DNA of 64,000 nucleotides from contig NZ_PYSY02000002.1 of the NCBI RefSeq assembly GCF_003049685.1, positions 62,001 through 126,000 of the forward strand, read 5' to 3'. Origin of the DNA: Brucella pituitosa. Lineage in GTDB: Bacteria > Pseudomonadota > Alphaproteobacteria > Rhizobiales > Rhizobiaceae. The position numbers and the translations under genes were made by a program. This document shows positions 1 to 64,000 of this stretch, piece by piece. Within the stretch, counting starts at the first letter, position 1; each line of letters begins with the position of its first letter. A model generated the notes under the pieces. The model had not been told where the DNA came from. It made no database searches and worked only from the letters and a program-made list of their open reading frames with translations.

Positions 1-211
1 CATGATAGGACATGTCTGCGAGTTCGAGCGTCCCTTCCTGAAATGGCTCCAGCGTCATGAGAATGCGGAGCACGGTCGATTTTCCCGATCCTGATGGACC
101 GATCAGCGTTACTTTCTCGCCCGTCTTGACCGAGAAATTGAATTGATCCAGCACAGTCAGTGCGCCGAAACGCTTGGATACGTCCTGAAAGCGGATAATT
201 TCCTGGGTCAT
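1..211 (-). CDS. ehuA: Ectoine ABC transporter ATP-binding protein EhuA (5' part only)
   Basis: This is the N-terminal ~70 codons of an ABC ATPase; the rest lies beyond the left edge. The start ATG (209-211) overlaps the ehuD stop in an ATGA arrangement. The translated piece carries a Walker A motif (GPSGSGKST), preceded by a core beta-strand region (IIRFQDVSKRFG) typical of polar amino-acid importers. It is the last visible gene of the leftward ectoine operon and follows two permeases and a binding protein, so it should power EhuBCD. Assignment to ectoine rests on the neighbours (doeA, doeB, eutB, eutC); the ATPase alone would only be called amino-acid type. Confidence 0.88.
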   Translation of the reverse strand, partial: MTQEIIRFQDVSKRFGALTVLDQFNFSVKTGEKVTLIGPSGSGKSTVLRILMTLEPFQEGTLELADMSYH

Positions 212-900
212 TTGAGAGCGATCCCGTTCTTTGGAAGTGTGCGTTCGAGCAGTCGAATGCCTGCCGAGCAGATAAGTGTCAGGATGAGGAAGATCAGGCC
301 GACCATCGATAGTGGCACCAGATATTCGAAGGTGCGGTCGCCGATCAGATTGGCGAGGTTCAGCATGTCGACGATACTGACGACAGACAGAACCGGGGTC
401 TCCTTCAGCATCGAGACAAGGTAGTTGCCCATAGCCGGGATGATCCGGGGTATGGCTTGCGGAATGACGATATCGCGATAGGTGCGCCATGGTGTGAGGT
501 TCAGCGCACGTGCCGCTTCCCACTGTCCGCGCGGAATGGCCTCTATACCTCCGCGATAAACCTCCGACGTATAGGCCGAATATTGAAGGCCAAGCGCCAG
601 AGCGCCGGTCAGGAATGCGGGCAGTACGATGCCGTAGACGGGCAAGACGTAATACAGGAAAAACAACTGCACCAGCAGCGGCGTATCGCGCAGAAATTCC
701 ACAACGACCACCGTTGGCCAGGAAATGATCTTGTACGGGCTGCGGCGCAAAAGCGCGAAAACGAGGCCGAGCACCAGCGCAATCGCGAAGCCGGTGGCTG
801 CGGCCTTGAGGGTTACTGTGAGGCCAATTCCCAGAATTGGCAGAATGGAAATCGCAAAAGAAAGCGTGGACGAGGTGTCCCATGCATAGCCGTAGATCAT
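208..900 (-). CDS. ehuD: Ectoine/hydroxyectoine ABC transporter permease EhuD
   Basis: A 230-residue inner-membrane permease of the His/Glu/Gln polar amino-acid family. It has about five hydrophobic segments and the EAA-type loop near residues 135-160 (QWEAARALNLTPWRTYRDIVIPQA) that contacts the ATPase. The start ATG overlaps the ehuC stop (ATGA) and its own stop overlaps ehuA, so translation is probably coupled. With EhuC it should form the membrane channel of the compatible-solute importer. Substrate is inferred from the adjoining degradation genes. Confidence 0.88.
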   Translation of the reverse strand: MIYGYAWDTSSTLSFAISILPILGIGLTVTLKAAATGFAIALVLGLVFALLRRSPYKIISWPTVVVVEFLRDTPLLVQLFFLYYVLPVYGIVLPAFLTGALALGLQYSAYTSEVYRGGIEAIPRGQWEAARALNLTPWRTYRDIVIPQAIPRIIPAMGNYLVSMLKETPVLSVVSIVDMLNLANLIGDRTFEYLVPLSMVGLIFLILTLICSAGIRLLERTLPKNGIALK

Positions 901-1556
901 GCGAAACCTCCTGCCATTGTCTGGCGTTTCAGTCGTCGCTCAAGCCAGCGAATAGCGGAAGCGAGCACCAGAGCCATTGCAAAATAACCGAGTAGTGTCA
1001 GCGAATAGATCGTCACATTGTCGAGCGTCAGATTGCGCAAACGCTGGGCCTGGAAGGTCAGATCGCTGATGGCGATAAGCGAGGCGAGTGCTGTATCTTT
1101 CAGATTATGAATGGCCAGATTGCCGAAAGCCGGCATCATCTCGACGACGGCCTGTGGCAGGACGATATGAAACAATGTGTGGCCTCTGCTGAAGTTGAGG
1201 GCTCTTGCGGCTTCGTGCTGTGCTTCGGGAACAGACTTCAACGCGCCGCGCACCACCTCCGCACCATAGGCACCTATATTGAGACCAAGCCCCATGATGC
1301 CGGTCGTGAGTGGGTCGAACGAAATGCCGATCAGTGGCAGGGCGTAATAAAGCCAGAACAATTGCACGAGCAGTGAAGTACCCCGGAATATCTCGATATA
1401 GATCACCGCAATCGTGGAAAGGATGGGTCCACCCGCAAAACGGGCAATGCCGGCTGCGAACGCCAGCAGAGTGCCGATAGCCATCGAACTGAGGGCAAGA
1501 ACGACGGTGATTTGTGCGCCTTTGAAAAGGGCGGGAAGATACTCCGTCCAGTGCAT
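897..1556 (-). CDS. ehuC: Ectoine/hydroxyectoine ABC transporter permease EhuC
   Basis: Second permease of the importer, 219 residues from the chosen start. The open frame extends upstream to 1607, but the ATG at 1554-1556 is preceded by GGGAGA at suitable spacing and gives the usual N-terminus (MHWTEYLP...). It contains the family EAA loop (QHEAARALNFSRGHTLFHIVLPQA) in the second half and several membrane spans. It overlaps ehuD by four bases. Spacing from ehuB (about 70 bp) fits one operon. Confidence 0.88.
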   Translation of the reverse strand: MHWTEYLPALFKGAQITVVLALSSMAIGTLLAFAAGIARFAGGPILSTIAVIYIEIFRGTSLLVQLFWLYYALPLIGISFDPLTTGIMGLGLNIGAYGAEVVRGALKSVPEAQHEAARALNFSRGHTLFHIVLPQAVVEMMPAFGNLAIHNLKDTALASLIAISDLTFQAQRLRNLTLDNVTIYSLTLLGYFAMALVLASAIRWLERRLKRQTMAGGFA

Positions 1557-1629
1557 ATGGTCTTCTCCCGATAGAGATGAGACAAGGCCCGCCGAACCAA
1601 TCATCATGGCACGGCGGGCGACAAAAGCG

Positions 1630-2493
1630 TTACTTTGCGTTGCAGAGGGTGGCCGTATCGACAGTCCGAGCCGCCTCTACGCTCTCTTCGCTAAGCCCGT
1701 AAGTCATCAGGATTTTGGCGTAGTCATCAGTTTTCTTGAACTCGATGAGTTCCTTATTGAAGGCGTCGTAGAATTCCTTGTCCTCCGGACGGAAGCTGAA
1801 AGCGCCGAAACTGCGTGCAGCTTTGCCATCCACAACCGGGTCGGTAAACGGATGTGCCTGCTCCAGTTCCGGGGAATTCGCAACAAGGTTCGCCACCGTC
1901 AATTCGGTTGCCGCATAAGCATCGGCACGACCGGCCTGTACCGTGGATGGAGCGTCAGCATTGCCCTGAATCATGACGATTTGCGATTCATCGATACCCA
2001 TGCCATGCAGGAAGTCGATTTGATCCGCGCCTGAAACGATAGCAACTTTCAGGGAAGGATCCTTCTTGATGTCTTCATAGGAATGGATTTTCTTCGGGTT
2101 GCCTTTGGGCACCAGAAGACCTTCACCATAGCTGGAATTAGCAACGGTGAACTGCACCTGCTTGCAACGATCCGGCAGAATGTTCTGCTCGGCGGCGACA
2201 AACTCAAAGCGCTTGGCCTTCAATCCGGGAATAAGTGAGCCGAATGGTGTGACGGTCCAGTCGACTTCCTCAATTCCGAGTTTCTTGAAGATTGCTGCGG
2301 CAACATCCGGACCGATGCCTTTGGCTGCACCACTCGCGTCCATATAACCATAAGGCATTTCGTTAGCGGTTGCTCCTCGCACAAAGCCCGCGCTTTTCAG
2401 ATCGTCAATGGTGACGGCCTGTGACGGCATTGTAAGAGCTGCAAATGCTGCCGCGGAAAGCAGAGCGGAAATCGTATGAAGTTTCATGCGCAT
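1630..2493 (-). CDS. ehuB: Ectoine/hydroxyectoine-binding periplasmic protein EhuB
   Basis: Periplasmic solute-binding protein of the family 3 (SBP_bac_3) type, 287 residues. An N-terminal signal peptide (charged MRMKLH, hydrophobic core, PSQA cleavage region) is followed by the family fold (FVRGATANEMPYGYMD..., GIGPDVAAAIFKKLGI). The frame could begin at a GTG at 2502, but the AGGAG upstream is about 8 bp from the ATG at 2493, which I prefer. In known Ehu systems EhuB binds ectoine and 5-hydroxyectoine with high affinity. The gene sits between doeB and ehuC. Confidence 0.88.
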   Translation of the reverse strand: MRMKLHTISALLSAAAFAALTMPSQAVTIDDLKSAGFVRGATANEMPYGYMDASGAAKGIGPDVAAAIFKKLGIEEVDWTVTPFGSLIPGLKAKRFEFVAAEQNILPDRCKQVQFTVANSSYGEGLLVPKGNPKKIHSYEDIKKDPSLKVAIVSGADQIDFLHGMGIDESQIVMIQGNADAPSTVQAGRADAYAATELTVANLVANSPELEQAHPFTDPVVDGKAARSFGAFSFRPEDKEFYDAFNKELIEFKKTDDYAKILMTYGLSEESVEAARTVDTATLCNAK

Positions 2494-2548
2494 GGTGTTC
2501 ACTCCTCTTTATGGATGCCGGTTGTTTTTGTTCCGGCTTTTCAATTGG

Positions 2549-3592
2549 TCAGTACTGATTGATTTGAGACGAAGATGGCTCCTCGCTGATCGTGGCGATG
2601 ACCGAAAGGCAATCGCCCATCTTGATGAGACCCGGAAAGTGCCGTGCCGCGAGTATTCCATCGAGTGCGGCGCGATACTCTTGCGGAGCCAAGCCGGTGC
2701 GCGCCACATTATGAACGCGGGCAATGAGGTCGCCTTTGCGTACTTCTGCGCCGAGATCAACCAAAGGTTCAAGCAAACCTTCGGTATCGGCAAAGCCGAA
2801 GCATTCCTGTGACGGCATATCGAGCCATGTGGTGGGCGAAAGCTCGACTTCACCATGCAGAATGCCTGCATGGCGCAAAAGGTTGCGAATGCCGCGTTTG
2901 GCGATTGCTGCCGACCGTGCCGAAATCGTGCCGCCGCCTGAAAGCTCGGTCGTCACAAAGACTTTGCCTGCTTCTTCAGCGGTTGTATCGTACATGCCTA
3001 CTGCATCGATCTCGATCATCCGCATGGAGAAAGGAGCCGAAAAGGCTTTGACGGCAGCAAAGCATTGGGCTTCCTGAGTTGCATCGGGCAGGGCGTGCGC
3101 GGCGGCATAGGGCAGGAAGTCGAGTGTTCGTCCGCCGGAATGAAAGTCCACGACGATATCGGCTGTGGGCAGCAGATAGCGGGTGAAATAATCGGCGATC
3201 TTTTCCGTGACGGTGCCATTCGGGCGGCCGGGGAAACTACGATTGAGATTGCCTTTATCTATCGGCGATGTGCGCGTTCCGGCCATGAAGGCCGGGAAAT
3301 TCATTGCAGGAACAATAATAACGCGTCCGTTGATCTCAGCCGGTTTCAGATTGGCGGCGAGATCGTAGAGGGCAACCGGTCCTTCATATTCATCGCCGTG
3401 ATTGCCACCCGTAAGAAGGGCTGTGGGTCCATCGCCATTACGAATGACGCAGATGGGCAGCATCAGCGAGCCCCAGGCGGAATCGTCTCGCGACCACGGT
3501 AACCGCAAATGACCATGCTGCACGCCGTCGCGGTTAAGATCGACGGTTGGCGTGATTGGGGAGGGGCGGGAAGGGGGCGAGCTATGCATCAT
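2549..3592 (-). CDS. doeB: N-acetyl-L-2,4-diaminobutyrate deacetylase DoeB
   Basis: A 347-residue zinc deacylase of the succinylglutamate desuccinylase/aspartoacylase (M14-like) family. Zinc-site motifs are visible: GGNHGDEYEG near residue 62-71 (His and Glu ligands) and DFHSGG near residue 149 (second His). In ectoine degradation DoeB removes the acetyl group from N-alpha-acetyl-diaminobutyrate, made by DoeA, giving L-2,4-diaminobutyrate. It starts 9 bp downstream of the doeA stop, with AGGA ahead of the ATG. The gene pair and flanking transporter make the assignment strong. Confidence 0.9.
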   Translation of the reverse strand: MMHSSPPSRPSPITPTVDLNRDGVQHGHLRLPWSRDDSAWGSLMLPICVIRNGDGPTALLTGGNHGDEYEGPVALYDLAANLKPAEINGRVIIVPAMNFPAFMAGTRTSPIDKGNLNRSFPGRPNGTVTEKIADYFTRYLLPTADIVVDFHSGGRTLDFLPYAAAHALPDATQEAQCFAAVKAFSAPFSMRMIEIDAVGMYDTTAEEAGKVFVTTELSGGGTISARSAAIAKRGIRNLLRHAGILHGEVELSPTTWLDMPSQECFGFADTEGLLEPLVDLGAEVRKGDLIARVHNVARTGLAPQEYRAALDGILAARHFPGLIKMGDCLSVIATISEEPSSSQINQY

Positions 3593-3601
3593 CGCAGCGT
3601 C

Positions 3602-4780
3602 CTAATCCTTGACCACGAGTTTGCGCGGCACATTCGACAGGCATTCGACACCCGTTTCGGTGATCACGATGCTCTCGGTAATCTCGAGCCCCATGGTTTC
3701 CAGCCAGAGACCTGTCATGAAATGAAAGGTCATGCCGGGCTGCAATTCCGTGCGGTCGCCGGGACGCAGGCTCATTGTGCGTTCGCCCCAGTCCGGCGGA
3801 TAGGACAGGCCGATGGAATAGCCGGTGCGGTTGTCCTTGATGATCCCGTATTTCTTCAAAACAGCGAAGAAGCCGTTGGCGATATCCTCGCAGGTGTTGC
3901 CGGGACGAGCAGCAGCAAGTCCCGCTTCCATACCTTCTAGTGTTGCCTTTTCTGCCTCAAGAAAGGCTTGTGTCGGCTTGCCGAGAAATACGGTGCGCGA
4001 CAGTGGGCAATGATAGCGCTTGTAGCAACCGGCAATCTCGAAGAACGTGCCTTCGCCGGTTTTCATTGGAAGATCGTTCCAGGTGAGATGCGGGGCGGAA
4101 GCGTCGGGTCCGGAAGGCAGCAACGGCACGATTGCCGGATAATCACCTCCGAAATCGTCAACGCCGCGCGTACCTGCATCGTAGATTTCAGCAACCAGAT
4201 CGCATTTGCGCATACCCGGCTCGATCTTGTCGACGATGCGCCGATGCATGGCTTCCACGATGCGGCCGGCCTTGCGCATATAGTCGATTTCGGTAGCGCT
4301 TTTCACCGCGCGCTGCCAGTTGACAAGCCCCTGCGCATCTTTGAAACGTGCGTTGGGCAGATGCTTCTGCAGGGCATGATGTGCTGCAGCCGTGTACCAG
4401 TAATTATCGAACTCCACAGCTATCGTCTTGTTGCCCCAACCCTTTTCCTCAAGGATCGAAGCCAAAAGATCCATCGGGTGGCGTTCCAGCGATTGCACGT
4501 AATGGTCAGGATAGCCGATGATATTGTCATGGCTTATCCATGCGGTACGTTTCGCACCGTTGCCATCCTGACCGCGACCATACCAGATCGGTTCGCCTTC
4601 CATCGAAAGCACAACGCATTGATGGACATAGAAGGACCAGCCATCATAACCGGTAAGCCAGTGCATGTTGGATGGATCGGTGACGATGATAACATCGAAG
4701 CCTGCCTTCTCCATGGCGCGACGGGTTTTGGCTATCCGCTGATCATATTCCGTGCGGGTGAAGTTGAGTTCCACACTCAT
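3602..4780 (-). CDS. doeA: Ectoine hydrolase DoeA (M24 creatinase-like)
   Basis: A 392-residue protein with an N-terminal creatinase domain and a C-terminal pita-bread M24 domain. DoeA opens the ectoine ring, giving mainly N-alpha-acetyl-L-2,4-diaminobutyrate. The usual M24 metal ligands are not conserved: the first Asp position reads FFEIAGC, the second motif reads CPLSRT instead of SDLTRT, and the HGxGLxxHE motif is replaced by SIGLSYPPDWGE. This fits a metal-independent, creatinase-like hydrolase. Its ATG overlaps the eutC stop (ATGA); doeB follows after 9 bp. GGAG lies 7 bp before the ATG. Confidence 0.9.
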   Translation of the reverse strand: MSVELNFTRTEYDQRIAKTRRAMEKAGFDVIIVTDPSNMHWLTGYDGWSFYVHQCVVLSMEGEPIWYGRGQDGNGAKRTAWISHDNIIGYPDHYVQSLERHPMDLLASILEEKGWGNKTIAVEFDNYWYTAAAHHALQKHLPNARFKDAQGLVNWQRAVKSATEIDYMRKAGRIVEAMHRRIVDKIEPGMRKCDLVAEIYDAGTRGVDDFGGDYPAIVPLLPSGPDASAPHLTWNDLPMKTGEGTFFEIAGCYKRYHCPLSRTVFLGKPTQAFLEAEKATLEGMEAGLAAARPGNTCEDIANGFFAVLKKYGIIKDNRTGYSIGLSYPPDWGERTMSLRPGDRTELQPGMTFHFMTGLWLETMGLEITESIVITETGVECLSNVPRKLVVKD

Positions 4781-5793
4781 CGACTGGCTCCTGCAGTTTT
4801 GGTTGAATCGATTTTCGTGCCTGCGTCGCGCAGGCTGGCGCGCTCCGTCGCAAGGCGAGCAATTGCGGTGTCCTGAACACCGGTGCCTGTTAGATCGCAG
4901 AAGGTTATATCCTCTGGTTGCCGCTGGAATTTCGCCTTATTGAGAACGATTTGGCCAAGCTCTGGAAAGACAGTATCCGCTGCAACAATCCCAGCCGAAA
5001 TTGCATGATGCAGTTCGCCAAGCCTGCGCGTTTGGGAGAGGCTGTCAGCGACATAGATGATTGATCGCTGGAAAAGGGCGGGGTCGATCTCGTTCTTATG
5101 TTCGGCATCCGAGCCCATCGCAGTGATATGCTGGCCGGGAGTAAGCCATTCAGCCTTTATGAGCGGTGTTTCCGATGGCGTTGTCGTGACGATAATGTCA
5201 GTGCCGTCGCAAGCTTCCTTAGCATCTGCGATTGCCGTCACCGGTATTCCGAGCTTTTCGGTAAAGTTCCGCGCGGCTTTTTGTGCGCTATCGAAGTTGC
5301 GTGCCCAAATCCGCGCCTCGGTGATGGGGCGAACGAGCGTCAGCGCTTCAAGCTGCATTTCTGCCTGCATGCCCGCACCGAAGATGGCGGCTAGATGGGC
5401 GTCCTTTCGTGCCAGATATTTTGCGGCGACAGCACCGGCAGCCGCTGTACGCACATCGGTCAGATAGCCATTATCCAGCAGCAACGCTTCAATAAGCCCG
5501 GTCTTGGCCGAGAACTGGATCATCAGTCCGTTGGTAGAAGGCAGGCCGATGGAAGGATTATTGAAGAAGCCCGGACTTACCTTAATGGCAAAGCTGTCTA
5601 ATCCGGGAATATAGGCCGTTTTCACATCGACTTCGCCACGTTCTGCAGGGATATCCAACCGAAGAATGGGCGGCATGCTGACACCGCCACTGGCGAGTGC
5701 CCTGAAAGCATCCTCCACGCATGCTACGCTTTCAACGTCGAGGGCTATGATCTGTCGTAGATCAGCTTCGGTCAGAATTCTCATTTCAGCCAT
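4777..5793 (-). CDS. eutC: Ectoine utilisation protein EutC (ornithine cyclodeaminase-like)
   Basis: A 338-residue member of the ornithine cyclodeaminase/mu-crystallin family. It has the Rossmann nucleotide-binding segment (AAIFGAGMQAEMQLEAL near residues 134-150) and the family core K-x-S-P-G-F region near residue 71. EutC is found in the ectoine/hydroxyectoine clusters of Rhizobiaceae; with EutB it is proposed to help convert hydroxyectoine-derived intermediates into the ectoine branch. Its exact reaction is not settled. It overlaps both neighbours by ATGA junctions, so eutB-eutC-doeA is one tightly coupled unit. Confidence 0.85.
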   Translation of the reverse strand: MAEMRILTEADLRQIIALDVESVACVEDAFRALASGGVSMPPILRLDIPAERGEVDVKTAYIPGLDSFAIKVSPGFFNNPSIGLPSTNGLMIQFSAKTGLIEALLLDNGYLTDVRTAAAGAVAAKYLARKDAHLAAIFGAGMQAEMQLEALTLVRPITEARIWARNFDSAQKAARNFTEKLGIPVTAIADAKEACDGTDIIVTTTPSETPLIKAEWLTPGQHITAMGSDAEHKNEIDPALFQRSIIYVADSLSQTRRLGELHHAISAGIVAADTVFPELGQIVLNKAKFQRQPEDITFCDLTGTGVQDTAIARLATERASLRDAGTKIDSTKTAGASR

Positions 5794-6788
5794 CAGCCTG
5801 CCCTCCGATAGCGGTTTTCCATAATTGCGCGATGCTGTTCGGGATCGACATTGCCGCCCGAAATGATGATGGCAGTTGCTCCCGTTGGCTTTATTTTTCC
5901 AGCAAGCAAGGCGGCAATACCGACGGCCGCAGCTCCTTCGATGACTTCGCCTTCCTGTGTTGCGGCATGTCTGATCCCCGCTGCGATCTCCTCTTCATCG
6001 AGCAGGATCACATCATCAAGCAGCGAGCGACACAGCTCAAAAGTCCAGCGATTGTCGAGCCCGATACCACCGCCGAGGGAGTCTGCCAGCGTGTCCAATT
6101 CCTCAACATTGACTGGTTTGCCCGCTTCGAGGCTCGCCTGCATAGCCGCACCGCGTTTCATGGAAATTCCAATTACCCGCGCTTGCGGAAGCTTTGCTTT
6201 CACTGCCGCAGCCACTCCGGCGGCAAGGCCGCCACCAGAAAGCGGAACAAGCACTGTACCCAGTTCGGGGAGGTCTTCGACAATTTCCAATCCCACAGTT
6301 CCCTGTCCGGCAATAATGCGCGGATCGTCGAATGGTGGGATGGCATTCATGCTTTCATCACGCACAAGTCGCATGACTTCTTCCATCGCGTCGTCCTGGG
6401 ATTTGCCGATGATGCGCACATCAGCACCAAGTGCACGGATGGCCTCGACCTTATTGCGCGGTACAAGCGATGAAAGGCAGATCGTGGCGGTCAACCCTTG
6501 CGTGGACGCCGCATGAGCCAATGCGCGCCCATGATTTCCGGTAGAGGCTGTGACAAGCCCCCGCTCGCGTTCATTCCCGGACAGGCTGAGAACAGCATTT
6601 GTTGCACCACGAAGCTTGAAACTACCCGTTGGTTGTCGGTTTTCAAGCTTGAGAAAAACCGGCACGCCTGATTGCGCGCTGAGACTTTCGGAGTGGATCA
6701 GCGGCGTTCTTTCGACATGACCATTCAGCCTGTCCTGGGCTCGCTCTATTTCGTTGAGACTGATCATTTGCGACACACTTCCCGACAT
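5793..6788 (-). CDS. eutB: Hydroxyectoine utilisation dehydratase EutB (threonine dehydratase-like)
   Basis: A PLP enzyme of the serine/threonine dehydratase family (about 331 residues). It shows the PLP-lysine motif (PTGSFKLRGA near residue 57) and the phosphate-binding glycine loop (SGGGLAAG). In ectoine clusters EutB is proposed to dehydrate a hydroxyectoine-derived intermediate. The start is uncertain: GTG at 6794, ATG at 6788 and ATG at 6767 are in frame. The last gives the most family-like N-terminus (MISLNEIERA) and has GGGAAG 10 bp upstream. It is the first gene of the leftward operon, facing doeX. Confidence 0.85.
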   Translation of the reverse strand: MSGSVSQMISLNEIERAQDRLNGHVERTPLIHSESLSAQSGVPVFLKLENRQPTGSFKLRGATNAVLSLSGNERERGLVTASTGNHGRALAHAASTQGLTATICLSSLVPRNKVEAIRALGADVRIIGKSQDDAMEEVMRLVRDESMNAIPPFDDPRIIAGQGTVGLEIVEDLPELGTVLVPLSGGGLAAGVAAAVKAKLPQARVIGISMKRGAAMQASLEAGKPVNVEELDTLADSLGGGIGLDNRWTFELCRSLLDDVILLDEEEIAAGIRHAATQEGEVIEGAAAVGIAALLAGKIKPTGATAIIISGGNVDPEQHRAIMENRYRRAG

Positions 6789-6794
6789 CCGCAC

Positions 6795-7109
6795 TGCCGT
6801 TCAAAGCGGCGTGACAATAGGGAGCGCTGCACCAAGCAAAGCACTTCTTCGCTGCAGGTGAGCAAATTGAGGGCGCAATAAAGCACCATATGCGAAACCA
6901 TAAGGCCGCATTCTCGTTCCCCATTTATTTGATTTTTCTTCTTGGCTATATGTGTGAAAGACCAATTACATCATGTCAATAATTATATTGGATCATTACA
7001 ATATTGCTCTGAAGTGACTTTTTACTGACGCAGGCTTGCCTGCGATATGCGACCATGCCAATGAGAATGGCCTTGAAACGCAAATACTCACTTACATTGG
7101 ACCGTTATA
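6795..7109. promoter_or_regulatory. Divergent eutB/doeX control region with two operator-like sites
   Basis: This 315-bp gap separates the leftward eutB operon from rightward doeX. It holds two near-identical 16-bp sequences, ATTGGATCATTACAAT (6987-7002) and ATTGGACCGTTATAAT (7096-7111), matching at 13 of 16 positions and 109 bp apart. The second overlaps the doeX start codon. A partial inverted relative (GACCAATTAC) lies at 6960-6969. They are good candidates for binding of the AsnC-type DoeX, giving autoregulation and ectoine-responsive control of the operon; this is inference. No other gene is visible here. Confidence 0.6.
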
Positions 7110-7607
7110 ATGAAATCCGCCCTCAAGCTTGATGCTGTTGATCTTCGTATTCTGGAAGCGGTGCAGCAGAATGCGCGGATCACCAAGCTCGCGCTTGCAG
7201 AGCAGGTGGGTTTGTCACCGACACCGTGCTGGCTACGACTGCGCAAGCTGGAAGAGGCGGGCATTGTAACGGGCTACCACGCACGCATCGCCTATCGCAA
7301 AATCGCCCCCATTGCGCATGTCATGGTTCAGATCACGCTCGGCAATCACCGCCAGAGCGATTTTGACCGCTTTGAGCGCGCAATCGCTGTCATTCCCGAG
7401 ATTGTCTCGTGCTGGTCTGTCGGTGGAGGCATCGATTATTTTCTGATGATCATGGCCCGCGATATAGATAGCTATCAGCGTCTGATTGACCGCCTGTTGG
7501 ATCAGAATATCGGAATCGAACGCTATTTCACGTACATCGTGACGAAACTTGTCAAAGATGAGCGGACTGGAACACCTTTGTCGATCCTCGCGGACAACGT
7601 GGAATAG
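7110..7607 (+). CDS. doeX: AsnC/Lrp-family regulator DoeX
   Basis: A 165-residue Lrp/AsnC regulator. An N-terminal winged helix-turn-helix (residues ~8-55, LDAVDLRILEAVQQNARITKLALAEQVGLSPTP, shown here in pieces: AVDLRILEAVQQN then LAEQVGLSPTPC) precedes an effector-binding RAM domain (residues ~75-150). Members of this family accompany ectoine degradation genes and respond to pathway intermediates such as diaminobutyrate derivatives. It is transcribed away from eutB and is followed by doeC and doeD. A candidate operator lies across its own start codon. Confidence 0.85.
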   Translation: MKSALKLDAVDLRILEAVQQNARITKLALAEQVGLSPTPCWLRLRKLEEAGIVTGYHARIAYRKIAPIAHVMVQITLGNHRQSDFDRFERAIAVIPEIVSCWSVGGGIDYFLMIMARDIDSYQRLIDRLLDQNIGIERYFTYIVTKLVKDERTGTPLSILADNVE

Positions 7608-7725
7608 TCCAAACGATCTGTTTGATCGCTGAAGTTTAGCCCAATCCTGCTGTTCTTCGTTATGCCTTTGGTCCGAATAAAGGCCCAGCCTGTGAGATGT
7701 TTCTTCCAGAATTGGGAGAAGCACA

Positions 7726-9222
7726 ATGAATGCCGTTTTGGATCATCCGATACAACATGACGGGCTTAACAGGCTTCGGGACAAACACCTTTTTCGCGAA
7801 CTTGGCTATATCGATGGGCGCTGGGTTGCGGGAGAGAAGGCTGAAACTTTTGCCGTTGTCGACCCGGCAACCGGGCGACGGCTGGCACGCGTCGCAAGTC
7901 TAAGCGAAGCCCAAACAACGCTTGCGATAGATGCAGCTGAGAAAGCCTTTCCTGAGTGGCGCAACAAACTGCCCCAGGAACGAGCCGCAATTTTGCGACG
8001 CTGGTATGAGCTTGTTCTGGCGAACCGCGAAGATCTGGCATTGCTGATGACGCTGGAGCAAGGCAAGCCGTTGGATGAATCGCGCGGCGAGATTGACTAT
8101 GGCGCAGCTTTCATTGAATGGTTCGCAGAAGAGGCTAAGCGCCTCAACGGAGAGACCATCATAAGCCATCTGCCCAATGCCGAGATGATGGTGCGCCGTG
8201 AGGCGCTGGGTGTCGTAGCACTTGTGACGCCGTGGAATTTCCCGCATGCCATGATCACCCGTAAAGCGGCAGCAGCGATTGCTGCAGGCTGTCCGGTGGT
8301 GGTGCATCCGTCGTCGGAGACTCCACTTTCAGCGCTCGCATTGGCAGAGCTTGCAGAACGCGCCGGCCTTCCGTCTGGGGTTTTCAACGTTGTGACGGGC
8401 AAGGCTGCGCCAATCGTCGATGTGTTGTGCCGCGACGAGCGTGTGCGGGCGCTGAGCTTCACCGGTTCGACCGAGATTGGCAAGCTGATTGCCACCAAAT
8501 GTGCGGCAACAGTCAAACGTCTGGTCATGGAGCTTGGCGGGCATGCGCCATTGATTGTCTTCAACGATGCAGATGTTGACCGTGCGGCCGATGTGGCCAT
8601 GGCTGCCAAGTTTGCAACTTCAGGGCAGGATTGTCTTGCTGCCAACCGTATCTTTGTCCAGCGCGATATCCTTCCAGCTTTCACGAGCGCTTTTGCTGCG
8701 CGCATATGGGGCCTCAAAACAGGCAACGGTCTTGATGCGGACGTCGAAATTGGTCCGATGATGCATAGCCGTGCGGTCGATAAAATTGAGGAACAGGTTC
8801 GCGACGCGGAAAAGCGCGGCGCTCGTATCGAAGTGGGTGGCAAGCGGATTGGTGATCAAACGCTTTTCTTCGAGCCGACATTGCTGACCAATGTGTCTGA
8901 CGATGCGGCGATTATGCACGAAGAGACATTCGGGCCGGTAGCTGCCGTCACGGTTTTTGACGATGAGGACGAAGTCATCGCCCGCGCCAATGCCACACAA
9001 TATGGTCTGGTTGCCTATGTCGTAACGGCGAATGGCGCTCGACAGCTCCGCATGGGGCGCGCACTCGAATATGGAATGGTAGCCATCAACCGCGCAAAAA
9101 TTACCGGCGCGCCGATCCCCTTTGGCGGCTGGAAACAATCAGGGCTTGGCCACGAAGGCTCCCATCAGGGCATCGAAGCCTTCACCGAACTCAAATATCT
9201 CTGCATCGATACCGCCGCGTAA
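7726..9222 (+). CDS. doeC: Aldehyde dehydrogenase DoeC (ectoine degradation)
   Basis: A 498-residue NAD(P)-dependent aldehyde dehydrogenase close to succinate-semialdehyde dehydrogenases. It has the Rossmann FTGSTEIGK motif, the catalytic Glu motif (MELGGHAP, about residue 268) and the catalytic Cys (GQDCLAANR, about residue 303). In ectoine breakdown DoeC oxidises aspartate 4-semialdehyde, produced by transamination of diaminobutyrate, to aspartate. GGGAGA precedes the ATG. It is 29 bp ahead of doeD, in the same operon. GabD activity on succinate semialdehyde cannot be excluded from sequence. Confidence 0.83.
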   Translation: MNAVLDHPIQHDGLNRLRDKHLFRELGYIDGRWVAGEKAETFAVVDPATGRRLARVASLSEAQTTLAIDAAEKAFPEWRNKLPQERAAILRRWYELVLANREDLALLMTLEQGKPLDESRGEIDYGAAFIEWFAEEAKRLNGETIISHLPNAEMMVRREALGVVALVTPWNFPHAMITRKAAAAIAAGCPVVVHPSSETPLSALALAELAERAGLPSGVFNVVTGKAAPIVDVLCRDERVRALSFTGSTEIGKLIATKCAATVKRLVMELGGHAPLIVFNDADVDRAADVAMAAKFATSGQDCLAANRIFVQRDILPAFTSAFAARIWGLKTGNGLDADVEIGPMMHSRAVDKIEEQVRDAEKRGARIEVGGKRIGDQTLFFEPTLLTNVSDDAAIMHEETFGPVAAVTVFDDEDEVIARANATQYGLVAYVVTANGARQLRMGRALEYGMVAINRAKITGAPIPFGGWKQSGLGHEGSHQGIEAFTELKYLCIDTAA

Positions 9223-9251
9223 AAGCGTGGCGACAGGAAAGGAACATACCC

Positions 9252-10625
9252 ATGTTGAACAATAGCAACGAACTGACCGCTTGGGATCGCGATCATTTCT
9301 TTCATCCGTCCACCCATATGGGAATGCATGCGCGAGGCGAAACGCCAACGCGCGTGATCGAAGGCGGCGAGGGTGTGTACATTGCCGACGTGAATGGCCG
9401 GAAGAGCCTTGATGCCTTTGCGGGTCTTTATTGTGTCAATGTTGGTTATGGCCGCACAGAAATTGCGGATGCAATTGCAGAACAGGCTCGGAAGCTCGCT
9501 TATTACCATGCCTACGTCGGCCATGGCACCGAGGTGTCTATCACGCTTGCCAAGATGATCATCGATCGTGCACCCGAGCATATGAGCCGTGTCTATTTTG
9601 GTCTGTCCGGTTCGGATGCCAATGAAACCAACATTAAACTGATCTGGTACTACAACAATATTCTTGGCCGCCCGGAAAAGAAGAAGATCATTTCGCGCTG
9701 GCGCGGCTATCACGGTTCGGGCGTGATGACGGGAAGCATGACGGGGCTTGCGACCTTCCACAACGCCTTTGACCTGCCGCGTGCGCCTATCCTGCATACG
9801 GAATCGCCATACTATTTCCGTCGCGCGGACCGCTCGATGAGCGAAGAACAGTTCTCGCAACATTGTGCCGACAAGCTTGAGGAAATGATCCTTGCAGAAG
9901 GCCCGGAGACAATTGCAGCCTTCATTGGTGAACCTGTTCTGGGCACCGGCGGTATCGTTCCGCCACCAGCAGGCTACTGGCAGAAAATTCAGGCCGTTCT
10001 TGATCGCTACGATATTCTGCTTGTCGCCGATGAGGTCGTTACCGGCTTCGGCCGTCTTGGCAGCATGTTCGGTTCCGATCATTACGGTATGAAGCCGGAC
10101 CTCATTACCATCGCCAAGGGATTGACCTCAGCCTATGCGCCATTGTCGGGTTCGATTGTTTCTGATCGCATGTGGCAGGTGTTGGTACAGGGATCTGACA
10201 AGATGGGTCCGATTGGTCATGGCTGGACCTATTCTGCCCATCCGATCTGCGCTGCCGCAGGCGTAGCCAATCTCAAGCTGATTGATGAATTGAACCTCGT
10301 CGAAAATGCGGGTTCCACCGGCGCTTATTTCCGCAAGGCACTGCAGGATGCTGTTGGTGGCCATAAGCACGTTGGGGAAGTGCGCGGCGAAGGTCTGATG
10401 GCTGCAATCGAATTCGTGGACGACCGCGACGACCGCAAGTTCTTCGACCCATCGCTAAAGATCGGCCCACAGGTTTCAACGGCACTTCTCGCCAACGGCG
10501 TTATCGCTCGCGCTATGCCTGAAGGCGATATTCTCGGATTTGCTCCACCGCTCTGTCTGACACGCGAAGAAGCCGATAAAATCGTCGATGCAACCAAGAA
10601 AGCAATTGCAACGGTATTTGCCTAA
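9252..10625 (+). CDS. doeD: Diaminobutyrate aminotransferase DoeD (class III)
   Basis: A 457-residue class III (omega) PLP aminotransferase. The cofactor-binding SGSDANETNIK segment is near residue 119, the Asp-containing VADEVVTGFGR near residue 258 and the PLP lysine in TIAKGLTSAYAPL near residue 290. In this cluster the expected reaction is L-2,4-diaminobutyrate to aspartate 4-semialdehyde, feeding DoeC. It follows doeC closely with AAGGAA before the ATG and is the last gene of the operon; an intrinsic terminator lies just downstream. Confidence 0.85.
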   Translation: MLNNSNELTAWDRDHFFHPSTHMGMHARGETPTRVIEGGEGVYIADVNGRKSLDAFAGLYCVNVGYGRTEIADAIAEQARKLAYYHAYVGHGTEVSITLAKMIIDRAPEHMSRVYFGLSGSDANETNIKLIWYYNNILGRPEKKKIISRWRGYHGSGVMTGSMTGLATFHNAFDLPRAPILHTESPYYFRRADRSMSEEQFSQHCADKLEEMILAEGPETIAAFIGEPVLGTGGIVPPPAGYWQKIQAVLDRYDILLVADEVVTGFGRLGSMFGSDHYGMKPDLITIAKGLTSAYAPLSGSIVSDRMWQVLVQGSDKMGPIGHGWTYSAHPICAAAGVANLKLIDELNLVENAGSTGAYFRKALQDAVGGHKHVGEVRGEGLMAAIEFVDDRDDRKFFDPSLKIGPQVSTALLANGVIARAMPEGDILGFAPPLCLTREEADKIVDATKKAIATVFA

Positions 10626-10653
10626 TCTGATCTCTGTGAGCTTGCGATATCAG

Positions 10654-10690
10654 CCTTCACCATCTTATCGGGTGGTGAAGGTTTTCTTTT
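10654..10690 (+). terminator. Intrinsic terminator of doeX-doeC-doeD
   Basis: A perfect 9-bp stem (CCTTCACCA / TGGTGAAGG) with a 10-nt loop is followed by TTTTCTTTT. It lies 28 bp after the doeD stop and ahead of the autotransporter gene. Confidence 0.85.
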
Positions 10691-10810
10691 AAGGTTCAGA
10701 ATTGTCGATTCATTGAACCCGTATGTCGATTGGTCCTAAAGCTATTGCTGATTTAAAGAAACACACGAGAAACTATTCGCTGATTTGAATATATTTCGGG
10801 GCGGCGAGGA

Positions 10811-13800
10811 ATGACTGTTTTTGATTTTGGACAAGGCAACGCTTATGTCCTTACTCCGCACCATCGCGGACAAACAGGTTTTGCCAGGCAAGTAGAACTC
10901 AATATTCAAATCCGAAGACGAACGCTCAAAGCATCGACAGCGATGTCCGGTGTTCTTGCTGCTATAGCAGCCATGGCCGCTTTTTCTGGCCTCGCATTTT
11001 CAACTGCTCCAGTTCTGGCACAGCAAGTCTCAGGCCATGGTGGGGCCGGTGGACAACATGCAATCAGTCGCCCTCGGGCGGGGGGCTCCGGCGCCGCTGC
11101 CATCTCCTATTCAGGTGGTGGTGGCGGTGGCGGTGGCGGAAAAAACTCGACTTCTGCTTCTGAGGGGATTGGTGGAACTGGCGGAAGTGGCCCACATGCG
11201 CGAGGCGGGGGAGCAGGTGGCCGCTGGAACGAGCGTGGTAACGACGGCGCCAAAGGGGCGAATGGTGCAGCGAAGGGCTGGGTTTGGGCACCCGGTAACT
11301 TCGGCCATGATGGTGGAAGTGGCGGAGGCGGCGGAGGTGGTGGCGTTACGTCCCGGCTTGCTTCGCGTATGCTTTACGATATTTCCACCTCCATTACTGG
11401 TGGCAAGGGCGGCAGTGGTGGCAATGGTGCCATAGGTGGAATTGGGTACTCGGCAGCGATATACCCGTTTTCTGCATATTGGGATGGAACCGGTGGTGGC
11501 GGTGGTGCCGGTGGTGGTGGCGGCGGCGGCGGAGCCGCTCTTGCTTTCAGCTCTTCGAACCAGGGGCCAATGCCTGCCGGGCAAGTCGCGGCCAATATTT
11601 CAGCCAACATTACCGGTGGAGCAGGTGGTGATGGTGGTTACGGCGGCGACGGTGGTGCTGGTGAAACCAAAGCAAGCCTGAACAATGCCGTCGGCGGCGA
11701 CGGCGGTTCTGGCGGCAATGGCGGCAACGGCGGCGCAGGCATTCTGGCGGACAACTTTGTCGCATCAATCTACCTAACTCCCGGGACCGCTGTTGCTGGT
11801 GGCAATGGCGGAAAGGGCGGTAACGGTGGCTGGGGCGGTAACAGCGATTATGCCTACAACTATAACCTTGGTAATGGCGGTAATGGTGGAGATGGCGGAG
11901 CCGGTGGAACGGGTGTTGTGTTGGGCGGACCAAACGCTGACCAAAGCCACATCATTCTGGGCGACGGTGCCAGCGTTAAAGGCGGACAAGGCGGAGAACG
12001 AGGTTTCCGGGGAGGTCCCGGGTCCGTTTACAAGGGTACAATGTCCCCAAGTAACGGTATAGCCGGTCATCAAGGAAATGGCGGTCAAGGCGTCTGGTTG
12101 AGTTCCGGGGAGAGACTTCGCGTCGAGGTGGGGACTGGCGCAGTTATTCAGGGGGGAGACGGAGCCTCCGGCGGGATTGGTATTGAAGGCTCTGCATCGC
12201 AGTCGTTCATAAGTGCTGCGGGCACCATATCGGGCGGACTTGGCTCGGATGAAACACGAGCAGCAGCGATTTCCATCAACGGCACGAAAAACGTGCTTCA
12301 GCTTCTCAATGGCTATCAGTTTGTCGGTGGCGTTAATCTTGGTACTGACGCCACGTTATCCTTGGCTGGCGTGGAGAATTCTACGTTCGATCTTTCTTCG
12401 GTGGGCATGCGGTTTCAAGGTTTTAGCCACTTCCTTAAGGATGATCAGAGTACATGGACGCTGAGTGGAAAAGCCAACACAAAATTCAAAGATGTTAGCG
12501 TCTCTGGTGGCGTTCTGACGCTTGGTCCTGACCAAACAGCACTGCAATCCGAAACTGGCCTTATCGATGGCGGTAAGGTCATTGTAACTGGCAACGGTGC
12601 TCCCAGCTCTGCAGACTGGTCCGTTGAACAATCTCTGGTCGTTGGCAATATCAAAGCGGGTGAGCTGGAGATTTCCAATGGTGGGGCGGTCAAGGTTGGC
12701 GGTGATTTGATCATAGGTAGCCAGAACTCAGCGTCAGGCACCGTAAATATCGCCGGTTCGCAATCAAGCCTGACCGTGGATGGCATGCTGGCTGTTGGTG
12801 ATTCCGGCAATGGCACAATGATCGTTTCTAATGGTGCGCAAGTTCAGTCCGGTAAAGTGGCAATTGGGAGAAACACTGGTTCGACCGGATCCGTTCTTGT
12901 CACTGGTGCAGGCACGAAATGGGCGGCGCGGGACATCTATGTCAGTGGTGGTAATGCGGATAATGATGGTGGACATGGCTCGTTGACCATCGCCGATGGT
13001 GCGGTTGTTGGCTCGCCCGGCGGAATGATCGATGTCGGCGATAATGGCGCTTATGGCGTTCTGAATATTGGTGCGGCTGAAGGTGAAAGCGCTGCTGCTC
13101 CAGGCATCTTTGCCGGTCGCTATCTGATGCTTTCACCATTTACCGATACGGTTTTTAATCACAATGCGACTGACTACAGCTTTGATGCTTCAATATTGGG
13201 TTCTGCGAACCTCAAGTTTCTTTCAGGAAAGACAAAGCTGACAGGAGCCAGCTCGTCTTTCGACGGCAATGCGACCGTATCCAATAGCACTGTGGAAGTG
13301 GCCGAGAGAGCGAAACTGAATGGTACATGGACTGTCGATCATGGGGGGCGGCTGGAAGGATCGGGTCAGGTTGGTACGACGACCATAAATGCCGGGGCTG
13401 TTCTCGCACCAACGGGCACGCGTTCATTAACACTTAATGGGGGGCTTACCCTCAATGCGGGTGGCTCCATTTTACCCAGCGACGCGGCTTCGCTCATCGT
13501 GAACGGTAAGGCAACGTTCAACAGCGGCGGGCTTTATACTTACAATCTCGCTACAGGCGGTTCAGGGACGACGGCAACGACTGTTGTGAACGGTGACGTT
13601 GCGCTTAACGGGACGACGCTGAATGTAACGGGTACACCTGCGATCGGTTATCACCGCCTCATTTCATATACAGGCAGTCTGACACAAATGAATGGCGGAC
13701 TGAATGTTGGAACAACGCCCGACACAACACCATTCGGCTTCAACTATACGGTTGATACAACACAGGCACGGGCCGTTGATCTTTTCGTCAATCCTCAAGG

Positions 13801-16800
13801 CTTGAACATTCTTCAGCTATGGGATGGTGGAACTCCGGGTAGCAACAATCAGAATGGTGTATGGAACAGCGCCAACCAGAACTGGTTAAACCCTGCTGGC
13901 GGTACTGCTGACACAACATGGGGCCACGGTTATGCCATTTTCCGTGGATTGGGTGGCACAGTCATGATTGATGGTGCGCAGTCAGCCGTTGGATTGCAGT
14001 TTGCGGGCGGTAATTTCAGAATTGAGGGTAATTCCGGCGCAACGCTCAATCTGACTGGCTATAGCGGATCTGGTATCAATATCGAAGTCCCGGAAATACG
14101 TGTCCTTGATAACGAAGGGGCACTGATAAGCGCATCGATTACCGGCACCTCGGGTCTGGAAAAAGCCGGAGATGGATTGCTGGTCCTTTGGGGAGATAAC
14201 ACGTATTCCGGTAACACTTATCTCAACGGCGGCATTCTTCAGATAGCGTCCATGCAAAATCTGGGGTCGGCAAACAACACGCTGAATATCAACAACGCTA
14301 CCTTAAGAACCGCCGATAGTTTCGATCTGACACAAGCCGTAACTCTGGGTGGCGTGTCGACAATCAATGTTCTTCTCGATCAGGAAATGAAACTCACAGG
14401 CGGCGTTTCCGGCGACGGAATGCTGTTCAAGGATGGCGGCGGTACACTTCTGCTCAGTGGAGCAAATAACTGGTCGGGTGGTACATGGATCAATGATGGC
14501 ACGTTACGTCTTGAAGCAAACAATCTCTCGGCGATCGCTTCGAACTCCGATTTCGTTCTTACAGGTGGACAGCTTGATCTGAATGGCAATGCATTGCAGA
14601 TGCGCTCCTTGATCGGAACCGGTGGCGAAATCTCAATCGATGGGACGACACTGACAATTGCGCAGGACACCGGCACTATTTTTGCAGGTAGAATAACAGG
14701 TAACGACTTCAATAGTAATCTGGTCAAGAGCGGCAGCGGAATGCTCGTGCTTTCCGGGACCAATAGCTATTGGGGCAACACTACCATCAATGATGGATCG
14801 CTGGCTATTTTCGATGCGGCAAATCTTGGGATCAATTCCAGCGGCGCAGCACTTGAAATTCGCAATGCAGCACTCGTAACACTTGGCGATATAGGCCTTA
14901 ATCGTCGTGTGAACCTGATCGGAACAGGAACAATTAATACACTGTTTGGAACGACGCTTGAATTGAGTGGCGCAATTTCCGGACCTGCGGGAACGTTGTA
15001 TAAGGATGGCGCGGGACGGCTCATCATTTCCGGAAACGGAACCTATGCAGATGGTACGACAGTTGCGGGTGGTATTCTGCAGATTGGTGATGGCGGAACA
15101 ACCGGTTCCATTATCGGCAACATTAGCAATGACAGTTTGCTGGCGTTCAACCGTTCAAATGCTTTTAGTTATGACGGATCGATATCCGGTGCGGGGACGT
15201 TGCTTCAGGCTGGAACCGGAACGACCGTTCTGACTGGTAATCACAGCTATACGGGCAATACATTCATCACAGATGGTACATTGCAGATTGGGAATGGCGG
15301 TGTAACGGGATCGATTGGCGGCTATGTGCTTAACAATGGCACGCTCGCATTCAACCGCAGCGATGACTACACTTTCTCAGGTTTGATTATTGGTACTGGT
15401 GCGCTGGTCCAGGCAGGCTCAGGCACTCTTATTCTGGATGCCGACAACTATTATACGAGCGGCACACGCATTGAGAGCGGGACCCTTCAGATCGGGAGCG
15501 GCGGTACGTCAGGCTGGATCACAGGCGATGTTATCAACAATGGGACACTGGTCTTTAGTCGTTCGGACGCGTTTGAATTTTCCGGCAGCATTAGCGGATC
15601 AGGTGGTTTTCAGCAGAAAGGTGAGGGCGCTGTCGTTCTAACGGGCGACAGCAGCTATACAGGTGCCACCGATGTTCTGTCAGGGCGGCTCGCAGTCAAT
15701 GGCTCCATCAGTTCTTCGATGCTCACAACGGTCTATGAAGGTGCCGAACTCGGCGGCACCGGCACGGTAGGGCAGACATTCATCAATGGTGGTACGCTGG
15801 CACCGGGCAATTCCATAGGCACCCTCAATGTGGCTGGAGATTTGCGATTAACGGCGTCTTCTCTCTATGAGATTGAAGTCTCTCCTTCAGGTTCAGACCG
15901 CGTAAATGTTATGGGGCAGGCTGATTTGGGTGGCGCGACGGTACATGCTTCTTTCGATCCGGGTGCTTATGTGATGAAGCGCTATAACATTCTCAATGCA
16001 GAGGGTGGTTTGGCCGGGAGTACATTCGGCGAAGAGGTGACGACAAATCTGCCGGAGAATTTCGTCTCGCTCTTGCGATACGACGCCAGTAACGCCTTCC
16101 TCGATCTCGAAATGAATATCGGCGGCTTGAATGTGAACCAGCAGAACGTGTCGGCGGCGCTGGTCAACTACTTCGATGAGAACGGGCAAATCCCATTCGC
16201 ATTTGGTGGGTTGGATGCCGACGGTCTGACTGCCGCTTCAGGTGAGTTGGCAACCGCGGCACAACAAACGACCATCGACGCCATGAGCCAGTTCATGAAT
16301 ACGCTCATGGATCCTCTGGTAACCGGTCGGGCGGGGCGTGTTACAAAAGCGCGAGCATCTGATGCGAACCTATTTGAGCACCGCTGGAGTGTATGGGGCG
16401 CAGGTTACGGCGGTTCACGCACAACGGATGGTGATGCGATCATTGGGTCGCATGACGCGCGTGGTCGTGTTTATGGTGTCGCTGTCGGTGCGGATTATCT
16501 CGTGTCACCCGATACAATTCTGGGCTTTGCCATCGCCGGTGGAGGCACCAAGTTCAGCCTCGCCGATGGCCTGGGCAGCGGCGACTCCGATCTGTTTCAG
16601 GTGGGCATTTATGGCAGGCATAATATCGGCAATGCCTATATTACCGGCGCGCTTGCCTATGGCTGGCAGAGTGTCGATACCGAGCGCATGGTTTCGTTCT
16701 ACGAAACGGATCAGCTCAATGGCAGCTATAGTGCAAATTCATGGTCGGGGCGGCTTGAGGCAGGCTATCGTTTTGACACGCCCTGGCTGGGCATAACCCC

Positions 16801-17221
16801 TTATGCGGCAGGGCAGTTTGTAAGCTTTGACCTGCCATCCTATTCGGAAAAAGCCTATGCAGGCAGCGATACTTATGCGCTCAACTATTCGTCACAGCGC
16901 GAAACTGTAGGGCGTGGCGAACTTGGTCTGAGTTTCGACAAATCTCTTACACTCTCGGATGGCGTATTCACAACGCGCGGACGCCTTGCCTGGGCCCGCA
17001 ACTTCAACAATGATCGTAACGTCTTTGCCGCGATCAATGCATTGCCGGGAGTGGGCTTTGTGGTCAATGGTGCTTCACAGCCAAAGGATGTCGGCCTTGC
17101 AAGTGTCTCGGCCGAGATGGCCTGGAATAATGGCTTGTCGCTGGGGGCTGCGTTTGACGCCGAGTTCTCCGGCGCCAGCACCAATTACGCGGGAAAGGGT
17201 GTGCTTCGCTACAAATGGTGA
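10811..17221 (+). CDS. Large type Va autotransporter adhesin with Gly-rich passenger
   Basis: A 2136-residue secreted surface protein. A long signal region (residues ~1-71, basic RRR stretch then hydrophobic core ending VLAQ) resembles the extended signal peptides of autotransporters. Residues ~77-427 are extremely glycine-rich (GGxGG runs). Residues ~430-1850 are a beta-helix passenger with about eight autotransporter-associated beta-strand repeats of the type L-x-K-x-G-x-G-x-L-x-L-x-G. Three of these form tandem ~68-residue units (residues ~1420-1627). The final ~282 residues are an autotransporter barrel ending in the aromatic tail RYKW. GGCGAGGA precedes the ATG. The family includes Brucellaceae adhesins; the ligand is unknown. 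No protease triad was recognised. Confidence 0.9.
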   Translation: MTVFDFGQGNAYVLTPHHRGQTGFARQVELNIQIRRRTLKASTAMSGVLAAIAAMAAFSGLAFSTAPVLAQQVSGHGGAGGQHAISRPRAGGSGAAAISYSGGGGGGGGGKNSTSASEGIGGTGGSGPHARGGGAGGRWNERGNDGAKGANGAAKGWVWAPGNFGHDGGSGGGGGGGGVTSRLASRMLYDISTSITGGKGGSGGNGAIGGIGYSAAIYPFSAYWDGTGGGGGAGGGGGGGGAALAFSSSNQGPMPAGQVAANISANITGGAGGDGGYGGDGGAGETKASLNNAVGGDGGSGGNGGNGGAGILADNFVASIYLTPGTAVAGGNGGKGGNGGWGGNSDYAYNYNLGNGGNGGDGGAGGTGVVLGGPNADQSHIILGDGASVKGGQGGERGFRGGPGSVYKGTMSPSNGIAGHQGNGGQGVWLSSGERLRVEVGTGAVIQGGDGASGGIGIEGSASQSFISAAGTISGGLGSDETRAAAISINGTKNVLQLLNGYQFVGGVNLGTDATLSLAGVENSTFDLSSVGMRFQGFSHFLKDDQSTWTLSGKANTKFKDVSVSGGVLTLGPDQTALQSETGLIDGGKVIVTGNGAPSSADWSVEQSLVVGNIKAGELEISNGGAVKVGGDLIIGSQNSASGTVNIAGSQSSLTVDGMLAVGDSGNGTMIVSNGAQVQSGKVAIGRNTGSTGSVLVTGAGTKWAARDIYVSGGNADNDGGHGSLTIADGAVVGSPGGMIDVGDNGAYGVLNIGAAEGESAAAPGIFAGRYLMLSPFTDTVFNHNATDYSFDASILGSANLKFLSGKTKLTGASSSFDGNATVSNSTVEVAERAKLNGTWTVDHGGRLEGSGQVGTTTINAGAVLAPTGTRSLTLNGGLTLNAGGSILPSDAASLIVNGKATFNSGGLYTYNLATGGSGTTATTVVNGDVALNGTTLNVTGTPAIGYHRLISYTGSLTQMNGGLNVGTTPDTTPFGFNYTVDTTQARAVDLFVNPQGLNILQLWDGGTPGSNNQNGVWNSANQNWLNPAGGTADTTWGHGYAIFRGLGGTVMIDGAQSAVGLQFAGGNFRIEGNSGATLNLTGYSGSGINIEVPEIRVLDNEGALISASITGTSGLEKAGDGLLVLWGDNTYSGNTYLNGGILQIASMQNLGSANNTLNINNATLRTADSFDLTQAVTLGGVSTINVLLDQEMKLTGGVSGDGMLFKDGGGTLLLSGANNWSGGTWINDGTLRLEANNLSAIASNSDFVLTGGQLDLNGNALQMRSLIGTGGEISIDGTTLTIAQDTGTIFAGRITGNDFNSNLVKSGSGMLVLSGTNSYWGNTTINDGSLAIFDAANLGINSSGAALEIRNAALVTLGDIGLNRRVNLIGTGTINTLFGTTLELSGAISGPAGTLYKDGAGRLIISGNGTYADGTTVAGGILQIGDGGTTGSIIGNISNDSLLAFNRSNAFSYDGSISGAGTLLQAGTGTTVLTGNHSYTGNTFITDGTLQIGNGGVTGSIGGYVLNNGTLAFNRSDDYTFSGLIIGTGALVQAGSGTLILDADNYYTSGTRIESGTLQIGSGGTSGWITGDVINNGTLVFSRSDAFEFSGSISGSGGFQQKGEGAVVLTGDSSYTGATDVLSGRLAVNGSISSSMLTTVYEGAELGGTGTVGQTFINGGTLAPGNSIGTLNVAGDLRLTASSLYEIEVSPSGSDRVNVMGQADLGGATVHASFDPGAYVMKRYNILNAEGGLAGSTFGEEVTTNLPENFVSLLRYDASNAFLDLEMNIGGLNVNQQNVSAALVNYFDENGQIPFAFGGLDADGLTAASGELATAAQQTTIDAMSQFMNTLMDPLVTGRAGRVTKARASDANLFEHRWSVWGAGYGGSRTTDGDAIIGSHDARGRVYGVAVGADYLVSPDTILGFAIAGGGTKFSLADGLGSGDSDLFQVGIYGRHNIGNAYITGALAYGWQSVDTERMVSFYETDQLNGSYSANSWSGRLEAGYRFDTPWLGITPYAAGQFVSFDLPSYSEKAYAGSDTYALNYSSQRETVGRGELGLSFDKSLTLSDGVFTTRGRLAWARNFNNDRNVFAAINALPGVGFVVNGASQPKDVGLASVSAEMAWNNGLSLGAAFDAEFSGASTNYAGKGVLRYKW
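15068..15692 (+). repeat. Three tandem ~68-codon repeats inside the autotransporter
   Basis: Three consecutive units begin with GILQIGDGG, GTLQIGNGG and GTLQIGSGG. Each continues with a short spacer, a NNGTLxFxRSDxF-type strand, an SGxIxGxGxxxQxG strand and a YTxxT ending. The period is about 205-210 bp. They are diverged rather than identical at DNA level. Such units build successive rungs of a beta-helix passenger and can change in copy number. Confidence 0.75.
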
Positions 17222-17236
17222 AAGCAGGTGCTTGGG

Positions 17237-18403
17237 TTATCGCGGCTCAAGCTCTGCAGCGAGTTCATGCACGCTCGCCCGAATGTCATTGAACATTCCG
17301 AAATTTACGCGGTTGGCGACAACGAAAATCCCAAGCTTGCGATTGGGTGAGAGAACCACATAGGTCATAAAACCACCAAGGCCGCCGCTTTTGCCCAAAA
17401 GCATCGGAACACCGTTGCGCGGCATGGTTACAACCCAGCCCAATCCCATGCCTTCTCCGCCGGTGACTTCGGTCCCGACGACACGTTCAAGCCCGTCATA
17501 GGGCAGCCACATCGTATGATCGAGGGTATGTGCTTCTTGCGTTGCAGCGGTGGGATTGAGATGCCATTGCATCCATTTCACCATGTCATCGGCCGTCGAA
17601 TAGACGCCCGCACTGGCATACATAATGTCTGGAACGACATTATTCGGATCGTTCTTGTTGAACGGATCAAGCCCGGTCATCAATCGCTTTTTCTGCTCGT
17701 CGCTTAGTGTCGTGGTGGTATCGCTCATACCCGCAGGTTCGAATACCCGGCTCTTCAAGAGGTCAGCAAAGTTGCTTTTGCCCGCCTTGGCGAGTGCATC
17801 GCCCATCAGGCCATAACCGAAGTTTGAATAAAGCGTGGTCGTACCAGGCGCATAGGCTGGTGCGTTCGATCCGATCCACTTCCAGTAATAGTCGCGATCA
17901 AAGGCATCGAATGGATTGTCCGACGGTTTTGCACTGGGATCGGCAAGCTCACGCGGCAAGCCTGCCGAATGCGTTGCGAGATCGAGTAACGTTATCGGTC
18001 GGCCTGTTCGTTTAACGCTGACACCGTCAGGCGCATAGCGTTCAAGCGGATCGGTCAGTCTCACTGTACCATCGGCCACCAGAGAGGTGAGAACGTCAGT
18101 TGCGAAGACCTTCGAGATCGAGCCGAGGCGGAAAACTGATTTGCTGTTCGGTTCTGTGTCGTTGCCAGGCACTGTTTCCCCAAAACCTTGTACAATAGTT
18201 TCATCACCGCGGACGACAGCGATTGTCAGTGCTGGCGCACCGGAGCTCAGGAACAACGCCATGCCGGTCATGGAGACGGCATCTTTCAAAGCAAGGTCTT
18301 CTGCGCTCGCGTGTTGCCCCATCACCAAAGTCAGACCGCTGGCCATCAGCAAGGCACAAATAAAATGTGCAGGGCGAATTTCAGGCAACTGGCTCGAACG
18401 CAT
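17237..18403 (-). CDS. AmpH-like serine hydrolase (class C beta-lactamase fold)
   Basis: A 388-residue secreted penicillin-recognising enzyme. An N-terminal signal peptide/anchor (residues ~10-34, ending ASA) is followed by the class C fold: SxxK motif (GSISKVFA, catalytic Ser and Lys), YxN motif (LYSNFGYGLMG) and a KSGG third motif (GKSGGLGGF) in place of KTG. This combination resembles AmpH D,D-carboxypeptidase/endopeptidases, which trim peptidoglycan, more than true AmpC beta-lactamases. It faces the autotransporter gene, with only 15 bp between the two stops. A link between the two is conceivable but unproven. Confidence 0.75.
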   Translation of the reverse strand: MRSSQLPEIRPAHFICALLMASGLTLVMGQHASAEDLALKDAVSMTGMALFLSSGAPALTIAVVRGDETIVQGFGETVPGNDTEPNSKSVFRLGSISKVFATDVLTSLVADGTVRLTDPLERYAPDGVSVKRTGRPITLLDLATHSAGLPRELADPSAKPSDNPFDAFDRDYYWKWIGSNAPAYAPGTTTLYSNFGYGLMGDALAKAGKSNFADLLKSRVFEPAGMSDTTTTLSDEQKKRLMTGLDPFNKNDPNNVVPDIMYASAGVYSTADDMVKWMQWHLNPTAATQEAHTLDHTMWLPYDGLERVVGTEVTGGEGMGLGWVVTMPRNGVPMLLGKSGGLGGFMTYVVLSPNRKLGIFVVANRVNFGMFNDIRASVHELAAELEPR

Positions 18404-18552
18404 GTTGATCCCTTAGTGCTTGGTTTGGTGTGATTGTTCTGTTGTTGAGAGCATTGAGAACAAGTGTTGTACTGAGCAATGACAGAAGGATGAATCAACC
18501 AGCCGGTTGGATGAACGAACATGGGATTTGAGCAGCCGTATGTCGAGCTGCC

Positions 18553-19473
18553 TTACACGCCCAACCTTTCGCGCAAGGGTTTGCGATAAACGCGGGAAAC
18601 CGGCCAGGATTGCTGTATGGCGCGCATTTTGATGAGCCATCTATCTGGCTTGCTTCGGTCTAAATCTGAAACATGCAGAGCATTGACAAAAGCTGTGCGA
18701 TGGACGCGGAAGAAATGGCTTTCCGGCAATATGCTCATCCAGATGCCAAGGGCGCGTGAATCAAGCAGCATCGATCCGTCGTTCAGCCAGATCTCGCTAT
18801 AATTTCCTGCAGAGCGTACACCGACAATTGCCTCTGGCGCTACGCCACGCACGACGCCACGTTTGCGAAGATAGACGAGCGGTGCGGTTTCTTCTCCCAG
18901 ATTGATGGTTATCTGATTGTTGTTACTGCCATATTGGGCCTGAGCGATGAGATTTGCACATTGAAACATCGCCTTGATTTCGGCACCGGACCACTGGTGA
19001 TATTCGCGCGTTGTGTCGAAGCCGATGATCCCGCGCAACCGCCCATCGTAAAACATTGGGATGCTTAGGATACTTTTATTGCCCTGACGGACGAACTCGA
19101 CCTGTATAGCTCTGGCAGCACGCGGCAGGCTGTGCACATTGTTTACCGCTACGGCTTTTCCGGCAATTAAATATCGATGCAGCCAGCCGATAAGTGTTGT
19201 CGGAGCCTCTTGCAATTCTTCAAGGAAGGAAGTCGTACCGCCTCTGCACCATTCGTAGGTATTGCGAAAACGAAGCAAATCCTGGCCGTATTCGATTATC
19301 CATGCACGGTCTGAATTGGATGCTTTGCCGACAAAATCGAGATAATCGGAAATAGCGATATTGAGCGGATGTTTGAGCAAATCCATTGCGCAAATATATG
19401 GCCAATCCATCGATGGCTCATCTGCGCAGTCCTGTTCAGAGCAAATCTGATAGGCTTCAACGATATGGTCCAA
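18553..19473 (-). CDS. GAF-LytTR transcriptional regulator
   Basis: A 306-residue cytoplasmic regulator. Residues ~40-170 form a GAF-like sensor domain (SILSIPMFYDGRLRGIIGFD is typical). Residues ~205-303 form a LytTR DNA-binding domain (AIVGVRSAGNYSEIWLNDG, FFRVHRTAFVNALHVSDL, VSRVYRKPLRERL). There is no receiver domain, so it is not a classical two-component response regulator. The signal is unknown. It lies upstream of, and in the same direction as, the AmpH-like gene, with a 149-bp gap. No ribosome site was decisive. Confidence 0.75.
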   Translation of the reverse strand: MDHIVEAYQICSEQDCADEPSMDWPYICAMDLLKHPLNIAISDYLDFVGKASNSDRAWIIEYGQDLLRFRNTYEWCRGGTTSFLEELQEAPTTLIGWLHRYLIAGKAVAVNNVHSLPRAARAIQVEFVRQGNKSILSIPMFYDGRLRGIIGFDTTREYHQWSGAEIKAMFQCANLIAQAQYGSNNNQITINLGEETAPLVYLRKRGVVRGVAPEAIVGVRSAGNYSEIWLNDGSMLLDSRALGIWMSILPESHFFRVHRTAFVNALHVSDLDRSKPDRWLIKMRAIQQSWPVSRVYRKPLRERLGV

Positions 19474-19731
19474 ACCCCACTCCGAAGTTTGTCTGAATTG
19501 GCTTTAGGCTGGATTTTAGTATCAGAACTCGCCGGAGAACTTGGGCATCTTGCCCAAGATGCCAGCGAAGGAACTAGGTTGATACTACCCATTTTTGATC
19601 TTCAAGCGCCAGAAAATAATACAAAGAACAGCAGATTTTCGCTGCTTTTTTAAACGAAAACAGCGGGTTTTACGCCCATCGAATATTTAGGATTGGATTT
19701 CTCATATTATCTCTTGCGGCTCGGCGATTTA

Positions 19732-19748
19732 ATGTAATAACATTACAT
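19732..19748. promoter_or_regulatory. Zur-like operator upstream of aztABC
   Basis: A perfect inverted repeat ATGTAAT-AAC-ATTACAT lies 49 bp before the aztA start. AT-rich palindromes of this kind are typical of alphaproteobacterial Zur operators. A near copy precedes aztD. The gap from 19474 to 19797 otherwise contains no gene I can support. Confidence 0.65.
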
Positions 19749-19797
19749 ATGTGGAGCATTTTCCAATCCCATTCGATCAGTAGAAGTGCTGGAATTC

Positions 19798-20586
19798 ATG
19801 ACTGATGCATGCCTGACTTTTCGTGACCTGACGCTTGGCTATAACAGTCATCCAGCGGTCCATCATCTCAGTGGCGCCGTTCGCACTGGCTCGCTGACTG
19901 CCGTTGTGGGTGCAAATGGTTCGGGAAAATCGACGTTGATGAAAGGCATAGCGGGCATTTTGCGCCCGTTGTCTGGCGCATGTGTTGCGGGCAGGGCGGA
20001 AAGCCTCGCCTATCTGCCACAGCAATCGGAACTGGATCGTTCTTTTCCGGCACGTGTTATCGATCTCGTCGGCATGGGGCTATGGCCAAGACGTGGATTG
20101 TTGCGCCGACACAATGCCGGTGATCGACAGACGTTGACGGATGCCCTTGTAGCCGTTGGGTTGGAAGGCTTTGAGAAACGTTCACTCGACAGTCTTTCGG
20201 GTGGACAACTCCAGCGCACATTGTTTGCGCGTGTGCTTGTCCAGAATGCCGATTTGATCCTGCTCGATGAGCCATTCAATGCGGTGGATGAGAAGACGGT
20301 TACTGATCTTATCGGGCTGATCAAGGACTGGCACCATGAAAAGCGCACGGTCATGGTCGTTGCGCATGATCTTGATCTGGTCCGGGAGCACTTTCCTGAA
20401 GCATTGTTGCTGGCGCGCCGTGCTGTTGCATGGGGCAGCGTCGATGATGTGCTGACGTCTGAAAATCTTGCACGCGCCCGACATTTCCATGAGGCCTGGG
20501 ATGAAGCAGCGCCCTGGTGCAAGACGGCACACAGTCATCAGCATACGCCCACGAGTTTGTCAGCATTCGGCAAGGACGCGGCATGA
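19798..20586 (+). CDS. aztA: Zinc ABC transporter ATP-binding protein AztA
   Basis: A 262-residue ABC ATPase with Walker A (GANGSGKSTL), Q-loop, signature (SLSGGQLQR) and Walker B (LILLDEPFNAVDE), and a switch His (VVAHDLDLV). The C-terminus has a small His cluster (HSHQHT), common in zinc-handling ATPases. An in-frame GTG at 19786 could extend it by four residues; I prefer the ATG at 19798. It overlaps aztB by ATGA and is preceded by a Zur-like box. With AztB, AztC and AztD it forms a zinc importer of the Paracoccus-type Azt system. Confidence 0.85.
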   Translation: MTDACLTFRDLTLGYNSHPAVHHLSGAVRTGSLTAVVGANGSGKSTLMKGIAGILRPLSGACVAGRAESLAYLPQQSELDRSFPARVIDLVGMGLWPRRGLLRRHNAGDRQTLTDALVAVGLEGFEKRSLDSLSGGQLQRTLFARVLVQNADLILLDEPFNAVDEKTVTDLIGLIKDWHHEKRTVMVVAHDLDLVREHFPEALLLARRAVAWGSVDDVLTSENLARARHFHEAWDEAAPWCKTAHSHQHTPTSLSAFGKDAA

Positions 20587-21461
20587 TGGTGGTTTTGCAT
20601 CAATTCTTTATCGCTCCCTTTGCGGAATTTGCCTTCATGCAAAGGGCATTGCTGGGTGCGGTCTTTCTTTCGATCAGTGCTTGCCCGGTGGGCGTATTTC
20701 TGATGTTGCGGCGCATGAGCCTGACTGGCGACGCCATGTCCCATGCCATTCTGCCGGGCGCTGCTGCCGGGTTCCTGTTTTATGGGCTGGAAATCGTTCC
20801 AATGACCATTGGCGGGATGCTTGCGGGGATAGTGGTAGCGCTGTGTGCGGGCGCAGTCTCGCGTTTGACGATCCAGAAAGAAGACGCCTCAATGGCCGCT
20901 TTCTATCTGATATCATTGGCAATTGGTGTGCTGCTAGTTTCAATGCGCGGATCGAGTGTCGATCTGATGCATGTGCTGTTCGGGACCGTACTGGCGCTCA
21001 ACAATGATGCACTTTTCCTGATCGGGCTTACCACAGTCCTCACATTGATAACGCTTACTGTGTTCTGGCGTGCGCTGATTGCTGAATCTCTCGATCCCTT
21101 ATTTCTGCGTTCGGTGTCCAGGCTTGGCTCGCCAGTGCATTTCATCTTCCTTGGCCTTGTGGTCCTCAATCTTGTGGCTGGGTTTCAGGCGCTGGGTACG
21201 TTGTTGTCCGTGGGGTTGATGATCCTGCCTGCCGCATCTGCACGCTTCTGGACAAATCGTGTTGAAACCATGTGCTTTCTGGCAACGGTCTTTGGTCTTG
21301 GCGCTTCGCTGTCAGGTTTGCTGCTGTCTTATCACCTGTCGTTACCGTCAGGACCGGCCATCATTCTTTCTGCAGGAGCGGTTTATTTCATCTCGGTCCT
21401 TGCGGGAACGCGAGGCGTGTTTGCGACATGCAGACTCCGAACCTCGCACAAAGTTGCCTAA
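20583..21461 (+). CDS. aztB: Zinc ABC transporter permease AztB
   Basis: A 292-residue inner-membrane permease of the ABC-3 metal family (ZnuB/MntB-like) with about eight hydrophobic spans. Family features include the MSLTGDAMSHAILPG motif near residue 50. The frame runs back to 20517 inside aztA, but AAGGAC before the ATG at 20583 and the ATGA overlap with the aztA stop support the shorter start. aztC follows after 20 bp. Confidence 0.87.
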   Translation: MMVVLHQFFIAPFAEFAFMQRALLGAVFLSISACPVGVFLMLRRMSLTGDAMSHAILPGAAAGFLFYGLEIVPMTIGGMLAGIVVALCAGAVSRLTIQKEDASMAAFYLISLAIGVLLVSMRGSSVDLMHVLFGTVLALNNDALFLIGLTTVLTLITLTVFWRALIAESLDPLFLRSVSRLGSPVHFIFLGLVVLNLVAGFQALGTLLSVGLMILPAASARFWTNRVETMCFLATVFGLGASLSGLLLSYHLSLPSGPAIILSAGAVYFISVLAGTRGVFATCRLRTSHKVA

Positions 21462-21481
21462 CAATCAGGAGGACTATTGAA

Positions 21482-22417
21482 ATGATGCGGCAATTGAAAC
21501 TTGCCCTTGCATTGAGTGTTGCAACATTGGTCGTCAGTTCGCATGCAGGTGCAGGAGAACAAAAGCTCAATGTCATTGCCAGCTTCTCCATACTGGGTGA
21601 CATGGCGCAAAAAGTGGGTGGTGACAGAATTGCCTTGCGCACCCTGGTAGGTCCCAATGGCGACGCACATGTCTATGAGCCAAAACCGTCGGATGCTATC
21701 GCAATGGCGAAAGCTGATGTGGTTCTGGTGAACGGTCTGCAATTGGAAGGTTTTTTGTCCCGGCTTGTTGAGGCCAGCGGGACCGAAGCCGAGATTGTCG
21801 AGGCGACTGAAGGTGCCGAGATTTTGCGTGATCCGCACGGCGGGCACTACCATTATTACGGCACCAAAGCAGTGTTCCATGAAGCGCCGTTCGATCCCCA
21901 TGCCTGGCAATCTGTGGGGAATGCCAAGGTCTATGTTCAAAACATCGTTTCGGCTTTCTGCAAAGCCGATGCCAAGGGATGCGACGTCTACGAGCAGAAC
22001 GCGGCTGCTTATCATCAGCAATTGGACAAGCTTGACGCTGATATCAGAAGCACGATTGCCTCCATTCCGCAGGATCATCGCGTTGTGGTCGTTGCCCATA
22101 ACGCATTTCGGTATTTTGAAAACACCTATGGCGTGAAATTTTTGTCACCACAGGGCGTTTCAACCGAGTCTGAAGCATCTGCTGCCGATGTCGCGGGTGT
22201 CGTGCGGGATATCAAGGAAAACCGTGCTGCCGCTGTTTTCGCCGAAAATATTGCTGATGCGCGCCTTGTTGAGCAGATCGCGTCCGAGTCTGGGCTCAGG
22301 CTTGGTGGCGTTCTTTATTCCGATGCGTTGTCTGCATCCGATGGCCCTGCCGCCTCTTATATCGACATGATGCGCCACAATGCTGAAACCATCCGCGCTG
22401 CGATCATCCCCCAATAA
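21482..22417 (+). CDS. aztC: Zinc-binding periplasmic protein AztC
   Basis: A 311-residue cluster A-I metal-binding protein (ZnuA-like) with a signal peptide (to about residue 25, SHAGAG). Predicted zinc ligands are visible: His in DAHVYEP (~63), His in FDPHAW (~140), His in VVAHNAFRYF (~205) and Asp in YSDALS (~280). A short His-containing loop (DPHGGHYHYYG) replaces the long His/Asp loop of ZnuA, as in AztC. A perfect AGGAGGA precedes the ATG at 21482; the longer frame from 21272 overlaps aztB and is rejected. Confidence 0.88.
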   Translation: MMRQLKLALALSVATLVVSSHAGAGEQKLNVIASFSILGDMAQKVGGDRIALRTLVGPNGDAHVYEPKPSDAIAMAKADVVLVNGLQLEGFLSRLVEASGTEAEIVEATEGAEILRDPHGGHYHYYGTKAVFHEAPFDPHAWQSVGNAKVYVQNIVSAFCKADAKGCDVYEQNAAAYHQQLDKLDADIRSTIASIPQDHRVVVVAHNAFRYFENTYGVKFLSPQGVSTESEASAADVAGVVRDIKENRAAAVFAENIADARLVEQIASESGLRLGGVLYSDALSASDGPAASYIDMMRHNAETIRAAIIPQ

Positions 22418-22455
22418 GCGCAATGAACATCACTACCGCTGCGACTTTGAATGTT

Positions 22456-22470
22456 ATGTAATATCATTAA
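22456..22470. promoter_or_regulatory. Second Zur-like box, upstream of aztD
   Basis: ATGTAATATCATTAA closely matches the box upstream of aztA (ATGTAATAACATTACAT), with one internal change and a degenerate right arm. It sits 14 bp before the aztD ATG, suggesting that aztD also has its own zinc-controlled promoter. Confidence 0.55.
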
Positions 22471-22483
22471 TAAGGAGAGACCT

Positions 22484-23749
22484 ATGAGAAAACTGATGCT
22501 GACAGCTTCGGCCCTTACAATGGCCGTTTGCATGGCAGGCGGAAATGCATTGGCAGACGAAGACAATGTAACCGCTTGGCGACTATTTGTGTCTGACCAT
22601 GCTGAGCCCGTCGTCAATGTCATCGACGCTCTTGATGGCGACAAGCTCGACACTTTCAAGATCAAGGGACCAGCATCGCTCTACCGTAGCGAAAGCGGAG
22701 AGACAGTGTTTGCCGTACAGGGTTCCGCAGGTGCGGTATCTGCCATTTCTTCCGGTATTTCATTTCATGATCATGGGGATCATGCCGACATTGATGTCGA
22801 TGACTCCAAACTTCTCAATGTTGAGTGGACCGGCACAAAGCCCGCACATTTTGTCGAACGTCAGGGCAATATTGCGCAATGGTTTGATGGTGAAGATGCG
22901 GCGCGGTTCTTCAAAGAAAAAGCCGTTCTTGATGAGAAACCAGATGTGAAGACAGCGAATGTGGTTGCTCCGCATCATGGCGTGTCTGTTCCTTACGATA
23001 GTTATGCGGTTGTGACGATTCCAAACCCGGACGACGCCTCCAAACGACCAATCGGTGCGCGTATCGTTGACTTCAAGGGTAACAAGGTTGGCGACGATGT
23101 TGCATGCCCCGGCCTACATGGTTCTGCAGGGTCAGGCAGTATTTATGCACTTGCCTGTGATACAGGGCTGCTGCTTATCACGCAGGACGGCGACAAGCCT
23201 GTCATTAAACATCTGCCTTACGGAAAATCCTTGCCTGAAGGCAGCTCTTCTACCCTGATCGGCGGCAAGGGTCTGCAATATTTCATCGGCAATTATGGCC
23301 CGGATCGTATTGTTCTGGTCGACCCCTCAGAAACCGACGGCGGTTTCCGTCTGGTACAGCTTCCGACGAGACGCGTGCATTTTGCGGTTGATCCGGTGCG
23401 GCCGAAATTCGCTTATGTCTTTACCGAAGACGGCCAGCTTCACCAGCTTGATGTTCTCAAGGGCGAAATCGTTAAGTCGATCAAGCTGACCGAGCCATAC
23501 TCCATGGATGGTCACTGGAGCGATCCGCGTCCGCGTATTGCAGTTGCAGGCGACAATGTTGTTGTGAGTGATCCACTTAAAGGTCAGCTGCATCTCGTCA
23601 ACGCTAACTCGTTTGAAAAAGCGGGCGATATCGACGTCGCTGGCAAGCCTTTTAACATCGTCGCAGTTGGCGGCTCCGGTAAGGTCCATGCGGGCGAAGC
23701 CGGGCATAGCCATGAGGGACACAAGCATGAGGAGCATAAGCACGACTGA
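22484..23749 (+). CDS. aztD: Periplasmic zinc metallochaperone AztD
   Basis: A 421-residue secreted beta-propeller-type protein with a signal peptide (MRKLMLTASAL..., cleavage near NALA-DE). His/Asp-rich motifs are visible: HDHGDHADIDVDD near residue 95, paired His in APHHGVS, and a C-terminal tail of His-Glu-Lys repeats (HSHEGHKHEEHKHD). In the Azt system AztD binds zinc and passes it to AztC. AGGAGA precedes the ATG at 22484. An upstream ATG at 22451 would place the Zur-like box inside the gene and is rejected. It is the last gene before a terminator. Confidence 0.87.
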   Translation: MRKLMLTASALTMAVCMAGGNALADEDNVTAWRLFVSDHAEPVVNVIDALDGDKLDTFKIKGPASLYRSESGETVFAVQGSAGAVSAISSGISFHDHGDHADIDVDDSKLLNVEWTGTKPAHFVERQGNIAQWFDGEDAARFFKEKAVLDEKPDVKTANVVAPHHGVSVPYDSYAVVTIPNPDDASKRPIGARIVDFKGNKVGDDVACPGLHGSAGSGSIYALACDTGLLLITQDGDKPVIKHLPYGKSLPEGSSSTLIGGKGLQYFIGNYGPDRIVLVDPSETDGGFRLVQLPTRRVHFAVDPVRPKFAYVFTEDGQLHQLDVLKGEIVKSIKLTEPYSMDGHWSDPRPRIAVAGDNVVVSDPLKGQLHLVNANSFEKAGDIDVAGKPFNIVAVGGSGKVHAGEAGHSHEGHKHEEHKHD

Positions 23750-23783
23750 TAATATTTCTATCTCCATCCGTCGTGAAACTTGG

Positions 23784-23811
23784 CCCGGCCTTTTTAGGTC
23801 GGGTTCTTTTT
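23784..23811 (+). terminator. Intrinsic terminator after aztD
   Basis: An 8-bp GC-rich stem (CCCGGCCT / AGGTCGGG, one G-T pair) with a TTTT loop and a TTCTTTTT tail, 34 bp after the aztD stop. Confidence 0.82.
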
Positions 23812-23823
23812 GAGCACTAATTC

Positions 23824-23875
23824 TTTGTTTTGCACATGTCTCCCAAAACCGGTTCCCACTTTTGAGAGACATGCT
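23824..23875. repeat. Half-copy of the dispersed palindromic repeat
   Basis: The stretch beginning TTTGTTTTGCACATG, with ACATGTCTC and GAGAGACATG as inverted ends around AAAACCGGTTCCCACTTTT, matches the right half of the RIME/Bru-RS-like repeats found elsewhere in this window. The rest of the 23750-24055 gap holds the aztD terminator, a hairpin and no gene. Confidence 0.6.
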
Positions 23876-24025
23876 TTGGAGGGGCGACGAAAGGTGGTAA
23901 TCAGCTCCGAAGATGAACCATTCACCAGGATGTTGAGTTGCAGCTCTTGCTTAATTGGTACCGATGTTTCTGGCACTTTTCAGCTATGTGAGTTGTGTCA
24001 TCCCCTTGTCACGCACCCGGAATAA

Positions 24026-24055
24026 AAGCGCGCAAACCATACAGATTGCGCGCTT
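24026..24055 (+). promoter_or_regulatory. Hairpin ending at the start codon of the ABC ATPase gene
   Basis: A perfect 10-bp stem (AAGCGCGCAA / TTGCGCGCTT) with a 10-nt loop ends one base before the ATG at 24056. There is no Shine-Dalgarno sequence between it and the ATG. It could modulate translation initiation or be a poor terminator with no U-tract. Confidence 0.45.
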
Positions 24056-25132
24056 ATGTTACATGAAACTAAAATACACGCAGACGTAGCCGTTAAGGCT
24101 GAAGGATTGAGCCTCGCTTATGGCAGCAGCACAATCCTCAAGAACATCGATTTGACCCTTCCAAAAGGTCAGACGCTTGCGTTGCTTGGCCCATCGGGAT
24201 GTGGAAAAACCACACTGCTCCGACTGGTGGCAGGATTACTTGCGCCGACCAGGGGTTCCATAATCATCAACGGTATAAAAGTAGCTGATGCGGCGAGCGG
24301 AACTTTTGCACCACCGGAAAAGCGTTACCTTGGAATGGTGTTCCAGGACTATGCTCTCTGGCCGCATATGTCAGTTTATGGGAATGTTTCGTTTCCGCTG
24401 GAAATGCGTGGTGTTGGACGTGCGGAGCGCGAAAAGCGGGTAAAATCGGCATTGGATCGCGTCGGTCTTTCCGGTTTTGGGGATCGTTCCATCAGCGACA
24501 TGTCCGGCGGACAGCAGCAGCGTGTTGCCATTGCACGTGCCATCGTCGCTGAACCGGGTTTGGTGCTTTTCGATGAACCGCTATCAAATCTTGATCGTGA
24601 ATTGCGTGAAAACATGGTCAGTGAGATTGGGCAGCTTGTCGCCAATCTCGGTCTGACTGCGATCTACGTAACACATGATCAGAGCGAGGCATTCTCGCTT
24701 GCCCATCAGGTAGCAATCATGCGCGCGGGCGTTATCGAACAGCTTGCAGCACCTGAAATGCTCGTCTCTCATCCCACAACACCGGCAGTTGCTGAATTTT
24801 TGCGTCTTGGCTGTGTGATGCCAGTGGAACGCGAAGATAGCTTCTACCGTATTTCTCAAACCGAAGTTCGGCTGAACCATGCTGCCATGCCTGCCGATGC
24901 AACGCATGTCCTTCTGCCGTCTCGTTCGGTGCGCAGTGTGGCAATCGATGAGGCGGCAATTCCGGCAACGGTCTTGCGGACCCATTTTCGTGGGGACGGC
25001 CACCTGACGACAGTTCGCATTGGGTCACAGTATGTTGGCCATGAGTTGACCTATCTCGATCACAACAGACTTTCGCCCGGTATGCCGATCGGCATTGCCA
25101 TCGATACAGAACAGCTGCGCTGGTTCTCGTAG
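24056..25132 (+). CDS. ABC transporter ATP-binding protein (FbpC/PotA type)
   Basis: A 358-residue ATPase. The nucleotide-binding domain (residues ~10-240) has Walker A (GPSGCGKTTLL), signature (DMSGGQQQR) and Walker B (LVLFDEPLSNLD). The C-terminal ~100 residues form a TOBE-type regulatory domain. It precedes a binding protein and a two-domain permease, as in Fbp/Afu iron or 2-aminoethylphosphonate importers. The start lacks a clear ribosome site and is abutted by a hairpin. Substrate cannot be read from the ATPase. Confidence 0.8.
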   Translation: MLHETKIHADVAVKAEGLSLAYGSSTILKNIDLTLPKGQTLALLGPSGCGKTTLLRLVAGLLAPTRGSIIINGIKVADAASGTFAPPEKRYLGMVFQDYALWPHMSVYGNVSFPLEMRGVGRAEREKRVKSALDRVGLSGFGDRSISDMSGGQQQRVAIARAIVAEPGLVLFDEPLSNLDRELRENMVSEIGQLVANLGLTAIYVTHDQSEAFSLAHQVAIMRAGVIEQLAAPEMLVSHPTTPAVAEFLRLGCVMPVEREDSFYRISQTEVRLNHAAMPADATHVLLPSRSVRSVAIDEAAIPATVLRTHFRGDGHLTTVRIGSQYVGHELTYLDHNRLSPGMPIGIAIDTEQLRWFS

Positions 25133-25168
25133 CAATCACTTCACGTCACTGCATCTCAGGAGAGATTT

Positions 25169-26131
25169 ATGAAGAAGTCAATTATCGGCGCCACTATGGC
25201 ATTCGCTGCTGCCCTGCTGGCGAGCACCACGGCATTTGCCGACATCACCGTTTATTCGGCAGGTCCGGGCAAGCTGATCGAAGGTCTCGCTGCAGGCTTT
25301 ACTGCCAAGACCGGTACGAAGGTCAATGTCTTTCAGGCAACGACCGGCAAAGTCATGGCGCGTATTGAAGCTGAAGCTGCCAACCCTGTCGTAGACGTAC
25401 TGATTTCGGCTTCTTGGGATACAGCGACCGACTTTGCAAAGCGCGATTGGCTCGTGGCTTACACCAGCCCGAATGCCGAAAAGGTTCCTGACTTCCTGAA
25501 GAACGAAACTGCTGTTGCTCAGGGTGTTTCGGCTCTCGGTATCGCATGGAACCCGAACAGCAAAACCCCAAAGCCAACTGAATGGGCTGATTTGGCGAAG
25601 CCAGAATATAAGGATCTGGTAAACTTGCCTGATCCATCACAGTCGGGGGCAACATTTGAGCTCGTTGCAGCGCTTGCAGAGACGCAGGGCTGGGATTTGT
25701 TCAAGCATCTGCATGAAAACGGCGCAACTGCTGCTGGTGCCAATGCCGAAGCATTGAATCCTGTGCTTCAGGGTGCGAAGGCCGCAGTATTTGGTGCAGT
25801 CGATTACATCTCGCTCGCAGGCAAGGCCAAGGGCGAAGCCATCGATGTCATCTTCCCGGCATCTGGCACTGTTATCGCACCGCGCCCGGCCATGATCCTC
25901 AAGTGGTCGAAGAACCAGGAAGAAGCCAAGCAATTCGTCGACTACATGCTGTCGGATGAAGGTCAGAAGATGGTGGCTGACACCTATCTGATGCCTGCGC
26001 GTTCTGACGTTGCTGCAAACCGCCCGCTGATTAACGATCTGAAGATTTTGAAGATCGACGCCGCAGCTGTTTACGGCAAGCGCAATGAAACACTGAAAGA
26101 ATTCAACGCGGTCTTTGGCGCGAAGAAATAA
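25169..26131 (+). CDS. Periplasmic binding protein of FbpA/PhnS type
   Basis: A 320-residue extracytoplasmic binding protein (SBP_bac_6/13-like) with a clear signal peptide (cleavage near AFA-DI). AGGAGAG precedes the ATG. The fold matches ferric-ion and 2-aminoethylphosphonate binders (ITVYSAGPGKLIEGLAAGF). The adjacent tyrosine pair typical of ferric FbpA is not seen; the corresponding region reads FGAVDYISLAG with a single Tyr. I therefore leave the substrate open rather than calling it iron. It sits between the ATPase and permease genes. Confidence 0.75.
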   Translation: MKKSIIGATMAFAAALLASTTAFADITVYSAGPGKLIEGLAAGFTAKTGTKVNVFQATTGKVMARIEAEAANPVVDVLISASWDTATDFAKRDWLVAYTSPNAEKVPDFLKNETAVAQGVSALGIAWNPNSKTPKPTEWADLAKPEYKDLVNLPDPSQSGATFELVAALAETQGWDLFKHLHENGATAAGANAEALNPVLQGAKAAVFGAVDYISLAGKAKGEAIDVIFPASGTVIAPRPAMILKWSKNQEEAKQFVDYMLSDEGQKMVADTYLMPARSDVAANRPLINDLKILKIDAAAVYGKRNETLKEFNAVFGAKK

Positions 26132-26243
26132 TCAGATTGCGGCTCTTCCTGATTGTCAGGGAGAGCCGCTTACTTATTCTATTCAATAGATTATGAGCTG
26201 GCGGCTATATTGCGGTCGTTGCTCGATGACCACAGAGGCAATC

Positions 26244-27923
26244 ATGAGTGCAAAGACCGCTACCGCCGCAAATCCACTCGGCTTTGTGGCTGTCATCGGA
26301 CTGGCAATTGTCGTTGCGGTTCCATTCATATTTATTGTTCTGCAGGCCATTTTCCCGCAGATCGGTCAGGGTATGCTGGCGGCACCTTTTGTGCATCTGC
26401 CAGCACTTTTTGAAGACCCAAAACTCTTACGCATGACTGGGAACACTGTGTTGCTCGGTCTTTGCGTCGTTGCATTGTCTGCATTGATTGCTGTGCCTTT
26501 GGCTGTGTTCCGCGCGCTTTACAAAGTGCCGTTTGCGCTGGTTTGGGACGTGCTGATGCTAGTGCCCTTCATGATCCCACCTTATATCGCAACGCTTGGC
26601 TGGATCATGACATTGCAGCCGCGCGGTTATCTCGAACAGCTCGCAGGCTTCAACCTTGCACCATTCCTGTTTTCGCTTGCGGGCATGACATTCGTCATGG
26701 CACTCAATACCTTTCCACTGGTCTATTTCGCTGTGTCCCGCACCATTGAAGCCGTTGGCGCGCGCTACTCAGATGTTGGTCGTGTTTTCGGTGCATCGCC
26801 TTGGCGCTCGTTCTTCCGCATCACATTGCCACTGGCAACCCCGGGATTGGCGGCAAGCCTGTTGCTCGTCTTTGCTTCGGCGATTGAGGAATACGGCACC
26901 CCGGCAGCACTCGGCAGCCGTTCCGGGTTTGAAGTTCTGGTAACGGAAATCGATTTGAGAATATCCGATTGGCCGATTGATCTTTCAGGAGCAGCGGTCT
27001 TTTCGCTCGCCCTTGTCTGCCTTTCGCTTGCGGCTTTCATGTTTCAGCGCTGGATTCTGACGCGCCGGTCCTATGTAACGACAGGTGGGAAGCCGCAGAA
27101 CAAAGACAAGCGTGAACTGGGCGCGCTCAAAATCCCGGTCGTGATCTTGTTTGCCGTGATAGCCTTCGCCGCAACCGGTGTGCCGCTCCTTGCAATTCTC
27201 GCAACCGCGCTGTCAAAGACCATTTCAGGTGGCTTGACGCCTTCAAATCTCGGTTTCGATAATTTTGCTGATATTGCGGATAATAGTGCGGGAGCGATGC
27301 GCGCTTTGATCAATAGCCTGTCTTTGGGTGTAGCAAGCGCTCTGCTGACCGGCTTTCTTGGTGCTGTCGCGGCTTATGCTGTGGTAAAAATGCGCTTCCG
27401 TGGGCGCTTCTGGCTCGATGTGCTTACTGTTTTACCCAATTCGCTGCCGGGCGTCGTGGTTGCTGTTGGCCTTATCCTCGCATGGAACCAGCCATCGCTG
27501 CTGATTTCGCCTTATAATACGCCGCTTATTCTGCTGCTTGCTTATTGCTGCATTCTTCTGCCGCAGCCAATACGCTATGCAACAGCCGCATTTCATCAGA
27601 TCGGCGATAATCTAGAAGCTGCGGCACGCGTATGCGGTGCAAGCAGTTTCACGACTTTCCGTCGCATCATGCTGCCGCTGATCGCGCCAAGCCTGATCAC
27701 TGCAATGTTGCTGGTATTTGCTGTGGCGACGCGCGAGTTGGTCGCATCAATTCTTGTTGCGCCTGTTGGCATGCAGACCATATCGATTTTCATATGGCGA
27801 CAGTTTGAACAAGGGTCAGTTGGTCTTGGCATGGCGATGGCGTTTATCGCTATTCTGCTGACAACGCTGCTGCCATTGCTCCTGATGGGGCTTCTGAAGC
27901 GGACAGGTCTGGTAAAAATCTAA
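26244..27923 (+). CDS. Two-domain ABC permease (FbpB type)
   Basis: A ~559-residue inner-membrane permease with two fused binding-protein-dependent transport domains (about residues 60-270 and 340-550). Each has an EAA loop (DVGRVFGASPWRSFFRITLPLATPG is the first, EAAARVCGASSFTTFRRIMLPLIAP the second; shown as family markers GASPW and GASSF). The frame opens at 26193, with other ATGs at 26226 and 26244; AGAGG lies just before 26244, which I chose. The next gene has its own candidate operator 3 bp after this stop. Confidence 0.82.
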   Translation: MSAKTATAANPLGFVAVIGLAIVVAVPFIFIVLQAIFPQIGQGMLAAPFVHLPALFEDPKLLRMTGNTVLLGLCVVALSALIAVPLAVFRALYKVPFALVWDVLMLVPFMIPPYIATLGWIMTLQPRGYLEQLAGFNLAPFLFSLAGMTFVMALNTFPLVYFAVSRTIEAVGARYSDVGRVFGASPWRSFFRITLPLATPGLAASLLLVFASAIEEYGTPAALGSRSGFEVLVTEIDLRISDWPIDLSGAAVFSLALVCLSLAAFMFQRWILTRRSYVTTGGKPQNKDKRELGALKIPVVILFAVIAFAATGVPLLAILATALSKTISGGLTPSNLGFDNFADIADNSAGAMRALINSLSLGVASALLTGFLGAVAAYAVVKMRFRGRFWLDVLTVLPNSLPGVVVAVGLILAWNQPSLLISPYNTPLILLLAYCCILLPQPIRYATAAFHQIGDNLEAAARVCGASSFTTFRRIMLPLIAPSLITAMLLVFAVATRELVASILVAPVGMQTISIFIWRQFEQGSVGLGMAMAFIAILLTTLLPLLLMGLLKRTGLVKI

Positions 27924-27925
27924 CC

Positions 27926-27947
27926 CTGTCGACAAATTGCGTACAGA
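27926..27947. promoter_or_regulatory. GntR-type operator candidate upstream of the M24 peptidase gene
   Basis: CTGTCGACAAAT-N4-TACAGA. The core TGTCGACA is a perfect palindrome of the TGTNNACA form used by FCD-type GntR regulators. A second copy (18 of 22 identical) precedes the hypD-like gene at 29983-30004. Confidence 0.6.
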
Positions 27948-28003
27948 GATTTATTCTTTCGGTGTGCCACAGAGTCCGTGGCTGAGGCTGAAAGGATCAA
28001 GCA

Positions 28004-29146
28004 ATGTCTCTCACTACCCAACCGCCGCGCATTTCCAATGAAGAGCGGCTGCAGCGTATCAATGTTCTGCGCCGTAATCTAAGCGAAAAAAACATTGGCG
28101 CTTTGCTGCTTGGGTCTACCGAGAGCTTGCTATATTTCACCGGACTTGTCTGGCATTCCAGCGAGCGTCTGCTTGGTGCAGTCATTACGCAAACTGAAAT
28201 CGTCTACATTGTACCGGGCTTCGAGCAGAGCCGCGTAGAAAGCCTTCCTCATTTGCCGGGTGAAATCTGCACCTGGCAGGAAGAAGAAAACAGCGCTGCA
28301 CTTGTTGCCTCGCTGCTGAAGGCCAATGAAACACTTGCCGTGGACGATGCAGTGCCGCTGTTTGTCTACAATAACTTGCGCAGAGAGATCGGTGCAGATC
28401 GGCTGGTTGATGCTGGCCCGATCATTCGCGAACAGCGCATAGCCAAATCGCCAGCCGAAATCGACATTATCAAATATGCCATGGGGCTGACACTTGAAGT
28501 GCATCGCCGCGCGCATCAATTCATTCGTCCGGGTATAGCTGCGTCAGATGTCGTACGCTTTATTGATGAGCAGCATCGTGAACTTGGCGCAGGTCGCGGA
28601 TCCACCTTTTGCATTGTCTCTTTTGGTGAGGCGACGTCGCTGCCTCACGGCGCGGATGGCGAGCAGTTTTATAAGAACGGCGACGTCATTCTCGTCGACA
28701 CCGGTTGTCGGATCGATGGCTATCATTCCGATCTGACGCGCACCTATATGCTGGATGAGCCGACCGCCGAGTTTGAACGCATCTGGACGATTGAGCGGCA
28801 GGCGCAACAGGCCGTATTTGATGCAGCAAAAATCGGTGCCGCCTGTTCCAGCCTTGATGATGCCGCCCGCGCGGTGATGATGAAGCATGGTCTCGGACCA
28901 GACTATCAACTCCCCGGTCTGCCACATCGCGCAGGCCATGGTCTGGGTCTGGAAATCCATGAGGCCCCTTACATCGTTCGTGGCAATCAGTTGCCGCTTG
29001 CGCCGGGCATGTGCTTTTCCAATGAGCCGATGATCGTCGTGCCTGGTCAGTTTGGTGTGCGTTTGGAAGACCATATTTACATGACAGCTCAAGGTCCGGA
29101 GTGGTTCACGCAACCTGCCAAGGGACCAGTTGAACCTTCCGCTTAG
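28004..29146 (+). CDS. M24 family Xaa-Pro-type peptidase
   Basis: A 380-residue protein with an N-terminal creatinase-like domain (~residues 15-150) and a C-terminal M24 domain. All five metal ligands are present: Asp in VDTGC (~232), Asp in HSDLTRT (~243), His in AGHGLGLEIHE, Glu in SNEPMIV and Glu in VRLEDH. It should therefore be a working dinuclear metallopeptidase of the Xaa-Pro dipeptidase/aminopeptidase kind, cutting next to proline or hydroxyproline. Being next to hydroxyproline catabolic genes supports a scavenging role. AAAGGA precedes the ATG. Its TAG stop is the first three bases of a dispersed repeat. Confidence 0.8.
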   Translation: MSLTTQPPRISNEERLQRINVLRRNLSEKNIGALLLGSTESLLYFTGLVWHSSERLLGAVITQTEIVYIVPGFEQSRVESLPHLPGEICTWQEEENSAALVASLLKANETLAVDDAVPLFVYNNLRREIGADRLVDAGPIIREQRIAKSPAEIDIIKYAMGLTLEVHRRAHQFIRPGIAASDVVRFIDEQHRELGAGRGSTFCIVSFGEATSLPHGADGEQFYKNGDVILVDTGCRIDGYHSDLTRTYMLDEPTAEFERIWTIERQAQQAVFDAAKIGAACSSLDDAARAVMMKHGLGPDYQLPGLPHRAGHGLGLEIHEAPYIVRGNQLPLAPGMCFSNEPMIVVPGQFGVRLEDHIYMTAQGPEWFTQPAKGPVEPSA

Positions 29147-29238
29147 AGTGCGTTTTAGTCTGATTGAATCAGATAGGCGCTCTGATCATTTGTCTTAAAG
29201 CCCATCCCGAAAATGCGTTGCACTTTTCCGGATGGGCC
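29144..29238. repeat. RIME1/Bru-RS-like palindromic repeat, copy 1
   Basis: This 95-bp intergenic element starts TAGAGTGCG, has a left palindrome around TGATTGAATCAGAT, and a right half with the CCATCCCGAAAA...CACTTTTCCGGATGGG inverted arms. It matches three other copies in this window. Its first three bases are the stop codon of the M24 peptidase gene. Confidence 0.75.
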
Positions 29239-29264
29239 CAAATTTCCGACAGAAGGATATACCG

Positions 29265-29969
29265 ATGACGGATAGCGAAACCAGTCTCACAAACGAGCGC
29301 AAACGCGGTTCGGGCGTTAAAATGGTCTATGACCTGCTGCGCGATGAAATTCTTGATCTGGTCCTGCCGCCCGGTAACCCGATTGATGAGGTGCAGCTTG
29401 CCGAGCGGTTCAAGATGTCCCGTACGCCAATCCGTGAGGCTTTGGTGCGGCTGGCAGGCGAGGGGCTCATTGATACGTTGCCCAATCGCTCGACTATGGT
29501 GTCGAATATCGACTTCCTCAATATGCATACTTATTTTGACGCGCTGACGCTGATGTATCGCGTGACGACCCAGTTGGCAGCTAAGAACCATCGTCCCGAA
29601 GATCTTGAGATCATCGCTGCACATCAGAAAGAGTTCGCTGCAGCGGTTGAGGCACAGGATGCGCTTGGCATGATTGCCACCAATGCAGCTTTGCATCTCG
29701 CTATCGCGGAAGCAGGTCGCAATCCCTATTTCACCACGCTGTTCAAGCGCCTTCTTGATGAGGGGCGCCGGATTCTTCGGCTTTACTACCAGTCTTATAA
29801 TGATCGCTTACCCAAACGCTTTGTGGAAGAGCACGACGAAATGATCGCGGCAATTACCGCGCGCGACACCAGGCTGGCCGAACAGTTGGCACATGAACAT
29901 GCAGAGCAGATTGTACGGCAGGTACAGAAGCTGGTGATGCGCGACGACCGTTTGGAAATAAGTTTGTAG
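29265..29969 (+). CDS. GntR-family (FCD subfamily) transcriptional regulator
   Basis: A 234-residue regulator with an N-terminal winged HTH (residues ~12-75: VYDLLRDEILDLVLPPG, LAERFKMSRTPIREALVRL) and a C-terminal all-helical FCD effector domain (ligand His/Asp pattern around HLAIAEAGRNPYF). AAGGA precedes the ATG at 29265; the longer frame from 29232 is rejected. It lies between the M24 gene and the hypD-like gene, and TGTNNACA-type sites occur upstream of both and upstream of the aldehyde dehydrogenase. It probably represses the surrounding catabolic genes until an inducer binds. Confidence 0.82.
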   Translation: MTDSETSLTNERKRGSGVKMVYDLLRDEILDLVLPPGNPIDEVQLAERFKMSRTPIREALVRLAGEGLIDTLPNRSTMVSNIDFLNMHTYFDALTLMYRVTTQLAAKNHRPEDLEIIAAHQKEFAAAVEAQDALGMIATNAALHLAIAEAGRNPYFTTLFKRLLDEGRRILRLYYQSYNDRLPKRFVEEHDEMIAAITARDTRLAEQLAHEHAEQIVRQVQKLVMRDDRLEISL

Positions 29970-29982
29970 CCCCATCTTATTT

Positions 29983-30004
29983 CTGTCGACAAATAAAATA
30001 CAGA
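29983..30004. promoter_or_regulatory. GntR-type operator candidate upstream of hypD
   Basis: CTGTCGACAAAT-N4-TACAGA, with the same 12-bp left block and TACAGA right block as the site at 27926-27947. It lies 135 bp before the hypD-like start, directly after the GntR gene. Confidence 0.6.
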
Positions 30005-30068
30005 CTGATATATCAGTTGCGAGGAACTAAAACGAGGCAATGGCCACGACAGTTTCAACCGTGTTTTT

Positions 30069-30126
30069 TGTTTTGCTGCATTGTCCTTTGCGAAGCTGTT
30101 CCACAGTTTCGCCGGAAATGCTCTGA
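30069..30126. repeat. Degenerate right half of the dispersed repeat
   Basis: From TGTTTTGCTGCATTG to GCCGGAAATGCTCTGAG the sequence aligns clearly with the right half of the copy at 31151-31256 (shared TGTTTT, GCATT, CCT, GGAAATGCTCT). It lies between the operator and the hypD-like gene. Confidence 0.5.
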
Positions 30127-30138
30127 GAGGAGTTTTAG

Positions 30139-31101
30139 ATGGCTGCCAATATTTTCTCCGGCGTGATCCCGGCTCTGATGACCCCATGCAAGGATGATCG
30201 CACGCCCGATTTCGATGCACTGGTGCGTAAGGGCAAGGAGCTGATCGCGGCTGGCATGTCGGCTGTTGTTTACTGCGGTTCGATGGGCGACTGGCCTCTG
30301 CTGACCGATGAACAACGCATGGAAGGCGTTGCACGTCTGACTGCAGCGGGCATTCCTGTGATTGTCGGAACTGGCGCTGTGAACACTGCGGTTGCCGCTG
30401 CACACGCTGCACATGCACAGAAGGTTGGTGCAAAAGGCTTGATGGTGATCCCGCGCGTTCTGTCGCGCGGTTCGGTGATTGCAGCACAGAAGGCGCATTT
30501 CAAAGCTATTTTGTCTGCGGCTCCTGATCTTCCTGCCGTCATCTACAATAGCCCGTATTATGGCTTTGCAACTCGCGCCGATCTGTTCTTTGCGGTTCGC
30601 GCAGAGCATCCGAACCTCGTTGGGTTCAAGGAATTCGGCGGCCCTGCAGATATGCGTTATGCGGCTGAAAACATCACGAGCCGCGATGATGATGTCACGC
30701 TGATGATCGGCGTTGATACGGCTGTGTTCCACGGTTTTGTTAATTGCGGCGCAACCGGCGCGATCACTGGCATCGGCAACGTTCTGCCGAAAGAAGTCAT
30801 CCAGCTCTGCAAGCTTTCGCAGGCCGCAGCTGCGGGCGATGCCGATGCGCGCCAGCGTGCGCTTGAACTCGAACAGGCCCTTGCTGTTCTTTCGTCCTTT
30901 GATGAAGGTCCGGATCTGGTGCTCTATTTCAAGCACATGATGGTTTTGAAGGGCGACAAGGAATACACGCTGCATTTCAACGAAACCGACGCTCTTTCAG
31001 ATAGCCAGCGTGGTTATGTCGAAGCGCAGTTCAAGCTCTTCAACAGCTGGTATGCTGAATGGAGCAAGCTTCCTGGCGCTGTGCAGAAGTACAAGGCTTA
31101 A
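30139..31101 (+). CDS. hypD: DapA-family lyase, probable 1-pyrroline-4-hydroxy-2-carboxylate deaminase
   Basis: A 320-residue (beta/alpha)8 enzyme of the dihydrodipicolinate synthase family. It keeps the Schiff-base lysine (LVGFKEFGG, ~164) and the proton-shuttle tyrosine (VIYNSPYYGF). The sequence resembles HypD of rhizobia, which turns the oxidised cis-4-hydroxy-D-proline product into alpha-ketoglutaric semialdehyde. The downstream ALDH that would oxidise that semialdehyde supports this. A KdgD-type role in glucarate breakdown is an alternative. GAGGAG precedes the ATG. The epimerase and D-hydroxyproline oxidase are not in this window. Confidence 0.72.
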   Translation: MAANIFSGVIPALMTPCKDDRTPDFDALVRKGKELIAAGMSAVVYCGSMGDWPLLTDEQRMEGVARLTAAGIPVIVGTGAVNTAVAAAHAAHAQKVGAKGLMVIPRVLSRGSVIAAQKAHFKAILSAAPDLPAVIYNSPYYGFATRADLFFAVRAEHPNLVGFKEFGGPADMRYAAENITSRDDDVTLMIGVDTAVFHGFVNCGATGAITGIGNVLPKEVIQLCKLSQAAAAGDADARQRALELEQALAVLSSFDEGPDLVLYFKHMMVLKGDKEYTLHFNETDALSDSQRGYVEAQFKLFNSWYAEWSKLPGAVQKYKA

Positions 31102-31120
31102 CTTAGCCGTAGACTGAAAA

Positions 31121-31147
31121 GGCCCTCCGTTTGGAGGGCCTTTTTTT
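31121..31147 (+). terminator. Intrinsic terminator after hypD
   Basis: A perfect 8-bp stem GGCCCTCC / GGAGGGCC with a GTTT loop and a seven-T tail, 19 bp after the stop. Confidence 0.9.
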
Positions 31148-31150
31148 GTT

Positions 31151-31256
31151 TAGAGCGTTTCTTACTTTGATTGAAACAGGAGAAACGCTCTAAGTATTTG
31201 TTTTATCGCATTTACCTCACGCAAAACCGCTTCGCACTTTTGCTGGAAATGCTCTA
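31151..31256. repeat. RIME1/Bru-RS-like palindromic repeat, copy 2
   Basis: A 106-bp element with TAGAGC and GCTCTA ends. The left palindrome is AGAGCGTTTC ... GAAACGCTCT; the right half contains AAAACCGCTTCGCACTTTT. Its right end supplies the TAG stop codon (31254-31256, read leftwards) of the oxidoreductase gene. Confidence 0.78.
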
Positions 31257-32294
31257 GGAAATGGCATCGAGGCCTTTTTCAAGGAGGTGGTCGAGCTGGT
31301 CGATTTCCGCCTTGGTGAGTTTTACGCCTTCGCTTTCAGATTCTGCGCGTGCCTTGAATCGGCGCTGTGAGGGCAGGCGTGCGCCCTGACCGACGATTGC
31401 CTCGAAGAACGCCTCTGCGCGAGCAAATGGGTCGCCGGGGCGGCCTTTTGCGAAAGCTTCAGGCGAAAACGCGATGATAAGTTCACCATGTACTGGCGAA
31501 AGCGTTGTGGTTCCGAGGAAGTCGAGCACTTCCGGGCTGGTCAGGTCACCAATCATGATGGCAGCGAGTAGCTCTACCATCGTGCTGATGGCCGAGCCCT
31601 TATGGCCACCGAATGGCAACATGGCACCGGCCAATGCGGTTTCCGGATCAGTTGTCGGGTTGCCGTTTACATCCAGTGCCCAGCCTTCCGGCAACTGCTT
31701 GCCTGCGCGGCGATGCAGTTCGATCTCGCCACGTGCGGCAACGGATGTTGCAAAGTCAAAGACATAAGGCGATGTTTCTTTGCGCGGCCAACCGAATGCG
31801 AAAGGATTGGTGCCAAGCAACGGCTTGTTGCCGCCGGTCGGCGCCACTGTTGCATAACTCGGACACATGACGAGAGCAGCCAGACCTTCGGCTGTCAGCG
31901 CTTCGACTTCCGGCCAGAGAGCGGAAAAATGTGTGCAGTCATTAATGACAAGTGCTGCAATGCCATTTTTGCGCGCACGTTCGGCCAGAACCGGAACGCC
32001 CATCTCGAAGGCCGGGTTTGCGAAGCCGTAATTGGCGTTCACCCGCACAATGCTGGAAGCTTCCTGAGTAACGATTTCAGGAATTGCGTCCGCTTTTACC
32101 TTACCGGCCTTGACTGTGCGAAGCGCACCCTCGATACGGTATATGCCGTGAGATTTGCAGTGATCGCGTTCACCCGCAACAATCACACGAGCGACGGCTC
32201 CAGCCTGTATTGCGTTGAGACCTGCTTTACGAAAAATCGCCTCTACGCGGTCGTGAAGCGTTGCAATGCTCAGGATAGTGGTCTCGCTCATCAT
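31254..32294 (-). CDS. Malate/L-lactate dehydrogenase family oxidoreductase (probable pyrroline/piperideine-2-carboxylate reductase)
   Basis: A ~346-residue NAD(P)H-dependent enzyme of the Ldh_2 (YbiC/DpkA) family, with family segments HFSALWPEVEALT and PLLGTNPFAFGWPR. DpkA-type members reduce delta-1-pyrroline-2-carboxylate to proline, relevant to trans-3-hydroxyproline; others act on malate or ureidoglycolate. The frame reaches 32447, but paired ATGs at 32294/32291 give the usual N-terminus (MSETTILSI). It is divergent from the aldehyde dehydrogenase gene and shares its promoter gap. Its TAG stop lies inside the repeat at 31151-31256. Confidence 0.68.
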   Translation of the reverse strand: MMSETTILSIATLHDRVEAIFRKAGLNAIQAGAVARVIVAGERDHCKSHGIYRIEGALRTVKAGKVKADAIPEIVTQEASSIVRVNANYGFANPAFEMGVPVLAERARKNGIAALVINDCTHFSALWPEVEALTAEGLAALVMCPSYATVAPTGGNKPLLGTNPFAFGWPRKETSPYVFDFATSVAARGEIELHRRAGKQLPEGWALDVNGNPTTDPETALAGAMLPFGGHKGSAISTMVELLAAIMIGDLTSPEVLDFLGTTTLSPVHGELIIAFSPEAFAKGRPGDPFARAEAFFEAIVGQGARLPSQRRFKARAESESEGVKLTKAEIDQLDHLLEKGLDAIS

Positions 32295-32355
32295 GCGTCT
32301 TTCATGGCTACGCCTGGCGGGAGGGCCCACAGGCAATTGATATCTGCGCACATAA

Positions 32356-32363
32356 TGTATACA
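32356..32363. promoter_or_regulatory. TGTATACA palindrome in the divergent promoter
   Basis: TGTATACA fits the TGTNNACA core seen in the two operator candidates at 27926 and 29983, and lies between the divergent oxidoreductase and aldehyde dehydrogenase genes. It would bring both under the GntR regulator. The flanks match only partly. Confidence 0.4.
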
Positions 32364-32440
32364 AACATTAGGCAAGTGCAATTTAGATGCGGTGGGATAC
32401 TGGCTTAATTGCACGCCGATTTCTACAGGAGGATGAACGA

Positions 32441-33955
32441 ATGGCATTCACGCCCAAAGGAAAACACCTTGTTGCTGGCGAATGGCTCGACGGAGCCGGC
32501 ACATTTCAGTCTGCACCAGCAAGTGGGCCTGCCCATTCTTTCGCAGTCGGAACTGTTGATCTGGTGAACCGCGCCTGTGAAGCTGCGGAAGATGCTTTCT
32601 GGACTTATGGCTATTCGAGCCGCGCTGAACGCGCCACATTCCTGCGCGCAATTGCTGACGAAATTGAAGCACGCATCGCCGATATCGTCGTCATCGGTTC
32701 GCAGGAAACTGGCCTGCCGGAAGCACGCCTTCAGGGCGAAACGGGACGCACGACCGGTCAGCTTCGTCTGTTCGCCGATCATATTGAAAAAGGCGATTAT
32801 CTTGATCGCCGTTTTGATGCAGCGCTTCCTGATCGCCAGCCTGCACCGCGTCCTGAGATTCGCCTTGTTCAGCGCCCAATTGGTCCTGTAGCCGTTTTCG
32901 GTGCCTCCAACTTCCCGCTGGCATTTTCGACTGCCGGTGGCGATACAGCAGCAGCCCTTGCGGCCGGTTGCCCCGTTGTCGTGAAGGGCCACTCGGCTCA
33001 TCCCGGCACAGGTGAAATCGTTGCTCAGGCTGTTGAGGCTGCAATTGCCAAGACCGGCGTTCATCCGGGTGTGTTCTCGCTCATTCAGGGCGGTCGCCGC
33101 GATGTCGGTCATGCACTGGTACAGCATCCGAACATCAAGGCTGTCGGCTTTACCGGTTCTCTCGGTGGTGGCCGCGCACTGTTCGATCTTTGCGCAGCAC
33201 GTCCGGAGCCGATTCCATTCTTCGGTGAGCTTGGTTCGGTCAATCCGATGTTCCTGCTGCCAGAAGCAATGAAGGCGCGTGCAGAAACGCTTGGACAGGG
33301 CTGGGCTGGTTCGCTGACCATGGGTGCAGGCCAGTTCTGCACCAATCCGGGTATTGCCGTTGTTCTCGACGGTGCTGACGCGGATCGCTTTGCGGAAGCA
33401 ACAGTTGAAGGCCTCAAGAAGGTTGGTCCGCAGACCATGCTGACCGATGGCATCGCACAGGCATATCACGACGGTAAGGAGCGTTTTGATACGCGTAATG
33501 CCGTTAAGCCGCTGTATGAGACCGAGTCATCTGGTCGTCAGGCTTCGCCAAACCTGTTTGAAACGACTGGCGAGCGTTTCCTGTCTGACCATGCTCTGGG
33601 CGAAGAAGTATTTGGCCCTCTCGGCCTGGTCATTCGCGTTGGTTCTGTCGATGAGATGGAAAAGCTCGCTCGCGGCTTTGAAGGTCAGCTGACCACCACT
33701 ATCCATATGGATTCGGGCGATCTCGACGACGCACGCCGTCTTCTTCCTGTTCTGGAGCGCAAGGCTGGCCGTGTGCTGGTCAATGGCTTCCCGACCGGTG
33801 TGGAAGTGGTCGACTCGATGGTGCATGGCGGACCGTATCCGGCATCGACGAACTTTGGTGCGACAAGCGTTGGCACCATGTCCATTCGTCGCTTCCTGCG
33901 CCCTGTTTCTTACCAGAATTTCCCGAAGGGTCTGCTGCCGGAAGATTTTGAATAG
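32441..33955 (+). CDS. Alpha-ketoglutaric semialdehyde (2,5-dioxovalerate) dehydrogenase
   Basis: A 504-residue aldehyde dehydrogenase. It carries a Rossmann FTGSLGGG loop, the catalytic Glu motif in the variant form FFGELGSVNP, and the catalytic Cys in GAGQFCTNPG. These variant motifs are characteristic of the NADP-linked ketoglutaric semialdehyde dehydrogenases used in hydroxyproline and sugar-acid catabolism, giving 2-oxoglutarate. AGGAGG at 32428-32433 fixes the ATG at 32441; the longer frame from 32387 is rejected. It is followed by a strong terminator. Confidence 0.82.
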   Translation: MAFTPKGKHLVAGEWLDGAGTFQSAPASGPAHSFAVGTVDLVNRACEAAEDAFWTYGYSSRAERATFLRAIADEIEARIADIVVIGSQETGLPEARLQGETGRTTGQLRLFADHIEKGDYLDRRFDAALPDRQPAPRPEIRLVQRPIGPVAVFGASNFPLAFSTAGGDTAAALAAGCPVVVKGHSAHPGTGEIVAQAVEAAIAKTGVHPGVFSLIQGGRRDVGHALVQHPNIKAVGFTGSLGGGRALFDLCAARPEPIPFFGELGSVNPMFLLPEAMKARAETLGQGWAGSLTMGAGQFCTNPGIAVVLDGADADRFAEATVEGLKKVGPQTMLTDGIAQAYHDGKERFDTRNAVKPLYETESSGRQASPNLFETTGERFLSDHALGEEVFGPLGLVIRVGSVDEMEKLARGFEGQLTTTIHMDSGDLDDARRLLPVLERKAGRVLVNGFPTGVEVVDSMVHGGPYPASTNFGATSVGTMSIRRFLRPVSYQNFPKGLLPEDFE

Positions 33956-33980
33956 TCTTTTCGTTGCAGATAAAAATAGA

Positions 33981-34008
33981 AAGCCCCTCTATTGGAGGGG
34001 CTTTTTTT
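33981..34008 (+). terminator. Intrinsic terminator after the aldehyde dehydrogenase gene
   Basis: A 9-bp stem AAGCCCCTC / GAGGGGCTT with a 5-nt loop and a T-run. It may also serve the convergent gene that ends at 34012. Confidence 0.88.
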
Positions 34009-34011
34009 GTT

Positions 34012-34941
34012 CTATTCGTAAAGTGCTACAGCCAATTTTCGGATAGCTTCAGCCGTCCTTGGGCCAAATCCCAGCATATATGGCCCTTCCAGCACAATCA
34101 GGGACTGATTTTTGGCAGCAGGTGTTCTCTGTAGAGCCTTCACTGAGAAAACGTCTTCGCGGGTCGGGCCGCCATTGCCGTCTGAGAGCATGAGCACGAC
34201 ATCAGGCTCGGCCTTGACCAGCCACTCTTCCGAGACTGGTTTATAACCAGAATAGACCGACAGAGGATTGATGCCACCTGCATAGCGGATGAAAGCATCG
34301 GCTGCCGTGTCGCTGCCAGCACCGCTCAGGCGAGCGAGCCCATGGAAAAATACCACCTTCTTTTGCTTATCGGCTGATATCCTGCTGGCATAGGCTGTTG
34401 CCGTATCGAAGTCGTCCACGACTTTCTGAGTCAGAGCTTCGCCTTGTTTCTCAAGGTCAAGCCTCTTTGCAATGAGCCAAATTTTTTTGATCAAACCGGC
34501 ACGGCTGTTGTCGACAGGCACATAGAGAATCTCGACCGCTGACTGGTTCAGAACATCGGTGGTTTCAGGCGGCCCGATATCTTCGGATGCAATGATCAGG
34601 TCTGTATTAAGCGTGAGTATGCCTTCAGGAGACAGGCTGCGCCGATAGCCGACATTTGCCTTGCTTGCGGTTTCGGCAGGGTATTTGCTGCTGCGGTCAA
34701 CCGCAACAACCTTATCGCCTGCGCCAAGCGCGAATATGATTTCGGTCACGTCAGGACCAAGCGAAACAATGCGTTGTGCATCTCTGATTTCCGCGACGGC
34801 TGGTGATTGGGCGGTCAGCTGCAGGCCGACGAGAAACATCAAGGCGAGCAGGGATTTTTCGATACTGCGCAGAGGGTGGGCGGAGATAGCGATTAAGAAA
34901 TGCACGGTTGCTTGATCCAATTGATGGAATGAACTGATCAA
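34012..34941 (-). CDS. Haem/corrinoid-type ABC substrate-binding protein (HmuT-like), orphan
   Basis: A ~309-residue periplasmic binding protein of the helical-backbone type III family. It begins with RIVSLGPDVTEIIFALGAGD after a signal region (KSLLALMFLVGLQL...AVAE) and contains SGAGSDTAADAFIRYAG and PVSEEWLVKAEPDVVLML, typical of HmuT/BhuT haem binders. No permease or ATPase partner is adjacent. The start is uncertain: a TTG at 34941 with AGG upstream is the longest choice. A TGA-N9-TCA IRO box lies just ahead, so iron-dependent control by RirA is likely. Confidence 0.7.
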   Translation of the reverse strand: MISSFHQLDQATVHFLIAISAHPLRSIEKSLLALMFLVGLQLTAQSPAVAEIRDAQRIVSLGPDVTEIIFALGAGDKVVAVDRSSKYPAETASKANVGYRRSLSPEGILTLNTDLIIASEDIGPPETTDVLNQSAVEILYVPVDNSRAGLIKKIWLIAKRLDLEKQGEALTQKVVDDFDTATAYASRISADKQKKVVFFHGLARLSGAGSDTAADAFIRYAGGINPLSVYSGYKPVSEEWLVKAEPDVVLMLSDGNGGPTREDVFSVKALQRTPAAKNQSLIVLEGPYMLGFGPRTAEAIRKLAVALYE

Positions 34942-34956
34942 GAAACCTATTTAATA

Positions 34957-34971
34957 TGAGTATTATTATCA
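34957..34971. promoter_or_regulatory. IRO box (RirA-type iron operator)
   Basis: TGAGTATTATTATCA fits TGA-N9-TCA, the IRO box described for rhizobial RirA, and lies 16 bp upstream of the orphan binding-protein gene. Confidence 0.55.
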
Positions 34972-35009
34972 AGTTAAATCGAGCGCCCCCGATGAGGGCG
35001 CTGGAAGTT

Positions 35010-36341
35010 CTAACTAATGGTCGCTTTTGACTTGCGAGGGGAATATTTCTTCACAAGACGGAAACTTTGCTTCGCCGTTGGGCGACTGTTGGAGTCCACC
35101 AATGCTGACAAAGCGCGAGCGTAATCGAGCACAAGCCCCGGCGTCCACGCCATGGATTCTGCGCGCTTGCGCATAAGGCCTGCCGCCCAGAGTTCCGGAA
35201 ATACGATGGCCTGGAGCGCCTTGAAAACTGGCCATCTGTGCTCGCGATAAACGCCTTCAAGTGCTGCATCCAGCGCATCGGCGACAGCACTTGAGCAGTT
35301 CCTGTTGGTCAGGTTGTAAGTATCGTTTGCGCGATAATGCTTCCAGAATGTTTTGAGGCGTGCTGCATCAATATTATTGATTTCGACTTGCACGGTAGAT
35401 GGGCACCATTCGCCTGACTCGACCTCGTAGCTCGGCAAAAACCGACCGGTAACATTGTTGTCGGCAGTGGCACGCAAGGTACGGCTGAATTCATCGGGGT
35501 TGCGGTCGATTTCAGCTGCGGGGTAATGACTGATATAAATATCGGGTGCCATTTCCAACGCCGCATGTCCTGTCGAGATAACACCATTGCTGTCGACGGC
35601 CGCAATATAGCGGTTGATCGCTCTTTGTCGAAGCGATGTCATTGCTGTGCCTGTTGGTGTCCAGACGTGAACGATAAGCTTTTTGCGGTTTCGGGCGCTT
35701 CGCTTGCGGTAGAGCTTTGCCGCGCGTTGGTTGAAGGGGTTTCTGCTGAGAATGCTCGTCAGCGAAGCATCTGCTTCCAGCCGTTTTATTCGGAATGCGA
35801 TGCTGAGCAAGCCAACGCCGGTCAGAATGAGCACGGCGCCGACATTTGTGCCGACCGTGCCTTCATACCATGTCGGCCAGGGTTGCAACGTTGCAATTGC
35901 GAGCAAGACTTCGACGATACCCCCGGCCATACCGATTTTCCAGCGCGGATATCGTACCACCCAGGCGCTGCCGATGCGCACAATACCATCAATGAGGAAA
36001 CACAGGCCGAAAAGAACGGCGAGCGCGAAGTTGCTCGCAGGCGTTGAACTTATGATCAGGATGCTCACACCGAGAAGGGCCACGCCTTGCACGATGCGCA
36101 TTCTGCGGGCCGTACCATAGCTCGCAATGGCCGCGAATAGGCACAATACGGCTTCAGGCAAGAGGAAATAACCAAAAACACGTGCGGGTAAGACGGTATC
36201 GCCGTCAAGTGCATCGATCACAATCAGGGCGCCACCGATAATCCAGAGCGCAGAGATTACCAGCAGGGTTCTCCAGTGCCGCTGAATAATTTCGCGGCCC
36301 AGCAGTAGAAACAGTATTCGTATCACCCCACCACTCCGCAA
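35010..36341 (-). CDS. Membrane protein with HdeD-like N-terminus and papain-like C-terminal domain
   Basis: A 443-residue protein. Residues ~15-190 hold about six to seven hydrophobic segments with the spacing of HdeD/DUF308 proteins. Residues ~220-430 are soluble and contain a His motif (GVISTGHAALEMAPDIYISHYP) and a Cys motif (NLTNRNCSSAVADALDAAL). The H-then-C order fits a circularly permuted NlpC/P60- or LRAT-like papain fold. It could be a membrane-anchored peptidase or acyltransferase facing the envelope, but no function is established. It is a single gene read leftwards. Confidence 0.55.
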   Translation of the reverse strand: MRSGGVIRILFLLLGREIIQRHWRTLLVISALWIIGGALIVIDALDGDTVLPARVFGYFLLPEAVLCLFAAIASYGTARRMRIVQGVALLGVSILIISSTPASNFALAVLFGLCFLIDGIVRIGSAWVVRYPRWKIGMAGGIVEVLLAIATLQPWPTWYEGTVGTNVGAVLILTGVGLLSIAFRIKRLEADASLTSILSRNPFNQRAAKLYRKRSARNRKKLIVHVWTPTGTAMTSLRQRAINRYIAAVDSNGVISTGHAALEMAPDIYISHYPAAEIDRNPDEFSRTLRATADNNVTGRFLPSYEVESGEWCPSTVQVEINNIDAARLKTFWKHYRANDTYNLTNRNCSSAVADALDAALEGVYREHRWPVFKALQAIVFPELWAAGLMRKRAESMAWTPGLVLDYARALSALVDSNSRPTAKQSFRLVKKYSPRKSKATIS

Positions 36342-36454
36342 ACTTTCAACGCATCTGTTATTAGCCGCAAAGAGGGTGACGTTTCAATGTAAAAGGGATT
36401 TAAAATCGGTGACATTTCCATGATGGGTGGATCAATTGAATAGTCTCTAAGAGA

Positions 36455-36481
36455 AAAAAGCTCCGCTGGGCGGAGCTTTTT
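36455..36481. terminator. Bidirectional intrinsic terminator
   Basis: A perfect 12-bp stem AAAAAGCTCCGC / GCGGAGCTTTTT around a TGG loop. It lies 20 bp downstream of the leftward GlsB-family gene. Confidence 0.85.
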
Positions 36482-36500
36482 ATTCATTGCAGTTTTGACG

Positions 36501-36749
36501 CTAACTTATTGCTCGCCCGACCCAGATCAGAATACACGCACCGATGAAGCCCGCCACCAGATAGCCGAGCCAGCCACCGAATGAGACACCCAGAAAACCA
36601 AAGATAAAGCTGGCAATTGCCGCGCCAATGATGCCCAAAATAATGTTCATGAATATGCCTGTGTCGCTATTCATGAAGTTGGATGCAATCCAGCCAGCAA
36701 GACCACCAATAATAATTGCAGCAATCCAGCCTACACCTGCTTCACCCAT
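36501..36749 (-). CDS. GlsB/YeaQ/YmgE family stress membrane protein
   Basis: An 82-residue protein made almost wholly of three Gly-rich transmembrane segments (GWIAAIIIGGLAGWIAS, NIILGIIGAAIASFIFG, GYLVAGFIGACILIWVG). The pattern is that of the transglycosylase-associated/GlsB family, often induced by envelope or osmotic stress. GGGAGA precedes the ATG. It stands alone, with a terminator just downstream. Confidence 0.88.
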   Translation of the reverse strand: MGEAGVGWIAAIIIGGLAGWIASNFMNSDTGIFMNIILGIIGAAIASFIFGFLGVSFGGWLGYLVAGFIGACILIWVGRAIS

Positions 36750-36827
36750 TTTAGTCTCCCTATCTAACCTGATAAATAAGGATATGTATCAGTCCTTGAT
36801 TTCGGCAAGGGCTGCAACACCGACTTC

Positions 36828-37658
36828 TCAACCTGCAAGATGGCTTGTAAGAACTTGTTGCATGCCTGCGCGTTCTGCCGGCGTTAAATCCAATCTTTCA
36901 AACTGATCATCAAGCAACACTGGCAGCGTATTGTCGGCTCGAACCGCGACAAGGCCGAAGGTCTCATCGCTTTTCTCGTCATAATACAGATACGGCAACT
37001 CATTTTTGGCGAAGCTGGAGAAGATGTTTCGCTTCTTTGTGTGCGTAACCAAAGGCGTATAGCCAAACCTTACACGCCCCATACTCTTTTTGCGGGAAGA
37101 AATCTTTGCCCAGCTCAGTTGCAGCATCGAAGCCGTTTTGGCCGCAGAGATCGAGCTCGAGATCAGAACAAAACGCTTGATGAAGAGAATGCAGCCGCCA
37201 ACCATGATGCCAACGAGCACAACGCCGACGAAAAGACGGTTCCAGAATTCATCCAGCGCCAGTGAGAGAGTTGCATTATTGGGGTTCGATTTTTGCACCA
37301 CAACATCAGTCTCATAATTATCGCTAGAGAGGCTGAGGAAAGAAAAGTCGACGGACTTCAGTTTGTTTTCGCCGTCATACCGGTAGGAGAGGGTGGCCTT
37401 GCAATCGGTAATCATTTTCTTGCTACGGCAGCTGCCGTCGAAAATGGTAGCATCCTCAATGATCAGTGGGTCATTCTTGATGAGGTAATCAGCGTATAAG
37501 CCTGGTCCCCATGAAACCGTAACAACAACAGATACGAGCGCGAGGATTATTGCTAAAAACAACAGCTTCCATCTATCCGCAAGACCATGCTTTTTCACCT
37601 TGATCGGACGGACAGGGAGGACACCAGACAAATCTGGTAATGTGTAATTATCGCTCAT
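36828..37658 (-). CDS. Hypothetical protein with two membrane segments
   Basis: An unrecognised ~276-residue protein. One transmembrane helix lies near residues 35-55 (LLFLAIILALVSVVVTV) and another near residues 145-165 (LFVGVVLVGIMVGGCILF). Between them is a ~90-residue domain with two Cys (FDGSCRSKKMITDCKATLSY, likely a disulfide) that would face the periplasm. A cytoplasmic C-terminal domain follows. The frame can start at 37700, but the ATG at 37658 (MSDNYTLPDL) seems more natural; neither has a good ribosome site. No function is suggested. Confidence 0.6.
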   Translation of the reverse strand: MSDNYTLPDLSGVLPVRPIKVKKHGLADRWKLLFLAIILALVSVVVTVSWGPGLYADYLIKNDPLIIEDATIFDGSCRSKKMITDCKATLSYRYDGENKLKSVDFSFLSLSSDNYETDVVVQKSNPNNATLSLALDEFWNRLFVGVVLVGIMVGGCILFIKRFVLISSSISAAKTASMLQLSWAKISSRKKSMGRVRFGYTPLVTHTKKRNIFSSFAKNELPYLYYDEKSDETFGLVAVRADNTLPVLLDDQFERLDLTPAERAGMQQVLTSHLAG

Positions 37659-37934
37659 AGATTTAACATCTTCGGTTATTGAGAGGAGAGGATGTGTCAT
37701 CTAGCGGAATATCAGGTGGTACTTGAATAGAATTGTCACTCTTTCCAGTAACGTAAGGTTACGGCTTTTATGTTTGAGAGAGCGAACCAATCTCATCACA
37801 GATAGTCGGTTGAATGTAGTTATCACGACCATACGCATATGGCGTCCGTTGAGAATTTCTAGCGGAACCAATATGTGGCCGTGCGCATTTTGATAGTGAC
37901 AACCACGTCATAATGCCGTTCAGGAGAATTAATA

Positions 37935-38339
37935 ATGCATCGTATTATTCTGACTGCCGCAGTTGGTCTCGCAATGATTTCATTTGCCAATGCACAAACT
38001 GCTACAATGACAGAAGAAACGCAAACAGAAGTATTTGTTACTGCCAAGCCCACTGACGTGCTTAGTTATAATCTGGTTGGTCTTAATATCCTGAACGGTG
38101 ACAATACGAACATCGGCGAAATCAAAGATCTTATTATTTCGAACGCCCAGCTGTCGGGATATATCGTGTCTGTGGGCGGCTTTTTGGGTGTCGGCGAGAA
38201 ATATGTCGTCGTCAGCCCCGAAGCTGTAGACATCACCTACTTCGATGATGAGAAGAAGTGGTCTGCTGTGATGAACTCCACGAAGGAGGAAATTCAAAAG
38301 GCTCCAGAGTTCAAATATGAAGGCCGCTGGGCGAAGTGA
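37935..38339 (+). CDS. Secreted PRC-barrel domain protein
   Basis: A 134-residue protein with a signal peptide (cleavage near NAQ-TA) and a PRC-barrel domain from about residue 40 (LVGLNILNGDNTNIGEIKDLIISNAQLSGYIVS, family hallmarks IGEIKDLII and FLGVGEKYVVV). AGGAG lies before the ATG. Periplasmic PRC-barrel proteins are common in Rhizobiales, usually of unknown role. It is alone on this strand between two leftward genes. Confidence 0.8.
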   Translation: MHRIILTAAVGLAMISFANAQTATMTEETQTEVFVTAKPTDVLSYNLVGLNILNGDNTNIGEIKDLIISNAQLSGYIVSVGGFLGVGEKYVVVSPEAVDITYFDDEKKWSAVMNSTKEEIQKAPEFKYEGRWAK

Positions 38340-38416
38340 TGCCACACCATTCGCCCGGTCTTTGCATTGGGACGCCTGCTTTATTCGGATCCGTGTCGAA
38401 CTTTTCGGGGTAAGCT

Positions 38417-38977
38417 CTAAATTTCACGCATCCGGTTTCCGAAATTAACGAATATGAACTGACCAGCATAGGCTGCAATTGCAGCTTTGAGCAGATCGCC
38501 GGGTACGAAGGCAAGATCTCCGATGATGGCGCTGAATGGAGAGAGGCCCACATAAGCAATAAGCCAGGCGACACCGAATGCGTGGTCGATGATGACGCCT
38601 ATTGTGGCAGCAAAGAAAAAGCCTGCGAAAGTTTTCCAACCGCCGTTTGTGCTTTGTGCCACCTTATTTGAAATCCAGCCTGTGGCGAAAGCTGCAGGCA
38701 AGAAGCCCACAAGATATCCAGCTGTTGGGCTGAGGAATACAGCAAGGCCACCTCTGCCTCCTGATAGAACTGGCAGGCCGATTGCGACGAGCACGATCAG
38801 CAACAGCACCGAAAGTGCGCCCCCGCGTGCGCCAAGCACAACACCAGCGAGCAAGACTCCCAGGCTTTGTGCATGAATTGGGACAGGCACAAAGGTGAGC
38901 ATAATTGGGGGTATCAAGCCCAGCACCACAATGATTGCGGTAAACAGCGCTATCATAACCAAAGATTTCGTTTGCAC
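38417..38977 (-). CDS. bioY: Biotin transporter S-component BioY
   Basis: A 186-residue integral membrane protein with six hydrophobic segments and BioY markers: VPVPIHAQSLGVLLAG near residue 31 and SPTAGYLVGFLPAA near residue 83. BioY captures biotin and works with BioM and BioN as an energy-coupling-factor importer. It is the last gene of the bioM-bioN-bioY order read leftwards, 57 bp after bioN. Confidence 0.92.
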   Translation of the reverse strand: MQTKSLVMIALFTAIIVVLGLIPPIMLTFVPVPIHAQSLGVLLAGVVLGARGGALSVLLLIVLVAIGLPVLSGGRGGLAVFLSPTAGYLVGFLPAAFATGWISNKVAQSTNGGWKTFAGFFFAATIGVIIDHAFGVAWLIAYVGLSPFSAIIGDLAFVPGDLLKAAIAAYAGQFIFVNFGNRMREI

Positions 38978-39034
38978 GTCCTGTACCTTCTTGCTGGCGC
39001 TTATTGTTGGCGAAGCGGTTATGCGTTTACGTGT

Positions 39035-39658
39035 CTATACTGAATTCTGTTTACGCTGGTCATTGCGAATGCACCTTGCATCGATGGCATTTGCAATTTC
39101 ATCTGCACTTTGCAACGTGCCAATTACCATTGGTACGATCACCGTAGATAGCCGCATTTTCAGCCCCCGTGCGCGATGTGCCTCCGCTACTGATTTGTAA
39201 CGCGCGTGCACCTCAGGGACGAAGCGTATTACCAGTCCTATTGCCAACCCGATGTCACGTGCATTGCCTATACCAATCGCCTCCAATGGTCGAGCGGCTC
39301 TGGTGATCGTGTCTATAAACTGGCCAATTGACGTGGTCGCTGTAATCAGAGTGGCAAAAAGGCTCAATGAGCCCAGCCGCATGAGAACAATTGATGCCGC
39401 TTGAAGACTGTCTGCATAGGCGGTCCAAATAACGACAACTGCAATCGTCAGCAGAAGTGGCCATGATTTTAGCCATTGAGCAACTGCGGCTCGGCTTAAG
39501 ATGAGCGAGCCAGCGATGACCAGAGTGGTTAAAATTCCAAGAACTGCAGGAGATTTGAGGCTAAACAACACAACACTCAACCCGAAAAGGGCTATGAGCT
39601 TAACTGCTGGCGGCAATCGGTGGGCCAGTCCATCCCCTTGTGTTTCATAGAAGTTCAT
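39035..39658 (-). CDS. bioN: Biotin ECF transporter transmembrane protein BioN
   Basis: A 207-residue EcfT-type membrane protein, shorter than group II EcfT proteins, as is normal for BioN. It carries the Ala-Arg-Gly coupling motif (AEAHRARGLKM near residue 165). Its ATG overlaps the bioM stop (ATGA). It couples BioM ATP hydrolysis to BioY. Confidence 0.88.
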   Translation of the reverse strand: MNFYETQGDGLAHRLPPAVKLIALFGLSVVLFSLKSPAVLGILTTLVIAGSLILSRAAVAQWLKSWPLLLTIAVVVIWTAYADSLQAASIVLMRLGSLSLFATLITATTSIGQFIDTITRAARPLEAIGIGNARDIGLAIGLVIRFVPEVHARYKSVAEAHRARGLKMRLSTVIVPMVIGTLQSADEIANAIDARCIRNDQRKQNSV

Positions 39659-40347
39659 GATGCCAGCGCCAGATAGTGGGCGATAGTCTCGTCAGCGGGG
39701 GCATCCTGGACGAGTTTACCTTGATGGAAGAGCAGTACGCGGTCGAAGCCTGAAAGCAGTGTCAGATCATGGCTGACCACGATAACGTTCTCTTCAAGAT
39801 CGCGGATGGTCCGTTCTACGATATTCCTGTTTCTCAAATCGAGTTGATTGGTCGGCTCGTCCATGATGACAATATCTGGAGATGTAACGAGAACTGAGGC
39901 GAGGGCGGCAAGCTGAAGTTCACCGCCGGATAGCTCGTGCGCCCTGCGCTCTGCCAGATGCGTAATTCCGATGCGATCAAGTACGCTTGAGACTGCGGCG
40001 GCTATTTCCTGCTTGTTGAGTCCGCGCGATTGCAGGCCCAATGCAATATCGTCTTTTATCAGCGGTAGTACGATTTGGTTTGCGGGAGTCTGGAAGATAT
40101 AGCCAACAGCGGCGCGTACTTTCGCGCCGTCAGCCGCAGTATCATAGCCATTTGTCAGGACACGGCCAGATGAAGGCAGAACCAATCCATTCACCATGCG
40201 CGAAAAGGTAGACTTCCCAGATCCGTTCAGGCCGATGATGCCAATGCGCCGTTGTGAAAGCTCGAGCGAAAGCGGCTCTAAAACCACCTTGTCGGCAAAC
40301 TTCGCCTCAGCTTTATCAAACAGAATTTTCAACTTTTGATCCCACAC
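39655..40347 (-). CDS. bioM: Biotin ECF transporter ATPase BioM
   Basis: A ~230-residue ABC ATPase with Walker A (GLNGSGKSTFSR), signature (ELSGGELQL) and Walker B (IVIMDEPTNQLD). The longest start is a GTG at 40347; a TTG at 40332, with GGA seven bases upstream, gives a more family-like N-terminus. It is the first gene of bioMNY. No convincing BioR box was found in the 280-bp gap upstream. Confidence 0.88.
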   Translation of the reverse strand: MWDQKLKILFDKAEAKFADKVVLEPLSLELSQRRIGIIGLNGSGKSTFSRMVNGLVLPSSGRVLTNGYDTAADGAKVRAAVGYIFQTPANQIVLPLIKDDIALGLQSRGLNKQEIAAAVSSVLDRIGITHLAERRAHELSGGELQLAALASVLVTSPDIVIMDEPTNQLDLRNRNIVERTIRDLEENVIVVSHDLTLLSGFDRVLLFHQGKLVQDAPADETIAHYLALAS

Positions 40348-40538
40348 AATGCGACATCGCTCTGCTCGACGCGATCACGGCGGTCAAGACGTCAATACAA
40401 TGCGATTGGTTAAAGCTGATCGGCGCACGGTGCAATAAGGCCTTTCTTCTTTTATTTGTCGACTTCTGGTTTTTGAGCCCTTGCAAAAATCTCAACAAAA
40501 CGACGGCGGGCCGAGTGCTGGCCTCATTCAGAAAGCAT

Positions 40539-40563
40539 AAAAGCGCTGGTAATCAGCGCTTTT
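40539..40563. terminator. Bidirectional terminator after the galactitol-type IIB gene
   Basis: A perfect 10-bp stem AAAAGCGCTG / CAGCGCTTTT with a 5-nt loop, 65 bp downstream of the IIB stop read leftwards. Confidence 0.75.
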
Positions 40564-40627
40564 CGTCAATTTGGATGAGGAGCGGACTCTCACGGCCAGC
40601 ATCTCTTATAGCTTCAATCAGTTGTGA

Positions 40628-40915
40628 TTACTTGCGCAATTCGGCTTCGATGTCGTCGAAAGCTTTGTCTTTGCCAATGCCGGTCAGGAAGGGGAGACCC
40701 TTGATGACGGGCTTGGTAACAGAAGCCGAAATAGGCGTCGTGGAGACGATGAAATCTACATTGTCGGCAAGAGAAGGAACTTCAGTCGCTTTTGCCTGTT
40801 GGGCATTGAAGGTCAGTCCACGCTTTTTCATTTCTTCGGTAACGGCCGCATTCACTGCCGTAGATGTTGCTACACCTGTGCCGCAAGCGAAGAGAATCGT
40901 TTTCATTTTAGCCAT
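40628..40915 (-). CDS. PTS galactitol-type EIIB
   Basis: A 95-residue cytoplasmic EIIB of the galactitol/pentitol family. The phospho-acceptor cysteine is at the start of the domain (MKTILFACGTGVATSTAV, Cys ~9). GGAGG precedes the ATG at 40915; the frame from 40942 is rejected. It would pass phosphate from the IIA (41024-41485) to the incoming polyol at the IIC. It is the last gene of the leftward IIC-IIA-IIB set. Substrate is not readable from sequence; context suggests a short polyol or deoxyketose. Confidence 0.85.
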   Translation of the reverse strand: MAKMKTILFACGTGVATSTAVNAAVTEEMKKRGLTFNAQQAKATEVPSLADNVDFIVSTTPISASVTKPVIKGLPFLTGIGKDKAFDDIEAELRK

Positions 40916-41023
40916 GGTTTCCTCCAATTGGTGTTCGTGCATTCAATGTAAGGCACAAATATCGTATTTTTTCTTGTCTCGAATTCAGTTGTAAAGACCT
41001 GTTATCCTTAAGACGATTGGTCG

Positions 41024-41485
41024 TTATTGCAGGGCAGTTTCAACGTCCTCAAGCGTGCGCGCAGCCTTCAACCTGTCGAGTGCATCAGCATCCTGAATGG
41101 TTGCCATGATCTGTTGCAAGGTCTCAATCTGTTTGTCCTTGTCATTGATGGCAAGCAGAAACACATATCCAACCGGGACAGTTTCTTCCGGATCTTCCAT
41201 ATTGGCGAACTGGATGGGCGACTTCAACGTCGCGAATGCAATGCCAGCCTTGACCACATGTTCAGGATCGGTGTGAGGAACTGCAACGTTATCGTCGCGC
41301 TCAAGCGGCAATCCGGTTGGCATGGACAGTTCACGGCTGACGACAGCATCGGCGTAGCTTGGCTTTACATAGCCCAGCTTCTCGAGCTTGCCCGCCAATA
41401 TCCGGATAATCTCTTCGTTGGTTTTTGCTTCGCTCTGAAGCTCGATCGCTTGTGGGTCGAGATAATCAATCAGACCAGCAGCCAT
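41024..41485 (-). CDS. PTS EIIA (fructose/galactitol type)
   Basis: A 153-residue PTS_EIIA_2 protein. The phosphorylated His lies in the conserved NVAVPHTDPEHV segment (~70). It accepts phosphate from HPr, most likely from the HPr-EI fusion encoded at 50117-52099. It follows IIC after a strong hairpin and precedes IIB by 108 bp. It is not PtsN: the gene order and galactitol-type IIB/IIC neighbours point to sugar transport. Confidence 0.87.
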   Translation of the reverse strand: MAAGLIDYLDPQAIELQSEAKTNEEIIRILAGKLEKLGYVKPSYADAVVSRELSMPTGLPLERDDNVAVPHTDPEHVVKAGIAFATLKSPIQFANMEDPEETVPVGYVFLLAINDKDKQIETLQQIMATIQDADALDRLKAARTLEDVETALQ

Positions 41486-41500
41486 TCCATTCTCCGTTTG

Positions 41501-41532
41501 AAAAAGGCCGCACGTCGATATCGACGTGCGGC
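41501..41532 (-). terminator. Terminator-like hairpin between the IIC and IIA genes
   Basis: A perfect 26-bp palindrome (13-bp arm GCCGCACGTCGAT and its complement, 41507-41532) is followed, in the direction of transcription, by CTTTTT. It lies inside the operon, 32 bp after the IIC stop and ahead of the IIA start. It could trim transcription into IIA-IIB or protect the upstream message. Confidence 0.65.
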
Positions 41533-41563
41533 TTCGATTATATTGAAAAACTGACAGCCAATA

Positions 41564-42976
41564 TCAGGCAGTCTTTTCTTCCGCAGGTTCATCCTCTGCG
41601 CCCGCCGCACGTTCCCATGCGAGTGTGTTGCGACGATAGAGTATGAACAGCAGCGCAATAACAGCAGCAATGACTGCCACGCCAACCGTACCACCAAGCC
41701 AGCTGATTGTTTTGATGATAATGTCAGGAACCCACAGGAACCCATCAACCACCGAAGTAATCTGCAAGGCATTTTCAGGTAGCTTGAAGCCCGACGATAC
41801 AGCCGCGCTGGTGAACAATGGCGCAAGCGCATTGGCGACATAGAAGCCAATGGCCAGTGTGATGGTTCCAACGACGACCATGCGGAACACGTTTCCTTTC
41901 AGAAGCGGTGCAGTCATGGCGACGATGAACGGAATGACGGCGAGATCGGCGAACAGGATCACGCGGTTACCCGGCAATATGACCGATAGAATGATAGCAA
42001 TCGGTACAAGAATGAGCGCCGACGAGATCGCTGCCGGATGACCGATAAGGATAGCCGAATCGAGGCCGACAAGAAGTTCGCGGTCGCCTGTGCGCTTGCG
42101 TACAAATTCCTGTGCAGCATCAGAAACCGGCAACAGACCTTCCATCAAGATTTTGACCATGCGCGGCAGGAGCAGCATAACCGCTGCCAGCGTCATGCCG
42201 GTGCCCAGAACCTTAGCAAGCACCGTGCCGAAGTCACCCGCGTTATAGAATGCGATAAGACCGAGCACGAGACCTATGATCAGACCCATCACAACCGGCT
42301 CACCAAAAACCCCAAAGCGACGTTCGATGGTTTCGGTGTTGATGTTGATCTTGTTGATGCCGGGGATGCGATCCATGACCCAGTTCAGCACAATCGCGAT
42401 TGGCAGGATCTGTGCGGAAGCCAGATGTGGCACCGAAACACCGGGAATACCATAGAACTGTTGCACAGCGCGCGCCGACCAGTCAGCAAACAGCAGAGAC
42501 AGAGCCGCAACGAGCGCTGCAACAATAATGCCGTAAGCGATGTTATCCGTTGCAGCAACAACCAGCGAGCCAACGAAAGCAAAATGCCAGAAGTTCCAGA
42601 CGTCGACATTCAGCGTACGCGTCCAGCGCATCAGCAGAAGAGCGATGTTGACCAGAATACCAACTGGAATAACCCACAAGCCTACGGATGAACCAAAGGC
42701 AATGGCCGCAGCGGAAGGCCAGCCCACATCGACGATATCGCGCTTGATGCCAGTGTTGGTAACGATTGCCTGAGCCACTTCACCGATAGAGGTGAACATG
42801 AGGCCGAGGACCAGATTGATACCGATGAAAGCGACGCCAATGGTTATGGCTGCACGGAACGCTTTGCCAACCTTTGCCCCAAGTACCACTGCAATAATGA
42901 AAATTACGATAGGCAACAGAACCGTTGCCCCAAGCGTATCGACTGCCGTTTTTAGTCCGCTCAGAAATGCGTCCAT
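41564..42976 (-). CDS. PTS galactitol-type EIIC permease
   Basis: A 470-residue integral membrane permease of the galactitol (EIIC-GAT) family, with about ten or more hydrophobic segments and a GIPGVSVPHLAS-type loop near residue 173. It would carry the sugar alcohol across the inner membrane during phosphorylation by IIB. It is the first gene of the leftward set and is divergent from the DRL-like gene; the shared 279-bp gap holds two copies of a GAACATTTGT motif. Confidence 0.87.
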   Translation of the reverse strand: MDAFLSGLKTAVDTLGATVLLPIVIFIIAVVLGAKVGKAFRAAITIGVAFIGINLVLGLMFTSIGEVAQAIVTNTGIKRDIVDVGWPSAAAIAFGSSVGLWVIPVGILVNIALLLMRWTRTLNVDVWNFWHFAFVGSLVVAATDNIAYGIIVAALVAALSLLFADWSARAVQQFYGIPGVSVPHLASAQILPIAIVLNWVMDRIPGINKININTETIERRFGVFGEPVVMGLIIGLVLGLIAFYNAGDFGTVLAKVLGTGMTLAAVMLLLPRMVKILMEGLLPVSDAAQEFVRKRTGDRELLVGLDSAILIGHPAAISSALILVPIAIILSVILPGNRVILFADLAVIPFIVAMTAPLLKGNVFRMVVVGTITLAIGFYVANALAPLFTSAAVSSGFKLPENALQITSVVDGFLWVPDIIIKTISWLGGTVGVAVIAAVIALLFILYRRNTLAWERAAGAEDEPAEEKTA

Positions 42977-43085
42977 TTATTTCTCCTCCCCCTCGGAACA
43001 CTTCCCAAAGTGCACCGAGCTAACAGAACGTCATTATTAGCTCGCACGTATCGACGTTTCAAAATGTGAACTGGGCGAAACGGCA

Positions 43086-43193
43086 GAACATTTGTATTCT
43101 ATAGCAAACTAAAGTTGAATAACAAGATGGCATTTCGAGGGGGTTGAATGTTGCAGGAAATGAACACTGGTATTGACTTAGAAACAAATGTTC
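43086..43193. promoter_or_regulatory. Divergent control region with inverted GAACATTTGT motifs
   Basis: GAACATTTGT at 43086-43095 and its reverse complement ACAAATGTTC at 43184-43193 sit between the galactitol-type IIC gene and the DRL-like gene. A third copy is at 55034-55043, upstream of gutM. They are candidate sites for the SorC-family regulator encoded at 48012-49031. Confidence 0.5.
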
Positions 43194-43255
43194 ATTAATC
43201 GATAGTGCATCAGAGGAGACTGCGAAAGTTTTGCAGGGACGTTCAGGAGGAAACG

Positions 43256-44575
43256 ATGGCAACCAACGTGGCGTTGACAGGTTTGGCGCGTGATATGCAG
43301 GCGCGGGCGGATAGTGGGCGACCAATTCGCATCGGACTGATTGGCTCTGGCGAAATGGGCACTGATATCGTCACACGCGTTGCGCATATGCCGGGCATCG
43401 AGGTTGGCGCTATTTCTGAACTGCGCGTTCCCAATGCACTTAAGGCCGTGGATATTGCTTTTCAGGAAGAAGGCCATGGCCGCGAGGTTTCGACTGCTTC
43501 CGACCTGACTGCTGCGATGGAAGCGCACAAGGTTGCTGTAACCGACAATGCCAATCTGATCCTCGAAAACGATCTTATCGATGTCGTTATCGATGCAACC
43601 GGCGTTCCGGCTGTGGGGGCTGAAATCGGTCTGCGCGCCATGGAGCATGGCAAGCATCTTGTCATGATGAATGTCGAAGCTGATGTCACCATTGGTGCTT
43701 ATCTGAAAGCCGAAGCTGAACGCCTTGGCGTGACCTATTCGCTTGGTGCAGGCGATGAGCCGTCATCCTGCATGGAGCTGATCGAGTTTGTGACCGCGAT
43801 GGGCCACCCGATTGTGGCCGCGGGCAAGGGCAAGAACAATCCACTCAATATCGACGCGGTTCCTGATCAATATATGGAAGAAGCCACGCGCCGTAATATG
43901 AACGTGCGCATGCTGGTTGAATTCGTCGACGGTTCAAAGACCATGGTCGAAATGGCTGCTATTGCCAACGCCACAGGTCTTGTCCCCGATAAAGCCGGTA
44001 TGCACGGTCCAGCTGCAACGCTCGACCAGCTCAACAAAACCCTGATCCCTGAGAAGGATGGCGGCGTGCTGTCGAAGGTTGGCGTCGTAGATTATTCCAT
44101 CGGCAAAGGCGTTGCGCCGGGCGTGTTTGTTGTCGCCGACATGTCTCATCCGCGTATTTCGGAGCGCATGGAAGATCTGAAGATGGGCAAGGGTCCATAT
44201 TTTACGTTCCATCGCCCTTATCACCTGACTTCCCTTGAAGTGCCGCTCACCTGCGCCCGCGTTGTTCTTTACGGCAAGCCGGACATGGTGCCGCTTTCAA
44301 AGCCAGTCGCCGAAGTGGCGGCCGTTGCAAAGAAGGACATGCAGCCGGGTGAAAAGCTCGATGCGATTGGCGAATATTGCTACCGCGCTTGGATTATGAC
44401 TTCCGGCGAGGCGCGCAGCGCGCATGCGATCCCTTGCGGGTTGTTGCAGGGTGGCAGCGTGACCAAGCCGATCAAAAAAGGCGAACTGATCACTTACGAC
44501 AATGCGGCTGTAGCTCCCGGCTCCAAGATTGCCGAGCTGCGCGCACGTCAGGACAAGCTCGTTTACGGAGCGTGA
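43256..44575 (+). CDS. drl: DXR-like (DRL) 1-deoxy-D-xylulose-5-phosphate reductoisomerase family protein
   Basis: A 439-residue NAD(P)-dependent protein usually mis-annotated as homoserine dehydrogenase. The Rossmann motif IGLIGSGEMGTDIV is near residue 26; the central catalytic segment includes GAGDEPSSCMELIEF and GKGKNNPLN; a C-terminal SAF-type domain spans about residues 340-430. I recognise it from memory as the DRL family first characterised in Brucella abortus, which interconverts DXP and 2-C-methyl-D-erythritol 4-phosphate. Here it heads an operon with acetoin-dehydrogenase-type genes, which suggests a catabolic rather than biosynthetic role. AGGAGG fixes the ATG at 43256. Confidence 0.78.
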   Translation: MATNVALTGLARDMQARADSGRPIRIGLIGSGEMGTDIVTRVAHMPGIEVGAISELRVPNALKAVDIAFQEEGHGREVSTASDLTAAMEAHKVAVTDNANLILENDLIDVVIDATGVPAVGAEIGLRAMEHGKHLVMMNVEADVTIGAYLKAEAERLGVTYSLGAGDEPSSCMELIEFVTAMGHPIVAAGKGKNNPLNIDAVPDQYMEEATRRNMNVRMLVEFVDGSKTMVEMAAIANATGLVPDKAGMHGPAATLDQLNKTLIPEKDGGVLSKVGVVDYSIGKGVAPGVFVVADMSHPRISERMEDLKMGKGPYFTFHRPYHLTSLEVPLTCARVVLYGKPDMVPLSKPVAEVAAVAKKDMQPGEKLDAIGEYCYRAWIMTSGEARSAHAIPCGLLQGGSVTKPIKKGELITYDNAAVAPGSKIAELRARQDKLVYGA

Positions 44576-44587
44576 GGACAAAACATC

Positions 44588-45625
44588 ATGGTTCAAGCCA
44601 AAAAAGTCGAACCGCAGGATACGGGCGACCGTCACAACTTGCCTTATGCTTTCCGCACTTATTCGCCGGAACAGCTGAAAGAAGCACTGCATAAAATGTA
44701 CCTTATCCGCCGCTTTGAAGAAGGCGCGGAAGAAAGCTACACGCGTGGTCTCATTCACGGAACAATGCATCTTTCCATCGGGCAGGAAGCAAGCGCGATG
44801 GGATCGTGCCTGCCTCTTAATGACGATGATATGATCACCTCGACCCATCGTGGTCATGGTCACTGCATCGCCAAGGGTGCGGACGTGAAGCGTATGTTTG
44901 CGGAGTTTTTCGGCAAGGAAACCGGCTATTGCAAAGGCCGTGGCGGTTCGATGCACATCGCCGATGTTTCCAAGGGAAATCTCGGTGCGAACGGTATTGT
45001 CGGCGGCGGCATTCCGATCGCGGTCGGTGCGGCTCTTTCCGCAAAGAAGCAGAAAAACGGTAAGGTTGTCGTGTCGTTCTTTGGCGATGGCGCGAACAAT
45101 GAAGGCGCCTTTCACGAGGCGCTCAATATGGCCGCTGTCTGGAAGTTGCCGGTCGTTTTCATTTGTGAAAACAATGGCTACGGCATGTCCACCTCAACCA
45201 AGCGCTCTACGGCAGTTGCCAATGTTGCTGACCGCGCCTCGGCCTATAACATGCCGGGCGTGATCGTAGACGGCAACAATCTGTCGGAAGTGGCAGAGGC
45301 TGTGAATGAAGCCACCGAACGCGCACGGCGCGGCGATGGGCCTACACTCATTGAAAACAAAACATACCGCATTCGTGGTCATTCCAAGAGCGATCGCAAC
45401 CGCTATCGCACCAAGGAAGAAATAGAGCATTGGCAGAATGATCGCGATCCCATCGCGCATTTTGAGGCCGATTTGAGAGCTTATGGCTTCATCAACGACG
45501 CCGAGATCGAGGCAATCCGCGCTGAGGTGGAAAAGGAAATCGCGGACGCGATTGAATTCGCCAAGAACAGCCCGGCGCCTGATCTGACCAACCTTACCCG
45601 CGACGTTTACACGGACGATATTTGA
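44588..45625 (+). CDS. TPP-dependent dehydrogenase E1 alpha (acetoin dehydrogenase/PDH type)
   Basis: A 345-residue E1 alpha subunit. The thiamine-diphosphate motif is complete ([19 protein letters not shown] to CENNGYG). The [11 protein letters not shown] and RGGSMHIAD segments are typical of AcoA and PdhA. It starts 13 bp after the DRL-like gene with GAGGA upstream and runs into E1 beta. In acetoin dehydrogenase E1 splits a CH3-CO-CHOH bond and passes the acetyl group to a lipoyl arm; DXP has the same CH3-CO-CHOH group. Substrate is inferred. Confidence 0.82.
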
Positions 45626-45627
45626 AC

Positions 45628-46626
45628 ATGGACACGACAATCCGTGAGTTGAGCTATTCGCAAGCCATTCAGGAAGCAATGGCAATTGCCATGGAACGCG
45701 ACGACCGCGTGTTCCTGATGGGTGAAGATATTGGCGTCTATGGCGGCGCATTTCAGGTGACAGGGGATCTGGTGCATCGCTTTGGCGAGGACCGTGTCAT
45801 GGACACCCCGATTTCAGAACTGGGCGGCGCAGGTGTCGCGGTCGGCGCAGCACTGACCGGCATGCGTCCGATTTTCGAATTCCAGTTTTCTGACTTTGCA
45901 GCACTTGCTATGGAGCAGATTGTCAATCAGGCGGCAAAAATCCGCTACATGCTTGGCGGTGCAGTTTCTGTGCCTCTGGTCATGCGTTTTCCGGCAGGTT
46001 CGGGAACGGGTGCAGCAGCACAGCACAGCCAGAGCTTAGAGGCTTGGCTTGGCCATGTTCCGGGTCTCAAGGTTTTGCAGCCCTCGACACCTTATGATGC
46101 CAAGGGCATGTTGCTTGCAGCCGTTGAAGATCCTGATCCGGTTATGATTTTCGAGCACAAGCTGCTTTACAAGACCAAAGGTCCGGTTCCTGAAGGCTTC
46201 TACACCGTGCCAATCGGCAAGGCGGAAGTGGTTCGCGAGGGTCGCGATCTGACCATCGTTGCAACCGCAATCATGGTGCATAAAGCTCTTGATGCTGCCG
46301 CTGAACTTGCCAAGGAAGGCATTGATGTTGAAGTGATCGATCTGCGCACCGTGCGTCCGATTGATCGCGAAACCATCATTAAAAGCGTCAAGAAGACGTC
46401 CAAGCTCCTCTGCGTTTATGAAGCGGTCAAGACCCTTGGCATCGGTGCTGAAATCTCCGCAATCGTCGCGGAAAGCGATGCTTTTGATTACCTCGATGCA
46501 CCGATTGTGCGTCTGGGCGGAGCTGAAACGCCAATTCCTTATAATCCTGATCTTGAACGCGCGACCGTTCCGCAGGTGCCTGATATCCTGAAAAGCGCTC
46601 GTGATCTGGCCAAAGGAGTGCGCTGA
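45628..46626 (+). CDS. TPP-dependent dehydrogenase E1 beta (acetoin dehydrogenase/PDH type)
   Basis: A 332-residue transketolase-like E1 beta subunit with the expected pyrimidine-binding and C-terminal domains ([15 protein letters not shown] near residue 33, [12 protein letters not shown] near residue 235). The ATG lies two bases after the E1 alpha stop, so translation is probably coupled. It forms a heterotetramer with the E1 alpha. E2-like gene follows after 2 bp. Confidence 0.84.
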
Positions 46627-46628
46627 CC

Positions 46629-47945
46629 ATGGCTGTGGAAGTCATTCTCCCCAAGGTCGATATGGATATGGAGACGGGGCAGATTTCGCGCTGGTATGCC
46701 AAGGATGGCGATACCGTCACGAAGGGCCAGCTTCTCTTTGAAATTGAGACTGACAAGGCGGCGATGGAAGTCGACGCTCCGGCATCAGGCATCATTGCGG
46801 ATATCAGTGCCGCAGAAGGCGCCGTTGTCCCGGTTGGGCAGACAGTCGCCTGGATTTACGACGAAGGTGAAGAGCGTAATGCCAAGTCACCGCCCGTCGT
46901 TGAAGAGCCAATTGCTGCTGCGCCCGTCGAAACTATCATTGAGACGGTAGCACCAAAACCGGTTGAACCAAAATCCTCCCAGGACGATAAAAATGGTTCA
47001 GCAGATGATGTGCGGGCAACACCGCTTGCACGTCGGCTTGCACGTGAAGCAGGCATTGATCTGACCAGCATTCAGGGCTCAGGTCCGAAGGGTCGCGTGC
47101 AGAAAAAGGATGTTGAAGGCGATATTGCGGTATCGGCTAAATCGCCTGCGATTAAAAATGCTGAACCATCTGCGCCCGAACAGCTTAATGCAGTCTGGTT
47201 GCGTGAGGGCGAGGCCGATCGGTTGCCGATTGTGCTGATCCACGGCTTTGCCGCGGACCTCAACTCATGGCGTGGCTTGTTTGCCGGGGCATCGCTTGGC
47301 CACCCGATACTGGCGCTTGATCTTCCGGGACACGGCAATTCACCACGTGTCGTTCCTGAAAGCATCGATGACATTGCCGCTGCCGTTGAAGCGACGCTTT
47401 CTGCTTTCGGTGTGACATCGTGCCTGTTGGTCGGTCACTCGCTTGGTGGAGCCGTCGCCACAGTCACCGCTGCGCGTGGCGTTGTCGATGTGCGTTCCCT
47501 GCTGCTTATTTCTTCGGGTGGCTTAGGACCGCAGGTCAATGGTGCGTTCATAAAGGGTCTTGTCGGCGCGAAAAGCGAAGCCAGCATCGTTCCCTGGTTG
47601 AAACTGCTCGTTGCCGATGAGAGCCATCTGACGAAGCCGTTCATCAATGCAACGGTTGCTCAGGCTGCTGATACAGAACTGCGCGATACGCAGGAAGCGA
47701 TTGGTCATCGGCTTTTTGCGGATGGCACACAGACTTTTGAGGTTCGTTCAAGCATTGCCTCGCTTGCAATGCCGGTACGGCTCATCTTCGGTGCCGAAGA
47801 TCGGGTCATTCCCGCGTCTCAAGCCCATGGGTTGCCGGGGAAGGTGGGAGTCCACATTTTCGCAGGTTGTGGACATATGCCACAAATTGAAGAGCGGGCT
47901 GCGGTGTTGCAAATTCTCAAAGAATGCGCCGCCGCTGCCAATTAA
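46629..47945 (+). CDS. Lipoyl-E3-binding-alpha/beta hydrolase fusion (AcoC-like E2)
   Basis: A 438-residue three-part protein. Residues ~1-78 are a lipoyl domain with the modified lysine in EIETDKAAMEV. Residues ~135-175 are a peripheral-subunit-binding domain (ATPLARRLAREAGIDL, GPKGRVQKKDV). Residues ~195-438 are an alpha/beta hydrolase with oxyanion IHGFAADLNSW, nucleophile GHSLGG, acid FGAEDRVIP and His AGCGHMPQ. The normal E2 acyltransferase domain is absent, as in acetoin dehydrogenase AcoC. It would accept the two-carbon unit from E1. No E3 (lipoamide dehydrogenase) is encoded nearby. Confidence 0.85.
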   Translation: MAVEVILPKVDMDMETGQISRWYAKDGDTVTKGQLLFEIETDKAAMEVDAPASGIIADISAAEGAVVPVGQTVAWIYDEGEERNAKSPPVVEEPIAAAPVETIIETVAPKPVEPKSSQDDKNGSADDVRATPLARRLAREAGIDLTSIQGSGPKGRVQKKDVEGDIAVSAKSPAIKNAEPSAPEQLNAVWLREGEADRLPIVLIHGFAADLNSWRGLFAGASLGHPILALDLPGHGNSPRVVPESIDDIAAAVEATLSAFGVTSCLLVGHSLGGAVATVTAARGVVDVRSLLLISSGGLGPQVNGAFIKGLVGAKSEASIVPWLKLLVADESHLTKPFINATVAQAADTELRDTQEAIGHRLFADGTQTFEVRSSIASLAMPVRLIFGAEDRVIPASQAHGLPGKVGVHIFAGCGHMPQIEERAAVLQILKECAAAAN

Positions 47946-47964
47946 CACCAGCCTAAAGCAATTT

Positions 47965-47998
47965 AAAAAGCACATCGTTTTGCGACGATGTGCTTTTT
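47965..47998. terminator. Bidirectional terminator between the E2-like and SorC genes
   Basis: A perfect 14-bp stem AAAAAGCACATCGT / ACGATGTGCTTTTT with a TTTGCG loop, between two convergent genes. Confidence 0.88.
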
Positions 47999-48011
47999 GG
48001 TTTTAGCCTTA

Positions 48012-49031
48012 TTAAGCCCTGTCTTTCAGCATCTGTGCCGCACTTTCTTCATCGGTGATGAGAACGGTGGGTTTCAGGAGCTCGATTGCGCCAAGCAGGG
48101 CGGCAATCTTCTCTTTGCCGCCGGATGTCAAAATGCGCTGAGGCGTTTTCTGAAGGCTCTCGATCTTGGCTGACATGACACGATCATGCACCGGATCATC
48201 GACGATCTTGCCGTTGATATCATAGAAGTGGAACAGCACGTCGCCGACGGCACCATTTTCGATGAGCGATATTTTCTGCTGCTCATCAATGAGGCCCACA
48301 CGATAAGACGTGCTGCTGGCCGTCTGAATATCACCGACGCTGAGCAGAACCATGTCCAGTTCTTCGGCCATATCCAGTACGGTATTCAATCCACAACGTT
48401 CGATAAGAGCGATCCGCGTTTCCTTGCTATCAACCAACGCAGGGGCGGGGATCAGATAACCTTCACCCTGAAAAATCTGTGCAAACTGCCACGCAAATTC
48501 CGGCGGATTTGAACGACGTGGCTGCACGATGCCGCCGAGCAGGGAGATGACTTTCAAGTCATTGAGCGGGCGCGCACCGATATGTTGAAGCGTGCTGGAA
48601 AGAGTACGCCCCCAGCCGACGCCAATCGTCATGCCGTGCTGCACCTTTTCCGACAGATAGGCGCCTGTTGCTGCACTGATCGGCGGAATTGGATCAATGT
48701 CGGATGACGAGAGCGGCGCGACAATCGCCCGTTCCAGACCAAAGGTCTTTTCAAGCTCTACTTCGAGTGCAGTTAGACTTGCCAGCTTGCCTTCGATGGT
48801 AATTTTTACTTCATTGCGAGCACGGGCATCAGCAAGAAGGCGCACGATTGTGACACGGCCGACACCGAGCGCTTCTGCGATGTCATTCTGAGTCATTTGT
48901 TCGACGTAATACATCCACGCGGCACGCGTTCTCAACCGGCTCGTGCGGTTTTCGGCGGCAACGCCTTCCGATCCAATGATGAGGTCAGCTGTCTCCGGAT
49001 TCTTTTGCGTCTTCTTGCCAGCTTTTTTCAA
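48012..49031 (-). CDS. SorC/DeoR-family sugar-binding transcriptional regulator
   Basis: A 339-residue SorC-type regulator. An N-terminal HTH (YVEQMTQNDIAEALGVGRVTIVRLL, around residues 42-66, shown as family marker MTQNDIAEALGVGRVT) precedes a ~270-residue sugar-phosphate-binding domain (GVGWGRTLSSTL, SVGDIQTASST). SorC proteins respond to phosphorylated sugars, consistent with control of PTS-linked genes. It lies between the DRL/dehydrogenase operon and the glucitol-type PTS operon and may regulate both. It is preceded by a hypothetical gene read the other way. Confidence 0.82.
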   Translation of the reverse strand: MKKAGKKTQKNPETADLIIGSEGVAAENRTSRLRTRAAWMYYVEQMTQNDIAEALGVGRVTIVRLLADARARNEVKITIEGKLASLTALEVELEKTFGLERAIVAPLSSSDIDPIPPISAATGAYLSEKVQHGMTIGVGWGRTLSSTLQHIGARPLNDLKVISLLGGIVQPRRSNPPEFAWQFAQIFQGEGYLIPAPALVDSKETRIALIERCGLNTVLDMAEELDMVLLSVGDIQTASSTSYRVGLIDEQQKISLIENGAVGDVLFHFYDINGKIVDDPVHDRVMSAKIESLQKTPQRILTSGGKEKIAALLGAIELLKPTVLITDEESAAQMLKDRA

Positions 49032-49178
49032 AATAATCCCTCAAATTATTGGCGCAATACTGCTTTATAGAAGTGATACTCTTAAAGCGAACCTATTGCT
49101 TTTCCACGTGAAGGCAAACAATAATTCATGTGCTCTGTCCAGGCTGTTCCGGTGGCGCTTCGGTTAAGGAAAATGAAC

Positions 49179-49964
49179 ATGCTACGCATTCTTTCGGAAG
49201 AAATTGCAGTCAATCTGAAGGACCGTTTGCGCGAGGTTCGATACATGATTCGTCGCAATCGTCATGAAAGTTTGCAGGGCGAACAGGCCTCTTCGCGTCC
49301 GGGTGAAATCGTGTCACCGGAACTGCTGCTGGGACATGCCGCGAGCATGATGGACAAGGCACTGACGACGGCTGAAACAATCTCCATTTCGCTGATTTCA
49401 TCGAACCCGAATGTTCATAACAGTGCGCCGCATGTGAGAAGCTTGTCGGTCTATTTTGGCGCTGGAGCTGAGGGTGCGCGCGCGTTCCGCAAGGATATGT
49501 ATTATCTGACGAAGGAGGTACTTCGTCGCAACCAGCTGCAGAATGTGTTGATCCAGGAGGCTGTGTTCGTCACGGTGCATGCAAAAGTAATGCGCAAGCA
49601 TGGGGCTTTGTTGAAGGGCGTGTTCGCTGCAGAAGCGGGTGACAAAAAAATCAATGAAACTGCCAAGGCCATCGCGGCCATGTTTCTCGAGCTTCTTGCG
49701 GAAAAGCCGGTTCGTTTTATCTCACTTGATGGCCATTGTGATCCGCAGGCTTTGCGTAAATTCGAAACGATGTGTTTCGCTGCTGTTGGCCTGGCGTGCG
49801 GACTGGCGACAGCCAAAGCTGGCGATCTGGAGGGAGTTGACCCGCTCGAGAGTGCCATTCTGGCTTTGGATGCACGGCATGAGCGTCTGATGCAGGCTGC
49901 TGAAGATCGGGATCAGTCGCAGCTCGAAAATCTGTTCCAGACTTTTATCGCCCACCTGCCATAA
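49179..49964 (+). CDS. Hypothetical helical protein, possible regulator
   Basis: An unrecognised protein of ~261 residues, predicted mostly alpha-helical. It has no signal peptide or membrane segment. The frame opens at 49128; AAGGA is spaced best for the ATG at 49179. It begins near the SorC gene in the opposite direction and ends 17 bp before a dispersed repeat. A C-terminal DUF-like helical domain with LDARHERLMQAAEDRDQSQL is visible. Its position between two parts of the PTS/DRL region suggests a link, but no function can be named. Confidence 0.6.
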   Translation: MLRILSEEIAVNLKDRLREVRYMIRRNRHESLQGEQASSRPGEIVSPELLLGHAASMMDKALTTAETISISLISSNPNVHNSAPHVRSLSVYFGAGAEGARAFRKDMYYLTKEVLRRNQLQNVLIQEAVFVTVHAKVMRKHGALLKGVFAAEAGDKKINETAKAIAAMFLELLAEKPVRFISLDGHCDPQALRKFETMCFAAVGLACGLATAKAGDLEGVDPLESAILALDARHERLMQAAEDRDQSQLENLFQTFIAHLP

Positions 49965-49980
49965 AGAAAAACCCGGATGT

Positions 49981-50076
49981 TAGAGCACCGATCTGATTCA
50001 ATCAGATCGGTGCTCTAACTGTTTGTTTGACGCGTATCTTATCCGAAAACCGCTTTACACTTTTCGGGATGCGCTA
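49981..50076. repeat. RIME1/Bru-RS-like palindromic repeat, copy 3
   Basis: A 96-bp element. The left half is a palindrome TAGAGCACCGATCTGATT / AATCAGATCGGTGCTCTA; the right half contains ATCCGAAAACCG and CACTTTTCGGGAT. It lies between a rightward hypothetical gene and the leftward HPr-EI gene. Confidence 0.8.
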
Positions 50077-50116
50077 CAATATCCGGGCTTAATGTAAAAG
50101 CATATTAGGCGACGCC

Positions 50117-52099
50117 CTAGTTTCCCAACATATCCGTGATCGTCTTTTTTGCACGCGGAATTGAAGCCGGGCTCATGCTGAGTTCCGTCAGCCCCATGCG
50201 CAGAAACTCTCCAATAAGTTCCGGCTTACCTGCGGCTTCTCCGCACATGCCCACCATGATGCCTGCTTCAGTGCCCGCCTTTGCGGTCATCTCAATTGCT
50301 GCCATTACAGCCGGATGGCTTACATCGTTGAGCTTTGCAACAGTCGGATTGAGCCGATCTGCGGCCATCACATATTGCGTGAGATCGTTGGTGCCGATGG
50401 AGAAGAAAGCCGCTTCTTTTGCAAGTTCGCGGGCTGCAAAAACCGCCGCCGGCGTCTCGATCATCACGCCAAGGTCGAACTCGGCGAAAGCTTTATCTTC
50501 GCTTTTAAGTTCGCTGATGCATTCTGCGATCAGTCGTTTGGTTGCGCGAATTTCTTCGACATCCGAGACCATCGGCAACATCACCTTGAGATTGCCGTTG
50601 ACAGCTGAGCGCAACAAGGCGCGCAACTGCGGCTTGAATACATCCAAACGATCCAGACACATGCGAATGCCGCGCCAGCCAAGGAACGGGTTTTCTTCCT
50701 CGGGAAACTCGATGCCCGCAATGGGCTTGTCGCCACCGATATCGAGCGTTCGGACAATAACCGAATGTGGTGCAAATGCTTTGAGAAGTGCTGAATAGGT
50801 TTCGGTCTGCATATCTTCGGACGGCAGATGAATGTGCTTCATGAAGAGAAGCTCAGTACGGAAAAGACCAACACCCATGGCGCCGGCTTCGAGCGCGACG
50901 TCGATCTCTTCAAGCGCACCCATATTGGCCGCAACTTCGATAATGGTTCCGTCGGCGCGTCGAGGAATTATCGAGCGGTAAGCATCAAGTGCCTGCTTTT
51001 CCTGCAACGCAGCAGCAATGCGTGTTTCGATTTCGTTGCAGGTGGCCGCATCCGGGTCAGAATGGACGATGCCGCTACTACCATCAACAGCAACGATTTT
51101 AGCGTTTTTAAGCTGTTGAACAGCGCTTCCAAGTCCCAGGACGGCAGGTATGCCATGCGTGCGGGCGATGATCGCAACATGCGATGTGGCGCCGCCATGT
51201 CCGCAGACGACGCCTTTGATTTTCTTGAGCGGAGCTCTTGCTAAATCCCAAGCACCAATGTCGTCGGCGATAAGTACGGACCCTGCGGGCAAACCTTCCA
51301 GATTAATGTCTTCTTTGCCCAGAAGGGCAAGGCAAATTTGTCGGCTGACGGCATGCACATCGTCTGCGCGTGCATTGAGATAAGGGTCGTCAAGTGCCGC
51401 AAACTGCCCGGCAACTGTGGATGCTGCTCCCAGCATTGCTGAAATTGCATCCATGCCCCCGCGAATAAGCGAGATAGCTTCTTCTGTCAGGCTGTCATCA
51501 GCCGCAATATCTTTTAATGCAGCAATAATGCCGCGATCTGTATCCGCAAGGTTTCCGGTGGCGAGCGATTCATCCATGCGTTGTTGCACGGTTGCGATTG
51601 CCGATTTGAAATGGGCAATTTCTGCGTCAATTTCAGAAGCTGCAAGCTTCCGACCGAGCGGCTTGATTTCTTCGGGGAAGAATGGAAATGCCGTGCCTAA
51701 AGAAATGCCTTCGCTTGCGCCGACGCCCTTTATTTGTCCATCGGGTAGCTTCGCGATTGTTGCTGCTTGAGCGACTGGCGCAGTTTTGGGTTCGGTGTCT
51801 GGTGCCGGGATTGAAGGTGTCTCAACATTGCTTTCTTCAAGGCCAGCCTGTGGGTTTTCAAGATATCCGATCAGCGCTTCGATTGCTTCAATGGCATCAG
51901 CTCCATCGGCGCGCACTGTGACTTCGTCAAGCTCTTTAACGCCAAGAAGCATCAGTTTGACGGAGCTTTTGGCACTTACGCTTTTTCCGGCCTTGGCGAT
52001 TTCGATGTCGCTTTCAAAACCTTTGGCCAGTTTAACGAAGCGGGTGGCTGGGCGTGCATGCAGCCCTTCATGCACCCGGACAATGGTCGAGCGTTCCAT
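50117..52099 (-). CDS. HPr-Enzyme I fusion phosphotransferase (sugar PTS)
   Basis: A 660-residue cytoplasmic protein. Residues ~1-90 are an HPr domain with the active His in HEGLHARPATRF; a proline/alanine-rich linker follows to about residue 120. Residues ~120-660 are Enzyme I, with the phospho-His in CGHGGATSHVAIIARTHG, PEP-site motifs GLFRTELLFM, GGDKPIAG, NPFLGWRGIR, and a catalytic Cys in GMCGEAAGKPE. It would take phosphate from PEP and feed the IIA proteins here. No GAF or PTS-Ntr sensor domain is present, so it is not PtsP. It is the last gene of the glucitol-type operon. Confidence 0.9.
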   Translation of the reverse strand: MERSTIVRVHEGLHARPATRFVKLAKGFESDIEIAKAGKSVSAKSSVKLMLLGVKELDEVTVRADGADAIEAIEALIGYLENPQAGLEESNVETPSIPAPDTEPKTAPVAQAATIAKLPDGQIKGVGASEGISLGTAFPFFPEEIKPLGRKLAASEIDAEIAHFKSAIATVQQRMDESLATGNLADTDRGIIAALKDIAADDSLTEEAISLIRGGMDAISAMLGAASTVAGQFAALDDPYLNARADDVHAVSRQICLALLGKEDINLEGLPAGSVLIADDIGAWDLARAPLKKIKGVVCGHGGATSHVAIIARTHGIPAVLGLGSAVQQLKNAKIVAVDGSSGIVHSDPDAATCNEIETRIAAALQEKQALDAYRSIIPRRADGTIIEVAANMGALEEIDVALEAGAMGVGLFRTELLFMKHIHLPSEDMQTETYSALLKAFAPHSVIVRTLDIGGDKPIAGIEFPEEENPFLGWRGIRMCLDRLDVFKPQLRALLRSAVNGNLKVMLPMVSDVEEIRATKRLIAECISELKSEDKAFAEFDLGVMIETPAAVFAARELAKEAAFFSIGTNDLTQYVMAADRLNPTVAKLNDVSHPAVMAAIEMTAKAGTEAGIMVGMCGEAAGKPELIGEFLRMGLTELSMSPASIPRAKKTITDMLGN

Positions 52100-52207
52100 T
52101 TATGTAAGCCTCAAAGCGACATCTGAAACATTCCGACATCTTGTTTGCCGGAAACTGTTCCAATCATCTGTTTTAACACGTAATTCTGACGGCAGATTTG
52201 ACGATTT

Positions 52208-52588
52208 TTAGCCGCCAATAATGATAATCTGGCCTTCTTTCAGGGCAGAAACAAGCTCTTCACCGGCTATTTCAGTTGCGCAAATTTCGCCCGGGCGGTC
52301 TGTAGACTGTGCGCCCGTAAACGAAATAACGACGTGACCGATTTCGCGTACTTTTTGCCAGGCGCTATCGCCGACAGCAGTGATTTCTGCGTTGAGTGAA
52401 CCGATGGTGATGCGGGCTCCGACAGCAGGTGCGGAGGCTTCAGGTCCTTCTTCCACGGCATGCATTACGGATACTTCTGCGAGTTCGGGTGGAGACCCAT
52501 CTGCAAACAGAATGAGAACGCCGCCTTCGGCGAGATCCGCAACTTCCGGGCCGATCGCGGTAATCCGCGTTTTCAGATGTATCGACAT
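52208..52588 (-). CDS. PTS glucitol/sorbitol-type EIIA
   Basis: A 126-residue EIIA of the GUT family (SrlB-like), starting MSIHLKTRITAIG. The expected active-site region around the N-terminal third (LADGSPPELAEVSVMH, short family marker ELAEVSVMH with His ~45) is present. AAAGGA precedes the ATG at 52588; the frame from 52660 is rejected. It sits between the IIB and HPr-EI genes. Confidence 0.85.
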   Translation of the reverse strand: MSIHLKTRITAIGPEVADLAEGGVLILFADGSPPELAEVSVMHAVEEGPEASAPAVGARITIGSLNAEITAVGDSAWQKVREIGHVVISFTGAQSTDRPGEICATEIAGEELVSALKEGQIIIIGG

Positions 52589-52708
52589 AGAGGCGGTCCT
52601 TTCTTGATATGGTCGTTCGATGCTCAGGAAAATTGATCGGGGAGCATTGTTATTGCACATGTTTGGGAGATTACCTGCCGCCGCTTTTGCTGCGGCAGGC
52701 TGAGAGTT

Positions 52709-53695
52709 TTAAAGCACTGCGAGGCTGACTACCCAGGCGATCAGAACCGACAGAGGACCCATGATCTGACGGCTGATCAGAACAGCAGGAACACCAATTT
52801 CGATTGTCTTGGGTTTAGCTTCACCTAGCGCCAGACCAACCGGAACGAAGTCGCAACCGACCTGTGTGTTGTAGGCAAATAGCGCAGGCAGGGCCATGGC
52901 TGGAGCGATGGTGCCGTTGGCGATCTGCGGTCCGATGATTGCCACGCCGACGACCTGCGCGATAACTGCACCCGGTCCGAGAATCGGCGACAGGAACGGC
53001 AAGCCGCAAATTGCCGAAAGCACCAGCAAGCCGACAATGTTATTGGCTAGCGGTCCAAGCGGCTGAGCGAGAATGTCGCCAATGCCTGTATAGAGGATCA
53101 GGCCGATCAGCATCGTCACGAATGCCATGAACGGCAAGACGTTACGAATGACCTGATCGATCGTGCGACGTCCGGCCTGGAAGAAAATACCAACGACACG
53201 GCCCATGACACGGCCGATACTGCTGATAAATCCGACAATACCGCCTTCGCTTGGCAGTTCTACCGGAGCAGGCGTTTCTTCTTCTGCGGTTGCTGCAGCA
53301 GGAGCTGCGGCGGCCGAGCCGTCAGCCGGAACGATGTTTTCCGGCTTCACACCCGACACATAGATGTCTTCCGTAATGAATTGTGCCAGTGGTCCGGACT
53401 GCCCAACTGGTGTGATGTTTACTGTTGGAATGCGCTTGCGCGGATAGACGCCGCAACGGGCAGTACCGCCGCAATCGACAACCACGACTGCCATTTCGCT
53501 TTCAATCGGTGGTGAGCGAAAGCCATCAACGGCTTCTGCGCCAGTGAGTTCAGCGATCTGGCGCGCAAGCGGATGAATGCCGCCGCCCGTGACGGATACA
53601 ACTTTGCTGCGCTGCTCAGTCGGTTGAATAACAAGCGGGCCGCCCCAGCCGTTGGAGCCGCGGGAAATCTTAACTGCCTTATAGGTCTTTACCAT
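52709..53695 (-). CDS. PTS glucitol/sorbitol-type EIIB(C) (SrlE-like)
   Basis: A 328-residue protein. The N-terminal EIIB domain carries the phosphorylated Cys in CGGTARCGVYPRKRIP (~82). After an Ala/Glu-rich linker (~residues 127-145) comes a membrane domain with about four to five hydrophobic segments (residues ~175-328), as in SrlE. GGGGAGGA precedes the ATG. It partners the IIC encoded just upstream. Confidence 0.88.
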   Translation of the reverse strand: MVKTYKAVKISRGSNGWGGPLVIQPTEQRSKVVSVTGGGIHPLARQIAELTGAEAVDGFRSPPIESEMAVVVVDCGGTARCGVYPRKRIPTVNITPVGQSGPLAQFITEDIYVSGVKPENIVPADGSAAAAPAAATAEEETPAPVELPSEGGIVGFISSIGRVMGRVVGIFFQAGRRTIDQVIRNVLPFMAFVTMLIGLILYTGIGDILAQPLGPLANNIVGLLVLSAICGLPFLSPILGPGAVIAQVVGVAIIGPQIANGTIAPAMALPALFAYNTQVGCDFVPVGLALGEAKPKTIEIGVPAVLISRQIMGPLSVLIAWVVSLAVL

Positions 53696-53716
53696 GTCGT
53701 CCTCCCCAATTCCCGC

Positions 53717-54502
53717 TTAAAGCTCAATGCCCTGACGCCGCGCCATGATGGCGGTGATGCGTTCAGTGAGCATGCCTTTAAGGAGGATCACGACGAGACC
53801 CACGATTGCGTACCAGATTGCCACGTTGATGTGATAACCCGTTGGAACTGCGCCCTTCTTTTCCAGTTCAAGAAGTGCGACGAGAATGCCACCCCAGACG
53901 AAATATTCGCCCGGATTGATGTGCGGGAAGAGACCCAGCGGCGGATGGACATAGGAAACAGCCGCGTCATAGAAAGCGGGCTTGTATTTCTCGTCGAGGA
54001 ACGAACCAAATGTATAAGCCATCGGGTTGGTCAGGAAGAAGACCGCAAGAACCGGCAGAACCGTATAACGGGTGAGCGCGATACGTCCAGCGCTGCGTGC
54101 GAGGCCATGGACGCGCTTTTCGCCGACCAATTCGGTTACGGCATAGAACGCAGTCATCAGCACGACGAGTGTCGGGATAATGCCAGTTACAAACCCTGCA
54201 AAAACTTCGCCGCCCTTCTGGAAAACGCCAATGAAGTGCTTGCCGATCGAGGCAAGCCAGCCGAGCTGTTCTTCCTGCTGGACGTTTTGAAGGCGTTCCT
54301 TGAACTGATCAACGGTAATTCCGCTGCTGCCGGCATCGGCAGGCGCGGTAGTTGTTGCTTGTGCAAGCTGCAGAAGATCATTTCCCGCGTGCTCTGCGGC
54401 ATGCTTGCCATGCAGGGCCGCATCGGAAATCATGCTGCCAGCCATATGTATAGATTGCATTGTTACGTCGGCATGTTGTGCCAACATCGTCACTATCGAC
54501 AT
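53717..54502 (-). CDS. PTS glucitol/sorbitol-type EIIC (SrlA-like)
   Basis: A ~261-residue membrane permease of the glucitol family. It is longer at the N-terminus than E. coli SrlA: residues ~1-80 are a soluble, His-containing stretch before the family core (GEVFAGFVTGIIPTLVVLMTAF, short marker FVTGIIPTLVVLMTA). GGAGGAG precedes the ATG at 54502; a TTG at 54532 would add ten residues and is less likely. It lies between gutM and the IIB gene. Confidence 0.86.
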   Translation of the reverse strand: MSIVTMLAQHADVTMQSIHMAGSMISDAALHGKHAAEHAGNDLLQLAQATTTAPADAGSSGITVDQFKERLQNVQQEEQLGWLASIGKHFIGVFQKGGEVFAGFVTGIIPTLVVLMTAFYAVTELVGEKRVHGLARSAGRIALTRYTVLPVLAVFFLTNPMAYTFGSFLDEKYKPAFYDAAVSYVHPPLGLFPHINPGEYFVWGGILVALLELEKKGAVPTGYHINVAIWYAIVGLVVILLKGMLTERITAIMARRQGIEL

Positions 54503-54539
54503 TACTCCTCCTCGATTGCTTGTTTCAGGCAAGCAACTC

Positions 54540-54971
54540 CTATGCTCCCACTGCCTTCAGACCTTCGAGTTCGAGCCCATCGGACTGATCTCTTATGCGG
54601 CCGATCTGTTCGATCGCCTGCGTGGCAGCAGCCACCACTTCAGGCGTGCCTTCTATGATCGTGGGATTGTTCTGCAATTCGCTGAGGCGCATTCCCTCGA
54701 AGCCTTCGCGGCGGCTGAATTTTGCAAAAACCGTCCGACCGCTCATTTGCAGGAAGCGGCGCACCACCAAATTGCGATCGACGACGAGCAACACAATGAC
54801 GCCTCTGCCGAAGCGGCCTCGCACATGGCCCGCGCCGACAAAGCCGTCAGAATATTTCGAGGTGATACCTTTCATCACATCGGAATAGTGGCGCATCTGA
54901 AACCAAACGCCCAGAGACTGAAAGCCCCAAAGCAAGGCGAGCGCCAGCAAAGCCCATTGCCAGATAGCCAT
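54540..54971 (-). CDS. gutM: GutM-like glucitol operon activator
   Basis: A 143-residue protein with one N-terminal membrane segment (QWALLALALLWGFQSLGVWF) and a GutM-family soluble domain (GFVGAGHVRGRFGRGVIVLLVVD). GutM accompanies SrlAEB genes in sorbitol operons and acts as an activator there. GGGAGGAG precedes the ATG. It is the first gene of the leftward operon gutM-IIC-IIB-IIA-HPr/EI, with a GAACATTTGT motif 63 bp upstream. Confidence 0.85.
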   Translation of the reverse strand: MAIWQWALLALALLWGFQSLGVWFQMRHYSDVMKGITSKYSDGFVGAGHVRGRFGRGVIVLLVVDRNLVVRRFLQMSGRTVFAKFSRREGFEGMRLSELQNNPTIIEGTPEVVAAATQAIEQIGRIRDQSDGLELEGLKAVGA

Positions 54972-55033
54972 TTTGTTCTCCTCCCACGAAGGGTGAGCCG
55001 GATATTACTCAAGCTCACCTTTCGTCAATTAGA

Positions 55034-55043
55034 GAACATTTGT
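55034..55043. promoter_or_regulatory. GAACATTTGT motif upstream of gutM
   Basis: Exact third copy of the motif found twice between the galactitol-type IIC and DRL-like genes. Nearby TCAATA sequence is also shared with the 43184-43193 site. Candidate SorC operator linking the two gene blocks. Confidence 0.45.
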
Positions 55044-55153
55044 CTTCTTGAATGTCAATATGTATAATTTTTTCGATAAGTGAGAGCGAATGACACCTGA
55101 CTTTTCAATCGGTTTCGCATAATGTCATTTACAAACGGGAGGCCGCTCGCAAC

Positions 55154-55789
55154 ATGGACTTGCTACTCAGAGAACAAATGGCATCGATGCCAGATTTGCG
55201 CCATCGGTTGCGCCAGCTGCGTTGGTTCAGGGCGACGTTCCGTAAACATGCGAGCTTGCTGCATGAGCTTTATGGCGTCGAATATGAGATTGACGAAAAG
55301 AAGCTCACAGAAGCCTTCTTGAACTGGGTAGAGCTCGTTGATCAGAACAAGCGTTTTGCCAAAGTGGACCGCAAAGACTTCATCACCTTTGCCGCAGGTC
55401 TTGTGTTGCGAGAGCTGATCCGTTTGTCGCCTGCGAAGGTCGTTTCACCACCAAAGCACGCGTCTGACGATGCTGCGCGTCTTTACGAAATCGTCAGCTT
55501 CTGGCCAGAAGGTTTTCTTTACACAAACTACTGTATCTGCGCGATTGCTGCTGTGCAGGAGCAGGAATTCGGCACGGTTCCAGATATCGACCAATGCGCC
55601 GATGAATTGCGAACGTGGTGGTCTTACAAGGAAAACGTCTCGGAAATGCCGGGCTATGCGATAGCATTTCTTGATAAGTTTCTTGGTAGCGAGCCAAACT
55701 GGGTCATGCCCGACCTCGCTTCGGCGCGCGCTGCCGTTAAACGTGCGCTTGGCGAAAATAATCCCGTGACGAAGATTCAAAACACGTAG
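55154..55789 (+). CDS. Hypothetical conserved protein
   Basis: An unrecognised 211-residue soluble protein, divergent from gutM. It has no signal peptide or membrane span. The sequence is rich in helices, with a basic N-terminal part (LRHRLRQLRWFRATFRKH, ~residues 15-32) and a Trp-rich C-terminal half (RTWWSYKENVSEMPG). GGGAGG lies ahead of the ATG. Because it shares a promoter region with the glucitol-type PTS operon, it might be co-regulated, but I cannot assign a role. Confidence 0.6.
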   Translation: MDLLLREQMASMPDLRHRLRQLRWFRATFRKHASLLHELYGVEYEIDEKKLTEAFLNWVELVDQNKRFAKVDRKDFITFAAGLVLRELIRLSPAKVVSPPKHASDDAARLYEIVSFWPEGFLYTNYCICAIAAVQEQEFGTVPDIDQCADELRTWWSYKENVSEMPGYAIAFLDKFLGSEPNWVMPDLASARAAVKRALGENNPVTKIQNT

Positions 55790-55880
55790 CAGTCCCACCA
55801 TTTCCTGCGAATTTTTCCGTCGTCCGTACTTCGCGGCTTGAATGTTGGCATTTACCTTTTTGAACCAGTCTGCCTGTTTT

Positions 55881-55984
55881 TAGAGCGCGTTTCGATCTGA
55901 TTGGATCAGATCGGCGCTCTCAATATTTGTTTTAACGCGCATCTTTGTCCGAAAACCGTATCACACTTTTCGGGATGCGCTCTA
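55881..55984. repeat. RIME1/Bru-RS-like palindromic repeat, copy 4
   Basis: A 104-bp element with TAGAGC/GCTCTA ends, a left palindrome around ATCTGATTGGATCAGAT and a right half with GTCCGAAAACCG ... CACTTTTCGGGATGCGC. It is closest to copy 3 at 49981-50076. Confidence 0.8.
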
Positions 55985-56095
55985 ATGCCTGTGGTGTGGT
56001 GGCCGTGCGCGTATAAATGCCTCCCAATTATTGAGTTGAAGCATCCATTGTGAGGCTTTCGACGGAGGGTTTCTCCTGAAGAATAAATGCGTCAT

Positions 56096-56146
56096 TCAAA
56101 AATCTTACATTTTCCGATATTGGATCGACAAATGTAAGATTTTTGA
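56096..56146. repeat. Perfect 17-bp inverted repeat
   Basis: Arms TTCAAAAATCTTACATT-T (56096-56112) and their exact complement (56130-56146) flank a 17-nt centre. The arms are AT-rich and there is no T-tract terminator tail. It may be a regulatory structure or a remnant of a small mobile element. Confidence 0.6.
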
Positions 56147-56269
56147 TTATCAATGAAATTAGGCCTTTGGGAAAGCTGTCGCCAGACCGGAATGAATGTC
56201 CAAAAAAGCCGGGAATCCTGGCTTCTGGCAGACTTCGAACAAAATGTGTTGACAAGCGACAACATAGAC

Positions 56270-56281
56270 TGACAAATGTCA
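56270..56281. promoter_or_regulatory. SorC-type operator candidate upstream of the sugar ABC operon
   Basis: TGACAAATGTCA, a perfect palindrome, 93 bp before the permease start. It matches 11 of 12 positions with TGACTAATGTCA at 63336-63347, in the divergent gap between the SorC gene and the aldolase gene. Confidence 0.55.
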
Positions 56282-56373
56282 ATGTGAGGTGGCATAGTTT
56301 AATTGAGCTGAATGTCTGATGGATTGCCAGTTCATTTAAGGGGTGGGAGCCCCTGATATTGGGAGAAGATGAC

Positions 56374-57360
56374 GTGTCATCGTATGGCGTGGATAGGCAG
56401 ACTCTTTTTCTGCTTTTGATCAATGGTGCAGTGCTGGCTGCTGGTGCGGCTTTCGCCGGTGCCAATTTCATGGATAGCTATAATCTGCAGTCCATGGCCG
56501 CTCAGGTGCCTGAGCTTGGTCTGCTTGCGCTTGGGGTCATGCTTGCCATGATTTCGGGAAATGGTGGCATTGATCTTTCCGGTATTGCGCTTGCCAACCT
56601 TGCAGGAATTGTTGCCTTTCTATTGACCCGCAACCTCATTCCGGTTGCTGATGCGCCGCTTCTGTTCTCATGGACATTTGCTGGATTAGCGCTCGCAGTT
56701 GGGCTGGTTGGCGGGTTGGTTAACGGGATCATGATCGCCTATGCGCGATTGACGCCGTTGATCGCAACGCTTGGCACGCAATTGGTTTTTACTGGTATTG
56801 CCGTGTTTCTGACCAATGGTTCGGCAATTAGCCTTGGTTATATCGAGCCGCTGGATAATTTCGGCAATATGCCAATTCTGAGCATTCCGATGTGTTTTGC
56901 GCTGTTTCTCGCAATTGCTGCTTTCTTGGCTTTTCTTCTGAAGTACACACCCTTCGGTGTGAAGCTAATGCTGATGGGCAGCAACTCGAAAGCCGCGCGT
57001 TACGGCGGTATCAATGAAAAGCGTATGCTGCTTATCACCTATACGATTTGCGGTGTGCTTGCATCGGTCGCAGGGATCATCATCGCGGCACGCAATTCTT
57101 CCGTGAAGTGGGATTACGGTGGCTCTTATGTGCTGATCGCCATCCTTATCGCAGTGCTTGGCGGTGTTAAGCCGGAAGGCGGATATGGCAAAGTGTTGTG
57201 CGTGCTGCTGGCAGCGACAGCGCTTCAGATTCTCTCAAGCCTGTTCAATTTCATGAATATTTCTAACTTCTTCCGCGATCTGGCCTGGGGTGTGTTGCTT
57301 CTGGTGCTGCTGGCATCAGCGCGGGTGCACATTGGCTACTGGTTACGGCTGAGGCGATGA
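56374..57360 (+). CDS. Sugar ABC transporter permease (RbsC/RhaP type), first copy
   Basis: A ~328-residue BPD_transp_2-type permease with eight or more hydrophobic segments and the family markers GNGGIDLSGIALANLAG and ALAVGLVGGLVNGIMIAYARL (short: GNGGIDLS, GLVNGIMIAY). A GTG at 56374 with GGGAGA upstream is the likely start; a TTG at 56359 is possible. It is the first gene of a rightward operon with a binding protein, ATPase, second permease and kinase. Confidence 0.83.
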   Translation: MSSYGVDRQTLFLLLINGAVLAAGAAFAGANFMDSYNLQSMAAQVPELGLLALGVMLAMISGNGGIDLSGIALANLAGIVAFLLTRNLIPVADAPLLFSWTFAGLALAVGLVGGLVNGIMIAYARLTPLIATLGTQLVFTGIAVFLTNGSAISLGYIEPLDNFGNMPILSIPMCFALFLAIAAFLAFLLKYTPFGVKLMLMGSNSKAARYGGINEKRMLLITYTICGVLASVAGIIIAARNSSVKWDYGGSYVLIAILIAVLGGVKPEGGYGKVLCVLLAATALQILSSLFNFMNISNFFRDLAWGVLLLVLLASARVHIGYWLRLRR

Positions 57361-57450
57361 CCAATTCCCTGACGGCCCAGCGGGGAGGAAACTTGCAGGC
57401 CTTCAGGAATGAAACCCAACAATAAGCATCATTATAATTGGAGGAGAAAC

Positions 57451-58449
57451 ATGCGTATAATTTCCAAACTGGCTGCTTGCACAGTGCTCGCGGGTGTTGC
57501 GATGGGTGGCATTGCCATTGCTCAGGACAAACCAACCATCACGACGGTTGTAAAAGTTACCGGTGAAAACTGGTTCACCCGCATGAATGAAGGTGTCGAT
57601 GCTTTTGGCAAAGACAATCCAGATGTCAGCGCAAGTCAGGTCGGACCAGCTAAGGCAGATGCAGCGCAGCAGGCCCGTATTCTTGAGGATCTCGTTGCAA
57701 AGAATGTGTCCGCGATTGCAGTTGTGCCGATGGACCCATCAGCGCTTGAAGGCGTTCTTCGTCGCGCGGCTCAGCGTGGTATCAAGGTCATCGCTCATGA
57801 AGGCGACAGCCTGACCAATGTCGATGTTGATATCGAAGCCTTCGACAACAAGGCTTTTGGCACCCGCATCAACGAAGCACTTGCAAACTGCATGGGCAAA
57901 TCTGGCAAGTGGACGTCATTCGTTGGGTCGCTTGGCAGTCTCACGCATAACCAGTGGGTTGATGCCGGTGCAGCGAACGCAAAGCAGTATCCGGATATGG
58001 AACTGGTTGCAGAGAAGAATGAATCCTTCAACGACGCCAATAAGGCTTACGAAAAGGCTAAGGAAATCCTGCGTAAATACCCGGATATCAAGGGCTTTCA
58101 GGGCTCATCCGCTATCGACGTGATTGGTATTGGCCGTGCCGTTGAAGAAGCTGGCCTTCAGGACAAGACCTGCGTTTATGGTCTTGGTCTGCCAAAGGAT
58201 ACCGGTCCATATCTCGAAAGCGGCGCTGTTGATCAGATCTTCTTCTGGGATCCGAAAGACGCCGGCTATGTCATGAACAAGGTCGCAGATCTGGTTCTCA
58301 AGGGCGAGGAAATCAAGGACGGTATGGACCTTGGCGTTCCCGGCTATGAAAAGATGACCGTGATCAAGGGACCGGGCAAGGGCGTCATCATGCAGGGTCA
58401 GGCCTGGGTGGACGTAGACAAGTCCAACTACAAGAACTTCCCGTTCTAA
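57451..58449 (+). CDS. Periplasmic sugar-binding protein (RhaS/LsrB-like)
   Basis: A 332-residue Peripl_BP_4-type binding protein with a signal peptide (cleavage near AIA-QD). The ribose-binding-like core starts VKVTGENWFTRMNEGVDAF, with the ligand-side segments VPMDPSALEGVLRRA and IAHEGDSL. This subfamily is close to rhamnose and autoinducer-2 binders. GGAGGAG fixes the ATG at 57451. It lies between the first permease and the ATPase. Confidence 0.83.
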   Translation: MRIISKLAACTVLAGVAMGGIAIAQDKPTITTVVKVTGENWFTRMNEGVDAFGKDNPDVSASQVGPAKADAAQQARILEDLVAKNVSAIAVVPMDPSALEGVLRRAAQRGIKVIAHEGDSLTNVDVDIEAFDNKAFGTRINEALANCMGKSGKWTSFVGSLGSLTHNQWVDAGAANAKQYPDMELVAEKNESFNDANKAYEKAKEILRKYPDIKGFQGSSAIDVIGIGRAVEEAGLQDKTCVYGLGLPKDTGPYLESGAVDQIFFWDPKDAGYVMNKVADLVLKGEEIKDGMDLGVPGYEKMTVIKGPGKGVIMQGQAWVDVDKSNYKNFPF

Positions 58450-58591
58450 GCGGCGCTCCGCTTGTCTGATAATATTTCGGGGCTGCTTCGCACCACAGCA
58501 GCCCCGAAACTGCGGTATCGCACCCAACCAGTTTACGCGCCTTGAACCAAAACCCGGCGCAAAAAGTGTCTGAGAGTTTCAGGAATTTTCC

Positions 58592-60160
58592 ATGCACGCT
58601 ACAGATTCAACACCTGCATCAACGCCACCCTTTCTTGAAATTCGAAACGTCAAGAAATCCTTTGGTGGTGTTAAGGCGCTTAAAGAAGTCAGCCTTGTTA
58701 TCGAAGCAGGCCAAATCTATCACCTGATGGGTGAGAATGGCTGTGGCAAAAGTACATTGATCAAAATCCTTTCCGGCGCGCAGCCTGCCGATGAGGGGCA
58801 GATTTTCATTGATGGCAAACCAACAGGCACCCGTGCTGGCGACATTGGTGCTATCGGTTCCCTGCGTGCTGGTATTGAAACAGTCTATCAAGACCTGTCA
58901 TTACTTCCCAACCTTTCTGTTGCCGAGAACGTCGCCTTTACCGAGCAGCTTGTTGAAGCATCAGGTAAACTGGCGCGCAAACTCGATGTAGCGGCATTGA
59001 ATGAAACGGCGAGACGCGCTTTGGCGGAAGTGCATCTTCCAACAGATGCAGCCTTTCTGAAACGCAGAACGGATACCTTGCCGCTTGCCACGCGACAGCT
59101 CATTGCAATTGCTCGTGCTGTTGCTTCGGAAGCGCGTCTGGTCATCATGGATGAGCCGACGACCTCGTTGACGCGGCAGGAGGTTGTCAACCTCTTGCGG
59201 GTCGTCGAGGGACTGCTGAGCAAGGGTGTCGCTGTTCTTTTCGTGACCCACAAGCTTGATGAGTGCAAGTCGCTTGGCGGACGCGCGATCATCATGCGCG
59301 ATGGTTTGAAAGTTGCAGAGCTTGATGTTGCCACGCATACCAAGGCCGAATTCAGTCATTGGATGACTGGTCGCGAGATTAGCGAAACGCGGTATCGTAC
59401 TGACCCAAAACTTGGTGACGTGATGCTCGATGTTGACCGGCTGAGTGACGGTCAGAACTTTGAATCCGTTTCGCTTTCTCTGAAGAAAGGCGAAATTCTT
59501 GGCGTCACCGGTCTGCTTGACTCAGGTCGTAATGAATTGGCGCTGGCGCTTGCCGGTGTTGTGCCTGCAAAGTCTGGAAAAATCAGGCTGAACGGCAAAG
59601 AAATCGCGCCACAATCGGCAGCTGACGCAATCCGCTTTGGCATTGGTTATGTTCCGGAAGATCGTCTTACCGAAGGACTGTTTCTGGAAAAACCTATTCA
59701 GGACAATATAACGCTGCCTGTCCTTGATCGTTTGCGCAATGCGCTGGGCATGATCAGTGGTAGGCGAGCGAAGAAAATTGCAGAAGACAGCGTTGCCGAT
59801 CTGCAGATTGTTGCGCCGGATGTATCGATCCCGGTTCAATCGCTATCGGGTGGAAATCAGCAGCGCGTTCTGATTGGACGCTGGCTGACGATTAATCCGC
59901 AGCTTCTAATCCTGCATGGTCCGACAGTCGGCGTCGATGTCGGCTCGAAGGATACAATCTTCCGTATTATCCAGCGTCTCGCTGACGATGGAATGGGGGT
60001 TATCATTATCAGTGACGATCTGCCGGAGCTCTTGCAGAACTGCGACCGTATCCTTGTTATGCGGCAGGGCCGTATCGTTGCTGCACACAATGCCGATGGA
60101 CTGACTGAAGACGCGATCTATGCATCCATGGCCAGCACTGCAAAGGAGATCGCGCAATGA
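58592..60160 (+). CDS. Sugar ABC transporter ATP-binding protein (two-domain)
   Basis: A 522-residue ATPase with two fused nucleotide-binding domains, as in RbsA/MglA. The first half has Walker A GENGCGKSTLIK and Walker B LVIMDEPTTSL; its signature is degenerate (LPLATRQLIAI). The second half has a degenerate Walker A (TGLLDSGRNELALAL) and a good signature (SLSGGNQQRVLIGRW). This asymmetry is normal for the family. AGGA lies before the ATG, and the stop overlaps the next permease (ATGA). Confidence 0.88.
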   Translation: MHATDSTPASTPPFLEIRNVKKSFGGVKALKEVSLVIEAGQIYHLMGENGCGKSTLIKILSGAQPADEGQIFIDGKPTGTRAGDIGAIGSLRAGIETVYQDLSLLPNLSVAENVAFTEQLVEASGKLARKLDVAALNETARRALAEVHLPTDAAFLKRRTDTLPLATRQLIAIARAVASEARLVIMDEPTTSLTRQEVVNLLRVVEGLLSKGVAVLFVTHKLDECKSLGGRAIIMRDGLKVAELDVATHTKAEFSHWMTGREISETRYRTDPKLGDVMLDVDRLSDGQNFESVSLSLKKGEILGVTGLLDSGRNELALALAGVVPAKSGKIRLNGKEIAPQSAADAIRFGIGYVPEDRLTEGLFLEKPIQDNITLPVLDRLRNALGMISGRRAKKIAEDSVADLQIVAPDVSIPVQSLSGGNQQRVLIGRWLTINPQLLILHGPTVGVDVGSKDTIFRIIQRLADDGMGVIIISDDLPELLQNCDRILVMRQGRIVAAHNADGLTEDAIYASMASTAKEIAQ

Positions 60161-61188
60161 CCGACATCGTATCGGTAGAAAAGACTAGTGCGAAAGAGCG
60201 CGGCATCACGCTCCGCCTTTGGGATCTGATGGGTGCAAGGCCTGAACTGTTCACGCTTCTGCTGACAGTTATTACCTGCTTTGTGGTTATCGCCGCTAAT
60301 CCCGACTTCCTGCAGATGAGCAATCTGGTGGACATCCTTCGCGCATCTGTTGTGCATGGTTTGTTTGCTATGGGTGTGCTGGTCGTTCTGGCTTCAGGCG
60401 GTATCGACGTCTCGTTTACGGCTATTGCCGCTTTTGTCATGTATGCGCTGACAATGCTGGTGACAAACCTGTTCCCTGAAATGCCAATGGCACTCATTCT
60501 GGTGCTGGCCGCGCTCGGCGGAGCTTGCTTCGGTGCACTAAACGGCTTTCTCGTGCAGAAGCTGCAAGCGCCTTCACTGATCGTGACGATTGGTACGCAA
60601 TATGTGATCCGAAGCTTTCTTCTCACCTTCGTTGGCACAGCGCTTTTCATGAATATTCCGGCTGCAATGGATGCATTCGGTAAGGCGTCGTTATTTACAC
60701 ATCGCGCATCGAACGGCGTTGTTTCGGTTCTACCTGCAACTGTGCTGGTGCTGGTCGTTGCAGCTTTTGTGACATGGTTCATCCTTGAGCGCACATTGAT
60801 GGGGCGCGCGATTTTTGCGGTTGGCGGCAATCCGTCTATCGCAGAGCGTCTTGGCATCAACCTTTTCCGTGTCCGTATTTTTGTCTTTGCCTATGCAGGC
60901 TTGTTGGCTGGTATTGCGGGCGTGGTTCACGTTTCCAGTAATCGACTGGCCAATCCTTTCGACCTTGCGGGAATGGAGCTGGAAATTATTGCAGCGGTGG
61001 TGCTCGGCGGAGCACGTATCACCGGTGGTTCTGGCTCGGTTATTGGGACGCTTCTGGGGGTTCTATTGATAACACTCGTCAGTAACGTGCTGATCTTTGT
61101 GGGCATTCCAAGCACGCTGCAGCTGGCAATTGTTGGAGCGTTTATCCTTCTCGCTGGTACGATCTTCGCACTGCGCGATAGAACCTGA
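60157..61188 (+). CDS. Sugar ABC transporter permease, second copy
   Basis: A 343-residue permease of the same family as the gene at 56374, with eight or more membrane spans and family markers VLASGGIDVSFTAIA and GGNPSIAERLGINLFRVR (short: ASGGIDVSF, AVGGNPSIAERLGI). It overlaps the ATPase gene by four bases. Two different permeases suggest a heterodimeric channel. Confidence 0.86.
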   Translation: MTDIVSVEKTSAKERGITLRLWDLMGARPELFTLLLTVITCFVVIAANPDFLQMSNLVDILRASVVHGLFAMGVLVVLASGGIDVSFTAIAAFVMYALTMLVTNLFPEMPMALILVLAALGGACFGALNGFLVQKLQAPSLIVTIGTQYVIRSFLLTFVGTALFMNIPAAMDAFGKASLFTHRASNGVVSVLPATVLVLVVAAFVTWFILERTLMGRAIFAVGGNPSIAERLGINLFRVRIFVFAYAGLLAGIAGVVHVSSNRLANPFDLAGMELEIIAAVVLGGARITGGSGSVIGTLLGVLLITLVSNVLIFVGIPSTLQLAIVGAFILLAGTIFALRDRT

Positions 61189-61290
61189 AGCAAGCCGACG
61201 AGCTGAACCATCAAGTATCTGATTTGAATAGCACTGGGAGGTCTGTGTTGTTTTCGCAGACTGCCCCCACTTGAAATCTGGGAGGATCTC

Positions 61291-62235
61291 ATGTCTCACG
61301 ATGTGTCCGTTATCGGGCTCTATATTCTCGATGTTCTCGGGCGCCCTGTTGATGCAATTCCGGCGGGCGGCAATGTCGAGTTTATCGATGAAATCCGGCT
61401 GACAGTGGCAGGAACTGCCGGCGGAACGGTGGTTGATCTGGCGAAACTTGGTCTCAACTGCCTTGCGGTCGGCGCTGTGGGTGACGATGAGAAAGCCGAT
61501 TTTGTGCTCGCGACTTTGCAGCGCTTTGGTGTTGACGTCGCCGAGATGCAGCGGTTGAAAGGCATACCAACGTCTTCATCGATCCTCAATATTCGCCGCA
61601 ACGGCGATCGCCCGGCGCTGCATGCACGTGGCGCATCAGATCATTTTGAGATTGCTGACAGCGCACTGGATGCAGTTCTGGCACCACCAATTATTCATCT
61701 TGGCGGCACAGGTCTGCTGGCAAAGCTTGACGGTGAGCCGAGCCGCAAACTGCTTGCGGAAGCAAAGGCGCGCGGACGCACGACGACATTTGATCTTTTG
61801 GGTGCAAATGATGGCACACTGGATCTCATCTCTCCGCTCTTTCCACATATCGATTATTTCATGCCATCGATTGAAGAAGCGAAGCAGATTTCCGGCGCTG
61901 ATAACGTTGAAGGTGCTGGGCAGTTTTTCATTGAACGTGGCGTCAAGCACTGCGTCTTCACCCTTGGTGGCGATGGCGTATGCTTCATGGATGAGTCTGG
62001 AACGGTTCTGCGTCAGCCAGCATTCCAGATCGAAGTCGTTGACACTACTGGTTGCGGCGATGCGTTCGATGCAGGTTTTATCACAGCATTGCACCACAAA
62101 ATGGATGTGAAAACAGCGCTGAATTTCGCCCAAGCCTCTGCAGCACTGGTCGCAACAGGGCTCGGCTCAGATGCTGGTATCCGTTCGTTCGAGGATACCC
62201 TTAACTTTATGAATACGGCGCCCATCAAGCAGTGA
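61291..62235 (+). CDS. PfkB-family carbohydrate kinase
   Basis: A 314-residue ribokinase-family enzyme. The C-terminal signature with the catalytic Asp is clear (VVDTTGCGDAFDAGF, ~250-264), and the N-terminal glycine region reads AGTAGGTVVDLAKLGLN. It would phosphorylate the sugar brought in by the adjoining ABC importer. GGGAGGA precedes the ATG. It is the last gene of the operon, ahead of a bidirectional terminator. The sugar is unknown. Confidence 0.85.
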   Translation: MSHDVSVIGLYILDVLGRPVDAIPAGGNVEFIDEIRLTVAGTAGGTVVDLAKLGLNCLAVGAVGDDEKADFVLATLQRFGVDVAEMQRLKGIPTSSSILNIRRNGDRPALHARGASDHFEIADSALDAVLAPPIIHLGGTGLLAKLDGEPSRKLLAEAKARGRTTTFDLLGANDGTLDLISPLFPHIDYFMPSIEEAKQISGADNVEGAGQFFIERGVKHCVFTLGGDGVCFMDESGTVLRQPAFQIEVVDTTGCGDAFDAGFITALHHKMDVKTALNFAQASAALVATGLGSDAGIRSFEDTLNFMNTAPIKQ

Positions 62236-62243
62236 TTGAAAAT

Positions 62244-62276
62244 GCGGCGGACCGTTCAAAACGATCCGCCGCTTTT
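62244..62276. terminator. Bidirectional terminator between the kinase and SorC genes
   Basis: GCGGCGGA / TCCGCCGC stem, extended by CGTT/AACG, with a CAA loop and TTTT tail, between convergent genes. Confidence 0.82.
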
Positions 62277-62279
62277 GTT

Positions 62280-63260
62280 CTATTGCGCGAGCAGAAGTTC
62301 TGCCGCTTCAAAATCGGTGACGAGGTGGGTGGCATAACCGCCGGTTAAAACGGCCCGGATCGCTTCCACCTTGCGCGCGCCGCCTGCAACACAGAGCCTG
62401 CGTGGAACACGGTGCAACTCATCAAGTTCGATACCGATGACGCGTTGGTCGAGCTCGCGAACGACCTGTTTTCCATCATTGTCGAGGAAACGACAGATCA
62501 GTACCGCAACGGCTCCATCTTTGGCATAGGCATCAATCTCTTCGTCACTGGTAACATCGGCGACGCGCATCGTACTTTCAGATGATAACCCGCCGACCCC
62601 GAACACGATCATGTTTGACTGGGCAATCAATTCAAATTGCCGCTTAAGTGCAGGCTCCCCCATCAAGGCATCGCGTAATCCGGCGCTGCTCAGAATGGCC
62701 GGAGCCAGCATATTCACGCTGGTTGCACCAATATTGCGGGCCATGATCGATGTGCAGAGTTCTGCCGCGAATTCACGCTTGCCCATGGATGAGCCTGTGA
62801 CCTGAACAACGCTCAAACCTTCGACGGGACGAGGAAGCGAGATAGCATCCGCGATTGCAAGGACGGTTCGCCCCCAGGATACGCAGATCGTATCACCGGG
62901 CTTTACCATGCGTTCGATGAGGCGTGCGCCACCGGTCCCCAGCGCTTGTAGCCGCGCTTCTGGTGAAGCGGTTTTCTCGCTGGGGATGACGAGAACTTCA
63001 TCCAGGCCGTATTTGGCGGCTAGCTTATGAGCGATCTCTGTACGCGTAAGAATTTCTGAGTTCATCAGAATCTTCACCACGCCCCGCTGTCTCGCTTCCT
63101 GCAGATAATTGACGATCGTTGCGCGAGAAACGCCCATCTTCTTTGCAATATCGTTTTGGGTTAGCTGGTCTTCATAATAAAGCCAGGCCGCCCATACGAT
63201 CACGTCATCAAACTCAGCCGGGATGGCATGCGTAGACGGTGTCAGATCGTCCGATGTCAT
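62280..63260 (-). CDS. SorC/DeoR-family sugar-binding transcriptional regulator (second)
   Basis: A 326-residue SorC-type regulator with an N-terminal HTH (YYEDQLTQNDIAKKMGVSRATIVNYL, marker LTQNDIAKKMGVSRAT) and a C-terminal sugar-binding domain (CVSWGRTVLAIADAI, VFGVGGLSSESTM). It is convergent with the kinase gene and divergent from the aldolase gene. Palindromic TGACnAATGTCA sites in front of the ABC operon and in the divergent gap are its likely targets. A phosphorylated sugar made by the kinase is the probable effector. Confidence 0.83.
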   Translation of the reverse strand: MTSDDLTPSTHAIPAEFDDVIVWAAWLYYEDQLTQNDIAKKMGVSRATIVNYLQEARQRGVVKILMNSEILTRTEIAHKLAAKYGLDEVLVIPSEKTASPEARLQALGTGGARLIERMVKPGDTICVSWGRTVLAIADAISLPRPVEGLSVVQVTGSSMGKREFAAELCTSIMARNIGATSVNMLAPAILSSAGLRDALMGEPALKRQFELIAQSNMIVFGVGGLSSESTMRVADVTSDEEIDAYAKDGAVAVLICRFLDNDGKQVVRELDQRVIGIELDELHRVPRRLCVAGGARKVEAIRAVLTGGYATHLVTDFEAAELLLAQ

Positions 63261-63335
63261 ACTGATTTCCTGATGTTAGCCGTTCATCTGACTCGCACAG
63301 AAACGAGTTTTAATCAACAAGCCAATCAAGGAAGT

Positions 63336-63347
63336 TGACTAATGTCA
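63336..63347. promoter_or_regulatory. SorC-type operator candidate in the regulator/aldolase gap
   Basis: TGACTAATGTCA, followed by another TGTCAATT half-site at 63356-63363. It is nearly identical to the site at 56270-56281. Confidence 0.55.
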
Positions 63348-63486
63348 GTATATAGTGTCAATTGTTTTAAGAGTGAGGAAGCATCTTCATAAAATATTGT
63401 TTTGCCATGGAAAATCATGTTTTCCGTGAGCGCTTGTCTATGTCTGTGGCCTGGAGGTTGCAGATCGCCAACTGAGGAGCAGGCAG

Positions 63487-64000
63487 ATGAAGTCGAATTG
63501 GTCGGATGCGGATTTCAACGCAATTGTCGGAGCCTATGAGAAGGCGGGTATCAATCGCGATGTCGCTATCCGTACATACACCACTCGTTTGCTGGGATCG
63601 GAACCAAAGCTTGTTCTCCATGGCGGTGGCAATACCTCAGTCAAGACCGTGCTGAATGACCATGATGGCACGCCGGTTGAAGTCCTTTGCGTGAAGGGCA
63701 GCGGCTGGGATATGGGCAAGATCGAGCCTGCAGGCTTGCCTGCGCTTCATCTTGAGCGTCTCAAGGCAATGGTCAACTACGACACGTTGAGTGACGACGA
63801 TATGGTGATGTTGCAGCGCCGCCTGCTTCTTGATCCGTCATCGCCAAACCCTTCTGTTGAAGCGATCCTTCATGCAATTCTTCCCTTCAAGCATGTCGAT
63901 CACACTCATGCCAATGCGATTGTGGCGCTGACCAATCAGCCGAATGGTGAGGCAATCATTCGCGAATTGTTTCCCGAAATGATCATTGTTCCCTATGTCA
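63487..64000 (+). CDS. Class II aldolase/short-chain dehydrogenase family protein (5' part)
   Basis: The first ~171 codons of a class II aldolase-domain protein; it runs past the right edge. Visible family features are LHGGGNTSVK (~residue 44), VLCVKGSGWDMG and the zinc-ligand HTHANAIVAL region (~138-142). In long versions of this family a short-chain dehydrogenase domain follows, as in RhaD-ADH-like proteins for deoxy sugars. GAGGAG precedes the ATG. It is divergent from the SorC gene and likely belongs to the same sugar pathway as the ABC importer and kinase. Confidence 0.8.
   Translation, partial: MKSNWSDADFNAIVGAYEKAGINRDVAIRTYTTRLLGSEPKLVLHGGGNTSVKTVLNDHDGTPVEVLCVKGSGWDMGKIEPAGLPALHLERLKAMVNYDTLSDDDMVMLQRRLLLDPSSPNPSVEAILHAILPFKHVDHTHANAIVALTNQPNGEAIIRELFPEMIIVPYV

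What the first reader, a model, noticed from the sequence alone, without database searches (positions are those of the whole stretch)
40628..55043. Candidate pathway for 2-C-methyl-D-erythritol / 1-deoxy-D-xylulose catabolism
Seen: galactitol-type PTS (IIC/IIA/IIB), DRL-like reductoisomerase, acetoin-dehydrogenase-type E1alpha/E1beta, AcoC-like E2, SorC regulator, glucitol-type PTS and HPr-EI fusion in one block. Known: DRL interconverts DXP and MEP; acetoin dehydrogenase cleaves CH3-CO-CHOH-R to acetyl-CoA plus an aldehyde; PTS phosphorylates terminal hydroxyls. Inference: the PTS would yield MEP and/or DXP from methylerythritol or deoxyxylulose; DRL would oxidise MEP to DXP; the TPP complex would cleave DXP to acetyl-CoA and glyceraldehyde 3-phosphate. 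I know of no described pathway of this form.
Basis: partly seen in the sequence, partly recalled or inferred. Interest (0 to 1): 0.93.

Follow-up and report, generated by a model that had tools for sequence, protein, structure and literature searches.

The report
Methylerythritol breakdown gene regulon
A soil bacterium carries a co-regulated gene set that looks built to import a plant- and isoprene-derived five-carbon sugar alcohol and run an early step of isoprenoid synthesis backwards so as to use it as food, a route we found no description of.

Summary
The reductoisomerase is a DXR-II/DRL paralogue: 75.1% identical to Brucella DRL (3UPL), with 10 of 10 checked key residues. The likely biosynthetic copy lies elsewhere (93.5% to 3UPL); DXR-I was not found. 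Of 394 genomes sampled in the family, 72 hold this type of E1-alpha; in 66 it stands directly behind a DXR-II gene, 3 are cut by contig ends, 3 are not adjacent. Linked E1-alphas form one clade apart from the acetoin and pyruvate E1 rows used. A conserved operator core, GAACATTTGT, precedes the DRL operon (78 of 83 loci) and the glucitol-type PTS operon (35 of 35), tying import and enzymes into one regulon. Elsewhere an ABC importer plus PfkB kinase replaces the PTS. Best reading: phosphorylating import gives MEP and/or DXP; DRL oxidises MEP to DXP; the thiamine-diphosphate complex cleaves DXP to acetyl-CoA and glyceraldehyde 3-phosphate. Ten searches of an open-access library found no such pathway in print.

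The parts
40628..40942 (-). Galactitol-family PTS IIB
   Evidence: Pfam PTS_IIB 39.4 bits, cut-off 23.6
41024..41485 (-). Galactitol-family PTS IIA
   Evidence: Pfam PTS_EIIA_2 116 bits
41564..42976 (-). Galactitol-family PTS IIC
   Evidence: Pfam EIIC-GAT 293 bits; NCBIfam EIIC-GAT 441.5, below its cut-off 542.2
43086..43095 (+). Operator core GAACATTTGT between the divergent gatC and drl operons
   Evidence: exact match; same core before drl in 78 of 83 loci that also hold an E1-alpha hit
43184..43193 (-). Second operator core GAACATTTGT in the same intergenic stretch, 75 bases before drl
   Evidence: exact match; with the conserved second half GTCAAtACgAATGTtCA beside it
43259..44575 (+). 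DXR-II/DRL paralogue; proposed to oxidise MEP to DXP
   Evidence: PDB 3UPL E=1.3e-216; 75.1% identity and 10 of 10 checked residues
44588..45625 (+). TPP-dependent dehydrogenase E1-alpha; proposed DXP-cleaving subfamily
   Evidence: Pfam E1_dh 317.7 bits; clade of DRL-linked E1-alpha 100/98
45622..46626 (+). E1-beta
   Evidence: Pfam Transket_pyr and Transketolase_C
46629..47945 (+). AcoC-type E2: lipoyl, E3-binding and alpha/beta-hydrolase domains, no PF00198 match
48012..49031 (-). SorC-family sugar-binding regulator
   Evidence: Pfam Sugar-bind 187.9 bits
49128..49964 (+). Protein of unknown family, 278 aa, seen beside this block in Brucellaceae, Pseudochrobactrum and Phyllobacterium loci (11 distinct homologues found)
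   Evidence: no Pfam match; homologues
50117..52099 (-). HPr-Enzyme I fusion, phosphoryl donor for the PTS
   Evidence: PTS-HPr and PEP-utilizer domains
52208..52660 (-). Glucitol-family PTS IIA
   Evidence: Pfam PTSIIA_gutA 99.3 bits
52709..53695 (-). Glucitol-family PTS IIBC
   Evidence: Pfam EIIBC-GUT_N and _C
53717..54532 (-). Glucitol-family PTS IIC
   Evidence: Pfam EII-GUT 212 bits
54540..54971 (-). GutM
   Evidence: Pfam GutM 93.4 bits
55034..55043 (+). Operator core GAACATTTGT before the gut operon
   Evidence: exact match; present before gutM in 35 of 35 loci
55154..55789 (+). Protein of unknown family, 211 aa, that travels with the module in PTS and in ABC-kinase versions
   Evidence: no Pfam family over its cut-off; alignment of 22 homologues

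Best explanation
The block is a regulon for using 2-C-methyl-D-erythritol (ME), and probably 1-deoxy-D-xylulose (DX), as carbon source. Step 1 (inferred): the glucitol-family PTS, fed by the HPr-EI fusion, imports ME as MEP; the galactitol-family PTS imports a second, related substrate, perhaps DX as DXP. Step 2 (enzyme identity well supported, direction inferred): the DXR-II paralogue oxidises and rearranges MEP to DXP, the reverse of its biosynthetic reaction. Step 3 (inferred): the E1/E2 complex, with the cell's own E3, cleaves DXP with thiamine diphosphate, passing the acetyl unit to lipoate and CoA, to give acetyl-CoA, NADH and glyceraldehyde 3-phosphate; this oxidative step pulls step 2. 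A SorC-family regulator probably binds the shared GAACATTTGT operator and answers to a sugar phosphate (inferred from family).
For: (a) DXR-II identity: 10 of 10 key residues, 75.1% to 3UPL. In print, Ochrobactrum anthropi and Mesorhizobium loti are said to have additional functional DXR-II paralogues (citing a paper I could not open). (b) Two genomes, G061 and G067, have a single DXR-II gene, the one before E1-alpha, no DXR-I, IspF and no HMG-CoA reductase, so this type probably must make MEP; the same coordinates appear as G682 (99% complete) and G525 (100%). (c) In five Phyllobacterium genomes the E1-linked and solo copies are 97.9 to 99.8% alike, and sister rows in four of the five, as expected if both do the same reaction. 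(d) 66 of 72 E1-alphas of this type directly follow a DXR-II gene; DXR-II is in 70 of 72 genomes with it against 174 of 322 without, Fisher p = 2e-14. (e) The same E1 clade is paired with two DXR-II subfamilies, about 85-100% and 54-57% like the window's. (f) E1-alpha and DXR-II distances correlate, Mantel r 0.69, 0 of 999 permutations as high. (g) Shared operator before drl and gut operons. (h) Phosphorylation is conserved while its means change: PTS, ABC plus PfkB kinase, FGGY pentulose-type kinase and Gut PTS in Priestia. (i) Precedents by title; mutant pyruvate dehydrogenase E1 lets E. coli make DXP.
Against: No assay, growth or expression data. Biosynthetic DXR favours MEP formation (recalled). 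PTS subunits miss the specificity cut-offs. In Listeria and Ligilactobacillus DXR-II sits with a Gut PTS but no E1, so there another enzyme must use the product. Three Phyllobacterium genomes have the E1-E2-Gut block without adjacent DXR-II. 38 of 66 E1-linked named loci showed neither PTS nor PfkB in the stretch held, many cut by contig ends. A further E1/E2 cluster with sugar importer and kinase but without DXR-II lies near the window, so such complexes can serve other ketoses. Related genomes are not independent, so the counts overstate the evidence.
Confidence: 0.75

Rival explanations
1. Same pathway chemistry but another natural substrate: the regulon serves mainly 1-deoxy-D-xylulose, or a stereoisomeric methyltetrol or other 1-deoxyketose, and DXR-II only feeds isoprenoid synthesis from it or plays a side role.
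For: Priestia and the Mesorhizobium locus L174 put a pentulose-type FGGY kinase beside DXR-II, which fits deoxyxylulose. Three Phyllobacterium genomes have the E1 block without adjacent DXR-II.
Against: DXR-II is not needed to degrade DXP that arrives as such, yet it leads the operon in 66 of 72 genomes. The partner PTS is the glucitol family, the one reported by title to import methylerythritol in Salmonella.
Confidence: 0.15
2. An acetoin (or acetoin-like) dehydrogenase operon that happens to stand next to a spare biosynthetic DXR-II gene.
For: The E2 passes NCBIfam's acetoin E2 cut-off.
Against: DRL-linked E1-alphas form their own clade, apart from the two rows that stand beside 2,3-butanediol dehydrogenase genes. 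The annotated DRL-E1 loci I read list no butanediol dehydrogenase or acetoin reductase by name, though three list a zinc-type alcohol dehydrogenase some 6 to 10 kb off. Adjacency and shared operator recur over many genera. The E2 itself is swapped for an ordinary PF00198 type in other loci, so it is not diagnostic.
Confidence: 0.05
3. An isoprenoid-supply module: imported DX or ME is salvaged into isoprenoids through DXR-II, and E1/E2 is an overflow valve for DXP.
For: DXR-I is missing from 33 of 35 genomes searched, so DXR-II is biosynthetic in these lineages.
Against: The window genome has a second DXR-II closer to the proven one. The module is accessory within the genus (15 of 24 genomes with a full-length copy) and often on plasmids.
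Confidence: 0.05

Closest known systems
DXR-II / DRL, the alternative DXP reductoisomerase (Brucella; PDB 3UPL, 3UPY)
   Same: Same family, same checked catalytic and substrate residues, 75.1% identity
   Different: Here a paralogue sits in a sugar-uptake regulon with a TPP dehydrogenase and is proposed to run towards DXP
Acetoin dehydrogenase complex (AcoABC)
   Same: E1-alpha/E1-beta layout; AcoC-type E2; chemistry of cleaving CH3-CO-CHOH-R to acetyl-CoA and an aldehyde (recalled)
   Different: E1 is a separate clade; partners are sugar importers, SorC regulators and DXR-II instead of butanediol dehydrogenase and AcoR
Sorbitol PTS import of methylerythritol in Salmonella (Testa 2004, title seen)
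   Same: Glucitol-family PTS; delivers methylerythritol, by recall phosphorylated to MEP
   Different: There it feeds isoprenoid synthesis in mutants; here it would feed carbon catabolism
Lsr (AI-2) catabolism (recalled)
   Same: SorC-type regulator, phosphorylation of a 1-deoxypentose derivative, products acetyl-CoA and a triose phosphate
   Different: Different import, no DXR-II, and the acetyl transfer is by LsrF, not a TPP complex
Erythritol catabolism (EryABCD) of Brucella and rhizobia (recalled)
   Same: C4 polyol phosphate oxidised and fed to central metabolism in the same bacterial group
   Different: No branched carbon, no DXR-II, no TPP dehydrogenase

Membership tests
DXR-II/DRL | DRL catalytic domain (PF21135) | tested here: met
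   227.5 bits, cut-off 27
DXR-II/DRL | K191, K193, T229 and further conserved residues (numbering of the Brucella enzyme, PMC3847144) | tested here: met
   10 of 10 in the window protein: K191 K193 T229 R320 E174 F178 Y322 G121 H250 V351
DXR-II/DRL | Makes MEP from DXP | not testable with these tools
   indirect: genomes with this type as their only DXR
Acetoin dehydrogenase complex | AcoC-type E2 | tested here: met
   NF011457 445.6 bits, cut-off 307
Acetoin dehydrogenase complex | E1-alpha groups with rows from acetoin operons | tested here: not met
   35 DRL-linked rows form one clade (100/98) without the two acetoin rows L162 and L166
Pyruvate dehydrogenase E1-alpha | TIGR03182 or TIGR03181 cut-off | tested here: not met
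   391.2 bits of 393.85, just under, and 266.6 of 411.35
Galactitol PTS | NCBIfam specificity cut-offs | tested here: not met
   IIB 44 of 95, IIA 58.9 of 139, IIC 441.5 of 542.2
Glucitol/sorbitol PTS | Pfam families of IIA, IIBC and IIC | tested here: met
Glucitol/sorbitol PTS | NCBIfam cut-off for IIA | tested here: not met
   63.5 of 189.55 bits; IIBC and IIC were not scanned against NCBIfam
SorC-type regulators | PF04198 sugar-binding domain | tested here: met
   187.9 bits, cut-off 27
Lsr/AI-2 system | LsrR equivalog cut-off | tested here: not met
   126.1 of 486 bits

The most novel reading that the evidence does not exclude
Bacteria have a dedicated, widespread and horizontally mobile pathway that eats the intermediates of the MEP pathway: methylerythritol and deoxyxylulose from plants, microbes or isoprene-derived aerosol are taken in, and DXR-II runs backwards into a new DXP-cleaving dehydrogenase. 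DXR-II would then have begun as a catabolic enzyme, kept for that purpose in bacteria that have DXR-I or no MEP pathway at all, and was later recruited to replace DXR-I in Brucella, Bartonella and Mesorhizobium. In the tree, E1-linked DXR-II rows branch both below and above the solo biosynthetic rows, which fits but does not prove this.
Probability: 0.4. Interest if true: 0.95.

Novelty: new variant of a known kind. Interest (0 to 1): 0.85.

Why it matters
If true, this is a pathway that degrades intermediates of isoprenoid synthesis, with a new enzyme activity (a DXP-cleaving dehydrogenase). It offers a direct answer to a question left open in print: why DXR-II is kept in bacteria that also have DXR-I, and even in Finegoldia and Anaerococcus, which lack the rest of both isoprenoid pathways (PMC3847144, section 7). 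In the loci I could read, the DXR-II of two Gram-positive genera that I read without an E1 gene nearby, Listeria and Ligilactobacillus, also sits beside a glucitol-type PTS. The substrate is not exotic: 2-methyltetrols, among them 2-methylerythritol, reached 376 ng per cubic metre on average and 3.8% of organic aerosol mass at one site (PMC6145830, passages), and plants make methylerythritol derivatives (recalled). It would also warn against naming every DXR-II gene as isoprenoid synthesis.

Tried and rejected
Acetoin catabolism as the sole role: rejected on the E1 tree and the partners. Spare biosynthetic DXR-II standing there by chance: rejected on 66 of 72 adjacency. The RbsABC-type ABC transporter right of the block (56359-60160) as part of it: not supported, since the only exact operator cores in the window are the three at the gat/drl and gut promoters. 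AcoC-type E2 as diagnostic: dropped, because other loci carry a PF00198-type E2. A claim that a lysine in the E1-alpha GHSKSD stretch marks the clade was dropped, since other E1 rows have arginine there. A broad sample of the class gave little: DXR-II at E<=1e-90 in 3 of 385 genomes and this E1-alpha type in 1 of 385, the window's own; neither of the two other DXR-II stretches showed an E1 in the part fetched. Literature searches gave no paper on methylerythritol or deoxyxylulose catabolism; the library is open access only. A structure of the 211-aa protein was not obtained.

Controls against my reading: with one mismatch allowed the operator core is not enriched in the window as a whole (4 found, 5.35 expected), and only exact matches stand out (3 against a mean of 0.095 in 200 shuffles). 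The motif was found by comparing two promoters of the same block. Sites were chosen by their core, so the conservation of the core is built in; only the flanking half (GTCAAtACgAATGTtCA at drl, TGTCAATATGTATAAT at gutM, which ends in a -10-like box) is an unbiased sign. In the Brucellaceae the gatC and drl operons are divergent and share the same sites, so the 11 of 12 for gatC is mostly not separate evidence. 6 of 28 DXR-II genes in loci without an E1-alpha hit also have a core match.
Full report
1. What is in the window. The block 40628-55789 holds, in order, a galactitol-family PTS (IIB, IIA, IIC), then on the other strand DRL, E1-alpha, E1-beta and an AcoC-type E2 with no or almost no gaps, then a SorC-type regulator, a 278-aa protein of unknown family, an HPr-Enzyme I fusion, a glucitol-family PTS with GutM, and a 211-aa protein of unknown family. 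The genome is held as G000, with the window at C2:62001-126000. By the 100% matches to the DRL of Brucella tritici and B. pseudogrignonensis it belongs to the Brucella/Ochrobactrum group.

2. The DRL is DXR-II, and a paralogue. It matches 3UPL/3UPY, the Brucella DRL, at E about 1e-216. Aligned to 3UPL it has all ten residues I checked from PMC3847144 (residues). Identity to 3UPL is 75.1%, while the genome's second copy at C1:1956861 is 93.5% identical to 3UPL; so the proven enzyme's counterpart is the other copy. DXR-I (PF02670) was not found in this genome, nor in 33 of 35 related genomes searched. Within the genus, 24 genomes of 24 show the second, core copy (in three of them only in pieces), and 15 of 24 show a full-length window-type copy, one more a broken one. 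PMC3847144 (sections 3, 6, 7, 9 and passages read) says that O. anthropi and M. loti have additional functional DXR-II paralogues, citing earlier work I could not open. Which of their copies is the E1-linked one is my inference.

3. The operon-type DXR-II probably still makes or takes MEP. Genomes G061 and G067 have one DXR-II each, the copy before E1-alpha, no DXR-I, IspF and no HMG-CoA reductase. The same places appear as G682 (99% complete) and G525 (100% complete), one DXR-II match each. In five Phyllobacterium genomes with one E1-linked and one solo copy, the two are 99.5, 97.9, 98.9, 99.1 and 99.8% identical and are sister rows in four of five. In two genomes of the Pseudochrobactrum type the two copies are only 88.6 and 86.8% alike.

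4. The E1 travels with DXR-II. Of 80 named loci fetched by DXR-II (best 80 of 582), 66 have E1-alpha within 500 bases; these are dominated by Mesorhizobium. A sample of 394 genomes drawn from the family gives a fairer count: DXR-II in 244, this E1-alpha type (E <= 1e-110) in 72. In 59 of the 72 the two genes are adjacent by listed coordinates; in 7 more, whose DXR-II rows were cut from the list or lay at a contig edge, the fetched stretch shows DXR-II directly 5'; 3 lie at contig ends (G554, G668, G584) and 3 Phyllobacterium genomes (G721, G521, G765) have the E1-E2-Gut block without adjacent DXR-II but one DXR-II elsewhere. DXR-II is present in 70 of 72 genomes with this E1 and in 174 of 322 without (Fisher p = 2e-14; relatedness not corrected). 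The E1-alpha tree (45 rows kept of 97 distinct) puts the 35 DRL-linked rows in one clade, support 100/98; the rows from true acetoin operons (L162, L166), the own-genome row L158 and the Burkholderia row L165 (pyruvate-type) and the FGGY-type rows (L159, L160, L164) lie outside; Priestia and a C. difficile plasmid row are nearest, with weak support 86/39. Distances of DXR-II and E1-alpha correlate over 88 distinct pairs (Mantel r 0.689, 0 of 999).

5. Residues. Among positions invariant in the DRL-linked rows, E1-alpha H57 and T59 are otherwise seen only in the Priestia and C. difficile rows; T59 aligns with a phenylalanine in human pyruvate dehydrogenase. In E1-beta, Q88 and S90 are otherwise seen only in Priestia and replace M and F of the human enzyme. 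That these line the active site is recalled knowledge of the human enzyme, not tested.

6. Import and phosphorylation are kept, their means vary. PTS versions: the window, Rhizobium L51/94, Terrarubrum, Pseudoroseomonas. ABC importer plus PfkB kinase versions: Agrobacterium CFBP7129, S. meliloti Rm41, Rhizobium N324, the first two also with lpdA and lipA. The Priestia plasmid has E1-alpha, E1-beta, E2, lpdA, an MFS importer, DXR-II, an FGGY kinase and a Gut PTS. The FGGY and PfkB kinases reach no NCBIfam cut-off; the best models are pentulose kinases and ribokinase-type kinases. Of the 66 E1-linked named loci, 27 show Gut or Gat PTS, 1 a PfkB like the Agrobacterium one, and 38 neither within the stretch held; one of these, L048, has a SorC-type regulator and an ABC importer downstream.

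7. One regulon. Comparing the window's promoters gave a 15-of-16 match between the gatC-drl and gutM promoters. The core GAACATTTGT occurs exactly three times in the window, all in these two intergenic stretches (mean 0.095 in 200 shuffles). In the loci scanned, a core with at most one mismatch lies within 350 bases upstream (or the first 15 bases) of DXR-II in 78 of 83 loci that also hold an E1-alpha hit, of gutM in 35 of 35, of gatC in 11 of 12, and of DXR-II in 6 of 28 loci without an E1-alpha hit; shuffled promoters would give 0.9, 0.8, 0.2 and 0.6. The part next to the core that was not used to pick the sites is also conserved in 28 drl and 18 gutM promoters with otherwise different flanks. 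In two of three ABC-PfkB loci the core also stands between the importer operon and the regulator (L116, L118; not L114). A SorC-family regulator is the likely binder, by family and position; this is inference. The ABC transporter right of the block has no exact core.

8. Mechanism. From established chemistry (recalled): acetoin-type dehydrogenases cleave CH3-CO-CHOH-R to acetyl-CoA and R-CHO; DXP is CH3-CO-CHOH-R with R-CHO equal to glyceraldehyde 3-phosphate. Titles seen in reference lists: pyruvate and acetoin dehydrogenase form 1-deoxyketoses (Yokota and Sasajima 1986) and xylulokinase phosphorylates deoxyxylulose, and the sorbitol PTS imports methylerythritol into Salmonella. PMC3424233 (passages) reports that aceE mutations let E. 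coli lacking DXS make DXP. Hence the proposed path: ME to MEP (Gut PTS), MEP to DXP (DXR-II), DXP to acetyl-CoA and glyceraldehyde 3-phosphate (E1/E2 with the cell's E3). Shown here: gene identity, linkage, clade structure, shared operator. Inferred: substrates, direction, ligand of the regulator, role of the second PTS and of the two unknown proteins.

9. Comparison and verdict. Each part belongs to a known family, but the combination, the direction of DXR-II and the DXP-cleaving activity are not described in the papers I could search. I call it a new variant of a known kind (sugar-polyol catabolic regulons with a TPP dehydrogenase), with the bold reading that it is the first catabolic pathway for MEP-pathway intermediates. 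It would explain why DXR-II persists where it is not needed for isoprenoids, the open question of PMC3847144: Listeria and Ligilactobacillus DXR-II also sit beside a Gut PTS and a SorC-type regulator, though without E1.

Noticed in passing
window 55154-55789; homologues in L038, L082, L114, L116, L118, L152 and others: A 211-aa protein without a Pfam family, with invariant FWPEG and WW motifs, that travels with the module in PTS and ABC-kinase versions. Its role is unknown; a structure could not be computed.
   Followed up: partly
window 49128-49964: A 278-aa protein without a Pfam family between the SorC regulator and the HPr-EI gene, found in 11 distinct homologues beside this block.
   Followed up: partly
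L176 (G000:C2:46000-61000), just left of the window: A second acetoin-type E1/E2 cluster with an ABC sugar importer, an FGGY pentulose-type kinase and two short-chain dehydrogenases, without DXR-II; the same type in Rhizobium hidalgonense L164. It may degrade another 1-deoxyketose.
   Followed up: partly
L163 (C. difficile plasmid NZ_CP149712.1): SorC regulator, E1-alpha, E1-beta, E2 and lpdA in a row with a PTS nearby and no DXR-II gene annotated in the stretch; its E1-alpha is near the DRL-linked clade with weak support.
   Followed up: no
L148 (Listeria) and L153 (Ligilactobacillus salivarius): DXR-II beside Gut PTS, GutM and a SorC-type regulator but no E1; an aldolase lies near in both (tagatose-bisphosphate aldolase, fructose-6-phosphate aldolase plus transketolase), so an aldolase might use DXP there.
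   Followed up: no
L114, L116, L117: A GlpD-like dehydrogenase and a zinc-type alcohol dehydrogenase stand downstream of the DRL-E1 operon, possibly for a related polyol phosphate.
   Followed up: no
L113 (Rhizobium sp. L51/94 plasmid): A thiamine synthesis cluster (thiC, thiO, thiS, thiazole synthase, thiE-type, thiD) directly follows the DRL-E1 block; DXP is a thiamine precursor and the E1 needs thiamine diphosphate.
   Followed up: no
L043-L046, L051, L056, L060, L111, L112: Solo Phyllobacterium DXR-II copies; in the two annotated ones (L111, L112) the gene stands beside a sugar ABC importer on one side and kynA/kynU on the other.
   Followed up: no
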